A program made the position numbers and the translations under genes. From Microglena sp. YARC (Eukaryota > Chlorophyta > Chlorophyceae > Chlamydomonadales > Chlamydomonadaceae): 64,000 nucleotides of DNA. Each line of letters begins with the position of its first letter. The stretch's first letter is position 1. The notes below the pieces were generated by a model. That model ran no database searches, was not told the origin of the DNA, and saw only the letters and a program-made list of their open reading frames with translations. The stretch covers positions 1 to 64,000 of the forward strand of contig JAJSRW010001615.1 of assembly GCA_022414725.1 (NCBI GenBank). The letters are read 5' to 3'. Positions 1 through 64,000 of this stretch are shown piece after piece.

Positions 1-3000
1 GTCCAGGGAGGGCAATCGACCTGCAATGAGGCCGATAGAGGACGCGACCTGGGGCAAAATATCGCCCGCAGCTGCGCTGTTTAAGAACGATACAATCAGA
101 TGTTCCCGCGTGCACAAAAGAAAACAATGCGAGATACTGAAAAAGAAGAAAAACCCTAGGAAAAACAAGCGCCCCTGCCAGGCTGGGTTCGTTTTACCGT
201 TTACCAATGCGTTGAACGCAGACATGCCCGGCAACAGGGCTTGTGTCTTTCCCCACTTGCACTTGTGTACAACCCTGGTGCTACCTGCCTCGCCCGTCAG
301 ATTGGGCAAACGGTAAAAGCGGGGAATGGCAAATCATGCAGAGGCTATTGACAGTTTCCCATGCCATCATCAAACAACGGGCCCAGTCTAAGAGTATGGC
401 TTCATCCTTCGGCGTGGCGTGCTGGCAGCCCGCCGATCTCCACCCGGACAACACACCCGTGCCCTACACAGCATCACACACGCCCCCATAAAAACCGCCA
501 CCTCCTCCCCTCCTCAACCGCACCAGAGGGCTCCTCATCTGCTAACCGCGTGTGTTCCTCACCTCATTTCCACCATCACACCGGACGGTGGTGACAAGGG
601 GTGCTGAATCAGTGTGGTGTGTGACCAAACTGGTGTGTTAGGACCTCTCGGCGTATGTCGTCTGGTCTGTGCGAGATGCGGGTAACCACCGCACGAATAA
701 AAAACCTGAAATCCTAAACGATGATGCCACCATGTAAGAATCTGGGTGCGATGCTTTTAAGGTTATGTGGACTGGCTTATTTCAATAATTCGCGCAGGCG
801 CATATAAACTTATTTGGCCTAGGTCGCTCTGGTCTGCCCCTTCGCGCATTGATCAGATCAGATTTCGGCCGAGTACTGCGTGTGACGTCAACTTCTCAAG
901 GCAGAAGGTGTGTAGGAGCATGAGATAAGATAAGTTAACGTCAGGATGGTTCTTATTTCTTTCCTAATGGTAGCGTTTCGATTCTTTCATGTCGTTTTAG
1001 GCGAATCCTCAACCCGGGCCAGATATAGGCTCAGCTTTCCTGTGAAGCTCTTCTTAAGCTTGTTGCTCGCTGAATCACACCTGGCGCATTGAAGTCCCAG
1101 CTGGAATTAGGCGAACAGCAAATTGCATGTCGCTGGTCGATCGCCTCGCTCTGGTTCTGGGCCTGCTTGTGCCTGGACGTCCGCGACGCGGCCTTCCAAT
1201 GTAGTGCGCAGGAGGCTGTAGGGGCGTTGTTGCCCCACCCCTCGATTTTCACTTGATTGTTGTTGCTGGATAACCCAGTCGGTATAACCGATGGCTTGAT
1301 GAGTGGTTGTAGTGGTCAGGGGGACGCGAGGAAGTTTTGTGTTAAATCGCTCAGTTTCTAACCATAGAATTTACTCGAAGAAGTGCCTTCTCCACCACCA
1401 ACAATAACACGTCCGTACCAAACTACCACCCTCACCACCATCACCGTCACCGGCCACCTTTACCACCACTACGCCTACCGACTTGCCGTCAATTGCATCC
1501 ATGACACTAGCCAACAACTAACATGGAAGCAACACGCCCAACCTTGACCACTAATCACCACTAGCTGGTGAATACCACCATCATCCAACACACATGCTTA
1601 CAACTACACCCCACCTCGAGCCACCCCACCCATCCCACCCCAACCTTTCGTCGGAGAGTCCCCTATTCGCCCTGCACCTTCATGATAATGTCAGGGGTTT
1701 TAGCTCTTGGTTTATTAATACGATCAATACTGGACGAGCACTAATCAGCTGCGTGTTCCGCACAAAAGAAAAAAACTACCTTTACGTCATTGCACAGATT
1801 TTTTGGCCGTCGGTTTGGCGAGAGCATGTACAACATACGCATCCGGCAACATGAAGTAGGCTTTCACGAGACCGGCTCCCACAGCCAACATCCATGAGGG
1901 GCCTCTTTTTTTTTGTGGTTTTGAAAACAAGAGTTTGGCAAAAGCTGGTGAGAGTGTCTCTACGGTCTGCCTTGGACAGGAATATGTCTTGACCACAGTA
2001 AAGTGAGGAATGTCCAGGGTGGCGGTGTAGAATGGATAATGGCGGGTGAGCTAGGGGGGCTTGGGTGGGCGGGGGTGGAACCATTGGGGCCTTGGGGTGG
2101 GGTAGACCGGGCTGGGGTTAAGCGAATGATAAATGAACTGCCCTGGTTTTGACATGTTTTTGAATCAGAGTGAGGAAAGGGAGGAGTGGGGTTGGTGAGG
2201 GTTGCGCGGGATGGAAAGGCTTTGTCGTGGGGGGGAAGGGATGGGAAAAAAGAGGGTTGGTGCTGGGTTTGGCTAGGTTGGTCGGCTTAGCGTCCGACTG
2301 GGGGGATGTTGGGCTGTTTCCCTGTTCTTGGACCTGGCTGGATGGGTGGAAAGAGTCCACCAATGGAAACTTTTCCCCGGGAAGGAAATATGCATTAACC
2401 TGTCAAAATTTAAAATTGAAGGAAACTTTGTTTTGGTGTGGTGTGGGTGCGGTGGATTGGGACGTGGGGATTTTTTGGGAGAAGGTGAAGGGCATGGTGG
2501 GGGCTGGGGTAGTGTTGGAGGAGGAGTGTATGAGACGGGTGGCTTGGGCTGGGTTAAAGTGTTTAGACTACCGCCATAGGCTATCCCACAATTGTAATTT
2601 ATCTCCTCTCTAGAGGCATACTGTAATATGCACCTGGGCCCCCCCCCTCGCCGCCGCCCGCCCCTCCGCCACACACACACAGGCACAACAGACACACACC
2701 ACCAGCACATCACACACCAACACCACCACCACCAACCAAAGCAAACAACAACAACACAACAACAACAACAACAACAACACCCATAATTTAAAGTAAACTC
2801 ACCCACGTACCAGACCAAGCTTCCCTGCTGCAAACGGTGTTTCGTACCTCCTCACCACCACCATTGGAACCTTCGACAACAACTATATGGAGAATTGTCC
2901 TAAAATGAAACCAAACCAAAGTTGCTAGAAGTAAGGCATCGTACTGACACCAAATGACAAACCCCCTTGAATAATTCCTGCGGGCGTGCAGTGTGCAGCT

Positions 3001-3094
3001 TGTTATATGTACCTTATATGGACTTTATTTACCTTTTATGTACGCTTATATATCAGTCAAACTGGCTTAACTGTGTTCATGTCATCCATGGCTT
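1..3094. other. No gene recognised
   Basis: Mixed-composition DNA without a reading frame that looks like protein. Holds ACCACCATCACC runs near 1390-1460, a G-rich stretch at 2040-2560, and C-rich, (CA)n and (ACA)n tracts at 2640-2780. An exon of the gene at 4.4-7.6 kb could be hidden here, but I cannot support one. Confidence 0.5.
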
Positions 3095-3215
3095 AAGATC
3101 AACTGGTGCTAACATATTTTATCAACTGGTGCTAACATAGATCAAACTGTGCTAACATAGATCACACTGAGTGCTAACATAGATCAACTGGTGCTAACAT
3201 AGATCAACTGGTGCT
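3095..3215. repeat. 20-bp tandem repeat
   Basis: ATCAACTGGTGCTAACATAG repeated about six times with small changes. Confidence 0.85.
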
Positions 3216-3449
3216 CTGGTGTTTGTACTGGCACCTTTGGCAATCCCTGTATTCCTGCGGATGTTGCAGGTGTGCAGCTTCTTATATGTGCCTTATATAG
3301 TTATATGGAACTTGCATAGTTACAGCTTAACTGTATTAACTTATTCAGTTATCTAATATGGACCTTATATAGTTACAGCTCAACTGTATTAATAGTTCAG
3401 CTTATCTTATATAGACTACGAAAGTCCCTAAGAGGCAATATGAAAATGA

Positions 3450-3545
3450 GATAAAAACGCCTGGAGGGGTGTGGTGTTAAGGAGGCCCTCCCGCATCCCA
3501 CAGCTGGGAAAGTCACCATGGTATATGTGAAACAACTTGTTGTAA
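3450..3545 (-). mobile_element. SINE tail fragment
   Basis: The reverse strand reads ATGGTGACTTTCCCAGCTG, then GGAGGGCCTCCTTAACACC and ACACCCCTCCAGGCG: the 3' half of the SINE family without the tRNA head. Confidence 0.6.
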
Positions 3546-3552
3546 TAAGTCC

Positions 3553-3790
3553 TATGGCAGCGTCACCTGCGACGCTTAAAATTGGCGGAGAGTGCTCTCG
3601 AGGGAGTGACAGGTGGCAATGGAAGTGAGTTAGTTTTGAGACTGTTGGCTGATGTGTCATGCGGTCAGACGAATGGATGGATGGGCCCGGATGGAGACTG
3701 GTTGGTCGGGTACGAAAAATGGGAAAACATGGGGGCTTCCGCCTCCTTGAAGAGGGGCTGCCGCCAAAACTGTGGGCTTTGGGAAAGCAA
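3553..3790 (+). repeat. Dispersed family B element
   Basis: GCAGCGTCACCTGCGACGCT, GGCGGAGAGTGCTCTCG, GACAGGTGGCAATGGAAGTG, GTTGGCTGATGTGTCATGCG, ending GAAGAGGGGCTGCCGCC. One frame stays open across copies (MAESALEG.., LADVSC) but with indels, so it is taken as noncoding. Confidence 0.75.
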
Positions 3791-4039
3791 TCTTTTGCAC
3801 CCTGATCTGTCCAAAACCGCTGAACTTTGAACCCCTGGAACCTGTTCTGTAGGAACTGCGATGATCAGGATGACTTGGGCACGTGATTTTCAGGACTTCT
3901 ACCATCAGATGTCGACTTCCTTCGAGGTGAACTGTGGAGGAGGTGGTGGCAGGTGAGTTTTTCTTGATATTTTTTCAATGTGGAATTTTGCCTGGGTGGG
4001 TTTCTGTGCGCGAGCCCTAGACTCAAGGATTTTGACGAT

Positions 4040-4372
4040 GTGATCTACAGAGTATAAGAGGATGCTGATGGTGAGGAGGAGGATGAGGGTGAGGATGGTG
4101 GTGGTGGAGTTGGTGGTGATAAGGAGAATGGTGATGGTGATGGTGGTTGTGACGTGTATGAAGATGGTGGAGATGTGTATGAGGATGGTGGCGATGAGCA
4201 TGAGGATGAGGATGGTGGAGATGGGAAAGCTTAGTATGATGAGGATGGTGGTGTTGGTGATGATGAGGATGGTGGTGATGATGAGGATGGTGATGATGAT
4301 GATCATGCTGAGTATGATGATGAGGATGGTGGTGATGATGAGGATGGTGGTAGGTGATGATGAGGATGGTGT
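4040..4372. repeat. GATGAGGATGGTGGT minisatellite
   Basis: Purine-rich GATGATGAGGATGGTGGT units. Frames on both strands are open (ILIITTILII on -, MRMVVMMRMV on +), which reflects the unit and not a gene. Confidence 0.85.
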
Positions 4373-4865
4373 CGGAATTATGCTCCAATCTTCTAAAACA
4401 GAGGAAAAAAACAAGACAAACGTGCCCCCCCCCACACCCCATCCCATGCCCTACACAGATGATGTCACCCCCTATGATGCCTTCCCCAATGATGCCTCCG
4501 CCTATGATGCCTCCCCCTGATGCCCATGCCTACCCCCCTGCGTATCGTAACCAACATCCCCTTTTACAAATTCATCTAAAGCAAACTAGAAACACAAACC
4601 AAATACAGACCAAAACTAAACCTCCCTTCCGTCCCCATGCCCTACACAGAGATGATGTCCCCCCCTCCTATGTCCCCACCTATGATGCCTCCTCCCATGA
4701 TGCCTCCCCATGCCCCCATGATGCCTCCCCCATGATGCTCCTCCCATGATGCCTCCGCCAATGATGCCTCCCCCATAGGATGATGCTCCTTCCCATGATG
4801 CCTCCCTGCCATGATCCTCCCTCCCATGTTCCTTCCTCCATGCCTCCCCCCATGATGCCTCCTCC

Positions 4866-5223
4866 ATGATGCCCCTCCTCCCATCCCCTCCTCCCATGAT
4901 GCCTCCGCCAATGATGCCTCCCCCCATGATGCCTCCTCCCATGATGCCTCCTCCCATGATGCCTCCGCCAATGATGCCTCCGTCTATGATGCCTCTCCCC
5001 ATGATGCCTCCGCCGATGGAGCCCCCTATGACACCTCCCCCCATGATGCCTCCGCCTATGATGCCTCCGCCTATGATGCCTCCCCCTATGATGCCTGCTG
5101 CTGCTGATGATGATGATGAGGCATACCCCCCTGAGGATGCTGCCGAGGATGCTGCAGGCCCGCCAAGAGATGGTGACTACCCACCTGAGGAGGAGGCCCC
5201 CCTTACGGTCACCCCTCCCCCTG
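4866..5223 (+). CDS. Probable exon coding Met/Pro-rich repeats and an acidic tail
   Basis: One frame reads repeats of MMPPP, then AAADDDDEAYPPEDAAED, GPPRDGDYPPEEEAPL and TVTPPP, followed by a good donor (CCTG|GTAGGT) at 5224 in phase 1. Related but frame-shifted copies of the same repeat, each led by CCTACACAG, start near 4457 and 4651, so the true acceptor is unclear. The bias to Pro and acidic residues suits an extracellular or linker region of the gene ending at 7574; that link is inferred. It may instead be a translated minisatellite. Confidence 0.45.
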
Positions 5224-5384
5224 GTAGGTTACACTTCCACAGGTCGAGCTTGCCACTGGCACACACCCATTAGTGTGTGTGTGTGTGTGTGAAGGGGGGG
5301 GGGGGCGGGGGGGGGGGCGTACAACCAGGCCCCCCCAACAGGACTAGTAGAATAGCCATGACAATTGGGCATTTGTTTTCTCCT

Positions 5385-5419
<35 letters not shown>

Positions 5420-6019
5420 ACTACCAGTAAATCATCTGGCAACATATACTTTAAAAGAGTCCACAGCCGGTAGATTATAGTTTTTATTTTACCTGTGTAT
5501 TTGGCTACACAACTGCCATGCACCCCCTGGCCCCCCCAGGTGGTGGTTTTCTAGTTATGTCTCCTTTACTACACCACACCGCACCGTGCAACACCATACC
5601 ACACCATCCCACATCATACCACACCATCCAACACCACACTGTCCACCCCACCCACCCCCTACACCACCACCACACCATACAAACTAACAATGCAGCTCTA
5701 ACTCCCAGAGCTCCTTCCTCGTACACTGCATCCACCTCTTCACTTACCCTTTCTCTCAAAAGACTGATTACCGCCTTTAACTTGCCTCACAGCCGAGACT
5801 GACACCTGCGCTAGAGGTTACGTAGAGGTAGACAGGTTGCCTGAGGGAACCTCAGACGAACAGTTCAAAACCCAAAGTCTTGAGACGGTGAGTCCAATCA
5901 TCTCAATGTTTATGAAACGTATCCTGCTTAATTTCTTCTGGATTACTCTTTCTGGATTCCCTTTTGAAACCAAACTTTTGAGATGGTGAGGACAGACTTC
6001 TTGTGTTTGTGGAGACTAT
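5224..6019. other. Presumed intron region
   Basis: (GT)n and G-runs at 5275-5320, (AAC)n at 5388-5420, ACACCACACC repeats at 5565-5670. A linking exon between 5223 and 7044 is needed because the phases differ, but none was identified. Confidence 0.45.
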
Positions 6020-6510
6020 GTATGGCTGGTATCACGATATCTTTTCAATTGTTGTAAGATAAATCGTGATATATTGTACGAGATCAGCATCATACACCCC
6101 TTGTCTTTTAAAGTCGGTATGAGATCATGGGGATATTACAGGAAAGAGCCTTTACATGTCCATACACAAAATATCAAGTCAAATGAACCAACCATGAAGA
6201 AGGTAGAAAAGACTAATGTGCTCTATTATCGTGAAGACGAATGTGCGCTAGTATCGTAAGATATATTACGATATATCGTACGATATAGGGTGGGTTTTTC
6301 AGTACAATATCGGTACGATAGCGTGAAGCGTCAATTATTAATTTACATTAGTACCGCTCCTAAATCAATTTAATGATATCAGTACAATATCAGTAAAATA
6401 TAAGTTTGCCACAGCACGACACATCGTACGATAAACACAATGACTGGAAATATCATACGATGTCAGTTCACATTATCGTATGATATTGTACAATATATAT
6501 ATGTGAGGAT
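6020..6510. repeat. AT-rich region full of CGATATATCG-type palindromes
   Basis: Many small inverted repeats such as ATATATCGTACGATATA and CATACGATGTCAG recur. It resembles family C in style but shares no core with it. Possibly an old fold-back or MITE cluster; no coding sequence seen. Confidence 0.45.
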
Positions 6511-6851
6511 ACCGCCCAAGTCATCATTCATTCGAACAGCTGGTGGCTCAACGTTGACATGAATTCCAGGTCGGTTGGGTCGGGTGACACCTGCGTGGTG
6601 GCACATCGGATAGGCCCTATTTAGGACTCGCCCTACTTAGAACAGCCCTAACAATATGCTGCTATTATTTATTTATTGTTTGTGATTTTTGTCTAACCCC
6701 CCTGTAAAAATATCCTTCCTTCCTGGCGGCTGTATTTGTTGCTAGTTTTCTTAATTGCTTCTTCGCTTTATACCCTTCGAACCAAACTCCACCATACTCC
6801 CCCCCCCACCCCACCATTCAGACCCTCTCCACCACCTCAACCTTTTTTTGC

Positions 6852-6930
6852 AGTGCCATGACGCATGCATGATGCATGTTTGCAACGGCTTTGCCTACAC
6901 CAGGAACGCACCTGTGTCCATCTTCCTCCC
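6852..6930 (+). repeat. Copy of the acceptor edge of the exon at 7044
   Basis: TTGCAG|TGCCATGACGCATGC then GGCTTTGCCTACACCAGGAA, matching the real start at 7044 (TGTCAAGACGCATGC...TTTGCTTACACCAGGAA). It runs into polyC and (AC)n. Confidence 0.85.
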
Positions 6931-6939
6931 CCCCCCCCC

Positions 6940-6980
<41 letters not shown>

Positions 6981-7043
6981 CACCCCACCCCATTCAAAAC
7001 CCAAACCCAAACTCTTTTCCTCCCGCACCCTTTGGCACTGTAG

Positions 7044-7574
7044 TGTCAAGACGCATGCATAGACGACGAGGAATGCGTCAACTTTGCTTACACCAGGAAC
7101 ATGCCAGTGTCTGCCGTGACAAAACCCGCGCCGTGCCTTGATCATATGGAGATGATCACGGGCTGGCTGTACGACCACTTCTGCTACACCCTCCCTAGCC
7201 GCATAGCCCTGGATGGAACCAACGTGGACACCCAGGTCCCCAACCACACCGTCAAATGTTTGCTACTAGATCGCTGCCAGGACAGTGGCTACTTCATCTC
7301 CGACATGAACTCGTCAGGCCCAAACTTTGTCCCCATCCAGGACCTCACTAATTCCAGCACAATACTCGTGATCAAATACTTGGAGGCATTGGGTGGAGCC
7401 AGCTCCCTCAGGCCAAACGTGCTAGTCCATGCCTGGGGCAAGATGGAAGGCGATCTGATGAAGGTTTTCAAGGTGGAAGATGCTGTTGCAAGCGGGATGT
7501 GCGAGTTGTACATGAATGAGTACGAGCCCTGCAAGGTGCCGGGGAAGAGGACCACTGTGTGTGTCAAGGAATAG
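7044..7574 (+). CDS. Last exon of a Cys-containing, probably secreted protein
   Basis: Opens after acceptor CACTGTAG with CQDACIDDEECVNFAYTRN, then ITGWLYDHFCYTLPSRIALD, NHTVKCLLLDRCQDSGYF, and a 60-residue tail ending TTVCVKE and TAG: 176 codons in one frame. The pattern ALDG...HTV.CLL..C..SGY resembles an uncharacterised domain in algal and bacterial exported proteins (from memory, unverified). The leading CxxxC..DEEC piece resembles PAN/apple-type segments. Many Cys suggest an oxidising compartment. Upstream exons are unsure, possibly the Met/Pro-rich exon at 4.9-5.2 kb. A decoy of its 5' edge lies at 6852-6930. Confidence 0.7.
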   Translation, partial: CQDACIDDEECVNFAYTRNMPVSAVTKPAPCLDHMEMITGWLYDHFCYTLPSRIALDGTNVDTQVPNHTVKCLLLDRCQDSGYFISDMNSSGPNFVPIQDLTNSSTILVIKYLEALGGASSLRPNVLVHAWGKMEGDLMKVFKVEDAVASGMCELYMNEYEPCKVPGKRTTVCVKE

Positions 7575-10068
7575 AGCAATCCTGCACCACCACATTCACA
7601 CCACCCAACAATATCCAACACAACCACACACACACACACCACTACCTAACACTACTCCCCTCCCCCCACCCACCACCACCACCACCACCACCACCACACA
7701 CACACACACACACACGGTATAGTATGGGACAAATACACATCTGCTCATGATAGGGTATGCTTTGGTACACATCTGGTCATTTCCCCTGGGAGATGGGGAT
7801 TGCCCATGCATTGTGTGAACCGTACCGCAGATGTGTACCTTACCATGTTTCTGGGCCTTGTGTATATATGTTGCGTCGTGTTTAGATGTATGGTCTCTTG
7901 AAGGACAGGTCAACACGTGCTTGTCTGCCTGGGAACAAGCGCACTCCAGAGGGGGAGAGTGCGAGTGTACATGCACAATTTTGACAGGTGTTTTCAGATT
8001 CTGATTGGGACGTGCGTGTGTTTCCTTTGTTTTCATAGGGTCTCGCGTTTATTTGGGTGGGGGTGGGGGGCTCTGTGTGTGCCACGTAAACATGACCAAT
8101 AATTGGCAGGTCCGTTCATTTACAGGACCGTTTATTAACAGGACCGTTAAGTGGACGGCTTTGAACAATCCTGGTCGCTTGCAGTCGTGCACAGTTTTGG
8201 CATTATTAAAGTTGTTTATAGATCCTCAAATATATGTGTGTCGCACAATCAAAGTTAGGCAGGTTGCGTTTAGTTTTAGGTATTGCCAGAAATCTTCGTA
8301 TGTATGTATGTATGTATGTATGTATGTATGTATGTATGTATGTATGTATGTATGTATGTATGTTACAGTCCAGGTCCAAAGGGGCCTGCCTATTTATAAA
8401 CCCTGTCTTTATACACTAGATATAGTTGTTCACCTCAATAAAAGGTGCTTTCTATTGCACAAATTTTTATGTTTGCACTCCTGCTAGTTGAATGTACTCT
8501 CTTGAAGTTGTACGCGACGTTGCTTGTAATACAATGTTGAGTTGTTGGATTTTAACATGGTTACATACATCCATGGCTCCAGCCAGCGATTTTGCTGCTC
8601 GTCGTCTTGTGCAAAAAATACCAGGAAGAATGTATATGTAGGAGATGCAAAACAATACAAGTACATAAAAAAAACTAAGCAATACTGTCAAAATAAACTT
8701 GAGCCAATCTCTTCATACGCACGATACATTCATCGCTAAACAGATGTGACCTCGCACGATCTTTCGCATCTGAATTGGATTGCACTTCAGATAATGACAT
8801 ATTGGAATTGCTTAGGGTTACTTGTGTATGTGTCAGTCCAGGAGTAAGCCAAACAGGCTTAAGTACTAGCTAGGAAGGGCGTGAAAAGATAAAGCACTGA
8901 TGCACGTACTGAACCCCAACGAACATTTTTACCGACAGGAGCCCTGAGTTTGTGCTACAGTGATCACTTAATCAATAAGTATCATAATCAATTACGGTAT
9001 TACACGGATGTAACAATTTAAATTTCAATTTCAATTTCAATTTCATAATCAATTCAAATCGAAGCGGTATTCTAATCGGACTTGATTGTATGCGGTGTAT
9101 GTGTGTGTGGTGGGTGAGGTGGGGGGAGGGTGGGGGGGGGTAAGGATTTTCGCCTGAAAGGGTGAGTCTCCATGCACTAGTCCTAGACTGGAATGATTAT
9201 ATGCGATGTGGCGGGTTACTCCCAACTCAGCACGAGGGAGTAGCCGCACATGGAGTCCTTGAGGCTTGTACACGCTGAAATCACAAATATAACCACCAGG
9301 ATTTGATCTTACTAAATTACTAATTCATCATATGACCAGCATTTTGGCCGGTCGCTGTCTTTAGTGGTAAAAGAGAATCTATTATTTATTTGAAATATTA
9401 TTTACGGCCGCTCCATGGGTAGCGACTTCGGTACATCAGGAATACTGCCAGACGAGCAAAACGGATGAGCAAAACGGGTGGGCCAAACGGATGCGTTAGG
9501 GAACCTAAGGGTTCGCCCTACAAATTGCATTTGGACTGCACCAACTGACGTTTGCAAACGGCAGGCAGCTCAATAAACTAGCAGAGGAAATCATCTACTC
9601 ACCTCTTCTCCGCCTCGAAGCAAATTTCAGACAAGTTGTATCTTCAGTCACGTCACCTCATCTTCCAGATAGATTTAAGTCAAACTGCGCCCCAGGACTG
9701 CGCCCCGAACCACTTGACGTTAGGATTCGGCTTCGGGTCAAGTCATCCCGAAGGAGACTGCCTAGTCACAGCCGGAGGGTGCACATCCCCAATTTATGAG
9801 GCAACTCGCAAATGTGTACCAAAGCGCGGTATACGTGACACACATTCCGCGATAACAGCCACGAGGGCAGCAACAACGTTACGCACACCGCACACCTCAC
9901 ACCGCACACAAAACAACCCTAGTTACAGCGGGGCTACCCATCCCCATCCCCATTCCCGGCGGATCCCTTGGTCCAATTGGTCCAGTCCAACACAAGGGCG
10001 GTCACGTTCTTCTTCACAGGTATCACCACCAGGATAAGAAGCAGGTTACTACAAAACTAATGTGTTAA
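7575..10068. other. Downstream of the 7 kb gene; repeats, no exon seen
   Basis: CACCACCAC and (CA)n at 7665-7715, (TATG)n at 8297-8362, family D at 8835, AATTTC repeats at 9018-9045. 9540-10060 looks low in repeats and could be upstream sequence of the gene at 10984, but no promoter element is recognised. Confidence 0.45.
8835..8973 (+). repeat. Dispersed family D element
   Basis: Starts GTCCAGGAGTAAGCCAAACA, later GCACTGATGC and TGAACCCCAACGAACA, ends GCCCTGAGTTTGTGCTACAG. Same order as the copies at 26367 and 16391. No coding sequence, no clear terminal repeats. Confidence 0.75.
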
Positions 10069-10432
10069 TGTGGCAGCACGTCAGCTTTTGGAGCCCATCT
10101 ATGCGAATCACGTAAAAAAAGAAAGCCTGCTAAACCTGGGCGGTGGACACTAGGGTTGTTCAGAATGCTGCGCCCTCCGTAGCAGATGTAACGTCGACGA
10201 GTCTGTTACACCGTAGGGCGCAACGTGGGGAGGGTCCGTTTACCAGAAGAAAGTGTCCTTTGCGTCGCAGGACGCAGGCTATACAATTGGTTGCGTCTCA
10301 GGCGGCAGAGCTGGGGGTATTCCTGAAGTATCCTGCCGGACACCCAAAGTTACGTGCCAGGCACAGCCAGCTTCAAGACCCCCATCTACATTTTGCACGT
10401 AACCCAAAATGACAAACGCAGTGCCCTGAATG
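10069..10432 (+). repeat. Dispersed family J
   Basis: GCTTTTGGAGCCCATCTATG, AGTTACGTGCCAGGCAC, GTAACCCAAAATGACAAA: the same order as 44972-45415, with an unrelated middle (10143-10330) that includes GTAGGGCGCAACG segments. Confidence 0.6.
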
Positions 10433-10983
10433 TATGGCATAAGCTATAGCCTGTTTATAACCTAGGAAGCAAGGATGTCCGGGTTGTGGTCTTGTAGGGA
10501 CCATTTGAAATTGAACTTGTTATATGGCTCCAGCCACCAATTTGGCTTCCGTGGATATCGCATGGGGTGACTTGGAAATGGAAAACGGTGAGCAGCCCAG
10601 AGTCGGCCGAAAGAACATGTGTCTACTACCAGTAGTACAAAAGTAAATCCAAGAGCCGTGGAAGTGAAGAGAGGCTTACATCCGGTGTCGATTTTACCAC
10701 CCATCCCCCCCATCCCCCCCATCAGTCCATCAGGGGGGCCCCATCACCCCATCAGTCCTCCACCCCCTCTTGGAATCCCGCCTCCCGCCTCCCGCCTCCC
10801 GCCTCCCGGGGCGGGTTTCCCGGTGGCGGTCCCTCGTTGCGGTTGATGAACATGACATGACTTGTAGTGAACATGTGATGATGTAGTGCCTGATGTACGG
10901 GTAGTACTGCCGGACGGCACATTCTCGCAATTTTTCTGCACAACACTCCCAGGTTACGCCGAAGAAAGAACACTAGGTTAACG

Positions 10984-11440
10984 ATGGCGCGTGTTCCTTA
11001 TTCTCACGAGCTTTATGCCATGGCTAGGCACCTTGTTTTCCGGTGTGAGAAGGAGCACAAGTCTGCTGTAGACTGCAAGGGAAAGCACGACTGGCCCTCT
11101 GATTGTGCTCCCGAGTCAGAGGCTCTGGTTCGGGCAACCAACAAGCTGTAAGTTCGTCGCCCCCGATCGTGCGCTTGATAAGTTCAAATGTCTGTAGCTT
11201 GCCCCAGTGCCATTGTCGCAATTTCAGTACCATACCGATAGCTTGAACTAGCATAGCATCGACACAGCCTGGAAATCGTTCATATGGCTGAACTTTCGGA
11301 TTGTCGATGGAATGCTACACTCGGTAACATTCACACCTGCCTTGGCTCACAATTTGTCGAAACGCGCGCAGGTACAAGGAGGTCATGGAGAAGGCTCCTG
11401 AGGAGTTCAAGGAGTACGCACAATGCCTAGACTTCTACGG
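10984..11440 (+). CDS. Complex I subunit NDUFA8-like (CHCH), first two exons
   Basis: Exon 1 is 10984-11147 (54 codons plus 2 bases), exon 2 is 11372-11440. The introns are GTAAGT...GCGCAG and then GTAAGT. The protein starts MARVPYSHELYAMARHLVFR. Cys21, Cys31 and Cys41 are spaced CX9CX9C, then exon 2 gives EEFKEYAQCLDFYG with Cys73. This matches NDUFA8, an accessory subunit of mitochondrial complex I on the intermembrane-space side. The fourth Cys of the first CHCH motif is Ala51, and the Cys expected ten residues before Cys73 is Ala63. The third exon (family pattern F..CR..Q..F) was not found downstream. An alternative is another twin-CX9C protein. Confidence 0.7.
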
Positions 11441-12342
11441 GTAAGTGCCGTTTGCTGCTACTTGCTCTCCCCAATACCACAACAACATCATCAGTGCCGC
11501 GATCATTACCCATCGTGCATCGGGGTACTGTACTGCTCAACTAGGGCGCCTAGCTGCTCCATCCACTGTTCACCCTAGGCATCCATCTCACTCAGTATAT
11601 TCACTGCCACGGTAGTCTCAGCTCTCCTCTTATCTGCTTCAGAATGTCCCTCCTCGTATATGTTTCGTAACACCCCTCCTTCACTCAGCCTCAGCATGCC
11701 TTTCCGTATGATAACAACCCCCATCACTATCACTACCAGCAGCAGCACTAGTAGCAGTAGCAGCAGCACCAACATCAACTAACAAGCAAGCATGCAAACA
11801 CACCATTAACGAGCAGACTCACCCACTAACCCACCCCAAACCATTGATCAAGCCACCCACTCACATAGGCACATAGAAACCCACCCAATCATCTGGAAAC
11901 CCTCCCTCCCACCCACCCTCCTATTCCACTCACCTATCCCTCCCACCCACCTATCCCACCCCCCCACCTACCCACCTATCAAGCAACACACCCACCTCAG
12001 CACCCATCAGTTAACCCACAAGTGCACTACCCCCCCTCCACACACACACACACAAAACCATATATCAAACCACCCGCCCACCTAGAAACCCAAGGGACTT
12101 ACCCAATGTCGAACAATGATGGTAAACTCCAGACTTACAAGGCCAGCTAACTGAAACAAACTCTTATTGAAATGATCCCCGAAGAATCGTATACCTTTCT
12201 GTAGCATGTGCCTCCTCCTGTGTGTAGGTTGAGGTTTGCAAGGTGTAGGGACAAGCAAAAAGCTTTCGAGGCTGCTTTCCCCATAGTGCAAGCGTCCTAC
12301 CAGTGAGCATCCCATGCTGGCAACCAGTGGAGGTGACGACAT
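11441..12342. other. NDUFA8-like gene, presumed intron 2
   Basis: Follows a good GTAAGT donor. Contains CAGCAGCACTAGTAGCAG, then CCCACCCACCTATCCC-type pyrimidine-rich repeats (11820-12060). No third exon found here or up to 16.8 kb. Confidence 0.5.
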
Positions 12343-12350
12343 GAGGTCAT

Positions 12351-12537
12351 TACTGTTTCTTTTTTGTGCGACACGTCGCCATTCCGTCGCTGTATGGCGA
12401 CGCATGGCCCCAGCTAAACTAGTCAGAAATGCCCCCCCACCCCCCTGTGTGCCCTGCGGGTGAGAGGGGCTGATCGTCGCACTGGGGTCGCACCGAGTCA
12501 CTCATTTTGCGAGGTTTCGCACGAGAACAAAACAGCG
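12351..12537. mobile_element. hAT-like MITE, second subfamily, 8-bp target duplication
   Basis: Left end TACTGTTTCTTTTTTGTGCG, right end (reverse) CGCTGTTTTGTTCTCGTGCG. Flanks GAGGTCAT and GAGGTCAC, 7 of 8 identical. The interior has the palindromic TGGCGACGCATGG region. Related fragments lie at 25375-25455, 40510-40684 and 60508-60598. Confidence 0.7.
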
Positions 12538-12657
12538 GAGGTCACTGGCGGTGGTGGCGAGTTGCGACGACTATGGCTTGTTTCCCTTTAGTGCAAGCTT
12601 CCTGCCAGTAAGCCTCCCATGTTGGCAAACAGTGTGGAGGTGACCGCATGAGGCCAT

Positions 12658-12859
12658 CACTGTTTCTATTTTGGGCCACGCGGAAGCAGCTTCTTGGCAG
12701 CTCTCTTTCCCCATCCATGGGCCGAACTTGAAGATAGCTAGTGCTATTACAGCTTGCATTTTGGGCATTCAAATACAGATGAACAAGTTCAGCATGACCC
12801 TGTGGCGGGCTAATGGAGCTGGCTAGAAGCTGCCGTGTGCAGCCCCAAAAGAAACAGTG
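12658..12859. mobile_element. hAT-like MITE with 8-bp target duplication
   Basis: Ends are inverted: left CACTGTTTCTATTTTGGG, right (reverse) CACTGTTTCTTTTGGGG, and both continue with GGCAGCTTCTxGxCAGCTC. Flanks are GAGGCCAT and GAGGCCTT, 7 of 8 identical, the size typical of hAT elements. 202 bp, no coding capacity. Confidence 0.75.
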
Positions 12860-12985
12860 GAGGCCTTTGGCGTTTTCTATTGGTGGTATGGCATTAGCGG
12901 TGACCAATGGCGAAGACCATGGGTTGTAAGCTATGGAGGTAAACCTAGAAGTTAACCAGAGGAGGCCGGTGGAGGCCAGCGTATG

Positions 12986-13098
12986 TGGTGACCTGAATAG
13001 ACAAACCTTGGATTTGACTGAGGGAGACCAGAGGTACTGAGCAGTGTTGGTAACCCTAAGTGGTAACCTGAATAGACAAACCTTGGATTTGACTGGAG
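12986..13098. repeat. 79-bp duplication
   Basis: GACCTGAATAGACAAACCTT and GGATTTGACTG at 12990 and again at ~13067. Belongs to the same duplicated block as the two MITEs upstream. Confidence 0.7.
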
Positions 13099-13264
13099 GA
13101 TTCCAATGGTAGTGATAAGATATACATATGGTATTCATAATTGTAGTCGTCATGTGATGGCCGGGTAGGATCTAAAATGCAAGCTTTTTTTCGTAGACAG
13201 ATAGGTAGGTCACCTGGATTAGGCACACACACTAGTAGGCTTCACGTTCAGCCCCAGAAGGCAG

Positions 13265-13705
13265 GGAAGCTATGTATACACCATGTACAAGCTACGTTCA
13301 AGCTGTATGTAAGCTGTGATGTACTAGCCATGTAGGGGCAATGCCCAAGCAGTGTATTGGCTATGTTAACAAACTGTGTATGGGCTACGTGTTCAAGCTA
13401 TATGTTGACGCTATGTATAAGCTAGAACCAAGCTATGTATAAGCTACATGCGAGCTACGTGTTCAAGCTATATGTTCAAGCTATGTACACGCCATGCACA
13501 AGCTATGTGTGAGCTCTACAGAAGCTATGAACAAGCCATGTGCACGCCATGCACAGGCTATGCACAAGCTATGTGTAAGCTCTACGCAAGCCATGCACAA
13601 GCTGTAGGCAATGTGTGAGCTCTACACAAGCTATGAACAAGCCATGTACACGCCATGCACATGCTGTATGCACAAGCTGTATGCACAAACTATGTACACG
13701 CTATG
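13265..13705. repeat. AAGCTATGTACA-type degenerate minisatellite
   Basis: Short units such as CAAGCTATGTATAAGCTACA and CGCCATGCACAAGCTATG repeat irregularly for ~440 bp. Confidence 0.8.
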
Positions 13706-13849
13706 AGTGTTGAGACGACATGGGGCATATCACTGCAGCCTGGGGCACAGGCAGTACTGCAGTACTTATATGTTTTGTAGACATGCCGCTGTTGAGCCAA
13801 GTTTAGGGTTCAGGGTTTGTTGAGCCAAGAAAAGCCGTTCTGCAGATGT

Positions 13850-14036
13850 TTTATTTTCAGCTGCGTGCCGCAGCTTCTAGGCAGCTCCCCTAGCTTGCAA
13901 CCCAGCCAAATCTATAGCAACGCAGTGCATCTGGAAGCTGACAGAAACAGCTTTCCAGTACTCTTGACATCTTGGGGCTAAGCCTAGTGGCTGGCTCAGG
14001 GAGCTACCTAGAAGCTGCGGCTCGTAGCTGAAAATT
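13850..14036. mobile_element. Composite MITE with CAGCTGCG ends
   Basis: Left end TTTTCAGCTGCGTGCCGCAG, right end (reverse) TTTTCAGCTACGAGCCGCAG, then CTTCTAGGCAGCTCCC. It is a relative of the hAT-like set with different outer ends. An inner GAAACAGCTTTCC suggests one MITE nested in another. Confidence 0.55.
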
Positions 14037-15810
14037 AAAGCTATGCCGCTGCTAACACCCTACAGATCCCGCTTCCGAATGGGATGGCTTGGCCAGGTTG
14101 AGGGTGGCACTGTGTCGTCACTTCGGCCCGATGTAAATGACATTTGGAACTTACTAGAACTAATTGGGCTGAGTTGTGAAAGGAATTTCACCGGTAGGTT
14201 TGTCCCCTTTGCTCAGCCTACGTCCAACTCTTTTGGGGTTGATTTCGTACGTGCGTCCGATTTCATGGTCAATCAGCCTCCAGGCTGCTCACCAGGGTTA
14301 TTCGGGGGGGACCCCAAATTTGCTTCTCAATGCGCAGCCTGGCTCGAAATCTGCTTCTTGAGACGCAATCGACTTCAGAATTTGTGTATTTGTGACGCAA
14401 CAGGCCCACCAAAGCTGTGTCTGTGACGCATCCAGACCCTCAAAGATCAGTGTACAGTATGCGACGCAATGGACCCTCCTAACGTTGCATCTGCAACGCA
14501 AGAAGCAGAGTACTACTAAGCGCGTGGGGCTGCGCGGTGCCGTGCTATTTTGAGCCCCTCTGCGTTTTTTCAACCCCCTGTGGGAGCAGCAGTTTTAGCG
14601 CTTTTGGCACTAAAAAGCGCTGACCAATTTGAAGTTTGTGTGCTTTAAGCGCTGACCAATTTGGCGAGAAGTAGTACCCTGGCAAGAAGCAGCGCTCTGA
14701 ATAAGCCTGCTGCTTATCTCCTGCTCAAGCACTACCACCTGGCACGTACTGAAATCAGCCGGCTTTTAAATGTCGACTGGAACAACAACAGCAACCAACA
14801 GCTAATGAAAGGCAAGTTGTACATCCTATAAACACGGTAGTTCAAAACGTACATATTTGCGTGACAAGATCCAATATCAAGCATACTCGTTCGGGTTGAC
14901 TGCTTAAATCACTTGAACTTGAATAAGGCTTTGGTCGCCCCCCGAAAAAAGCCTGACACGTCAGCCAACCGCCTTGTAACTAACTCGCTTCCGTTGCCAC
15001 CTGTCGCTCTGTTACGAACACTCCCCGCCATTTTTTAACGCAGCTTGCTTAGTACTTGGCTGGCAGCCTTCAAGCCATAGTGAAGCTCGATCTATGAAGA
15101 AATGGAATAATTGTTTTGGAACAAGTTGTTTGTTCGCGTTTACATTTTCCTGGTTATAATGTTTTTTACTGCCGAAGAGGGCGAGCAGCCAAACCGTTGG
15201 CTGAAGCATTGTAACAAAGTCCAAGGTCAAGAAGCCATAGCGAGTTCCAACCCCTAGAAACAAATCTGCTTCGTGAAACCCACAATATATATTCAAGAAC
15301 CATTGTTTATTTGGTCTGTGTCGGGACTTGTGGAATCTCGTAGTGAGTTAGACTGCGTGAGACGGAGAGATGTAGCAACTGAATATATTACAGTATATCT
15401 GATTCGATAACTAGCATGCTGCATGAGCGAGCATGTTAAACTAGCCGGTGGCAGTACAGTTGTACTTCCACTACGGTGCACAGTGTCATAGGGACACGTG
15501 TCCAGTGCAGGGCCAGCCAGGGACAGCGCACTGGCTTCTCAGAGCAACTCAGTAACCGGTATACAATCCGGTCTATAACAGTATTTGGTATTGGCAGACG
15601 GTGAGCAGCCCAGAGTTGGCTGAAGAACCATGTAACGATTCAAATCCAAGAAGCGTTACATTGGAGACAGTGTCAGAGAAAGAAACGACACCAAGTCTAC
15701 CTAATCTTATGATACAATCACGTTTCGTTACTTGAACACCTCAACCTAACTTGGTGCGCTCTCTCCATGCAATGACCACAACAATGACCGAAGTACAAAA
15801 CGGCAATCAC
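14037..15810. other. Mostly unique-looking DNA, no gene supported
   Basis: A 127-codon frame at 14043-14426 has no family I recognise. TGTGACGCAACAGGCCCACC-like ~45-bp repeats lie at 14350-14510, a family B fragment at 14935-15056, and a GTGAGCAGCCCAGAGTxGGC motif shared by 10590, 15185 and 15602. Confidence 0.4.
14935..15056 (-). repeat. Family B fragment
   Basis: AGCCTGACACGTCAGCCAAC, CTCGCTTCCGTTGCCACCTG, AACACTCCCCGCC: the reverse of the central family B part. Confidence 0.65.
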
Positions 15811-16057
15811 AATTACATTACATGTTAAAGTCTACTTGACACCGAGAGGGTGTATGAGACTCCGTGCTTTAAACAAAAAGAAAAAAGCACCCACAAAGCA
15901 AAAACCCCCATTACATCAGGGGTGTGTCGAGGACAAACAAACCAAACCCCCAACCACCGTTTTGGTGGCGTAGGTATTAAACCCCCTAGAGCAGGACCCA
16001 GATCTGAACCACTTACAGTGGCGGAGGTAAGAAGCTAACAAATGAGAAGTCACAAGT
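15811..16057 (-). repeat. Dispersed family F element with (TAATG) tail
   Basis: About 230 bp shared with 49060-49288 at high identity: CCACTTACAGTGGCGGAGGT, TAAACCCCCTAGAGCAGGAC, ATCAGGGGTGTGTCGAGGAC. On the minus strand it ends in TGTAATGTAATT, like a retroposon tail. Confidence 0.75.
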
Positions 16058-16069
16058 AAAACAATGGAC

Positions 16070-16290
16070 GAAGTGTAATATGGTAATCACAGTGAACGAA
16101 ATGCAATACGGTGATCACAATGAACGAAATGCAGTACGGTAATCACAATGAACGAAATGCAACACGGTAATCACAATGAACGAAATGCAATACGGTAATC
16201 ACAATGAACGAAATGCAATACCGCAATCACGATGAACAAAGAGCAATACGGTAATCACAATGAACGCTATGCATTTAGTATCTATCGCAT
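16070..16290. repeat. 28-bp tandem repeat
   Basis: About seven units of TACGGTAATCACAATGAACG plus AAATGCAA directly after the family F copy. Confidence 0.88.
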
Positions 16291-16390
16291 TGAAGTAGTA
16301 AGTAGTAAGTCCCCTTACCTTGAACCGAATTCTATAATTTTCCACCTTAGTTTCACTCCCTGCATAATTGTAGCTAGGGATTGTAGCCTT

Positions 16391-16550
16391 GAATTGTTAA
16401 ATAAAATTATCAATGTAGCACGAACTCAGGGCCCCTGCCTGTAAAACGATTGTTTGGGGTTCAGTTCATCAGTGCCTTGTCTTTTTAGCCCTTCCTGTCA
16501 CAATTAGGATAGGCAAGTCCCTTTAGCCTATCTGGCCTACCCCTGGACTA
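16391..16550 (-). repeat. Dispersed family D element
   Basis: Reverse strand begins GTCCAGGGGTAGGCCAGATA and ends CCCTGAGTTCGTGCTACATT. Nearly full length. Confidence 0.75.
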
Positions 16551-16878
16551 ACATACATATAACATACGTAACATACATTCAGGCTATTCGGCTACCATCC
16601 ACCAAACTGTAAGTCATACCCATGCTCTAAAACAGACACAACCATCAGAAAGTGTGACCACACAATACAACCCGGGTGATTAGAAGGGGGAGTTGGTCTC
16701 AAAGGCATGTGTAGGCTGCAGAGTACACATAGGGGTGGGATGGGGTGGTAGGGTAGGGCGAGGCAAGGTGCCGGGGAGATGGAGGGGATGCATGTATGAC
16801 AGCTGCAGGCAATCAGCTTGTTCCTGTGGTCGTCATCAACAGTCTGCAGAGCAGTGTAGCTGATCTCTTGCTTAGCTG

Positions 16879-17003
16879 ATATGCCGGTCCATAATCATGT
16901 TATGTTGACCCTAGGTGAGTATGATATCAAATGATGTCATACAAACTGCATCATATGAAATTGTATATAAATGGTATCTTTGGCCTAGTCAGACTGCAAG
17001 CGC
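16879..17003. mobile_element. AT-rich MITE (family C), degraded
   Basis: Core TGTATATAAATGGTATCTTT and GGCCTAGTCAGACTGC present; both ends worn. Confidence 0.55.
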
Positions 17004-17439
17004 ACAGATTGAAGCCACGGCTTGTCTTCAACTCAAAATTCATCCTGAGCTCATGAGTCACGAGCTTGGGATGAAGTCTGCGTCATCCGAAAAATTAAGA
17101 ATCGAGCATGCCGATGACTCAGCCAAGCCACCGGTCACTCGGAAGCATGAAGTATCGGATGTGACCAGTGCTCCAGCTAACGTTTCAGAATCCGTAAACA
17201 TTCACCAGAGCTGAGATGTCGATGGCCAAATTCTCAAATAAACATGAACACCGTGAAAAACTTAATGAATCGTGCTAATGAGAAACACTGCTCATGACAC
17301 AAGTCGTTCAACTGTCGGTGTAGAGACCAGGACATACATATCCATTATTGGTATGAGTTTGAACACAGTCACACACCCTGGTTTCTGTTGGCTATCACAC
17401 CGGGGGAGTTCTTGTACTCTGCATACATCCCTGTTCAAC

Positions 17440-17632
17440 GAATGGCTCAATGGCAGAGCTCCTTGAACAATGCAGGTGCCAGGTTTGAATCCCTACAGGT
17501 GCGCCGAAGTGTTCGCGGTCGCTGTCAACTGCCATGGTAGCTTTGGCCAGGTAAAGAAGCAGCCCGTTCCATACCGCCGTAAGACGAGGCTCCCATAATA
17601 CCACGCCCCACCAGGCGTAATCATAATTTTTT
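17440..17632 (+). mobile_element. tRNA-derived SINE, copy 1
   Basis: The head carries pol III-like boxes: A box TGGCTCAATGG and B box GGTTTGAATCC. The body has TGCCATGGTAGCTTTGGCC and a GCAGCCCGTTCC segment. The tail is CCACGCCCCACCAGGCGT followed by an AT-rich stretch. The tail is shared with seven other sites in the window. Confidence 0.75.
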
Positions 17633-17769
17633 ATTTTGCATACAGTTAGATGCGTTAAATATTTTTCATTTTATATTTTATATTTTATATTTTACAAATA
17701 TATATTGTACATTTTATATTTTACATTTTACAATAATACATTGTACATTTTATATTTTATATTATACAG

Positions 17770-17932
17770 TTAGATGCCGAATAGCCGGCGTATAGAACCT
17801 TGCATAGAACCTTGAACCGGCGTATATAACCTTGAACTGGTGTATAGACGCTCGAACCGGTGTATAAAACCTTGAACTGTTGTATAGAATCTTGAACTGG
17901 TGTTTGAAACCTTGTATGGAACCTTGTAACGC
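17770..17932 (-). repeat. ~24-bp tandem repeats just after the kinase stop
   Basis: GTATAGAACCTTGAACTGGT-type units run from 17770 to the stop region at 17932. They are probably in the 3' untranslated region or just beyond. An AT-rich TTTTATATTTTATATTTTA tract follows at 17640-17765. Confidence 0.75.
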
Positions 17933-17935
17933 TTC

Positions 17936-18044
17936 TCAAGACACAACGCAGCAGCCGGAATCAGATGCTTCCTGTGCGAGCTTCCTCAGCAGGTCGTTGT
18001 CAAGGATGTAATGCAAGCGCTCCAACACTACATCCATGGATGGT
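17936..18044 (-). CDS. Kinase exon 12 (C-terminus, CaaX box)
   Basis: Completes Arg455, then PSMDVVLERLHYILDNDLLR, finishing the kinase lobe. It ends GCCVVS then TGA. The last four residues, CVVS, fit a CaaX box with X=Ser, the type usually farnesylated, and Cys486 just before could be palmitoylated (both inferred). Downstream lie short tandem repeats and AT-rich DNA, the probable 3' end region. Confidence 0.93.
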
Positions 18045-21000
18045 CTGCAATGAACAGCATGGGAGGTTCTTAGTGGTATGAGTGTGCAGAAGAGTTGCGG
18101 CGTGTGTGTGCGAAAGAGTCTTCAGACAAAAAATAAACCAGAGGTGCCTTTTATTACTTAGGTCATACCTAAGCGCCTCACCGATTTCAGTAATAATTCA
18201 AACAGAGGTTCCTAGTCAGGCAACCATGACACAAATACAAGAAGAGATGTCTAGTCCCACATCAAGCATATTCATCCACCAGGCGTTATCAGTACTTATC
18301 TCATACCTAAGCGCCACACGGATTTCCATAATAATTCAAACAGAGGTACCGAATGAGGTAGCAATTTATTTTTCTTCCATTGAGCTATCTAAATTACATT
18401 ACATTAGCCACGACACAAATAAAACAAGAAATGCCTAGTCCCACAACAAACATAATCATCAGGGTGATTTAAGCCCATTTTTGGCAGAGCCCCCTCTTCA
18501 AGGGGGCGGGAGTCACCAGGGTTACCCATTTGTCCGTCTGACTGTCTGGCCAAGACGAAGCTTGACATGTCAGCCAACTGTCTCATAAGTAATTGGCTTC
18601 CGTTGCCACCTGTAGCTCCGTAGCGAACACTCTCCGCCAATATTTAGCGTCGCTTGCGACGCTGCATAGAACTTGTTGTGGTTGGCCCCAGTGAAAGCAA
18701 ACAGGCTGGCCCCCTCAACCTCATGCCTTGTTATGAAGCATACAATTTATATATAAGCCCATTTTTTGTGGTTGGCCCCAGTGAAAGCAAACAGGCTGGC
18801 CCCCTGAACCTCATGCCTGGTTATAAGGCGAACTAATTATATATTTAAGCCCATTTTGAAATGGAGCGTGATAGCTGATGGCGCTAGATGGCTTACCGGT
18901 CCTTGGGGTTGGTTGCCCAACAGTCTTGAATGATAGTCTTCACCTCCTCAGCATAGTCCTTGTGAATGGGCGGTCTGAATGTGATCAATGGGTCAACGGG
19001 TAAGGGGTCAATGGATAAGGGGTGAATTGATACATAAATGAGTTATGAAAGGGGTCAAGGGATACATCAATGGTTTGCCTTATTACGAGGCATGAGGTTG
19101 AATGATAGACTTCACCTCCTCCGCACAGTCCTTGTGAATTGAGTGGTCTGAATCAATGGGTCAATGGATACAAAAAGGGGGTCAATGGATATTTGAATGA
19201 CTTATGAATAGGGTCAATGGATACATCAATGGTACTACATCAATGTTATTACCAGGCATGAGGTTGAATGATATAACGAGGCGAGCACTTGAATGATAGT
19301 CTTCACCTCCTATGCATAGTCCTTGTGAATGGGCGGTCTGAATGTGATCAATGGGTCAATGGCTCAGAGGTCGATGGATAATTAAATGAGGTATGAATGG
19401 GGTCAATGGATATATCAATGGAACGCCTTATTACGAGGCACGAGGTTGAATGATAGACTTCATCTCCTCCGCACTGTCCTTGTGAATTGAGTGGTCTGAA
19501 TCAATGGGTCAATGGATACATATAGGGGGTCAATGGATAAATAAATGAGCTATGAATGGGGGCTATGGATACATCAATGGAATGCCTTATAACAAGGCAT
19601 GAGGTTGAATGATAGTCTTTACCTCCTCCGCTTAGTCTTTGTGAATGGGTTGTCTGAATGTGATGAAGGGGCAATGGATACATAAATGGTGTGCCTTGTC
19701 CCTGCGCCTCCCTGCACCCTGTTCAGGCCGTAAAACAGGAGTTCAGGGTGTGAAACACCTGTTCGTGTGCATCATTGGCTAAGCATGTAGTTGTTGAACA
19801 GCTGGTCTGAATCAATGGGTCAATATCCCTGCGGCTCCCTGCACCCTGTTGAGGCCGTAAAACATATGTTCGGGGTGTTAAACACGTTTTCCCTTGGTGA
19901 TGATATCTTGAAGGAAACAAACAAAGTGGGTCGAAGAGGTTTACGCAAACCCCGGTTTTGCATTTCATTTTCTTTTTAAGATATCATCATAAAGGGGAAA
20001 CGTGATAAACAGCTGTTCAACAACTACATGGTTAGCCAATGATGCACACTAAGGTGTTTCACACCCTGAACTCCTGTTTAACGACCTCAACAGGGTGCAG
20101 GCAGTCGTAGGGAATGCCGTAGCACTGCACATACACAGCCACATACCCCAGGGTCACCCCATTATCCGTTTGTTTGTGCAACCGACACGCGTGCGACCGA
20201 GACGATGCCTGACACATCAGCCGACGGTCTCGTAACTAACTGGCTTCGGTCCGCTCGATTCCGTTGCCAACACTCTCCGCCAATGTCCAGCATCGCTTGC
20301 AATGCTACTTAGGACTTCCATTGCCACATACCTGTAGCCCTGCCCCCCTCCCCCCCCCCTAAAAAAAAAACCCACCACCTTCTCCCTGCACTTCCATAGT
20401 GTGTGTGTGTCTATAGAAGAGCTGTGTGAGTGGGTGGGTGTGAGGTGTGTTAGTGGTGCTGCACATCCATAGCCACATACCTGTAGCCCTGACTAACACG
20501 GTATGCATAATTCTCCACCTCCTGCTCAGTTCCATTTTGGCTGATGGCAAAGAAAACTGAGTACTTGTGGATCACCTCGTACAGGATGACACCAAAGCTG
20601 AACACATCAACCTGCACGAGTGTTTGTGTTTGTGTATGTGTGTATGTGTGTGTGTTTGTGTGGTGGTGGTGGGCAGGGCTACAGTTATGTGGCTATGGAA
20701 GTCCTAGGCAGCGTTGCAAGCTACGCTGATGGCGAAGAACACGGAGTACTTGTACAGGATGACACTGAAGCTGAACACATCAACCTGCATGAGTTCGTGA
20801 ATGTGCTGTAAGAGGGCAGTCCTTAGGCTTAGTGTAATCAGAAGGCTGTCCTTAGGCTTAGTGTAAGAAGAAGGCAGTCATTAGGGGCAGGGCACCACAT
20901 GTGAATGTGCAGTAAGACGAAGAGGATGAGGACGAGGAAGAAGAAGAGGAGGAGGAAGAGGAAGAGGAAGAAGAAGAAGGAGGAGGAGCAGGAGGAGGAG

Positions 21001-21652
21001 CAGGAGCAGGAGAAGGAATGAGGAAGTAGTAGAAGAAGGAAAATGGTTACAAGGTTCTATATGCCGGCAATTCGGCGTCGAAGCATCAGCAGAATACATT
21101 ACTTCCTCCTGTGCGACAACCAAGAAAAAACAAGGAAGCCAAGGCTTGAACTCAGACCGATTGTAGACATGTCCGAGTCTCTATCCTGACAATTTAACGA
21201 CATATCAAGACGCAGTAAGAATGCAGAAGTCCTTAGAATCCACCGACTGAACACCGATTACAACTTATTTTTTAACCCAAAAATAAGTTGAACAGGGAGT
21301 TTGAGGGGTTCTGGAAGTTGTTTGACTCAAAGCGGCCCAAATCTTAAAATCACAATAAATCACTTTTGGGCAACCCGATGAAAGATGAAAGATGAAAGAG
21401 TATAAACGATAGGGCGAGATTTTTGTTCATGTCCCCCATTTTAGGTGGGGTGGGGTAGGGTGGGGTAATGAGTTTTAGGGGGGGTAAGGGGGGCGAGATG
21501 GGTGGTGCAAACTTTATTTCACAACTTTATTTTACCCCTCCTCTTGGTTAAAACTTCTACAATTCCAACTCCCATTTGAATCGGACACCGTTTTGAACAT
21601 GCTGTCCAAAAGCTGTCTTCCCCCCCCCCCCCCCCCCCCCCCCCCTGAAGTA

Positions 21653-21689
<37 letters not shown>

Positions 21690-22910
21690 GTAATAATAAT
21701 AATAAAAAAAAAATACAAATAAACAAGCGTGCATGTCATGCTGCAGGACAACCTTTTATGTCACTCTCTCTCTCTCTCGCTTGCGCTTTATGGATGATTA
21801 TCTATCCAAGTTCAACTGACGACTGAATAATAAGCAAGCAAGCAATAATAATAATAATACCGGTAACAGGAGGAGCCCAGGCCACAGAATTTTCAGTCAG
21901 GCCGATCGATTTTTTCTGAGAACGGGGCTGTAATTGCATGTAACTAGGCGATATTACAAGTGGCTTTTTCAGGTCATTCTGAGCACCTCATTTAGGGGTG
22001 GGGTGGGGTGGGGTGTGTGGGGGGGGGTCAGCCCTCGTTTGTTTTTTTGCTAACTTTTTACTCACACCTCCAAATGAAATTCTGAGACCACCTATGAGTA
22101 GGCCTTGGTAAGGGTAGCCTACTGGCACCACTTTGGATCTCATGCAATGAGTACTTACCCCCCCCCAAAACCCTTTCCCCACCCCCCACCCAAATTATGA
22201 GAGGGTGAATGGCTGGGTATGGGTTGATAATATGGGGGAGTATGGTGTGGGGTGGGGTGGTGCCCCCCCCCCCCCACCCCCAACCGCCCCCCGCCTCGAC
22301 CCTCCACCATGTGACAACACCAAAACGCCGCCATTCTACCATGTTCTACGCGTTTGCTTTCTCTTCATTTCGGTATGCCTGATGCTGATGCTGAAGCTGG
22401 TCCGTCCACTACTGTTGTGTTTTAAATAATAAGAACTCCAGTTTTGGGCCGCCCCCTGCACAGGTGAAGGGTGTCTACAGTACTCGGACAACCCAGGGAG
22501 GGTGAAGAACTGATTTTTGACATAACACAATCCCTATGTGGGAATTCCGAGAATGCCATTATGTGCGCCATACTGTGAACCCCCAGAATCCATATCTAAG
22601 TTTTTCAAAAAGGGGTCATTTCTATATTTGGGGGGAGGAGGGGTCAGATCTTCCCAGTTTTTTTAGGCTTGGTGTGATCTATCATTTTATTTTTTTCCTC
22701 CCGCCGGTAGTAATAATGATGATAAAGAAAAAAGTGTGCATGTCATGCTGCAGGACAACCTTCTATGTCACTCTCCCTCTCTTGCATGCGCTTCATGGGT
22801 GATCAACCATCCAATTTCAACTGAAGACTGAAAAATGCTAATACTAATGGAAACTCACCCGCTCACTGTTGCGTGCAGATCAACAATCCAAGCTCAACTG
22901 AAGACTGAAC

Positions 22911-22945
<35 letters not shown>

Positions 22946-25900
22946 TAATAATAATACAAATAAAGCGTGCATGTCATGTTGCAGGACAACCTTCTAAGTC
23001 ACTCTCTCTGGCTTGCGGATCATGGACGATCAGCAATCCAAGTTCAAACAAAGACTGAACAATACTAATACTTAAAAAACGCACCCACTCTCTCTCTCTT
23101 GCTTGCGGATCAACCATCCAAGTTCAACTGAAGAATGAACAATAAGCCAATCATTTGTTCAAGTTCACATTTTCCTGGTAAATTTGTTTTTACTGCCTAG
23201 TTCAACCACCAAATTTGTTTTTACTGCCTAGTTCAACCACCAAATTCGTTTTTACTGCCTAGTTCAACCACCAAATTTGTTTTTACTGCCTAGTTCAACC
23301 ACCAAATTTGTTTGTACTGCCTAGTTCAACCACCAAATTTGTTTTTACTGCCTAGTTCAACCACCAAATTTGTTTTTACTGCCTAGTTCAACCACCAAAT
23401 TTGTTTTTACTGCCTAGTTCAACCACCAAATTTGTTTTTACTGCCTAGTTCAACCACCAAATTTGTTTTTACTGCCTAGTTCAACCACCAAATTCGTTTT
23501 TACTGCCTAGTTCAACCACCAAATTTGTTTTTACTGCCTAGTTCAACCACCAAATTTGTTTTTACTGCCTAGTTCAACCACCAAATTTGTTTTTACTGCC
23601 TAGTTCAATCACCAAATTCGTTTTTACTGCCTAGTTCAACCACCAAATTTGTTTTTACTGCCTAGTTCAACCACCAAATTTGTTTTTACTGCCTAGTTCA
23701 ACCACCAAATTCGTTTTTACTGCCTAGTTCAACCACCAAATTCGTTTTTACTGCCTAGTTCAACCACCAAATTTGTTTGTACTGCCTAGTTCAACCACCA
23801 AATTTGTTTTTACTGCCTAGTTCAACCACCAAATTTGTTTATACTGCCTAGTTCAACCACCAAATTTGTTTTTACTGCCTAGTTCAACCACCAAATTCCA
23901 GGCACACAAACCTTTTTCTAAGTTCAAGAATGGAAGGCAGACAGTCAGTCAGATAAACAGACAAGCTCACACAATTGCATGCACATTAAATAAATAAACA
24001 ACTAAATGAATAAATACATCAATGAACACATACACCTTACACCTTATGACGAGGCTTAAGGTTTAGGGGGCCAGTTTGTTTGCTTGCGCTGGGGCCAACC
24101 ACCACATTCCATGCATGTCCAACACACCTTCTCCCAAGATCGAGTTCAAGAATGAAAGGCAGACAGCCAGTCAGATAGATAAACAGAGAAGAGGAAATAA
24201 TAGCATTACATGTGCTACATACCTTCTCCCAAGTTCAAGTTCAAGAATGGAAGGCTGTCTGTCAGTCAGTCAGTCAGTCAGTCAGTCAGTCAGTCAGTCA
24301 GTCAGTCAGTCAGTCAGTCAGAGAAGTGGACATAACAGCATTACATGTACAACACACCTTCTCCCAAGTCCAAGTTCAAAAATGCAAGGCTGGCAGGAAG
24401 GTAGACAGTCTGTCAAACAAATAGGCAAGCGGACATAATAGCATTACATGAACAACCTACCTTCTCTGAGTAGTTATTCTCGTTTTTGTAGTGAAATGTA
24501 CAATACACCATACCATTACAAGCACTACATAGCATTACAAGCACAACCTACCTTCTCTGAGTAGTTATTCTCGGTTCTGTCATAAAATGTACAATACAAC
24601 ATAGCTTACAAGCACTACATACCATTGCAAGCACAACCTACTTTCTCTGAGTAGTTATTCTCGGTTCTGTCATAAAATGTACAACACACCATACCATTGC
24701 AAGCTCTACATAGCATACCAAGGACAACCTACCTTCTCTGAGTAGTTATTCTCGTTTTTGTACATCTCAGGGGACTGCGAGCAAAGGAAGTGGGTGCCAG
24801 TCAGGTGTGTGTATGCAGGTGTTGTGGTGTTGGCGTTGGTGGTGCTGTGGTGTTGTGTTGTGTTGGTGGTGCTGTGGTGTTGTGGTGATGATGTATGGGG
24901 TGGTTGCAGGGTTTGTACATCTCGAGGGACTGGGAGCAAAGGAGGTGGGCAACAGTCAGGTGTGTGTGCATGCAGGTGTTGTTGTGGTGGTATGCAGGTG
25001 TTGTGGTGTTGTGGTGATGATGTATGTGGTGGTTGCAGGGTTTGTTCATCTCAGGTGACTGTGAGCAAAGGGGACTGGGCAAGAGTCAGGTTTGTGTGTA
25101 TGCAGGTGTTGTGGTGATGATATGTGTGATGGTTGCAGGGTTTTGACATTTCAGGGGACTGGGAGCAAAGGAGGTGTGCAACAGTCAGGTTAGTGTGTAT
25201 GCGGGTGTTGTGGTGGTGCTGTTTTGTGGTGATAATGTGTGTGTGTTGTTGTGGTGGTGGTGCGTTGTTGTTGTTGTGGTGGTGGGTGCTGCGTTGTTGT
25301 TGTGGTGGTGCTGTGCTGATGATGTATGTGGTGGTTGCTTTATTGGAGGAGGGGCTCCGCGCTTTGCTCTCCATGGGGTTAGGGGGGCTGTGCGTTGCAC
25401 TGTGGTTGCACCGAGTCACTCAGTTTGCGACGCGATACTTAACAAAACAATAGTGGAGCTGCCTGTATACACCTCTTTCATTTTGGGGCTAAGCGTAGCA
25501 GCTTCAAGGCAGCTGCTTTCCCTCATCCTCAGAGTAAACCTGAAGCTAGCTAGTGTGACTGAAAGATGACATTAAGAGCATTTGAATGCAACTGAAAGCT
25601 TTGGACAATACCCAATGGCTGGCTATTGGAGCTGGCCGTAAGCTGCCACCCTTAGCCCCAAAAAGCAACAATGCTTCATAATGTATGGCTTATAAAAGGC
25701 CTGGGGATTATGTAAAATAAGTTGTGGGGCAATCTCTAAGCAAAAAATAAGTTGTGGGGCAATCTCTAAGCAAAAAATAAATTGTGGGGCAATCTTTTAG
25801 CAAAAAATGACTACCCATGTTTTAAAATTAGTATTCAGAATTCTATTTGTTTGTTAACATGTTGCAGTCCACAAACACACACACTAACAGACACAAACAC

Positions 25901-28900
25901 ACAGTAACAGACGCAAACACAAACACTAACACAAACACTCACCTTCCCAGCCTACAACTATTCACTTCAAGATGTTACAGCCCTTACCATAAAAGATATA
26001 TTAGATGTATAAGAGGTACAAGAGAGCTCAAATAAGAGGTACAAGGGGTACAAGAGAGCAAAGAAAAAGAAAGCACAGAAAAGAGGTACAAGAGAGCACA
26101 GAAAAAACAGAAAAGGGTATAAGGGGTACAAGAGAGCACACACAATATATATGAGGTACAAGAGTGCTAAAAAAAGAGGTATGAGGGGGATAATAGAGCA
26201 CACAAAATGGGTATCCGAGGTATAAGAAAGCACAAAAAACACAACATGTTTTAAAATCATTATTAGGAATACTGTATGTTGAGTAACATGTTACAGTCCT
26301 TACCATAGACATGAGCGAGCCAGTCTTCCCGCTAAGAATATGTGAGGTGTATGTTTGTATGTTATAGTCCAGGGGTAGGCCAAATAGGCTAAAGGGACTT
26401 GCCCAACTGCTAGGAAGAGCTTAAAAAGAAAAAGCACTGATAAACTGAGCCCCAAACAATTGTTTAACCGACGGGGGCCCTGAGTTCGTGCTACAGTGAT
26501 AATTTAATTCTAGGTGTATAAGAGGTATAAGGGGTACAAGAGAGCACACAAAACACAAAATAGTTTAAAATTCTGATTCAGAATACTGTATGCTCATTAA
26601 CTTGTTGCCTGCAATGCTGACTTTCCCCAGCTGCGGCGTACGGGAGGGTCCCCTTAACACCACGCCCCGCCAGGCGCTATCTTTTGTTTTAACATGTTGC
26701 AGTAAACTTACCATGTCCATGAGCGAGCCAGTCTTCCCGCTAAGAATATATATCAGGTGGATAAGAGGTGTAAGGGGGACAAGAGCACACAAAAAGGGGG
26801 TATCAGAGGTATAAGAGAGCACAAAAAACACATAATATATTGAAATTAGTATACTGTATGTTAATTAATATGTTGCAGAAAACGTACCATGTACATGAGC
26901 GAGCCAGTCTTCCCGCTAAGAAGCGCCTTGGGCTGTGCATGGGACAAAGGAGGGAAGGGGCGGGGGGGGGGGGGGGGGGGGGGGCTGAGTGAGGAAGCTA
27001 GGTGGGGGGGGCTCAGTGGTCAGGCAGAGTTTGGTTTGGTGTTGGTGGGTGTTGATGGTGTAGGTAGATGTTGGTGTGTGGAGGGTGGGCTCAGTGGTCA
27101 GGCAGGGTTTGGTCTGGGTGTTGGTGGGTGTTGGTGGGTGTAGGGTAGATGTTGGTGGGTGTAGGGTGGGCTCAGTGGTCAGGCAGGGTTTGGTCTGGGT
27201 GTTGGTGGGTGTTGATGGGTGGGTGGTGGTAGATGTTGGTGGGTGTTGGTGGGTGTAGGGTAGATGTTGGTGGGTGGAGGGTGGGCTCAGTGGTCAGGCA
27301 GGTTTGTCTGGTGTTGGTGGGGTGTTGATGGGTGGGTGTTGGTGGGGTGTTGCTGGGTGTAGGGTAGATGTTGGTGGGTGGAGGGTGGCTCAGTGGTCAT
27401 GGGTGGTGGTGGGTGGTCATGGGTGGTGGTGGGTGGTCATGGGTTGGTGGGTGGTCATGGGTTGGTGGTGGTCATGGGTGGGTGGGTGTCATGGGTGGGT
27501 GGGTGGTGGTCATGGGTTGGTGGGTGGTCATGGGTTGGTGGGTGGGTGGTCATGGGTTGGTGGGTGGTCATGGGTTGGTGGGTGGTCATGGGTGGGTGGT
27601 CATGGGTTGGTGGGTGGTCATGGGTGGGTGGTGGGTGGTCAGGCAGGGTTTGGTCTGGGTGTTGGTGGGTGTTGATGGGTGGGTGGTGGTAGATGTTGGT
27701 GGGTGTTGGTGGGTGTAGGGTAGATGTTGGTGGGTGGAGGGTGGGCTCAGTGGTCAGGCAGGGTTTGGTCTGGGTGTTGGTGGGTATTGATGGGTGTTGA
27801 TGGGTGGGTGGTGGTAGATGGTGGTGAGTGGGTGGGGTTGGGGTCCTAGGGGGGCCAGGCATCACATGGAAGCTATTGTTTGTATCTCATACCCCAGTTA
27901 TTAGCAAGTTATAAGCATACTACAAGTATGTTATAAGTACGCTATGCATGTTTTAAATACTTGTATGCATGTTATATATATATATGTATGTGAGCCCCTG
28001 TCAGTGCTATACAATGGTCTAGTGGTAGACCAGATCGCTTGAGGATGAAGAGTCGGGGGTTCGACTCCCCCTTTGGTCGCTCTTGGCGTTGCAGGTCGTC
28101 GTCAACCGCGGTAGCTTGTCCAGTTGAGGTAGGAGACCGCTTCCCACCCGCGTACGACGGGTTCCCTTAACATCACGCCCCACCAGGCGTTATCATTACC
28201 TTTTATATGTACGTATTTGCTTGTCTCACTAACCGCATGTAAGTTCTCAGCCGTGTATGCGCCTTCCCTACGTAAAACCAGGTTTGTTAACATATGCTTG
28301 TCTCACTCCCACCCACTTACCGCATGTAAGTTATCAGGCTTGTAAGCGCCTCCCCTGCGTTAACATGGGGTGGGGGCCTAGGGGGGCACATGGCATCACA
28401 TGGGGTGGGCCTAGGGGGGCAGGCGGCATCACATGGGGTGGGGCCTAGGGGGCACATGCATCACATGGGGTGGGGGCCTAGGGGGGCACATGCATCACAT
28501 GGGGTGGGGGCCTAGGGGGGGCAGGCGCATCACATGGGGTGGGGGCCTAGGGGGGGCACATGGTATCACATAGAAAGCTGTTGCTTGTCTCACTTTCCAT
28601 GGATTGGATTGGTTTGGTGTTGACGTGCTTTCGTGGGAAGAGGGTAGATGTTGGTGGGTGGAGGGTGGGTGGAGGGTGAGTGGAGGGTGGGTGTTGGTGG
28701 GTGTTGAAGGGCGTAGGGGGGTAGCATGCTTGTCTCACTTACCGCAGGTAGGTTCTCAGGCTTGTATGCGCCTCCCCTGCGTTTACATGGGGTTGTTTAA
28801 TTATGCTTGTCTCACTCCCACTCACTAACCGCAGGTAGGTTCTCAGGCTTGTATGCGCCTCCCCTGCTTTAACATTGGGTGGGGGCTTAGGGGGGCACAT

Positions 28901-29009
28901 GGCATCACATGGTAGCCCTTGCCTGTCTCACTTACCCCAGTTATTACCAAGTTATATGCATATAGGTTGTATGCATGTATACACCCTATGTGTATACATA
29001 AACCCGATG

Positions 29010-29059
<50 letters not shown>

Positions 29060-29442
29060 GCATGTGTGCTTGTCTCACTTACCGCAGGTCTCAGGCCTGT
29101 ATGCGCCCCCCCCCTACGTTGACATGGGGGTTTGGGGCCTAGGGGGGCACATGGCATCACATGGCAGCTGTTGCTTGACTCACTTAACATGGACTGGTTT
29201 GGTTTGGTGTTGGTGGGTGGAGGGTAGATGGTGATTAGTGGATGTTGATTGGTGTAGGGTAGATGGTGGTGAGTGGGTGGGGGGGTAGTATGCTTGTCTC
29301 ACTTACTGCAGGTAGGTTCTCAGGCTTGTATGCGCCCCCCCTGCGTTTACATGGGGTTGTTTAATTATGCATGTCTCGCTTACCCCAGTTATTAGCAAGT
29401 CATATGCATATAGGTTGCATGCATATATACACCATATATACA

Positions 29443-29486
<44 letters not shown>

Positions 29487-32400
29487 CATGTGTGCTTGTC
29501 TCACTTACCGCTGGTAGGTTCTCAGGCTTGTATGCGCCGCCTCTGCGTGTGCTCTTGTCAAACATGTTCCCGGCCCTCACGCTCTTCTCAAAGAAGTTGC
29601 CCCCGCCCCGAATACTCTTGGATTCTTGAAAGTTGTTATTTCTGACACTCTTGTCGAAGAAGGAAGTGCCCCCTCTGACACTAGCTTCAATAGCCCCCAG
29701 CAAGGTTGACTTTGCGCCAGTCAGGTTGCGGGTACCAGTCATCCGGTCCATCATCTCTTTTGCGCTTTCGTCAAAGTCAGCATCGGTGGGCATTGGAAGG
29801 AGGGGACTGCAACAAGAGGATGTGTGTGTGTATGTGTGTGTGTGTGTGTGGGGGGGGGGGGGGGGCACGTGTGGGTGTGTGTTGTGGGTGGGTGGGAGGG
29901 AAAGGGGCAATGTCATTGCCTGCTCCCACTGCAAAGTTCAGACTGTAATGAATGTGGATCAAACAGGGCATCACAGATTGCCGCTAGCAGTCATCCGGTC
30001 CATCACCTCTTTTGCACTTTCGTCAAAGTCAGCATCTGTGGGCATTGGAAGGAGGGGACTGCAACAAGAGGGGGAGGAAGTAGTGTTTGCGTGCTCCCAC
30101 TGTGTGTGTTTGTATTTGTATTTGTGTTAGCATGCTCCCACTGTTTGTGTATTTGTACTTGTATTTGTATTTGCATGCTTACACTGTGTGTATTTGTATT
30201 TGCATGCTTACACTGTGTGTATTTGTATTTGCATGCTTACACTGTGTGTATTTGTATTTGTGTTAGCATGCTCCCACTGTGTGTGTATTTGTATTTGCAT
30301 GCTTACACTGTGTGTATTTGTATTTGTGTTAGCATGCTCCCACTGTGTGTGTATTTGTACTTGTATTTGCATGCTTACACTGTGTGTATTTGTACTTGTA
30401 TTTGTGTTAGCATGCTCCCACTGTGTGTGTATTTGTATTTGTATTTGCATGCTTACACTGTGTGTATTTGTATTTGTGTTAGCATGCTCCCACTGTGTGT
30501 GTATTTGTACTTGTATTTGCATGCTTACACTGTGTGTATTTGTATTTGTGTTAGCATGCTCCCACTGTGTGTGTATTTGTATTTGCATGCTTACACTGTG
30601 TGTATTTGTATTTGTGTTAGCATGCTCCCACTGTGTGTGTATTTGTACTTGTATTTGCATGCTTACACTGTGTGTATTTGTATTTGTGTTAGCATGCTCC
30701 CACTGTGTGTGTATTTGTACTTGTATTTGCATGCTTACACTGTGTGTATTTGTATTTGTGTTAGCATGCTCCCACTGTGTGTGTATTTGTATTTGCATGC
30801 TTACACTGTGTGTATTTGTATTTGCATGCTTACACTGTGTGTATTTGTATTTGCATGCTTACACTGTGTGTATTTGTATTTGTGTTAGCATGCTCCCACT
30901 GTGTGTGTATTTGTACTTGTATTTGCATGCTTACACTGTGTGTATTTGTATTTGTGTTAGCATGCTCCCACTGTGTGTGTATTTGCACTTGTATTTGCAT
31001 GCTTACACTGTGTGTATTTGTATTTGCATGCTTACACTGTGTGTATTTGTATTTGCATGCTCCCACTGTGTGTGTATTTGTACTTGTATTTGTATTTGCA
31101 TGCTTACACCGTGTGTATTTGTATTTGCATGCTTACACTGTGTGTATTTGTATTTGTGTTAGCATGCTCCCACTGTGTGTGTATTTGTACTTGTATTTGC
31201 ATGCTTACACTGTGTGTATTTGTATTTGCATGCTTACACTGTGTATTTGTACTTGTATTTGTATTTGCATGCTTACACTGTGTGTATTTGTATTTGCATG
31301 CTTACACTGTGTGTATTTGTATTTGTGTTAGCATGCTCCCACTGTGTGTGTATTTGTACTTGTATTTGCATGCTTACACTGTGTGTATTTGTATTTGTGT
31401 TAGCATGCTCCCACTGTGTGTGTATTTGTACTTGTATTTGCATGCTTACACTGTGTGTATTTGTATTTGTTTTAGCATGCTCCCACTGTGTGTGTATTTG
31501 TACTTGTATTTGCATGCTTACACTGTGTGTATTTGTATTTGCATGCTTACACTGTGTGTATTTGTATTTACATGCTCCCACTGTGTGTGTATTTGTACTT
31601 GTATTTGTATTTGCATGCTCCCACTGTGTGTGTGCTTGTACTTGTATTTGTATTTGCATGCTCCCACTGTGTGTGTGTTTGTACTTGTATTTGTATTTGC
31701 ATGCTTACATTGTGTGTATTTGTATTAGTGTTTGCATGCTCCCACTGTGTGTGTTTGTACTTGTATTAGCATGCCCCCACTGACTGCGTGTATCTGTATT
31801 TGCATTCTCATTTGTATATGCATGCTCCCACTGTGTGCGAATTTGTATTTGCACACTCCAGGGGTGGCCTAAAAGGCTTGAAGGACGCGTGTGTGTGGTG
31901 GTGGGTAGTGGGTATGTGGGAGTGTGGGTGGGTGTGTGGGTGGGGGGAATACGAGTTATTTCTGGGCAGTAGTGGGTACTAGTGATGTAAGTTAAGGTTT
32001 TTCGATGAGATAAAAAAATGGGGTTCTCTGATACAAGAAATAAAAAATAAGAGGAGGCGAGAGAAAGGGACTAAAGCCCCAACCTTCAAAAAAGGAAAGG
32101 CGACCGCAAAAGTCAACACTGGTGAGCTGAACCCCAACAAATTGTAAATGTACCCCCACTGTTCCGAATTCGGATTATACAGGGCATCGCAAATCAATGG
32201 ATAAAAAATAGTACGCCTTTTTACGAGGCGTGAATGAAAGGGCCAGCCTGTTTTCATCTCAAAAAGTCCTATGCAGCGTCGCAAGCGACGCTGAAAATTG
32301 GCAGAGTGTGTTGGCAACAGAACGAAAGGTGGCAACAATGGAACTGACCAAAGCGAGTTAGTTACGCGACCGTTGGCTGACGTGTCAGGCTTCAATTTTC

Positions 32401-33412
32401 AATTTTTTTGTCGGACGGACAAATGGGTAAGCATGAAGGCTCCCGCCCCCATGAAGAGGGGGCTCCGCCAAAAAATCATGGTACTTCCTGTGCAGATGGC
32501 TTGTCTTCACCAAGCACCAAAGATTGATGGAAATTATGTTGAAGAAGGCTTTCGCTGTTTCAGTGGTTCTTTCCGACGCACAAAGGCGGCCAGAGCAAAG
32601 TCAGCGAGAACTGCTACGGTAATAAAAGCGGACCAAACAGGGCATCTCATCGCAGCAGACCAATAAGGGCACTCCAGATTCATGCTACTTCCTATTCCTA
32701 GGCTTTCGTCAAGAATCAAAGATTGATGGAACTTATGTTGAAGAAGGCTTTCGCTGTTTCAGTGGTTCTTTCCGTCGCACAAAGGCGGCCAGAGCAAAAT
32801 CAGCGAGAACTGCTACTATAATGAATGCGGAATAAACAGGGCATTGCAGATTCATGTAATAAATAAATACATAAATAGTATGCCTCATAACGAGGTGTGA
32901 GGTCCAGGGGGGCGCAGCCTGTTTGCTCACAATTGGGCCAGCCACCAAGAATGCAATGCAAAAAATAGACAAAATACATTTTGGCAATCACCAAAGATTG
33001 ATGGAACTTTCGTTGTGGCAGGCTTCCGCTGTTTCAGTGGTTCTTTCCGTCGCACTTCGGCGGCCAGACCAGAGTCCACGAGAAATGCTACTGTAATAAA
33101 AGCGGACCAAACAGGGCATCTCATTGCAGCGGACCAATAAGGGCACTGCAGATTCATGCTACTTCCTATTCCTAGGCTTTCGCCAAGAATCAAAGATTGA
33201 TGGAACTTACGTTGTAGAAGGCTTTCGCTGTTTCGGTGCTTCTTTACGTCGCACGAATGCAGCCAGACCAAAGTCAGCGAGGACTGCCACCTGTGTTGAT
33301 CGAGTTGGACCCTGCAGAGTGGGTGGGTGGGTGGGTGGGAGAGTAGGTGTGTGGGAGTGGGTGGCTGGGTGGGGGAGTGGGTGTGGATCGAGTTGGACCC
33401 TGCAAAGTGTGT

Positions 33413-33443
<31 letters not shown>

Positions 33444-36400
33444 GGGGGGGATGGGTGTGGGAGTGAGGGGGGGAGTGTGTGTGTGGATCGAGTTGGGCCC
33501 TGCCAAGTGTGTGTGTGTGGATCAAGTTGGGCTCTTTTTCGTTATTGCCCCTCCTGCCATGGTTGGGCAAGTCCCTTTAGCCTATTTGGTCTACCCCTGG
33601 ACTGTAACAACATAAATATGTAACTAACATCCTAGCCTCTTTAGCGATTTACAATGGTCTAGTGGTAGACCAGATCGCTAAAGAATGAAGAGTCGGGGGT
33701 TCGACTCCCCCTTCGGTCGCTCTTGGCGTTGCAGGTCGTCGTCAACTGCGATGGTAGCTTGTCCAGTTGAGGTAGGAGACCGCTCCCCACCCACGTACGA
33801 CGGGCTCCCTTAAACACCGCGCCCCACCAGGCGTTATCATTACCTAAGAGAAGTACCTCCGTAGAAAGAAAAGCGCTTTGTTTTTGTTTTGTTTTCGTTT
33901 TTGCTTTGGACTTGGTAGGGGTTTGCTTTGGTTTGGAGAAAGAAGGGCTGCCTGGCAAGGGCAGCGCAGTATCTTGCAGGAAAGGTGAACAGATGGTTAT
34001 GCCACACTTGGCTGTCGGCTAGGGCAATCGTGCAGCCCGAATATTACACATTGCGATAATTCATGTTTTTATCTCCCTAAATGTTACACCCAAGCATCGC
34101 GAGTGCCAGATACTTTATGTCTATGCCTCCACAAATATTACACATGGGCATTGCTCTGCCAGGTACTTAATGTATATTCCTCCACAAATGTTACACCAGA
34201 GCATCGTGCTGCCAGGTACTTAATGTTTATTTCACAATCCCTAGCAGAGACACTTCATAAACTTGTTCAAATTCTGAAAACAAAAAAGCAAAATTCGAAA
34301 AGCTCCAACAAATTTGAGTCTTCTGAAATTATTAGACTCAAGGGTTTAGGGTTACCTAAAACCCTAAACCCCAACACTAAACGTGGTTTCAATAACTCTT
34401 TTGAAATGACCGTACCGCATCATATCTCAAGAAAAATCGATAACGAATCCTATGGTTTTGCATTTTTCTTTCAACTAAAATGTATCAAACCCATAATTGA
34501 AGTCTCCAAAATCCTTAGTAGAGACACTGTTAATGAGGTGTGTCCGACCGGATTCTTCCTACGCTTCACCCCCCCGCCCCCACCCCACCTCCACCCCTTA
34601 TGTCAAAATCCTTAGCCGATACATTGTTGATAAGGTGTGTCAGACAGGATTCTTTGTACGCTTCATCCCCCCCCCCCCCCCCCCCCTATGTCAAAATCCT
34701 TAGAAGAGACACTGTTTGTCTGGCAGTGATGGATGCTTCACACACAGTGCCGTCTTCAGAGGAATGGGGTGGCGTGGGGAGGGGTGGTGTGGTGGTGCGT
34801 GGCATGGTGTTGCGTGTGGTGGTGTGGGTTAGCAGAAACACTGGTGGTGTGGCAGGAGCACACACAGTGGGTTAACCCCATATCATAATTTGTTTCACCC
34901 CACAGAATGGCACAGTGTTGTTTTCACCAGACAAAGTGGCACAGTTGTATGTTTTGTGTGCATGCTGTTTTGAAGTAGGGACCGGCATTTCATATGATGT
35001 GAACAAAAGGGGAGTATGATATCATACAAATTGCACCATATAACATTGTATATAAATGGTAACTTTGGCCTAGTCAGACTGCCGGCATCATATGAGATCA
35101 GATTGCCGTACCCTATTTATAAGACCCCCCTCAACTCAGTCAAGCCACATGTCAAGGCACATTTCAACATTTGGAGTCCAGTAGGGCACCAGGAAAAAAT
35201 TCATTGTATCAACCAACCAATCAAACAAACAAGCAACAAGAATAGCCTTCCAAAACAAAAATTGACACCTTGTACTCCCCAAACCCAAGAAAGGTGAATG
35301 TAAGAATAAACAGTGACACCATCTATCCCCAAAACCCCAAAACAGCCTGTGAGTGACACCATCTACCCCAAAAAGAACCATTGACACTTCGTACTCCCAA
35401 ACATAACAAGTGACATAGTCTACCCAAGCAAGCTTACCCTGAGCAAGATGATTGAAGATGATTGAAGATGATTGAATGACACATAGCCCAAATAGAAACC
35501 CCCCTTAGCCCCCCCCCCCCCCCCCCCCCCCCCCCACACACACACACCACACCACTCACACGCAAGCTTACCCTGAGCAAAATGTTCTCCAACTTCAGGT
35601 CGCGGTGAATGACCTGGGGGAAGAAGAAGAAGGGGGGTGGAGGTGTGTGTGTGTGATGGGGGGGTATTGAAACATACTGCATCATAGTTGGGGGAGGGTA
35701 AGAGGGTGAGAGTGTGGGGGGTTGAGAGGGTGGGAAGGTGAGAGGGCGAGAGGGTAGAATGGTGAGAGAGTGTGCGTGTATGTTACAGTCCCGGGGTAGG
35801 CCAAATAGGCTAAAGGGACTTGCCCAAGCATTACAGGAAAACTTTAAAAAAATGAGGGCAAGAGGGTGGGTACCAGCGAACCGCAAAGAAAGATAACGCC
35901 TGGAGGGGCGTGGTGTCAAATGGACCCTCATGTGAGCAGCAGCTGGGGAAAGTCACCATGGCAGACATAGTAAGTGTCACCCTCCAGGCAGAAGGGACTT
36001 GGTCATGGGACGTGTGGCAAGAATGCTGGTACAGGAGCCAACCTCTTTTGCACTAGCTCACAATGCACTGACGACACCAAACCAAACCAAAACAGCCACC
36101 TACTAGCATGGGATGGTGTGGGTGGCATGGCATGGGATAGGGTGGGAAGGGGTGGCATAGCGTGGGGTGGGCACCAGTATTGTACTAGCTAACGATGCAC
36201 TGAAGACACCAAACCAAAACGGCCACGTGGGTGGCATGGCATGGGGTGGGAAGGGGTGGTATGGGGTGGCGTTGGGCACCAGTATTGTACTAGCTAACGA
36301 TGCACTGAAGACACCAAACCAAAACGGCCACGTGGGTGGCATGGCATGGGGTGGGAAGGGGTGGTATGGGGTGGCGTTGGGCACCAGTATTGTACTAGCT

Positions 36401-39400
36401 AACGATGCACTGAAGACATCAAACCAAAACGGCCACGTGGGTGGCATGGCATGGGGTGGGAAGGGGTGGTATGGGGTGGCGTTGGGCGCCAGTATTGTAC
36501 TAGCTAACGATGCACTGAAGACATCAAACCAAAACGGCCACGTGGGTGGCATGGCATGGGGTGGGAAGGGGTGGTATGGGGTGGCGTTGGGCACCAGTAT
36601 TGTACTAGCTAACGATGCACTGAAGACACCAAACCAAAACGGCCACGTGGGTGGCATGGCATGGGGTGGGAAGGGGTGGTATGAGGTGGCGTTGGGCGCC
36701 AGTATTGTACTAGCTAACGATGCACTGAAGACATCAAACCAAAGTGGCCACTTACCGAAATGGGGGGGTGTGGGTGGCATGGCGTGGGGTGGGTACCAGC
36801 ACTGTATGAGTTCATGATGCACTGAAAGCAGCTAACAAAACCGAACCAAAACGGCCATGTATCGGCATGGGGTGGTGTGGGTGGCATGGCGTGGGGTGGG
36901 TATTAGCACTGTTTGAGTTCATGATGCACTGAAAGCAGCTAACAAAACCAAACCAAAACGGCCACGTACCGGCATGGGGTGGTGTGGGTGGCATGGCGTG
37001 GGGTGGGTACCAGCACTGTTTGAGTTCATGATGCACTGAAAGCAGCTAACAAAATCAAACCAAAACGGCCACGTACCGGCATGAGGTGGCGTGGGTGGCA
37101 AGGCGTGGGGTGGTAACCAGTATTGTACCCAAGTTAACGATGCACTGAAGACACCAAACCAAACCAAAACGGCCACGTACCGGCATGAGGTGGCGTGGGT
37201 GGCATGGCGTGGGGCGGTAACCAGTATTGTACCCAAGTTAACGATGCACTGAAGACACCAAACCAAACCAAAACGGACACCTACCGGCATGGGGTGGCGT
37301 GGGTGGCATGGCGTGGGGCGGTAACCAGTATTGTACCCAAGTTAACGATGCACTGAAGATCCCTAGCAATTAACCAAAACGGCCACCTACCATAGGGAGG
37401 GACTTGTGGAGATACGCAAGAGCCCCAGCAATATTGATGCACCATCGAAGACCATCCATGGGAGAGTACAGCTGCTTATGTGGCGTCATCATTTGCATCA
37501 TCACCAGATTCTGCAGTGTCCCACCCTGAAAGTGATACACACAGTCTGATGTTGAATGATTCACACATAGGGCCTGGTTGGTTTGGTTTGGTTTGGGGTA
37601 GCATCATTTGGGTTGGGCTGGGTTGGTTTGGGATAAGCTGGGCTGGGTTGGGTTTGGCTTGCATGGGGTGGTGGGAGAGTACAACTGCCTTAGCGTCATC
37701 TTTTTTTTTTTTTTTTTTAACTTCATAATTTCATTATTTCATTATGCTTAAGAGACATCATCCCCAGATTAAAATTCATCAATGGGGTTCAGTTCATCAA
37801 AACTACAAGACAGTGAACCACCTGCCCCCCTGGCCTCCTGGCTCCTGGCCCACTGGCCCTCTGGCCTACCTACAAGATAGTGAACCACCTGCCCCCCTGC
37901 CCCCTGGCCTCCTGGCCCACTGGCCTACCTACAAGACAGTGAACCACCTGCCCCCCTGCCCCCCTGGCCTCCTGGCTCCTGGCCCACTGGCCTACCTACA
38001 AGACAGTGAACCACCTGCCCCCCTGCCCCCCTGGCCTCCTGGCTCCTGGCCCACTGGCCTACCTACAAGACAGTGAACCACCTGCCCCCTGGCCTCCTGG
38101 CTCCTGGCCCACTGGCCCTCTGGCCCTCTGGCCTACCTACAAGCAGTGAACCACCTGCCCCCCTGCCCCCCTGGCCTCCTGGCTCCTGGCCCACTGGCCT
38201 ACCTACAAGACAGTGAACCACCTGCCCCCCTGCCCCCCTGGCCTCCTGGCTCCTGGCCCACTGGCCCTCTGGCCTACCTACAAGACAGTGAACCACCTGC
38301 CCCCCTGCCCCCCTGGCCTCCTGGCTCCTGGCCCACTGGCCTACCTACAAGACAGTGAACCACCTGCCCCCCTGCCCCCCTGGCCTCCTGGCTCCTGGCC
38401 CACTGGCCTACCTACAAGACAGTGAACCACCTGCCCCCCTGCCCCCCTGGCCTCCTGGCTCCTGGCTCCTGGCCCACTGGCCCTCTGGCCTACCTACAAG
38501 ACAGTGAACCACCTGCCCCCCTGCCCCCCTGGCCTCCTGGCTCCTGGCCCACTGGCCTACCTACAAGACAGTGAACCACCTGCCCCCCTGCCCCCCTGGC
38601 GTCCTGGCTCCTGGCCCACTGGCCTACCTACAAGAGAACCCCATTGAAAAAGCTTTTTAGACCTTCCTGTCATGGTTGGGCAAGTCCCTTTGGCCTACTT
38701 GGCCTACCCCTGGACTGCAACATCCATCCATCCAAATGATGCACAGAGCCTGGTGTTGAATGAGAAAACTTGGGTGAGGAATAAATATGGCATGCAATTT
38801 AATGATAAAATTCATAAATTAATGATATGTCTCCAATGGTGCATAATCCCCAAAACGCCCTAATTCGGGAAAAGAGTGTAGGACAGAGCCGTACACACCC
38901 CAAAATGCTCAGAATCGAATTTTGAGTAGATAGCGTTTCTCATCAGTGTTTCAGCTAGACGCGCAGCTATTTTTTGTTCTGATGGGCATTCGGTCGGGAG
39001 CAGCCCAGGCCGGCAGGCAGTTGGCAGAACACGAGATGTACGAAATATTTTGGGACAAATTCAATCCGCGTCAAATAAAAGGTTGCGCGAGATATCGCGA
39101 AACAAGTTTCCGCGGGACAAAAGGCATATCTAGCCCCTACCGCAAGGTCGGAGGCTGCGCTTCAGCCTCGGCTTCTGAGTGAACTGCAATAGCAATTCCA
39201 CCTGCCATTTCGGCCGATACCAGCGTTCCACCTGCCAGTTCGGTCTATACCTGGAAAATTTCCAAATCAAAATCTTCTGATGTCGATGTTTGATGAGAAA
39301 AGAAAAAAAAGTTTGTTTTTTGAATATTTTTTTTAATTGGGATTTGAAATTTGAAATTTCAATTTTTTTCGAAAAGTGATTCCGTTCCCTTCGCTGAAAA

Positions 39401-42229
39401 GACTGAGACACAAAACGATGCAGTTGCGGCTGTGCAGCTTGTAAACTAATTAGGGACTCCTAAATTGGCCCAAAATGTGCAAATACCCAGTGATTTTTGG
39501 CTTTGTACAGTCTGTACTGCCTGCACAGTATCTTCCATAACCTGCTGCGACAATGACTTGAAATGGAAGATGTGAAAAACAGGCCTACCTAATTCAATTT
39601 TCAAAAAAATTAAATTGACTGCGTTTGGCTCAGTCCATTATTTGTGTAAAATCAGTCCTGAATTAGGGACCCCCATAGTGAAGAAAAAAAAGGGTTTACT
39701 TCATCTGGTTCAAACACCCTGAGCATACCCAAATCCAAGTATTTATATGTTGAGCTGATGTGGTTAAGCAACTTAGTAGCATTTTTTTGTTTTCACCGGA
39801 CTATAGTCCATGGGTCTAAACCTTCTGTCCCAAAAGGCCAATAATTAGGCACCATTGGAGATAAGTATCAAAAAGTGGGTTTTGTAGCTTATGGTTTTAG
39901 GCCTCCTCCAGTGACAGCATCTTTATAGCTCCTATAGCTTATAAGAGCCATTTAGGGCGAAACTTTATCATTACTTTCATAACGGCAATTTGGACCAAAA
40001 TGGGGTCAAAAGTATATATATATATATATATATAGCGGAGAAAAAAACTGCTAACTTGAGCGATTAACAACACAAAGCGTCACGCATATATGATAACTAT
40101 CCAGGGGTAACTGAATAGGTTACTGGGACTCGCCCAACAAAAACCAATCATGATCAGAGCTTTTTTTTTGCGGAGCCCGCCCTCCAGACTTGCGCAGTTG
40201 AGGAGTGCTATCTTGGATTCCATGTTAGAGTACCACACACACAAACACACACACACCTCACTCACCCAGACACCCCCCCACACACCTCTGCAGTTGAGGA
40301 GTACTGCCTTGGATTCCATGCTAGAGTCCACCTTTCCTTTCCAACTTCTGTCCTCCTCCACCACTTCCTTCCGCCCCTCGTAACCTTCTCCCCCCACTGG
40401 CATTGCCCGAGGACCCCCTCTGATAGCTTCCTAAAGACATGCCGACTTGGCATACGTCTTTCTTTCTTTCTTTCTGAATGCAGTCTGCTCTGAGGAGCTG
40501 CAGTAGTGCTCATTGTTTTTTTTCGTGCAACATGTTGCAAATTGAGCGACGCGCTGCACCCTGAACCCCGCGGAGCACGGAGGTCAATGGGGTCTGGGGG
40601 GGGCATTACTGACTAGTTTAGCCGGACCCATGCGCCACCAAGCAATGACGGAATGGCGAGGCGACGTTGGAAATCCAAAACAGAGGTTGTACCAGGAGTA
40701 AAATAAATTGACCCCTTATGCCTCAAATACTCACCCACCCACATTACCCACCCATTCACCCCCCCACATGACCCACCCATTCACACACCCACACTACCCA
40801 CCCATTCACACACACATATTACCCACCCATTTACCCACCCATACAAAAGAACAGTGGTTGTAGTAGTGTGTACACTACTCATGTTTACTCCGCCCACAAA
40901 TGGTCACCAGCCTGCAGACTGTGAAAACATACACGAGGTCAACTCACCTCCATCATCTCACAGACCAAGAAAATTGAGTTTCTGCGCTTCTTCGCATCAC
41001 TTGTGTCGGACGATCCAAAGCCAATGTAGCGCATGATGTTGGGGTGCTCAAGCTTGCGAAGGAGATTAACCTGGAGCACGACATCCACAATGTCAATGTG
41101 AATGCATGTATGTATGTATGTATGTTTGTTTTTCTGTCTGTATGTTCCAATCCAGGGGTAGGCCAAATAGGGACTTGCCCAACTATGACAGGAATGGTCA
41201 AGCTTGTGCAGGAGAACAACCTGGAGCATGGCATCCACAATGTGAATGTGTCTGTTTGTATGTATGTATGTATGTATGTATGTATGTATGTATGTATGTA
41301 TGTATGTGTTTATGTATTTACGTACGTATGTGTTTACGTATGTATGTATGTATGTATGTATGTATGTATGTATGTATGTATGTATGTATGTGTTTATGTA
41401 TTTACGTACGTATGTGTTTATGTATGTATGTATGTATGTATGTATGTATGTATGTATGTATGTATGTATGTATGTATGTACGAGTTTATGTATTTACGTA
41501 CGTATGTGTTTATGTATGTATGTATGTATGTATGTATGTATGTATGTATGTATGTATGTATGTATGTATGTATTTATGTATGTATGTGTTTATGTATTTA
41601 CGTATGTATGTGTTTATGTATGTATGTATGTATGTATGTATGTGTGTATGTATGTATGTATGTATGTATGTATGTGTTTATGTATTTACGTACGTATGTG
41701 TGTATGTATGTATGTATGTATGTATGTATGTATGTATGTATGTATGTATGTATGTATGCATGTATGTTTTCTGTATGTATGCTCCAATCCAGGGGTAGGC
41801 CAAATAGGGACTTGCCCAACCGTGACAGGAATGCTCATTCTTGCGCAGGAGATTAACCTGGAGCACGACATCCACAATGCAAATGTGTCTGTCTGCTTGT
41901 CTGTTTGTCTGTCTGTCTGTTTTTCTGTGTGTTTTTCTGTATGTATGTTCCAATCCAGGGGTAGGCCAAATAAGGTCTTGCCCAACCGTGACAGGAATGA
42001 TTAAGCTTGCGCAGGAGAACAGCCTGGAGCATGACATCCACAATGTCAAGGTGTCTGTCTGTCTGCCTGTCTGTGTGTGTGTCTGTCTGTCTGTTTTTCT
42101 GTCTGTATGTTCTAATCCAGGGGTTAGCCAAATAGGGGCTTGCCCAACCGTGACAGGAATGCTCAAGCTTGCGCAGGAGATTAACCTGGAGCACGACATC
42201 CACAATGCAAATGTGTCCATCTGTTTGCC

Positions 42230-42286
<57 letters not shown>

Positions 42287-44588
42287 GTTTTTCTGTCTGT
42301 ATGTTCCAATCCAGGGGTAAGCCAAATAGGGACATGCCCGACCGTGACAGGAATGCTCAAGCTTGCGCAGGAGAACAACCTGGAGCACAACATCCAAATT
42401 GTGAATGGATATATTGCATTGCATTGTGTGTGGTAGCAGTGATTACATTGTCTGTGAGAGCAGTGATTGCACTGTATGTGAAGTAGGCATTTTCATTTCA
42501 GCGATCATTGTTGCACTCATTTAAATGCTAAAGCTTGTGCAGGAGGACAACCTGGAGCATGGTATCCAAAATGTGAATGGATATATTGAATTGCATTGTA
42601 TTTTATAGCAGGCATTGCCGTTCCAGCGATCAATGTTACACTCATTTGAAAGCTCAAGCTTGCGCAGGAGAACAACCTGAAGCATGTCAATTCTTAAAAC
42701 CACGCCCCACCAGGCGTTATCATTGTTATGCTGTTGTGTTATTGTGCTGTGCTGTGTTGTGTTGTGTTGTACTCTAACTGGAGTGGTGCTCAGGTACAAT
42801 GTGCAAGCTGATGCCATGCATAACATACCTCACTCACGAAGCTGTTGTGTTGTTGTGTTTTAGTGCTGTGCTGTGCTGTGTCCTTGTGTTGTGCTGTTTG
42901 CATGTGGTGCTTACGTGCAATGTGCAAGCTGATGCCATGCATGATGCATTACATACCTCCAGGGTTTTTCCCCCCCTATATATAGCGATCGCTAGTTTTG
43001 ACCCCGTTTTTGAAAATTGGCGCTGTACAAATGTAAAAAATGGTTTTTGTTTCGCCATAAAAATCTTTAAAAAGCACTGAAAACGCTGTCCCTAGAGGAG
43101 GCCTATACCCTTCAGCTAGAAAAAAACCTCTTTCAGATTTGGAAAAAAAGCCCTGCATACCTCACTCATAAAGCTGTCAACGTCATCAGGATTCTGCATG
43201 ATGCCAGGCTTCAGCTTCTTCACCGCCACGGTATTTTTCTCTCCTCCTTTGTCTGTGTACTCGCACTTTTCAACATAAGCAAAAGCACCTTCACCTAAAA
43301 CATCAAGTGGGAGGAGGGCGTGGGTGAGGGATACACTTGTGTGAGTTTGTCTGTGTACTCGCGCTTTCCAACAAACGCAAAAGCACCTTCACCTAAAGCA
43401 ACAAGTGGGTGGAGGGCATGAGCGAGGGAGACACAATTGTGTGAGTTTTTCTGTGTACTCGCACTTTTCAACAAACGCAAAAGCACCTTCACCTGAAGCA
43501 TTAAGTGAGATGAGGCCATGGGTGGAGGGATACACTTGTGTGAGTGCGTCTGTGTACTTGCGCTTTCCAACAAAAGTAAAAGCACCTTCACCTAAAGCAA
43601 CAAGTGGGTGGAGGGCATGAGCGAGGGAGACACGATTGTGTGAGTGCGTCTGTGTACTCGCATTTTTCAAAAAAGCAAAAGCACCATCCCCTAAAGCATC
43701 AAGTGAGAGGAGGCCATGGGTGGGGGAGATACGATTGTGTGAGTTTGTCAGTGCACTCGCACTTTCCAATGAAAGCAAAAGCACCTTCCTCTAAAGCAAC
43801 AAGCAAGTGGAGGGCATGAGCGAGGGAGACACGATTGTGTGAGTTTGTCTGTGTGCTCGCACTTTTCAACAAAAGCAAAGCACCTTCCCATGAAGCAACA
43901 AGCAAGTGGAGGGCATGGGTGGGGGAGATACGATTGTGTGAGTTTGTCTGTGTACTCACACTTTTCAACAAACACAAAAGCACCTTCACCTAAATCACCA
44001 AGTGGGTGGAGGGCGTGGGTGGGGGAGGTCCAATTGTGTGAGTTTGTGTGTGTATGCGTATTTATACGTATGTGTATGTGTGTGCATATGTGTGTGTATG
44101 TGTGTGTGTATGCGTATCAGTGTTTGTTTATGCTCGTGTGTATGTTCATGCCTGTGTATTCGTAAGTGCGTGTGTGTGAAAGTGTGGGTAACCCCTTAGG
44201 AAAGTCTCATGACAATATGAAATTCCATGGATGTATGCGATATAGCTTTACAGTTGTTGAAAACACATGTATGGTGGCAACACATCTCATAGTGGCCGGG
44301 ACCGGCATATCATGTTATGTCGACCAAAGGCGAGTATAATATCATATGATATCATACAAATTGCATCATATGATATTGTATATAAATGGTAACTTTGGCC
44401 TAGTCAGACTTCCGGCATCATATGTTATCGTTTGATATCATGTGATGACACGATATCATATGATATGGTATTGCCGTTCCCTACTTATGTGTGGTGTGTG
44501 GTGTGGTACGTGTGGACCAGAGACCCTGGCCACAGTATGCAGGTCAGCTTGAATCTGCGCGGTGAGTAAGGGTGGTCTGGGAAGGTGC

Positions 44589-44623
<35 letters not shown>

Positions 44624-44831
44624 TGGTTGTGGTGTGTGTTGTGCTGTGTTGTGTGTGTGTGGTGTGTGTGGTGTGGTACGTGTGGACTATAGAGCCCCTG
44701 GCCACAGTCTACAGGTCAGCTTGAATCCGCGTGGTGAGTAAGGGTGGTCTAAGAGGGTGCGGTGTGTGTGTGTGTGTGTGTGTGGTGTGGTATGGTTGTG
44801 GTGTGTGGTGTGGTGTGTGGTGTGTGTGTGT

Positions 44832-44878
<47 letters not shown>

Positions 44879-47522
44879 TGTGGTGAGTGTTAGCAAATCG
44901 TACTAGCACGAAACGTGCTACAAACGTCATAACACGTAACAAAATGTGCTAGCATGAAACATACTACAAAAGCCCTAGCACGTAAGCTTTTGAAGGCCAT
45001 CTACATGATTCACGTTAGAAAAGAACACGCGAAGCCTGGAGACCCCAAGTTACGTGCCAGGCACTGCACATTACTTGCCAGGCACTGCACATTACGTGCC
45101 AGGCACTGCACGTTACGTGCCACGCACGTGCCAGGTACGTACGTGCCAGGCACTGCACGTTACGTGCACTGCACGCACTGCACATTACGTGCCAGGCACT
45201 GCACATTACTTGAAGACTCCCTCCTACGTTTTTCACATAACCCAAAATGGCAAAATGTAGTACACTGCTGCATACAACCGTGCGGATGTCTCCCTCTGCC
45301 TTCATGCCGTTCCCTATGCCAGTGCCATTGCATGACAACGCCGCACCCTGGAATCTGCCACCTTCCCTTCGCGGAACCCAAATTGCAAAATGTAGTACCC
45401 TGAACTGACTAGCACTAAATGTCAAGTCCTCCATCATCATGACCTGGCCCCAACACATTGTTGAGAGCAGGTCACAAAAAGCACTGTTTCCTTTTTTCCT
45501 TTTTGGGCTACACGCAGTAGCTTCTAGGCTGCTCCCTTTCACCATCCTTGTGGTGGGTGGGATGGGGTGTCGTTGGGTAGAATGGGATATGGTCTGGTTG
45601 GGTAGGATGGGGTGTGGGGTGGTGGTGGTGAGATGGGGTGTGGTTGGGTAGGATGGTGTGTGGTGTGGTGATGGTGGGATGGGTAGGGATTGTATGGGGT
45701 GGGATGCTAAAGCAGGTGGTGATGGGTGGTGATGGGTGGTGATGGGTGGTGATGGGTGGTGATGGGTGGTGATGGGTGGTGATGGGTGGTGATGGGTGGG
45801 ATGGGGTGGGTGGGGTGTGGTGGGCGCCAAACTAAAATCTAGTTAGTGCGCCTGGACGCTGACAGGGCGGGTATTCCAATTCAGCTGAAAGCTATGGGAT
45901 TGGCCAGGGGACTGGGGAATGGAGCTGGCCGGAAGCTGCCATGCGTAGTCAAAAAAAGAAACAGTGATAAAAATGCTTGATAACCCGGCCCTCCCCGTAA
46001 CCCAGAAACACCTATGATTATTTGAGTTGGGCTTGCCCCAGGGTTAATGAGCACGGACCGTAAAATCTGTCCTGTACTCGTTTTCCTGAAAATTGAAAAC
46101 ATATACGGTCCGTACTCACGGCACTCTTGCACAGTAAGTTAAATGATATAAAGTGGCATACATTTCTGCTGCCTTCGAATTTTCATCGACATGATTAGCA
46201 AACCGCTGAAAAGCACGGAATGCTCTTTACATGTTTCCAACTGGAACCAAGGCTAAATTAGCAAAAACAAAAAGCTGCCTGGCCAGTGAAGGATATGATA
46301 CTAAAAACCGTACCGTACTCAAACTGTACTCACTTCTAATACCCGTACCGTATCCGTACTCATACCCATATCCACACTCATCAACCCTGTCTAGTCTCTT
46401 CAGCCCAATTGGCTACATGTGGACTGTGACATGCATGCATGCTCTGGCACCCAAGTGTGCACACATATTGAGCCATACATGCGATGCAAATAAACTTCCA
46501 TGACCATGAGGCTTCACACATGAGACTTCACACATGCTGAGCCAAACATGTAATGCACATGAACTCGCATGACCATGAGACGGCTTGAAATATTATTGCA
46601 CTATGGACCCACGCATGGCCTCAAACTATCCAAACACAGGTACGGAGCGGCATATCATATGATGACCAAAGGCGAGTATGATGTCATATGATGTCATAAC
46701 AATTGCATCATATGATATTGTATATAAAAGGTAACTTTAGCCTAGTCAGACTACTGGCATCATACGATATAATATTATATCGCTGTTCCCTAACAAATAC
46801 ACACATACATACATACATACATACATACATACATACATACATACATACATACATACATACATACATACATACATGCACATGCATGCACCATGCACACATA
46901 CATGCACCATGAATACATGCACATACATTCACGCACATAAAATGCACCATGCTGTGCATGTGTAGTGAGTGGCTTGGTGTGAGGGTAGGTAGTGAGTGGT
47001 TCATGTGTTACACATGTGATGGGAATGTGTACTGGGAAGAGTGGCGCAGTAGTTTCTTCCCTACCCATGTGGCCATGTTTACACCCCCAGCAGACAGAGA
47101 GCAGCCCGAAGGCTGATAGGCCAGTAATCAAACCCAACGTGTCATTCCACACTGTTGGGGGGTCAACAGTGGCGTGTGAACGGAATCGGACGGGAGGTTT
47201 ATCGCCCCCCTAGGGCGGCCCGCCGTCCCCTTGAGTGTCAACTTCCTACTACCCTTGCGTGCGCACCTAGCTTCTTGATTGTTCGAAGTTGCTCCAGCTT
47301 GATTTCATTAGCTCCATATTGATCGCGCAGGGTGCCGAACCCTCGAGCGACCAATCTGGCCATCCTGATTTTCTTCCATGCATTTTGCCATCGGGCGACT
47401 ATTTCAGCACGCGGGGTGGGCTCTCCATTGATATGGGAGAAAGAGGAGTACGCAGCAAAGGGCGTCACGTACTTATCCTCCGCTTCCTGCCCACTTGTTT
47501 CTGGAGTGCCTTCTGGTGCCAT
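17936..47522 (-). CDS. TKL-like protein kinase, 12 exons, complete, with CaaX tail
   Basis: Exons in order: 47522-47267, 43294-43161, 41070-40948, 37525-37391, 35613-35572, 33290-33211, 29806-29509, 26932-26888, 24774-24733, 20611-20481, 18974-18897, 18044-17936. All junctions are GT-AG, all phases agree, and the sum is 1,473 nt (490 codons plus stop). Motifs seen: Gly-rich loop G86-E-G-A-F-A-Y-V93, VAVK lysine K111, helix C glutamate E130, catalytic loop HRDLKLEN (D221, K223, N226), DFG (D236), SPE in place of APE (372-374), subdomain IX D387, and CW..NP.DRP near 447-456. About 135 residues separate DFG from SPE, so the activation segment carries a long insertion. The protein ends C-C-V-V-S, a CaaX box with an extra Cys. 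All catalytic residues are present, so it should be active; the substrate is unknown. TKL/plant-type membership is inferred from the HRDLKLEN and GKTGSLMYM motifs. Confidence 0.93.
18478..18850 (-). repeat. Family B element with duplicated head
   Basis: Reverse of the full element: GGCAGAGCCCCCTCTTCAAG through AGCGTCGCTTGCGACGCTGC, then two tandem ~90-bp copies of the head (TGGTTGGCCCCAGTGAAAGC, AACAGGCTGGCCCCCT). Lies in kinase intron 11. Confidence 0.75.
18897..18974 (-). CDS. Kinase exon 11 (subdomain XI)
   Basis: Residues 429-454 plus two bases of Arg455. It contains VKTIIQDCWATNPKD, the helix H/I part of the kinase lobe, and starts PPIHKDYAEE. Acceptor ATTCAG, donor GTAAGC, 78 bp. Four copies of its acceptor edge lie upstream at 19.1-19.66 kb. 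Confidence 0.94.
19095..19665 (-). repeat. Four copies of the exon 11 acceptor edge
   Basis: GATAGxCTTCACCTCCTxxGC near 19104, 19293, 19450 and 19609, each followed by TCCTTGTGAAT and GGTCTGAAT (acceptor ATTCAG kept). Units also carry ATTACGAGGCATGAGGTTG, a family B fragment, and TCAATGGATACAT repeats. Confidence 0.88.
19700..20112. mobile_element. Fold-back element with ~95-bp inverted arms
   Basis: The left arm (about 19710-19803) and the right arm (about 20010-20103) are near-perfect inverted copies: CTGCACCCTGTT, AACAGGAGTTCAGGGTGTG, TGTGCATCATTGGCTAA and ACTACATGCTTAGCC-type segments recur. A second nested partial arm (19829-19912) pairs with 19975-20005 (GATGATATCTT). Lies in kinase intron 10 and could fold into a long hairpin in the pre-mRNA. 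Confidence 0.75.
20160..20318 (-). repeat. Family B element fragment
   Basis: TTATCCGTTTGTTTGTGCAA, GCCTGACACATCAGCCGAC, CACTCTCCGCCAATGTCCAG, CATCGCTTGCAATGCT. In kinase intron 10, touching the inverted repeat arm at 20283. Confidence 0.65.
20283..20347. repeat. Left arm of inverted repeat flanking kinase exon 10
   Basis: Its reverse complement (GGGCTACAGGTATGTGGC, AATGGAAGTCCTAAGTAGC) matches the plus strand at 20671-20735 (GGGCTACAGTTATGTGGC, TATGGAAGTCCTAGGCAGC). It includes a copy of the exon 10 donor and the end of a family B element. Confidence 0.7.
20481..20611 (-). CDS. Kinase exon 10 (subdomain IX)
   Basis: Residues 386-428 plus two bases of Arg429. It opens VDVFSFGVILYEVIHKYSVF, with the conserved Asp387 of helix F, and runs to YRVSQGY. 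It is 131 bp. Acceptor GTGCAG, donor GTATGT. Inverted copies of a sequence that includes its donor flank it at 20283-20347 and 20671-20735. Confidence 0.94.
20671..20735. repeat. Right arm of inverted repeat flanking kinase exon 10
   Basis: Pairs with 20283-20347. The arms enclose exon 10, with about 320 bases between them. Confidence 0.7.
20725..20797 (-). repeat. Copy of the exon 10 acceptor edge
   Basis: Same orientation as the gene: GAAGCTGAACACATCAACCT matches the real exon start at 20597-20612, and the upstream part (GAGTACTTGTACAGGATGAC) matches exon 10 with a small deletion. Confidence 0.8.
21360..23150. repeat. Family K repeats with (TAA)n and G-rich tracts
   Basis: CATGTCATGCTGCAGGACAA, CCTTxTATGTCACTCTCTCT and ATCCAAGTTCAACTGAAGAC recur at 21730, 22738, 22970 and in part 22870 and 23100, with (AAT)n at 21650-21705 and 22910-22955. 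GGGGTGGGGTGGGG tracts lie at 21440 and 22000. In kinase intron 9; no exon seen. Confidence 0.65.
23165..23897. repeat. 31-bp satellite, about 23 units
   Basis: The unit CACCAAATTTGTTTTTACTG plus CCTAGTTCAAC repeats almost perfectly, with rare TTCG, TTTGTA and AATC variants. The lead-in TTCACATTTTCCTGGT also occurs singly at 15140 beside TTTTTTACTGCC, so the array grew from one end of a dispersed element. In kinase intron 9. Confidence 0.93.
24440..24728 (-). repeat. Three 90-bp copies of the exon 9 donor edge
   Basis: CTACCTTCTCTGAGTAGTTA starts at 24459, 24549 and (with CTACTTT) 24639; the real one is at 24729, exactly 90 bp steps. All keep a GT at the donor position. More worn relatives (ACCTTCTCCCAAG) extend to about 23925. 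Confidence 0.9.
24733..24774 (-). CDS. Kinase exon 9 (SPE motif)
   Basis: A 42-bp exon, SPEMYKNENNYSEK, residues 372-385, phase 0 at both ends. It supplies the APE-equivalent Glu374. Edge copies lie on both sides: three 90-bp units carrying its donor downstream and three copies of its acceptor edge upstream. Confidence 0.92.
24900..25180 (-). repeat. Three copies of the exon 9 acceptor edge in GT-rich DNA
   Basis: Reverse-strand CTCGCAG|TCCCCTGAGATG (SPEM) recurs near 24918 (SLEMYK), 25046 (SPEMNK) and 25148 (SPEMSK), separated by GTTGTGGTGG repeats that continue to 25345. Confidence 0.85.
25470..25682. mobile_element. hAT-like MITE copy
   Basis: Near-inverted ends: ATTTTGGGGCTAAGCGTAGC on the left and (reverse) TTTTTGGGGCTAAGGGTGGC on the right, with CAGCT-rich subterminal sequence. 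Target duplication not recognisable. Confidence 0.6.
26367..26515 (+). repeat. Dispersed family D element in kinase intron 8
   Basis: GTCCAGGGGTAGGCCAAATA, GGGACTTGCCCAACTGC, GAGCCCCAAACAATTG, GCCCTGAGTTCGTGCTACAG. The best-kept copy; it sits inside an exon-8 edge unit. Confidence 0.8.
26618..26695 (+). mobile_element. SINE tail fragment in kinase intron 8
   Basis: CTGACTTTCCCCAGCTGCGG, then a proline-like GGGTCCCC stretch and CACGCCCCGCCAGGCGCT. It is the same 3' half as the other fragments, 5'-truncated, inside an exon-8 edge repeat unit. Confidence 0.6.
26888..26932 (-). CDS. Kinase exon 8 (end of activation segment)
   Basis: A 45-bp exon, PKALLSGKTGSLMYM, residues 357-371, phase 0 at both ends. 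It uses the acceptor ATGCACAG. A nearer CTTAG would give a 28-bp exon that breaks the frame, so the longer exon is preferred. GSLMYM followed by SPE from exon 9 is the usual P+1 loop. Confidence 0.9.
26955..27850. repeat. GGGTGTTGGTGG minisatellite in kinase intron 7
   Basis: G-rich units (GGTGGGTGTTGATGGGTGGG, CTCAGTGGTCAGGCAGGG, GGTCATGGGTTGGTGG) arranged in higher-order blocks of ~95 bp. A G-run of about 22 leads it at 26960. Strongly strand-asymmetric. Confidence 0.88.
28012..28200 (+). mobile_element. tRNA-derived SINE, copy 2
   Basis: A box TGGTCTAGTGG and a perfect B box GGTTCGACTCC sit 40-50 bp apart, followed by the family body (GTCGTCAACCGCGGTAGC) and the tail CACGCCCCACCAGGCGTT. 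It lies in kinase intron 7, opposite to the gene. It is very similar to copy 3, so the two are recent. Confidence 0.85.
28222..29350 (-). repeat. Six copies of the exon 7 donor edge
   Basis: The real end AYKPENLPA|GTAAGTGAG recurs near 28222 (AYTAENLHA), 28310, 28735, 28812, 29070 and 29295. Most keep GTAAG or GTTAG and 20-40 exon bases. A second motif (CTTACCCCAGTTATTA) recurs with them near 27890, 28932 and 29375. Confidence 0.88.
29509..29806 (-). CDS. Kinase exon 7 (activation-segment insertion)
   Basis: A 298-bp exon: one base completing Thr257, then residues 258-356. It starts PLLPMPTDADFDESAKEMM and ends AYKPENLPA. Residues 299-341 are four near repeats of 10-11 residues with the pattern S-V/I-R-G/A-G-x-x-F-F-D/E-K. 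This is an insertion between DFG and SPE; no known domain is recognised. It is rich in Ser, Thr and Arg, so phosphorylation here is possible (inference). The phase matches exons 6 and 8. Confidence 0.88.
29985..30062 (-). repeat. Copy of the exon 7 acceptor edge
   Basis: Reverse strand TTGCAG|T then PLLPMPTDADFDESAKEVMD, the first ~70 bases of exon 7 with acceptor intact. The real one is at 29806. Confidence 0.88.
30090..31860. repeat. Large two-unit minisatellite in kinase intron 6
   Basis: About 1.77 kb of interleaved units, ~29 bp (TGCATGCTTACACTGTGTGT, ATTTGTATT) and ~42 bp (GTTAGCATGCTCCCACTGTG, TGTATTTGTACTTGTATT). The first unit resembles the flank of exon 7 (CCTGCTCCCACTGC, ~29920). 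It gives 100-350-codon frames of CICVSMLPLCVYLYLY on + and QWEHANTNTHSVSMQIQ on -; these are not genes. Confidence 0.92.
32207..32480 (+). repeat. Family B element, nearly full length
   Basis: Head CGCCTTTTTACGAGGCGTGA and GGGCCAGCCTGTTTTCATC, then GCAGCGTCGCAAGCGACGCT, GACGTGTCAGGCTTC and AGAGGGGGCTCCGCC. It shows that the head and body fragments elsewhere belong to one ~270-bp element. Head-only pieces lie at 24040-24112 and 32877-32955. Confidence 0.75.
32515..33095 (-). repeat. Three copies of the DFG exon (exon 6) with dead donors
   Basis: Near-whole copies at 32522-32622, 32718-32820 and 32994-33092. Two read LADFALAAFVRRKEPLKQRK (DFG changed to DFA), one LVDSGLAAEVRRKEPLKQRK. The donor GT is AT in two and GA in the third. 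The surrounding sequence (ACAGGGCATCTCAT, CTACTTCCTATTCCTAGG) is duplicated with them. Confidence 0.9.
33211..33290 (-). CDS. Kinase exon 6 (DFG exon)
   Basis: Residues 231-257, beginning VAVLADFGLAAFVRRK and containing the Mg-binding Asp236. Acceptor AACACAG, donor GTAAGT, ends in phase 2. Of four copies of this exon in the region, only this one keeps both DFG and a GT donor. Confidence 0.92.
33545..33603 (-). repeat. Family D fragment
   Basis: CCTGCCATGGTTGGGCAAGT, CCCTTTAGCCTATTTGGTCT, CCCCTGGACTG: the 5' third of family D in reverse. Similar fragments lie at 35787-35830 and 40100-40140. Confidence 0.65.
33648..33845 (+). mobile_element. tRNA-derived SINE, copy 3
   Basis: Same structure as copy 2: A box TGGTCTAGTGG, B box GGTTCGACTCC, the body with GTCGTCAACTGCGATGG, and the tail CGCCCCACCAGGCGTTATC. 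It lies in kinase intron 5, opposite to the gene. The tRNA-like head does not fold as a functional tRNA that I can support, so no tRNA gene is called. Confidence 0.85.
34085..34245. repeat. Three ~60-bp tandem units
   Basis: CTCCACAAATxTTACAC, GCATxGxxCTGCCAGGTACT and TAATGTxTATT repeat three times. A second three-fold repeat (AAAATCCTTAGxAGAxACAC, GTGTGTCxGACxGGATTCTT) lies at 34500-34710. In kinase intron 5; nothing coding. Confidence 0.75.
34976..35115. mobile_element. AT-rich MITE (family C) with TAGGGNNCGGCA ends
   Basis: Inverted ends TAGGGACCGGCA and TAGGGTACGGCA. Interior shared by all copies: TATCATACAAATTGCA, GTATATAAATGGTAACTTTG, then CCTAGTCAGACTGCCGGCAT. 140 bp, noncoding. Confidence 0.75.
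35428..35447 (-). repeat. Copy of the exon 5 donor edge
   Basis: GCAAGCTTACCCTGAGCAA at 35430-35447 repeats the real exon 5 end and donor at 35563-35580, and is followed by three GATGATTGAA repeats. Confidence 0.8.
35572..35613 (-). CDS. Kinase exon 5 (HRD catalytic loop)
   Basis: A 42-bp exon coding for residues 217-230, VIHRDLKLENILLR: the catalytic Asp221, Lys223 and Asn226. Acceptor CCCCAG, donor GTAAGC, phase 0 at both ends. A copy of its last bases plus donor sits at 35428-35447. Confidence 0.95.
35885..35968 (-). mobile_element. SINE tail fragment in kinase intron 4
   Basis: The plus strand shows ATAACGCCTGGAGGGGCGTG, then AGCTGGGGAAAGTCACCATG: the reverse of the SINE tail. It sits directly beside a family D fragment at 35787-35830. 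Confidence 0.6.
36105..37390. repeat. Tandem array growing from the exon 4 donor
   Basis: About five 105-bp units (36191-36725: AACGATGCACTGAAGACACC, ACGGCCACGTGGGTGGCATG) and then about five longer units to 37370. The last unit runs into the exon 4 donor itself: CAAAACGGCCACCTACCATA at 37375-37394. Because 105 is divisible by three, both strands show long open frames, which are not genes. Confidence 0.9.
37391..37525 (-). CDS. Kinase exon 4 (hinge to helix E)
   Basis: Residues 172-216, from GGTLQNLVMMQMM to ALAYLHKSLPM, that is the hinge, helix D and helix E ahead of the catalytic loop. It is 135 bp and phase 0 at both ends. Its donor (ATG|GTAGGTGGCC) runs directly into the 105-bp repeat array that fills intron 4. 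Confidence 0.93.
37785..38717 (-). repeat. Family D element split by a 67-bp minisatellite
   Basis: The left piece GGGGTTCAGTTCATCA (37786-37801) and the right piece beginning CTTTTTAGACCTTCCTGTCA (38652 on) are neighbours in intact family D, as at 16.45-16.50 kb. Between them lie about 12 units of 67 bp (GACAGTGAACCACCTGCCCC, TGGCCTCCTGGCTCCTGGCC). Confidence 0.85.
38720..40095. other. AT-rich, repeat-poor part of kinase intron 3
   Basis: About 1.3 kb with almost no tandem structure, unlike its surroundings; (TA)n at 40013-40033. A frame at 38946-39182 is short and unlike any family known to me. Possibly an old insertion; nothing else is visible. Confidence 0.4.
40510..40684. mobile_element. 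hAT-like MITE, second subfamily
   Basis: Starts CATTGTTTTTTTTCGTGCAA and ends ...CCAAAACAG, with AATGACGGAATGGCGAGGCG inside. Same family as 12351-12537, in reverse orientation. Confidence 0.55.
40948..41070 (-). CDS. Kinase exon 3 (helix C to hinge)
   Basis: Residues 131-171. It reads VNLLRKLEHPNIMRYIGFG, the end of helix C through beta4, then IFLVCEMME at beta5 and the hinge. It is 123 bp, phase 0 at both ends. Seven partial copies of its 5' edge fill the upstream intron. Confidence 0.93.
41145..42690 (-). repeat. Seven copies of the exon 3 acceptor edge fused to a family D fragment
   Basis: Copies of AACCTGGAGCACGACATCC near 41210, 41846, 42012, 42174, 42367, 42538 and 42665. The first five units also carry CCAGGGGTAGGCCAAATAGG, a family D piece lacking AGGCTAAA, plus TCTG or TATG microsatellite. 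Six keep CTCCAG|GT. Spacing is about 165 bp where regular. Confidence 0.88.
41250..41772. repeat. (TATG)n tract with TATTTACGTACG variants
   Basis: Over 500 bases of TATG repeats in kinase intron 2, broken at intervals by TTTATGTATTTACGTACG. Multiple reading frames stay open only because the unit lacks stops; not coding. Confidence 0.9.
42688..42728 (+). mobile_element. SINE tail fragment in kinase intron 2
   Basis: Short match CCACGCCCCACCAGGCGTTA following a partial copy of the exon 3 edge. Only the last ~35 bases of the family are present. Confidence 0.5.
42826..42850 (-). repeat. Copy of the exon 2 donor edge
   Basis: The plus strand ACATACCTCACTCACGAAGC equals, reversed, exon bases ending GTGAG then GTATGT. 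The real donor at 43160 reads GTGAG|GTATGC. A worn further copy lies near 42947. Confidence 0.65.
43161..43294 (-). CDS. Kinase exon 2 (Gly-rich loop, VAVK lysine)
   Basis: Residues 86-130. It carries GEGAFAYV, then TVAVKKLKPG with ATP-binding lysine K111, and ends at helix C glutamate E130 (SFMSE). Acceptor TTTTAG, donor GTATGC. It joins exon 1 in phase 1 and exon 3 in phase 0. Seven partial copies of its 5' edge lie upstream at 43.33-44.00 kb and one copy of its 3' edge near 42.83 kb. Confidence 0.93.
43330..44010 (-). repeat. Seven ~99-bp copies of the exon 2 acceptor edge
   Basis: AAAAGCACCTTCACCTAAAG-like sequence recurs at about 43379, 43479, 43578, 43677, 43778, 43877 and 43977; the real edge is at 43281. 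Each unit holds about 60 bases of exon 2 (GEGAFAFVGKREYTDK) and 40 bases of intron. Most keep AG|GTGAAGG, so they are decoy acceptors. Confidence 0.9.
44295..44483. mobile_element. AT-rich MITE (family C)
   Basis: GGGACCGGCATATCATG at the left and CCGTTCCCTA at the right (reverse TAGGGAACGGCAATACC). Same core as 34976-35115, plus an added ATATCATATGATAT palindrome near the right end. In kinase intron 1. Confidence 0.75.
44505..44890. repeat. Tandem duplication of ~174 bp with (GT)n
   Basis: GTGGTACGTGTGGACxAxAG, CTGGCCACAGT and TACAGGTCAGCTTGAATCC occur at ~44503 and ~44674, each followed by long (GT)n. In kinase intron 1. Confidence 0.8.
44972..45415 (+). repeat. Dispersed family J with internal TTACGTGCCAGGCACTGCAC repeats
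   Basis: GCTTTTGAAGGCCATCTACA, then seven or so ~24-bp repeats (45051-45215), then two copies of AACCCAAAxTGxCAAAATGT (45240 and 45368). Confidence 0.65.
45482..45966. mobile_element. hAT-like MITE carrying an internal minisatellite
   Basis: Left CACTGTTTCCTTTTTTCC, right (reverse) CACTGTTTCTTTTTTTG; both lead into GGCAGCTTCxxGxC. Flanks ACAAAAAG and ATAAAAAT match 6 of 8. The 202-bp type has swollen to 485 bp by about 260 bp of GGTGATGGGT-type repeats (45550-45815). Confidence 0.65.
46639..46792. mobile_element. AT-rich MITE (family C)
   Basis: Left GGAGCGGCATATCATATG, right reverse TAGGGAACAGCGATAT, with the shared core TTAGCCTAGTCAGACT. A long (ACAT)n tract starts immediately after the right end. 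Confidence 0.7.
46793..46873. repeat. (ACAT)n tract
   Basis: About 18 ACAT units directly after the family C MITE at 46639-46792. Another (TATG)n tract lies at 8297-8362. Confidence 0.9.
47267..47522 (-). CDS. Kinase exon 1 (N-terminus)
   Basis: Codes for residues 1-85 plus the first base of Gly86. The ATG is supported by an in-frame TAG 12 codons upstream, with no other Met between. The segment holds a basic helical stretch (ARWQNAWKKIRMARLVARG) just before the kinase domain begins at LRTIKKLG. The donor is GTGCGC, phase 1. This is the only internal exon edge of the gene for which I found no partial copy nearby. Confidence 0.88.
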
Positions 47523-48989
47523 GTGACGAGTCTGGGGGGCGACAACCAGGCCACGCTAAGTGGAGCCGTTAGATTTGCGTATTTCCTGTCTTCCTTGTGC
47601 CCTTCTATTGTCAATTGGATAATGGTTTAAAGACCCTCCTGGCTGCTGTAGAGAGGGCTTGTCCTGGCCCAGCAATGGCCTGTCTACTACAATGCGATGG
47701 GATGATTTAGGTCTTTTAGGTCTTCGCTCGAAAGTCGGGAATGCGGCTAGCGGGACATACCGATAGCAGCAGGCTAGGATATCAAGCAAGTATGAAGAGG
47801 TGGCGAATGTTGACTTGCACAGTCTGTCAGGAGGTCATTTAGACGAAGGAATATTTTTGTGTACAAAGTACATGGTACAACGCCTACCTGGCAAGATGCA
47901 CTCAACATGTCACTCAACCGCCACCACTGGCGTCCCAGCTGGCGTCCTAGACCTCAGCGTCTCCTGTTTCACTGTTACTTCCCCACCTCTGTAAATCGCT
48001 GCATAATACGCAATAGTTTCAGACCTTGTTGTTCTGGTCCGAAGAGTCTATAGGTTAAGTTGAGATTAAATTCGCAAGGGTCGAGATTTTCGGTTACTAA
48101 CCGACGAGTGACTGGGCTGTCAGCTCATCAAAAAGCATAGGTAGACAGTCTGTGTAAAACGGATTGATGGGTGCAAACGTAAGAACTCACGTGTGGTTTC
48201 GTACGGAAGCTTACTTTGTCGCCCGTTCTTAGCTACTAGTCGGACAATGCAGCCTCGGGTTTCGCCTATTTCAACGGCGTCTGCTCCTAGCTAGATTCCT
48301 GTCCTAATTTACAGTTCCTTTTCGTTCCTAGGTATTCAGGTTGCGCAGGAAGAGGAAAAGTTATGGCGGGAATCCAGGGTGCGAGTTGCGATTAATTGCC
48401 TCCTATTGAGCTAGAAACAAATTAAGGACGAGGCTAGACGAGAGAAAGATTAAAAACGCAATCACCCAGGACCTTCAGCGCATCTTCAAAGGGAGCAATG
48501 GAAACCGATCGGCAAAACATGCATACATATTTGCCCCCGACGTTTGCAAGCTAGATCTGAGGTGTCAGTGGTCCAAGTCGGGAGCTAAAAAGCAGTTTCG
48601 CGCATCGCAGAAATGTCTGGAATCAAAGCTTACCATGAAATAAAAGGAATTGCAGTTTCCTTACAATGAGTTCCAAATTTGCGCACAAACAGATTTGAGA
48701 TTGATGACTATGTCAGTTCGAAACCAAATCGACAAGACAGACGAGATTCGGAAAGTCTCGGAATGTGTCGGAAAAGTGCTCGAAAAAGTGCTCTTGTTTA
48801 CACTAAAAGAGTGACGGTGAGGACTCAAAGCTTATAGTCTAGTGTAGTACTAGTCTCACAGCAGGGGGTACACAGCTTCCGCACAAGTCCAATGACATAG
48901 TTGATAGCGCAGATCAGCATCAAGCAACGCCAATACCGAGATCAAGAGCAAGATGGACAGCAATGACAACGCTGATGGAGGAGCATCGG
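47523..48989. other. Upstream region of the kinase gene
   Basis: Low in repeats and close to uniform in composition, as expected for 5' untranslated and promoter DNA. Together with 49289-50885 it forms the divergent intergenic region between the kinase (-) and PPCDC (+). No TATA box or other element can be supported with confidence. Confidence 0.45.
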
Positions 48990-49288
48990 CATTACATTAC
49001 ATTACATTACATTACATTACATTACATTACATTACATTACATTACATTACATTACATGTTAAAGCCTACTTGACACCGCGAGGGTGTATGAGACTCAGTG
49101 CTTTAAACAAAAAGAAAAACACCCACAAAGCAAAAAACCCCAGTACATCAGGGGTGTGTCGAGGACAAACAAACCAAACTCCCAACCACCATTTTGGTGG
49201 CGTATGTATTAAACCCCCTAGAGCAGGACCCAGATCTCAACCACTTACAGTGGCGGAGGTAAGAAGCTAACAAATGAGAAGTCACAAG
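48990..49288 (-). repeat. Family F element with long (TAATG)n tail
   Basis: Same body as 15811-16057. On the minus strand it is followed by about 14 TAATG units (48990-49058, read as ATTAC on the plus strand). A simple-repeat 3' tail on a dispersed body is typical of LINE or SINE copies. Confidence 0.8.
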
Positions 49289-50129
49289 AAGAAAATAAGG
49301 GATAATAAATTACGGTGCCACTCAGCAGTCCAGGGCTTCCTGTCTTGTTTTTTACAAGTAGAAAGATAGTCGGCTAGGTTGCTCCAAAAAGTCTTAGTGC
49401 CATTTCCATTCATAAAGGTTCTGAATGTGAAATCGCATGAGACATGCAAGCTGTTTTAAATAGTACGGTACAAAGATAGATTCATGTACAAAGGTTCTCT
49501 TACCACCTTAGAGTAGGTTTGTTGACAGTCAATTCTGTCAGCGGCTCTACATATGCTACTACGGCACCCTAGACATTTTATATTACAGCCGCAAACGGCA
49601 GTTGCTGGCATGGCCTGTCTATTTTGTATGGACCCCTAGAGCCTTGTTGGAGCTTGCCTCTACATGGATATTGCTCCCTTCTGTTGACAAGAGAGTCAGG
49701 AGGCGAGATAAGTGAGACGTTGGACGGTGTAGACAATTGGAACGTAGGTTACAGAGATTGAGAGTTCAAATAGGGGAACTCAGATATAAGGTTATAGACT
49801 TGGTTACGGTACTGTAGGGATACCGTTGCCTATACCCTGGACCTCTAGACGAAACCGGTAGCTACACTTAAGGTGTGTGGTGTCATCTAGATAAGGACGG
49901 GAGGACAAAGAGACAGTCAACAGCTAAACGCTAACACTCCACCCAAGACGAATCTGTCATAAAGTCCAAACACAACACAATTCTAACACAACCTGAGTTC
50001 TCATTAGCAATAGATACTTTACCAGAATTGTTCCCACATGGCGAACAAACCTAGTAAAGGTTCTATAGCTACGTTGAATACCCGGTTTACCATAAAATAT
50101 AACAAAAGGATAAGACTTGGAAAGAGTCA

Positions 50130-50161
<32 letters not shown>

Positions 50162-50885
50162 AGGTGGAAACAATATACTTATATACACATCCCAGTATAC
50201 GTGAGTATACTAGCACAGCACGTAAAAGAGGGAAACAGAGGTGTAGCCTGGGTGTAGCTAAGACGCAGACTGACTGCCCTGGGGTGTGTGTGTGTGGTGT
50301 GGGGGTCCGATGACTTCGACCATTTTAACATCGCACACCGGGAATAGATCATCCGCCGGGGTCCGACCGGAGTGCAGATTTCTCTCCATCACCGAGCCTG
50401 GCCATAGACATGGAGCTGTCTGAGAAGACATAATTAAAGTTGAGCTCACTAACGTCCGATTAAGGTGATGCAATATACGCACTGAGTGTGCTCCCTGTAA
50501 CAGAAAGTTTGACTAGCTCGCTATAGTAAAGTCATTCGCCCCAATCGCCCCATCACTCGCCCCTTTCTCCCCGTTACGCCCATCTACATCTTAATCCTCT
50601 CTCGTCTTATTAGCTCTCGAGCTCACAAGCAGCCCGAAACTAGTCAGCTTTCTAGCAGTTCGGAAATCTGCCCTGGCGGGCTCGGGTAGCTACCAGCTGC
50701 GAGCAGCGCAAAATAAAAGTAACGGTCCTAACTCGCATCGGTAAATAGCAGTTCGCCAGCCCTTGTCAGCACTCCGGGAGCGACAAAAATTCTGCAGTAC
50801 AGGGTGCAGTACATCAAAACTGAGACAGTACAGCTAGACGATCCCCCAGCCTCTCCCCCCCTTCCCCCCCCCTTAATAGTTGACC
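49289..50885. other. Upstream region of the PPCDC gene
   Basis: No tandem repeats apart from a ~32-base polyC at 50131-50162. The PPCDC ATG at 50886 is preceded by pyrimidine-rich CTCCCCCCCTTCCCCCCCC. No promoter motif supported. Confidence 0.45.
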
Positions 50886-50940
50886 ATGCATCCCAGCGAG
50901 CAGGAAGGGAGGAAACCCCACATACTCCTAGGCCTGACAG
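50886..50940 (+). CDS. PPCDC exon 1
   Basis: ATG then [17 protein letters not shown] plus the first base of Gly19. ILLGLTG is the first strand and loop of the flavin-binding fold. Donor GTGCGC. The phase-1 join to exon 2 gives GLTGSVAAIK, exactly the family motif, which supports both the start and the junction. Confidence 0.85.
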
Positions 50941-51004
50941 GTGCGCACTTAGACTTACACTTACATTTACACTTACACACACACTTACACTTACACACAC
51001 ACAC

Positions 51005-51046
<42 letters not shown>

Positions 51047-51171
51047 ACACATGAACACACATGCTGACAGGCAAACACGCAGACACACATAGACATGCAC
51101 ATTTAAACGTGCACACAAACATGCACACATGCAGACTCTCACAGACATGCACACAGGCACACACAGGCATG

Positions 51172-51229
<58 letters not shown>

Positions 51230-54200
51230 CACACACACTACACATACACAGACATGCACACATGCAAACATGCACATGCACACATGTACACACACAGGCA
51301 TGCACATGCACACAAGCAAGCAGGCATACATGCACACATGCAAAGAGGCATACATGCACATGCAAACGTGCACACACACATATGTACACATGCAAACGTG
51401 CAAACTTACAGACATACACATATGCACATGTAAACATGCACACACGCACACATGTACACATGCACATGTACACATGCAAACATGCACACATGGATACACA
51501 AACGTGCCCACACACATGCACATGTACACACGCACACATGCAAACACGCACATGCACACATGCAAACACGCAGACATGCACACATGCACACACGCAGACA
51601 CGTACATACATACACATGTGAGTGTGCACACACGCACACATGCACACTTACAGACACAGACGTGCACACTTGCACATGTAAGTATGCAAGCATGTACGCA
51701 CCCACACGCATGCACACATGCAAACATGCAGGCAGTCATACATGCAGACACACAGGCATGCACACACGCAGACATGCACACATGCAAACATGCAGGCATG
51801 CACGCACATATACATGCACACATGCACATGCAGCCATGCACACATGCTGACATTTAGACATGCACACTTGCAAACACACAGACATGCAAACACGCATACA
51901 TGCACACATTCACACATGCGCACATGCACAGGCATGCGTACATGCACACACACAGACATGCACACATGCACACACACATGTATGCACACATGCACACACG
52001 CAGGCATGCATACATTCACACATGCACACATGCACATGTACTCTTGCACACATACACACACATGCATGCATACATTCACACAAGCACACATGCACTTGTG
52101 CAGGCATGCACACAGGCTCACATGCATAAACGCACACAAGTGCATATGCACCCCCCACTCATCCATCCACCCCCCATTTGCAGTGATCTGGACCCCCCCC
52201 CCCCCCCCCCCCCCACCACCACCACCACCACACACACACACGCACACATATACACGCACACATTAACAAACACACACATTCTCCACCCTCCCACCCACCC
52301 TCCCACCCCAATGATCAGGTAGTGTAGCAGCCATCAAGACCCCCCTCATAGTTCACGAGCTTCAAAAGCTTGGTGTGGTGAAGATCGTCGCAACCAACAG
52401 CGCCAAGCACTTTTTGGGCGAGCAGCTGCAAAACCAGATCCCCCCTAGTGCTCGTCCTATTTTGGGGGTAGGTGGGTAGGGGGTGGGGGGTGGGGTGGGT
52501 TAGGGTTGGGGCACACATGAGAAATGTTGCAACCAACAGTGCCAAACACGTTTTGAGCGAGCAACTGCAAAACCAGATCCCCCCCTAGTGCTCGTCCTAT
52601 TTTGGGGGTATGTGGATGGGGGTGGGGTTGTGGGGTGGGTGGGTGGGAGTCAGGTTGTGGGGTGGGTTGTGGTTGGGGTGGAGTTGTAGGGTGGGGTGGT
52701 GTGGGTTAGGGATGGGGGGGGGGGTATGAAATGTTGCAACCAGCAGTGCCAAACACGTTGTTGTGTATGCCGAAGTACCATGCAAAATTAAAAATATGTG
52801 TCTAACCAACGTTTTTAGATTTTAATTAACTTTTTATAAGTTTTCGAAGATAAGTTAATTCAAATCCCATGAACTAACTTTTTACCTTTAACTAAGCAAG
52901 ACTAACGCCATGAACTAACTGCCGGAGTACACCAAAGTTGTTGTGATCTGGGGTTGGGGTCGTGGGGTTGGGGTGTGGGGTGGGTGGTGTGGATTTGGGG
53001 TTGTGGGGTGGGTGGTGTCGGGTTGTGGGGTGTGGGGTGGGTGGTGTGGATTTGGGGTTGTGGGGTGGGTGGTGTCGGGTTGTGGGGTGTGGGGTGGGTG
53101 GTGTGGGGGTTTCAAACAGCGCCAAACACTTGTTTCGTGAGCAGCTTTACAACCAGATCCCCACTGTTTGTTAGTCCTATTTTGCAGGTAAGTGGCCGGG
53201 GCTGGGGGTGGGGGTGTGAATGGTTTTGGGTATGTTTGGGTGTGTGGATGGGTGTGGGTAAGTGTGTAGGTATGGGAGTGTGCGTGTGTGTGTGTGTGGG
53301 GGGGGGAGTGTGTGTGTAGGTATATGATTGCGTGTGTGGGAGGGTGTGGGAGTGTGCATGTATGCACGTGTCTGTGTGGGCAAGGTGGCGTGTGTATGGT
53401 GTGTGTGTGGGGTGGGGCATGTGTGGGTGTGTGTGTGTGGTTCTGTGTCGTTAGGGTGTGGTCAGGGTGGAGTTGTGGGGTGACGGTGCAAGTGTATGCA
53501 AGTGTGTGGGCAGGGTGGGGGGTGGGGTGGGGGGTGGGGGCATGTGTGGGTGGGTGGGTGTGGGTATGTATGTCCCCCCCCCCCCCCCCCCCATCCCCTC
53601 CTCCCCCCTCCGACCCCTCCACCCCCTTCACCCCCTCCACCCCCTCCACCCCCTCCATCCCTCCACCCCCCACCCCACCCACCCCCCACCCCCACCCCCC
53701 CCCTCCACCCCTCCATCCTCTACCCACAATCGAACCGCCCCTCGCGCTCACAAACACACTCTTCCACTATACAAACTGGACAAAGCACGAGTAACCCATC
53801 CCCACCCCCCAGACCCACCCCCAGCCTTACCCCCACCCACACTGCACCACCACATGCACATGACAAGGACACGTGGTGCAAGTGGCTGGAGGTGGGAGTG
53901 CCCCCACCCCACCCCCACTGCGCCACCACCACCATGACTACCACCATCACCCCCACCACCGCCGCCACCACCATCGCCACCACCTTTACCGCCACCACAT
54001 GCATAGGATGCAGACGAGTGGCGCAAATGACAGGCTGTCAGAAACGAGGTTTTACACGTAGAGTTTGTCCACCCCACTCCTACCACCACCACGACTAGTA
54101 CCATCACTACCGCCTCCTTGTCCACGACCACATGCACTGGAAGAGGATGAGTAGCGCAAATGGCAGGTGGTTGGAGAGGAGGTTGTTCACATAGAGTTTG

Positions 54201-55397
54201 TCCACCCCACCCCTACCACCACCACGACTAGTACCATCACTACCGCCTCCTTGTCCACGACCACATGCACTGGAAGAGGATGAGTTGCGCAAATGGCAGG
54301 TGGTTGGAGAGGAGGTTGTTCACATAGAGTTTGTCCACCCCACCCCTACCACCACCACGACTAGTACCATCACTACCGCCTCCTTGTCCACGACCACATG
54401 CACTGGAAGAGGATGAGTAGCGCAAATGGCAGGTGGTTGGAGAGGAGGTTGTTCACATAGAGTTTGTCCACCCACCCCTACCACCACACGACTAGTACCA
54501 TCACTACCGCCTCCTTGTCCACGACCACATGCACTGGAAGAGGATGAGTAGCGCAAATGGCAGGTGGTTGGAGAGGAGGTTGTTCACACAGAGTTTGTCC
54601 CCCCCCCCCCTCCCCCCCTCCCTCCTCCATCTCCCCCTCCTCTCCCCCTCCTCCCCACCATCTTCCCCCTCCTCCTCCTCCTCCTCCCCACCATCCTCCT
54701 CCCTCCTCCGCCCGGCCTTGTGCTCATAAACCATAAACCCTGAATCATAGAACCCTACACCCTACAAACTAAACCCTACACCCATACAAACAGGACGAGG
54801 ACGAGTGGCGCACCCTCCTCCTCCCCCCCCCACCCCCCACCCTCTACCCTCTCCACCCCTCTACCCTCTCCCCCACCTCCCCACCTCCTCCCCCCTCCTT
54901 CCTTCCCCCCACCCCTCCCCCAACCCACTCCCTCTGCACCACCACATGCACACAGGACGAGGACGAGTGGCTTAAGTGGCAGGCGGTGGGAGAGGAGCTT
55001 CCCCTCTTCCCTCTTCCCCGTCCTCCCCCTCCTTCCCCTCCTCCACCAAACACCCCATACCCCTTAGCCCCCCTCCCCCCCCTCTCTCCCATCTCCTCTC
55101 CTCCTCCTCCTTCCCCTCTCCACCAACTCCCCCCCCCCCCCCTCCCCCTCCTCCCACTCCACCATCCTCCCTCCTCCTCCCCCCAACACCCCATATCCTG
55201 TAGCCCCCCCCCCCCCCCCTCCTCCCTCCTCCCTCTCCCCCCCCCCCCCCCAACACACCCATACCCCTCCCCATCCCTTTTCTCCTCTCCCATCTCCTCT
55301 CCTCCTCCCCCCCCCTCTCTCCACCATATTCCTCCTCCTCCCCTCCTCCTCTCCCCAATCCCACCCATACCCCCCTCTTCACCCCCAATAACCCATA

Positions 55398-55429
<32 letters not shown>

Positions 55430-58400
55430 CTCCCCCCCCTCCTCCCCCCCCCTCAGGGTTCATAAACCCTAAACCATACAAACAGGACGAGGACGAGTGC
55501 GCAAGTGGCAGGTGGTGGGAGAGGCGGTTGTTCATATGGAGTTGTGCCCCCCACCATTACCCCCCCCCCCCCCCCCCCTCCACTGCACCACACCACCACC
55601 ACCACCACCATCACGCACCACCATGACTACCATCATCACCACCACCATAGGACGAAGACGAGTGGCGCAAGTGGCAGGTGGTGGGAGACAAGGTTGTTCA
55701 CATAGAGTTGTGCCCCTCCCCCCCCACCCCCCCCCCCCCCACCACCACCACCACTGCACCATCACCATCAGAACTACTACCACCACCACCACCACCGTCA
55801 CCACTACCATCACCACCACCACGACTAACCCCCAGACCCGCCCCACCCCTACCCCAAAGCCCAGGCCCGCCTCCACCCCTACCCAACCCCCACTGCACCA
55901 CCACCACCACGACTACCACCATCACCGCCACTACCGTCACCACCACCTTTCCCACCACAACATGCACACAAGACGAGTATGAGTTGCCCAAGTGGCAGGC
56001 GGTGGGTGAGGAGGTTGCTTACATAGAGTTGTGTCTCCCCCACCCTTACCCCAACCCCCACTTCACCACCCCACAACTACCACCACGACCGCCACCACCA
56101 CCGCCACTACAATCGCCACCGCCACCTTTTACCACAACCACAACCTTTACCACCACCAAATGCACAAAGTGAGGATAAGAGGCGCAAGTGGCAGGCGGTG
56201 GGAGAGGAGCTCCCCTCCTCCCCACAACCCCACAACCCCGCATCTCCCTACCCACCATCATCCCCTCCTGTCCTTCCCTCTCTCCTTCCCCCCCCCCCCC
56301 CCCCCTCCCCTCCTCCCCCACAACCCCTCAACCCCCGATCTTCCCTCCCCCCATACCAACAGGACGAGGACGAGCGGCACAAGCGGCAGTTGGTGGGATA
56401 TAAGGTTGTTCACATATAGTTGTGTCCCCACACCCTTACCCCAACCCCACTGCACCACCACCACGCGACTACCACCATCACCACCACCACCACCGCCGCC
56501 ACCACCACCACCACTACCACCACCACCACCCACCTTTACTACCACACATGCACACAGACAAGGACTAGTGGCGCAAGTGGCATGCGGTGGGAGAGGAGGT
56601 TGTTCATGTAGAGTTGACCTGCCCCCTCTCCTCCCCCCCCTCTACCCTCTCCATTCTCTCCACCACCTCCACCCCTCATCCCCATCCTTCACCCTCCTCC
56701 ATTCCAACCTCCCAACCCCCTCTACCCCCTCCTCCCCCCTCCCCTCTCCTCCCTCCCCCCCCCCCCCCCCCTCCCCTCTACCCTCTCCATTCTCTCCACC
56801 ACCTCCATCCCTCATCCCCATCCTTCACCCTCCTCCACTCCAACCTCCCAACCCCCTCCTCCCCTACCCTCTCCTCCCTCCCCCCCCCCATCTACCCTCG
56901 TCCACCCCTCCTCCCCTCCTCCCCTTCCCCAACCCCTACCCCAACTCCCAAACCCGCCCCCGCCCCACCCCCACTGCATCACCACATGCACACAAGATGA
57001 AGACAAGTAGAGGAAGTGGCAGGGATGGGAGAGAGGGAGGAGGGGGGAGCTCCTCTCCCCCCCCTCCCCCCCTCCCCCCCAACACCCAAATCCCCTACCC
57101 ACCATCTCCCCCCCAACACCCACCTCCCTCTCCTCCTCCCCCCCCCCTTTACCCCCATCTCCCCCCCACACCCACCTCCCTCTCCTCCTCCCCCCCCTTA
57201 CCCACCATCTCCCCCACACCCACCTCCCTCTCCTCCTCCCCCCCCTTACCCACCATCTCCCCCCCACACCCACCTCCCTCTCCTCCTCCCCCCCCCCTTA
57301 CCCACATCTCCCCCACACCCACCTCCCTCTCCTCCTCCCCCCCCCTTACCCACCATCTCCCCCCCACCCCACCTCCCTCTCCTCCTCCCCCCCCCCTTAC
57401 CCACCATCTCCCCCCCCACACCCACCTCCCTCTCCTCCCCCCCCCCCCCCCCCCCACCTTCCCCCTTCGTCCCCCTCCTACCTCTCCCCCTCCTCCCCCT
57501 CCTCCCCCCAACACCCCCTATCCCCCTATTCCCCCCTCCTCTCCCCCCTCCCTCTCCTCCTCCCCCTCTCCACCATCTTCCCCCTCCTCCCCTCCTCCTC
57601 CTCCCACACCATATTCCCCCTCCTCCCCCCCCCCCCCCCCCCCCAGCGCTCATAAACCCTAATCCCATACGAACAGGACGAGGATGAGTGGCGCAAGTGG
57701 CAATTGGTGGGAGACAATGCTGTTCATATAGAGTTGCGCAGCCCCCTCTCCTCCCCCCCCCCCCCCCTCCCCCTCTCTACCCTCTCAATTCACTCCAACC
57801 CCTCCTCCCTCCTCCCCCCCAACCCCCTTCTCCCCCTCCACCCCAACCCTTCCCAACCCCCAGATCCTCCCTCCCCCACTGCATCACCACATGCACACAT
57901 GACGAGGACGAGTGGCGCAAGTGGCAGGCGGTGGGAGACGAGGTTGTTCACATAGACTTGCGCAGCCCCCCTCTCCTTCCTCCCCCCCCCCCCCCCCCCC
58001 TCCCTCCACCCCCTCCACCCTCCTCCACCCCACCCCTTCTTACCCTTCCTCCTCCATCCCCCAACCCCCCACCCCTACCCAACCGCAACCCCAAGAGCCA
58101 CCCCCTCCCCCACCCCACTCCCACTGCACCACCACATGCACACAGGACAAAGACGAGTGGCGCAAGTGGAAGTGGCTCCCTCTCCCTCCCCCCTCCTCCC
58201 CATCCTTCCTCTCCTCCCTCCCAACCCCTCATCTCCCCCTCTCCCCCCCTCCTCTCCCTCCCCCCCCAACCCCCCAACCCCCAACCCCCCATCTCCTCTA
58301 CCCCCATGCACAGGGCGAGGACGAGTGGCGCAAGTGGCAGGCGGTGGGAGACGAAGTTGCCCATATATATTTTTGCCCCCCCCCCCCCCCCCACACACAC

Positions 58401-59294
58401 ACACCCCCTCCTCTCTCTCCCTCCTTCTCCTCCTCCCCCCCACCCCTCCTCCCCCCCTCCTCCCCCAACCACCCCAACCCCCCAACCCAACCCAACCCAC
58501 GACCCGCCCCCTCCCTCTACTCCCACCCCCACTGCACCACCACATGCACACAGGACGAGGAGGAGTGGCGCAAGTGGCAGGTCGGTGGGATGAGGTTGTT
58601 CACATAGAGTTGCGCCGCTGGGCCGATGTCCTTGTCATCGCTCCCCTGTCCGCCAACACTCTAGCCAAGATGGCGGCTGGCATGTGTGACAATCTGCTCA
58701 CTTGTATCGTGCGCGCTTGGGACTTCTCAGCTTACCCAATGCTGGTGAGTAGCTATCACAACCACCGCCTCAGTCATAACCACCACCACAGCCACAGCCA
58801 TCACCACAACTATCACCACCACCACCATCACCACCACCACAACTACCACCACCACCATAACTACCACCACAACTATCACCACCACCACCACCACCACCAT
58901 AACCACCACCAAAAGTAGCACCTCCTCCACCAACACTACCCCACCCCCCCCACCCCACCCCACCCACCCCACACACACACCACACACACCACCATACACA
59001 CACACACCACACACACACACCACCACTCACTCATACCAACACAAACATCGTAGGTTGCACCAGCCATGAACACCCTACTGAGGAACCATCCCTTCACCTC
59101 TCAACACCTCAACTATCACCACCAACAACAACACTACCACTACCCACCCACCCTACCCACCACCCACGCACACACACACACCAACACCAACACCAACACC
59201 AACACCATAGGTCGCACCAGCCATGAACACCCTAATGTGGGATAGTCCCTTCACCTCTCAGCACCTCAACGTTTTGAAGGGACTCGGCGTTACG
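50886..59294 (+). CDS. Phosphopantothenoylcysteine decarboxylase (HAL3/PPCDC), 3' incomplete
   Basis: Exons 50886-50940, 52319-52467, 58554-58744 and 59211-59294. PPCDC is an FMN enzyme of coenzyme A synthesis that decarboxylates 4'-phosphopantothenoylcysteine. Seen: [19 protein letters not shown] (flavoprotein start), [20 protein letters not shown] with the catalytic His, [17 protein letters not shown], and the substrate-recognition motif [12 protein letters not shown]. All are close to plant HAL3. The last part of the family, with the ACGD cysteine, was not found before 60 kb. Exon 3 is 191 bp where 192 would keep the frame, so the gene is frame-broken, mis-assembled or spliced differently. 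A very large intron 2 holds 19 copies of the 5' edge of exon 3. Confidence 0.88.
50941..52318. repeat. PPCDC intron 1: (CA)n and ACACATGCA repeats
   Basis: From 50960 to about 52150 nearly all sequence is CA dinucleotide or ACATGCACACATGCAAAC-like units, then polyC at 52193-52214 and CACCACCA. Long His/Thr/Cys open frames are products of the repeat. No regulatory feature recognised. Confidence 0.9.
52319..52467 (+). CDS. PPCDC exon 2
   Basis: 149 bp: [20 protein letters not shown], then [16 protein letters not shown] and a segment ending PILG. Acceptor GATCAG, donor GTAGGT, ends in phase 0. Copies of its 3' half with GT donors follow at about 52.52 and 53.11 kb. The last copy has an in-frame stop, so this copy is taken as real. 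Confidence 0.9.
52520..53190 (+). repeat. Copies of the PPCDC exon 2 donor edge
   Basis: GCAACCAACAGTGCCAAACAC, then AACCAGATCC and GCTCGTCCTATTTTGGGG with a GT donor at ~52520-52608; a short piece at ~52733; a third at ~53112-53190 with CCTATTTTGCAG|GTAAGT but an in-frame stop. Confidence 0.88.
53866..58380 (+). repeat. Nineteen copies of the PPCDC exon 3 acceptor edge
   Basis: ACGAGGACGAGTGGCGCAAG-type copies near 53866, 54005, 54142, 54278, 54407, 54537, 54792, 54955, 55487, 55652, 55972, 56172, 56362, 56561, 56996, 57676, 57900, 58144 and 58315. Most also keep GTTGTTCACATAGAGTTG, and many keep the acceptor ATGCACACAG. CCACCACC and CTCCCCC repeats fill the spaces. Long Pro-rich frames here are not genes. 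Confidence 0.93.
58554..58744 (+). CDS. PPCDC exon 3 (catalytic His), with one-base frame break
   Basis: Begins after CACACAG with GACGAGGAGGAGTGGCGC (DEEEWRKWQ). It then reads [19 protein letters not shown] in another frame, through to SAYPML, donor GTGAGT. The 19 upstream copies mostly read CAGGCGGTGGGAGACGAGG, but this exon has CAGGTCGGTGGGATGAGG, one base shorter. In frame 0 a TAG follows after 17 codons. Length 191 bp against an expected 192. This could be a real mutation or an assembly indel in GC-rich DNA. Confidence 0.85.
59053..59110 (+). repeat. Copy of the PPCDC exon 4 acceptor edge
   Basis: GTAG|GTTGCACCAGCCATGAAC, then CACCTCTCAACACCTCAAC, matching real exon 4 at 59211 but reading LLRNHP in place of LMWDSP and lacking a donor. 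Confidence 0.85.
59211..59294 (+). CDS. PPCDC exon 4 (PAMN motif)
   Basis: 84 bp, phase 0 at both ends: [20 protein letters not shown] then VLKGLGVT. Contains the conserved PAMNxxMW of PPCDC. Acceptor CCATAG, donor GTACGA. A partial copy of its 5' edge lies at 59053-59110 with LLR in place of LMW, so that copy is judged a decoy. Confidence 0.9.
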
Positions 59295-60030
59295 GTACGA
59301 CTTTTTCATGCTTGTATGTATGTATGTATGTACTAGTACGGTAGCCCGTGTGGCTGGTGGCCACACATACACACATCACCCCCACCCCAATCATAATAGG
59401 GTGACTGTGGGGCTGGGTTATACAATGGGCTACACATGTGTCCTCACCACCCCTCTCATAAACACAGTCATCATGTTTCCCCCACTTCAAATGCTGACGC
59501 ATCTGTTCCCCCCCCCCCCCCCCCCCCCCCCCCCTCCCTACACACCCCACACACACTCCACTCTGCCCAAACCTCGACCCACGCCACTCTCAAATTTGCC
59601 CCACCCCTTTAGGCGCCAACACACACGTACTTCCCTGCTTCTCTGTTCCCATTAATCTGTCCTCCACTCGGCCACTTTAGCAGTTGGGTTTAACAGAAGC
59701 GATTATGATGTTTCCAGCTGCGATCGAAACCGCGCAGACGTTAGGAAATGCTAAGACTTTTGGCAATTGCAAACGAACGTCTGCGCAGTTTCAGACTCAG
59801 CAAGAAACATCGGAATTGCGCGAGAGCAAAGCTGCTTACCTACAGCTTCCTCTTGGCGCAAAGATTCCATGCTGGGCGTGGAAGCTGTTTCCTGAAAGGT
59901 CTTCGTGCAGTCAACTCTGTCACGCACTCGCTACGGCTCAGCGCGTAGATACCCTTATCGTTGCAGGGTGGGAGTGGTGTGGTGTGGGGGGGGGGAGGCC
60001 TTTAAGAGGAGCACAAAAAAGAGTTGGATT
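59295..60030. other. Presumed PPCDC intron 4 and beyond; last exon not found
   Basis: Follows donor GTACGA. Holds short (TATG)n at 59318, polyC at 59503-59534 and a 117-codon frame at 59684-60037 without recognisable family. The expected ACGD-containing exon of PPCDC is not visible. Confidence 0.45.
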
Positions 60031-60033
60031 TCT

Positions 60034-60190
60034 TTAATGTGCACAGCAATCTCTGTCATAGCCCTCCACATCCAAGATGTCAGCAATGGCCTCACGCACT
60101 GTGTTGCAGTCCTTGGCGCAGAAGTATGGAGCGCAGAAGCATGGGGCACAGAAGTTATGATACTGACAGCGCAAAGCACATAAGTACTGA
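60034..60190 (-). CDS. Cys-rich C-terminal reading frame, identity uncertain
   Basis: Reading from about 60190 down: CALRCQYHNFCAPCFCAPYF, then CAKDCNTVREAIADILDVEG, YDRDCCAH and TAA at 60034. The CxC...C..C.NT..REAI..IL pattern is like the C-terminal half of a Tesmin/TSO1 CXC domain, but the cysteines partly come from a tandem TACTTCTGCGCC repeat. No upstream exon or start is seen. It could be the end of a gene, most of which was lost to repeats, or chance. Confidence 0.3.
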
Positions 60191-60305
60191 TGTGACGGTA
60201 TGTGATATGGTCACAAAATGATGAAACATGATGATATATGACGGTATATTATATGATAACGAAAACAATGATGATGAAAAGAATACACCGGTATGGTGAT
60301 CAAAA

Positions 60306-60510
60306 GTAGTCATGATTCTGCCTGGTGGGTCGTGGCATTAAGAGAGCCCTGTCTTACGGCGGTAAACAACGGGCTGCTACTTAACCTGGGCAGTGCTACC
60401 ACGGCGCTTGACTGCGACCACGCACACTAAAGCGCACCGTAGAGATTGAAGCCCAGCGCCTTCTTCAGTCGAAATGAACAACCATTGAACCATTCGCCAA
60501 ACCGGGACCA
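60306..60510 (-). mobile_element. tRNA-derived SINE, copy 4
   Basis: On the minus strand: head with A box TGGTTCAATGG and a worn B box (GGCTTCAATCTC), body with CAAGCGCCGTGGTAGCAC, and tail ending CACGACCCACCAGGCAG. An older, more diverged member. Confidence 0.7.
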
Positions 60511-60598
60511 ATTGGGGGGCAATTTAAGTCTAATTTAGCCAGATCCATGCGTCGCCATGCAGCGATGGAAGGGCCACACTTCGTCAGAAAAAACAGTG
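60508..60598. mobile_element. Fragment of hAT-like MITE, second subfamily
   Basis: Contains CATGCGTCGCCATGCAGCGA and ends AAAAAACAGTG. Only one half is present, between the SINE at 60306-60510 and the telomere-like repeats. Confidence 0.5.
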
Positions 60599-60607
60599 AA
60601 TCCTGTC

Positions 60608-60662
60608 TATGAATATACCCTAAACCCTAAAAACCCTAAAAACCCTAAACCTTAAACCCTTA
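60608..60662. repeat. Telomere-like CCCTAAA repeats, interstitial
   Basis: AACCCTAAAAACCCTAAAAA and CCCTAAACC variants, about six units. Similar single units occur near 34350 and 54735-54780. Consistent with plant-type TTTAGGG telomere sequence, but far too short to be a telomere. Confidence 0.55.
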
Positions 60663-60687
60663 AAACAAATGAATCCTTTCTATAACT

Positions 60688-60850
60688 GGGGACCAGCATA
60701 TCATTAGTGACCGGCATATCATACGATTTTCACCAAAGGCGAGTATGATATCATATGATATCAAATGAATTGCATCATATGATATTGTCTTCAAATGGCA
60801 ACTTTAGCCTAGTCAGACTGCCGGCATCATATAATATGGTATGATGACAT
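60688..60850. mobile_element. AT-rich MITE (family C), right end missing
   Basis: Left end GGGGACCAGCATATCATTAG with a short duplication of the end, then the family core (GCATCATATGATATTGTC, TTTAGCCTAGTCAGACTG). The right terminal repeat is absent where the LINE begins. Confidence 0.65.
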
Positions 60851-60878
60851 GACAGGTGTCTCATCGACTGATGCATGA

Positions 60879-61376
60879 AGTGGACTAAGGTGCCTTGCAT
60901 GGAACATCAGAGGACAACTCAGTGTTCTGAGCAGCTGCGGTGCAGCAATGAAAGTGGTGAGAAAACACGACATTTTATTGTTTTCACACACAGGGGTGCG
61001 TGGCCAGCTAGACACCCCCCACATTCCAGGTTTCAAATGCCTTTCTTGTGCCCCTCGCCCCAAGTTGAGCAAGGATGGGGGGGTCGCTATCTATGTCCGC
61101 ACTTGCCTAAATGCTACTTTAGTCCATGAGGCACCTGAATTAGGCATGGCATGGATTCGCATACATGGAACACACATTGGTGTGTGCTATATCCCACATG
61201 CTAACAGCTCATACTACAAACATGGTGACGACTGCATTAGTATAGAGGACCACTTCCTCACTCTAGGTAAAATCATTGGGAACTTCCAGGAAAAAGGCAA
61301 CGTTGTGGTGATGGGTGACTTCAACGCTCGGGTTGGTCTTGGTGTGGACAATGATGATACCGAGTTTAGGAGATGA
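60879..61376 (+). pseudogene. LINE endonuclease domain, N-terminal part
   Basis: The open frame begins after a TGA at 60876 and ends at TGA 61374. It holds WNIRGQL, DGGVAIYVR and VVMGDFNARVGLG, the metal-binding and catalytic parts of AP-endonuclease-like LINE proteins. The domain continues in another frame at 61531-61731 (SVIDYALA, FDHMPI), so at least one frameshift divides it. Confidence 0.88.
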
Positions 61377-61636
61377 ACCAGTATCCCAAACCAGTAGTAC
61401 AGCCCCCAACCAAACCATTCAACCGAGGTGTAGCATGGACACAGCTCCCCCCAATCGATTGGGGGGGCCCTACTCCAGCTATGTGTAGTAACTGGGTCTT
61501 ATCATCCTTAACGGTAGAACAGAAGGTGATATGCAAGGTGCACATACCTTCTTTGCAGATGGCATGGACAAGAAATCTGTCATTGATTATGCGCTAGCCG
61601 CCCCTAGTCTTCTCAACACCCCAGGAGTCAAGTTTA

Positions 61637-62170
61637 GTGTGGCTCCCAAGCATGACTGCCCTCTCAGGCCCGGGGGTGGAAAGTTTGACCACATGCCTAT
61701 CACCACTCCACATACCAGATGCTGCCCTTAGGCCTTCTCAAGGTACTATTAGTACACCTGCTGGTGGTAAACCTTCGCCCAAACTGAAATGGAAAGACAA
61801 CTATGTCCAGATGTATGCACACACAATTAAGCGTGATCCAGACGTTAACCGATTACTTGACAATGCACTCCATAGCTCATCTATGGAAGATTCAGAGAAG
61901 GGGATTGCTAGTGCTATTGAACTAGCCATAAGCAAATGCACACCATGTCACAAACCTGTAGCTAAGCGTAAGCACGGGCCCGTGAACGCATGGTATGATG
62001 ATGAATGCAATCGTGCTAGACAGGCAGCAAGCCAAGCAGAACATCAACATGGCTCTAGCTCTGACTTGGCTGGTTCTATGCACAAGGAGTACAAGAGGAT
62101 TCTCAGAAGAAAGAAGAGGAAGTGGCTAGAAACACGCATGGAGAACCTTCATAACGAATCTTCGGCATAA
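61637..62170 (+). pseudogene. LINE ORF segment between endonuclease and RT
   Basis: This frame reads PSPKLKWKDNYVQMYAHTIK, NALHSSSMEDSEKGIA, ARQAASQAEHQHGSSSDLAG and RRKKRKWLETRMENLH. It is the basic linker between endonuclease and RT that L1-type elements carry. It ends at a stop and the element resumes in the frame at 62193. Confidence 0.75.
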
Positions 62171-62353
62171 TCCGAAAAGTTTTTGGAAAGACGTGCGTGA
62201 GCCTAACAAGGCCACTACGGCAGATATCACAATTCATGATTGGACTGATTATTTTGCAGACCTCTTTGATGTGCAAGTAGGTATTGATCCAAGTCTGGAT
62301 GCTAGGGACTTTGTCCCTCAAGCTGATGGACCTCAGATAGAGGCCGCACCAAC

Positions 62354-63446
62354 ATGGTTATGTCAAGACTTTACCACCCAGGAGGTGTTTTTCTGTTCTC
62401 CAATCCCTACGGAAAAAACTCCTCCCCCGGGGTAGATGGTATCCCTGCAGAATGGTACAGATTTGCTTCCCATGAGGCCAACTCCCGATTTGTACAAGCT
62501 ATGACTAACCTGTTTAATCTCATCTGGAAGACTTCTTACCCTAGCCAATGGGCTGCAGCTGCCTTGGTACCCGTACCCAAATCCAAAGGCAGTGTGTATG
62601 ACAAGGACAACTATCGAGGTCTTGCGGTGAGCAACTCCATAGGAAAGATCTTCTCCCTTTGCATGCTACGTAGACTAGATGATTGGTCAGAAGAATTCAA
62701 CCTCAGAGCCGCTGGCCAATTTGGATTTAGAAGTGGTAGGGGTACTGCAGATGCATCATTCATTCTTAACCATATTGTAGATAAATATAGAGAAAATAAA
62801 AAACCACTCTTTGTGGCTTTTGTTGATTTCAAGAAGGCTTATGATTGGGTCAACAGAGACTTGCTATGGGATTGCTTAGCAAGGCTAGGAGTCAAGGACC
62901 CCTATCTCAGTATTATGAAGTCCATGTATAATCATGTTGTTTTCCAAGTTTCGCCTACATGGGGACATTGGATCCTCCTTTCCATCCCTTGTAGGAGTTA
63001 AACAAGGAGACCCCCTATCCCCACTCCTATTCGGTCTGTTCATTGATAGAATTGAATCGTTCCTCCAATCCAAGCTCCCAAATGTAGGGGCTGAGCTTAG
63101 GGGAAAGATTCTGCAACTGTTACTTTATGCTGATGACCTAGCTATAATGGCAGAATCCCCGGCAGATATGCAAGCGATGCTTGACTGCCTGAGAGATTTC
63201 TGCGAGGCTACTAAGATGGCTGTGAATATAAAGAAAACTGAGATTGTCGTTTTCAACAAACAATTCTGTGATGAGGCCCGCATGGATCCTGATTACAAAT
63301 TTGTCTATGATGGAGCACAACTTTCTACAAAGTTATCTTTTATCTACTTGGGATCCTCTTTGTGGATGGTGACTCAAGCAATCGTGCAAAAGCTGCTTTT
63401 TCTAGGATGCTCACTAAGGCCAAAAGGCACACCACATGCTTCGTAG
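62354..63446 (+). pseudogene. LINE reverse transcriptase, frameshifted
   Basis: Two overlapping frames (62354-63001 and 62934-63446) carry the RT motifs in order: PVPKSKGSVYDKDNYRGLAV, QFGFRSGRGTADASF, FVDFKKAYDWVNRDL, GVKQGDPLSPLLFG and LLLYADDLAIMAESPAD. A frameshift near 62.95-63.0 kb separates the DFKKAYD part from the YADD part. Further frames after 63436 hold the C-terminal region (ILNFGCEVWAP). Confidence 0.92.
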
Positions 63447-64000
63447 GCGATGCCATACTATGGAGATATACAATATTGATATTCTCACCCACCTGTTTGA
63501 TTCTCTTGTACAACCTATCCTGAATTTTGGCTGTGAGGTGTGGGCTCCTTCTATTCTGAACAACACACTTATCTCAAATGACCATGCTTGTGAGAAATGG
63601 CATAGAGGTATAACTTAAACAAATGTTGGGTGTTTGCCAATCTACTACATCTAATATTATCATGGAAGAGCTGGGTAGAACCCCGTTGTGTTTTGCTTGG
63701 CTTAAACAAGCTTTGCGCTTCTGGAACAAGACCATACATAAAGAACCTGAGGATCTCATTAGAATGGCTCTTGAGGAATCTTTTGACTCCAACACTGGCT
63801 GGGTTCATGACTTGCGTTGTGCTCTCCACAAGCTAGGATCCAGTAAAAACATCAACATTTTGGAGGCTGTCGATGTCGAAGGTATTATGTCTGAAGTTTT
63901 TGAGTCATGGAGGTTTAAGTACCCAAGTGACACCAATGCAGTTAGAGACATCCCTGATGAGAGAAGGGTTGGCTTTAAACGCCTCCGATACCAAAAATGG

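What the first reader, a model, noticed from the sequence alone, without database searches (positions are those of the whole stretch)
17936..59294. Introns built from copies of the neighbouring exon edges
In the kinase gene, exons 2-11 all have partial copies of their own 5' or 3' edge in the adjacent intron. Each copy spans a splice site and 15-90 bases of exon. Copy numbers: exon 2, 7 acceptor + 1 donor; exon 3, 7; exon 4, about 10; exon 5, 1; exon 6, 3 whole copies; exon 7, 6 donor + 1 acceptor; exon 8, 3; exon 9, 3 + 3; exon 10, 1-3; exon 11, 4. The PPCDC gene (exons 2, 3, 4) and the exon at 7044 show the same thing. Three genes sharing it suggests a genome-wide process of intron growth by repeated tandem duplication anchored at exon edges. 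I know of no described system matching this.
Basis: seen in the sequence. Interest (0 to 1): 0.92.

Follow-up and report, generated by a model that had tools for sequence, protein, structure and literature searches.

The report
Introns grown by stuttered local copying
In this green alga short stretches of DNA keep being copied next to themselves, so introns fill with repeats that often include the edge of the neighbouring exon; the same oddity was named 'sequence stuttering' in bird genomes in 2026, and here it turns up in unrelated genes of an alga.

Summary
In the kinase gene, 10 of 12 exons have partial direct copies of an edge in the adjacent intron; PPCDC and the 7044 exon show it too. 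A published exon-stuttering screen, re-run here, gives 33 hits in 9 of 13 window introns and none in distal or shuffled introns. Elsewhere in the 568-Mb genome 47 of 100 sampled splice edges are positive.

'Anchored at exon edges' fails. Splice sites lie inside a local duplication about as often as surrounding intron: window 17/29 vs 0.587; genome 0.520 vs 0.522 at 150-500 bp, or 0.51 vs 0.465 at 150-780 bp, CI of the difference -0.03 to 0.12. Best reading: unbiased local tandem duplication; edge-straddling duplicates survive as neutral intron. A PPCDC copy on contig C1 with 93-95% identical exons has a 3.5-kb intron with 3 exon-3 copies, against 6.1 kb and 19 here.

'No described system' is wrong too: 'sequence/exon stuttering' of chicken dot chromosomes (PMC12954441) has this anatomy. 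New are the green alga, the spread over unrelated genes, the penetrance and the ordinary GC.

The parts
17936..47363 (-). protein kinase gene (database relatives are named shkE-like and kinase-like proteins of green algae); exons high-low: 47363-47267, 43294-43161, 41070-40948, 37525-37391, 35613-35572, 33290-33211, 29806-29509, 26932-26888, 24774-24733, 20611-20481, 18974-18897, 18044-17936
   Evidence: homology, splice sites and complete spliced frame
43300..44051 (-). K2 acceptor array: 7 tandem copies, each intron end + 36-47 nt of exon, AG kept in 6 of 7
41195..42579 (-). K3 acceptor copies, 6-7, each with 26 nt of exon, separated by (AGAC)n/(CATA)n
36043..37297 (-). K4 donor copies in a ~105-bp tandem array
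35425..35450 (-). K5 donor copy
32480..33091 (-). three near-whole copies of K6 in the downstream intron, all with the donor GT lost
29975..30112 (-). K8 acceptor plus about 80 nt of exon copied upstream ('K7'); used as an exon in gene model P0009
28220..29346 (-). K8 donor copies
26174..26746 (-). K9 donor copies (2)
24912..25218 (-). K10 acceptor copies (3)
24438..24670 (-). K10 donor copies (3, period ~91)
20725..20805 (-). K11 acceptor copy
20314..20342 (-). K11 donor copy
19098..19823 (-). K12 acceptor copies (4-5, period ~159)
52319..59294 (+). PPCDC gene, located exons 52319-52467, 58554-58744, 59211-59294; exon 3 carries a frameshift relative to homologues
52532..53230 (+). two copies of the PPCDC exon-2 donor end
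53844..58377 (+). 19 copies of the PPCDC exon-3 acceptor end in one intron
58992..59113 (+). one copy of the PPCDC exon-4 acceptor end
6819..6917 (+). one copy of the acceptor end of the exon at 7044

Best explanation
The introns grow by frequent local, direct, tandem duplication of segments of tens to hundreds of bases, which then expand and decay as imperfect arrays. The duplications fall without regard to the splice site. One that lies in the intron is neutral. One that straddles a splice site is close to neutral as well: the exon-attached splice site stays in place and the extra exon edge becomes intron. One inside an exon is mostly removed by selection. Exon-edge copies are therefore bystanders, conspicuous because the exon is a frozen master that keeps its copies recognisable. 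Shown: locality, direct orientation, strict side, no density peak at the splice site, decline into exons, near-neutral decay of the copies, and different intron length and copy number in a second gene copy. Inferred: tandem duplication as the act, exclusive use of the exon-attached site, selection as the reason for clean exons, and the molecular cause (replication slippage or break repair with unequal exchange).
For: (1) No peak at the splice site. Window: 17 of 29 splice sites spanned vs 0.587 of 1733 intron points and 0.589 of 1535 points over 150 bp from any edge; with corrected boundaries and a 1.4-kb range 17/29 vs 0.562 of 1734, between 0.565 and 0.588 from 0 to 1200 bp. Genome, 100 edges: 0.520 vs 0.522 at 150-500 bp; with equal search range for all points, edge 0.51, 20-60 bp 0.53, 60-150 bp 0.584, 150-300 bp 0.55. 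(2) Edges follow their intron: 0 of 19 edges spanned where the local intron rate is under 0.05, 18 of 20 where it is at least 0.95, r = 0.60. (3) Side: 106 of 106 acceptor copies upstream and 110 of 110 donor copies downstream, as tandem duplication requires and dispersed insertion would not; copies that span no splice site were left out. (4) 0 inverted and 0 distal hits (112 exon-intron cells) in the screen of the window. (5) Frozen master, free copy: differences at codon positions 1/2/3 are 34/502, 44/509, 85/511 in 39 kinase copies, and 511/2911 in the intron part of the 62 copies: positions 1+2 show about half the intron divergence. (6) Splice dinucleotides of copies: GT kept in 87/110 (expected 88.3), AG in 92/106 (expected 81.7). 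(7) C1 copy of PPCDC: exons 93-95% identical, intron 3472 vs 6086 bp, exon-3 copies 3 vs 19, exon-2 copies 0 vs 2.
Against: In the kinesin/kinase set alone the edges (36/56 = 0.643) exceed all flank points over 150 bp away (0.526 of 4665), partly because points near locus ends had a shorter search range; the 150-500 bp comparison was chosen after seeing the profile. With equal range the rate falls beyond 500 bp to 0.397 of 1487, and edges stand 0.045 above points at 150-780 bp (CI -0.034 to 0.124); a broad exon-near bias is thus possible, although the window shows none to 1200 bp. Exon interiors are not clean everywhere: 0.184 of 342 kinesin/kinase points and 0.116 of 320 TCP1 points. Copies with both splice sites are absent (0, against 216 with one), but only 2.1 events were expected, a figure based on short array periods and so probably low. 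The three near-whole K6 copies lost GT while 18 of 18 other donor copies of the window kept it, but they are related by descent, and partial donor copies elsewhere lose GT as well (kinesin/kinase 12 of 68, TCP1 8 of 24). AG is kept more than expected. Junction microhomology was uninformative. No RNA data were available.
Confidence: 0.82

Rival explanations
1. Duplication is targeted to exon edges or to the exon-near intron, for example by the spliceosome, R-loops or chromatin marks.
For: 10 of 12 kinase exons have an edge copy; in sampled loci rates fall beyond 500 bp (0.397); PMC3887541 reports tandem repeats concentrated toward intron ends in two green algae (abstract and passages).
Against: No excess at edges in the window; over 100 sampled edges the maximum lies 60-200 bp into the intron (0.575-0.576; 0.584 at 60-150 bp), not at the edge (0.50-0.51).
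Confidence: 0.07
2. Repair-mediated capture: double-strand breaks are patched by copying DNA from nearby (synthesis-dependent strand annealing), inserting non-tandem copies.
For: Similar size and closeness to the human proximal duplications of PMC2671141 (passages), which include intron splice sites.
Against: Capture can insert on either side of an exon and in inverted orientation; here 216 of 216 splice-spanning copies are on the tandem-predicted side and 0 proximal hits in the window are inverted. That paper excluded duplications within 50 bp as tandem. Capture could still supply the first duplicate of an array.
Confidence: 0.06
3. The copies are functional decoys or alternative splice sites kept by selection.
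For: AG kept in 92 of 106 acceptor copies (expected 81.7); the K8 copy was used as an exon in model P0009.
Against: Donor GT is kept at the rate of other bases (87/110 vs 88.3); first and second codon positions change at about half the intron-part rate, as expected if only the copy is free; several PPCDC copies carry stops.
Confidence: 0.03
4. Assembly artefact (long-read duplication or collapsed repeats).
For: Long homopolymer and array tracts, and a frameshift in the window's PPCDC exon 3.
Against: Copies differ from the exon edge by 12% (exon part) and 18% (intron part), the kinase exons form an intact frame, and loci on other contigs of the assembly show it.
Confidence: 0.02

Closest known systems
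Sequence stuttering / exon stuttering of avian dot chromosomes (PMC12954441, Genome Biol Evol 2026; sections 7, 9 and 16 read, other passages seen)
   Same: Imperfect direct tandem repeats of tens to hundreds of bases filling introns; exon edge plus splice site copied into the adjacent intron; median exon part 36 bp and 4 copies in chicken, 10-75 nt (75 was my probe limit) and 1-19 copies here; exons left intact.
   Different: Green alga; seen in sampled genes on several large contigs rather than on dot chromosomes; GC about 0.47-0.49 in sampled DNA rather than GC-rich; 47 of 100 sampled edges, and 9 of 13 introns in the window that drew attention, versus 3.4% of dot-chromosome introns; variation between individuals not testable here.
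Intronic tandem repeats of green algae (PMC3887541, abstract and passages seen)
   Same: Introns carry the highest tandem-repeat density in Chlamydomonas reinhardtii and Volvox carteri.
   Different: That survey reports enrichment toward intron ends and does not, in the passages seen, mention exon-edge copies; here density is flat to 1200 bp in the window but lower beyond 500 bp in sampled loci.
Repair-mediated proximal duplication (PMC2671141, passages seen)
   Same: Short nearby duplications that can include splice sites.
   Different: Not tandem, orientation can be inverted, 824 in the human genome; here tandem side only.
Tandem exon duplication and internal gene duplication (Kondrashov and Koonin 2001; Gao and Lynch 2009: recalled, not read)
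   Same: Local direct duplication within genes.
   Different: Those concern whole exons or new introns that are used; here exon edges that become intron.

Membership tests
Sequence/exon stuttering (PMC12954441) | Introns filled with locally expanded imperfect direct repeats | tested here: met
   0.587 of 1733 intron points lie in local direct duplications, reversed control 0.006
[quoted passage not shown]
   9 of 13 window introns, 33 proximal, 0 inverted, 0 distal, 0 shuffled hits; 47 of 100 sampled edges. Their multi-source filter and manual false-positive review were not repeated, and my exons come from homology, not RNA
Sequence/exon stuttering (PMC12954441) | Extensive intron length variation between individuals | not testable with these tools
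   one assembly only; two copies of PPCDC in it differ 3472 vs 6086 bp
Sequence/exon stuttering (PMC12954441) | Concentration on GC-rich dot chromosomes (an association reported there, not stated as a definition) | tested here: not met
   GC 0.469 in ten random stretches, 0.492 in exon flanks; positive loci on contigs of 46-195 Mb (lengths; positives)
Minisatellite arrays | Head-to-tail units of about 10-100 bp | tested here: met
   83 arrays of period 20 or more in the window, median period 28; K2 array
Repair-mediated proximal duplication | Non-tandem insertion, free side and orientation | tested here: not met
   216 of 216 splice-spanning copies on the tandem side; 0 inverted proximal hits in the window
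Tandem whole-exon duplication | Copy of a complete exon with both splice sites | tested here: not met
   0 copies span both sites, 216 span one; K6 near-whole copies lack a donor
Introners | A family of similar introns inserted in many unrelated genes | not tested
   no cross-gene intron family search was made

The most novel reading that the evidence does not exclude
Sequence stuttering is not a bird or GC-rich peculiarity but a general eukaryotic mode of intron growth, and this alga carries it as a genome-wide mutator state in which most intron DNA descends from serial local tandem duplication rather than from mobile elements. Exon edges would then act as a built-in clock and direction marker for dating each intron's growth.
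Probability: 0.4. Interest if true: 0.82.

Novelty: new member of a known kind. Interest (0 to 1): 0.6.

Why it matters
It moves a phenomenon reported this year as avian, and tied there to GC-rich dot chromosomes, into a green alga with ordinary GC and at higher penetrance in the sample tested, so GC richness is not required. It shows that splice sites themselves are passengers rather than targets. It offers a tractable way to study intron growth: the exon is held by selection, so each edge copy has a known origin, direction and relative age. It also warns gene annotation: an edge copy was taken as an exon in a public gene model (P0009).

Tried and rejected
Microhomology at junctions of recent tandem duplications: 82 candidates, many inside longer arrays, so the excess lengths are uninformative. 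By eye the K2 junction shares ACAAA with its flank; one case only.

Self-comparison with simple sequence masked undercounted edges (8 of 29), because splice sites here often lie in C-, CA- and pyrimidine-rich sequence; replaced by unmasked probes with a reversed-sequence control. First boundaries of eight exons were off by 1-4 nt; corrected and re-run, again 17 of 29.

Intron-only process: window non-genic points are low (0.131), but ten random genome stretches average 0.386 with wide spread (0.003-1.0), so duplication is not confined to introns.

Selection against whole-exon copies: 0 seen, 2.1 expected: inconclusive. Rfam and tRNA scans found nothing at their thresholds. Pfam gave no family for the 7044 exon.

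Rows dropped before counts: kinesin, the 30 of 128 matches that had loci (L034 gave no edge); kinase paralogues, 6 of 9 other matches (L008 overlaps L003; two had no locus); TCP1, 30 of 64 matches had loci, less L049 (intronless), L054 (one match over nearly the whole model) and L061 (4 stops), and L067 gave no edge. Kinesin and TCP1 edges were dropped where the match ended within about 5 positions of the model end or no splice site was found. Some loci overlap (L024/L027, L010/L038, L017/L036, L009/L020), so edges are not all independent; intervals resample loci, not genes. Splice sites of sampled loci were inferred from homology ends, frame and consensus. One search listed 12 pairs of overlapping kinesin exon matches within 6 kb (from 109 of 128 rows typed in); not used further.

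On the required check I added (equal search range); it led me to report the fall beyond 500 bp and to lower the confidence from 0.85 to 0.82.
Full report
What is there. The window is contig C260:1-64000 of a 568,105,699-base assembly. Its genes look like those of a chlorophycean green alga: the kinase's best named matches are green-algal (Haematococcus lacustris 52% identity over 58% of the query), and one EukProt model is 100% identical over 42% of the query. The kinase gene on the minus strand has twelve exons that splice into one complete frame. PPCDC on the plus strand has three located exons. The exon at 7044 has no Pfam match.

The observation. For each splice site I took flanking sequence and searched the adjacent intron. 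One search finds 62 copies that span a splice site, at 17 of 29 edges, with 90-bp probes and a reversed-sequence control, also of 29 (the sets differ by one edge each). The copies are direct, on average 88% identical in the exon part and 82% in the intron part, and carry 10-75 nt of exon, 75 being the probe limit. Several sets are plain tandem arrays, such as the seven K2 copies at about 100-bp spacing.

Is it special to exon edges? Not in the window. The same probes placed every 20 bases show 0.587 of 1733 intron points inside a local direct duplication, and 0.589 of 1535 points more than 150 bp from an edge, against 0.586 for splice sites; the profile is level from 0 to 1200 bp. Exon points fall to 0.307 of 114. 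In the masked self-comparison the exon rate falls from about 0.4 within 45 nt of the edge to 0 beyond 100 nt. Non-genic window points are 0.131 of 1347.

Is it genome-wide? Loci of kinesin-motor exons and kinase paralogues gave 36 of 56 edges spanned, TCP1 chaperonin exons 16 of 44. Over these 100 edges the edge rate is 0.520 and the rate 150-500 bp into the same intron is 0.522 (difference -0.002, 95% interval -0.082 to 0.075). That comparison was chosen after a first profile, and points near locus ends had a shorter search range, so I repeated it with an equal 650-bp range: edge 0.51, 20-60 bp 0.53, 60-150 bp 0.584, 150-300 bp 0.55, 300-500 bp 0.505, 500-780 bp 0.397. Edges stand 0.045 above the 150-780 bp mean (interval -0.034 to 0.124). 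There is thus no peak at the splice site, but in these loci a decline beyond 500 bp, which may reflect neighbouring exons, gene ends, inserted elements or a real exon-near bias. Edges follow their own intron: 0 of 19 spanned where the intron is clean, 18 of 20 where it is full of duplications. Genes differ: chaperonin introns stutter less than kinesin introns. Exon interiors of the sampled loci are lower (0.184 of 342; 0.116 of 320) though not zero. Ten random 6-kb stretches average 0.386.

The published screen. With the chicken screen's settings (BLASTn-short, 20 nt, bit score 42.1) the window gives 33 hits in 9 of 13 introns, none inverted, none in 112 non-adjacent exon-intron pairs, none in shuffled introns; the sampled edges give 47 of 100, kinesin and kinase 34 of 56, TCP1 13 of 44. 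Chicken dot chromosomes give 190 of 5572 introns (PMC12954441, section 7). The window was picked because it looked unusual, so the 47 of 100 is the fairer figure.

How it works. Three tests point to tandem duplication of arbitrary segments followed by near-neutral decay. First, side: all 106 acceptor copies lie upstream of their exon and all 110 donor copies downstream. That must be so if a segment straddling the splice site is duplicated head to tail and the exon-attached copy stays functional; it need not be so if copies are inserted nearby at random. Second, decay: first and second codon positions differ between kinase exons and their copies at 78 of 1011 sites, third positions at 85 of 511, and the intron part of all copies at 511 of 2911. 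Constrained exon sites thus show about half the divergence of sites free on both sides, as expected for a frozen exon and a free copy. Third, GT in donor copies is lost at about the rate of their other bases, AG in acceptor copies somewhat less. No copy with both splice sites was seen; the three near-whole K6 copies have lost the donor GT. This fits selection against extra exons, but only 2.1 such events were expected and partial copies elsewhere also lose GT.

Growth seen in a pair. PPCDC has a second copy on C1 (L079). Exons 2 and 3 are 93% and 95% identical, yet the intron between them is 3472 bp with 3 exon-3 copies and no exon-2 copy there, and 6086 bp with 19 and 2 copies here. Whether this is a paralogue or a displaced allele is open: a search with one exon of the kinase next door found no near-identical partner (best other match 70%), which favours a paralogue. 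The window's PPCDC exon 3 has a frameshift that the C1 copy lacks, so the window gene may be decaying or contain a sequence error; the kinase, kinesin and chaperonin results do not depend on it. A pair of kinesin loci 26 kb apart (L021, L035) is 98% identical over 1.7 kb and then diverges into different arrays, and by eye the L035 exon end resembles the first intronic copy of L021 more than its exon; exon and copy may have recombined.

What is known. The anatomy is that of 'sequence stuttering', with its 'exon stuttering' form, described on chicken dot chromosomes in February 2026 (PMC12954441; sections 7, 9 and 16 read). [quoted passage not shown] A search for 'sequence stuttering', 'exon stuttering' and 'intronic stuttering' found only that paper; other searches bearing on exon-edge copies in introns were made, and I looked into three further papers (PMC11228838, PMC3887541, PMC2671141) by passages only. 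The library holds open-licence papers only, so absence from it is weak evidence of novelty. Of the three main features named there, repetitive introns and exon fragments are met; length variation among individuals could not be tested. GC here is about 0.47-0.49. A 2013 survey found tandem repeats densest in introns of two green algae and more abundant toward intron ends (PMC3887541), which suggests a wider algal tendency.

Verdict. A real, strongly non-random feature found in unrelated genes across the assembly. The observed part is confirmed; the 'anchored' and 'undescribed' parts are not. It is a new member of a recently named kind, in a green alga, more penetrant in the sample tested than in chicken and without the GC association.

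Noticed in passing
window 29975-30060: The copied 5' end of kinase exon K8 was annotated as an exon in EukProt model P0009, which repeats LLPMPTDADFDESAKE; edge copies corrupt gene models.
   Followed up: yes
window 58554-58620: PPCDC exon 3 has a net one-base frameshift relative to homologues, most of its own intronic copies and the C1 copy; the gene copy may be decaying or the base call wrong.
   Followed up: partly
window 60879-63443: LINE-type element: endonuclease and reverse transcriptase domains (Pfam); no probe point in 60-64 kb is called duplicated.
   Followed up: no
L021 and L035: Kinesin loci 26 kb apart, 98% identical over 1.7 kb, then different arrays; by eye the L035 exon end matches L021's first intronic copy better than its exon, suggesting recombination between exon and copy.
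   Followed up: partly
G000 C505, C1, C3, C5, C846, C2346 and others: About a dozen long, mostly uninterrupted open frames with weak kinesin-motor matches over positions ~10-243; possibly a multiplied or mobile single-exon gene.
   Followed up: no
L049 (C6:13962293-13963762): Intronless full-length Cpn60 frame (544 aa) in an otherwise intron-rich genome; transfer, organelle-derived or contaminant.
   Followed up: no
window 52468-59210, sense strand: PPCDC introns are strongly C- and A-rich on the sense strand (A+C 0.635 and 0.857); kinase introns average 0.54.
   Followed up: no
L041: Random C1 stretch made of a satellite with a period of about 59-60 bp (all probe points duplicated).
   Followed up: no
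window near 17600, 26650, 28180, 33830, 35900: A dispersed short element around 'CACGCCCCACCAGGCGTTATC' recurs, seen by eye, in both orientations.
   Followed up: no
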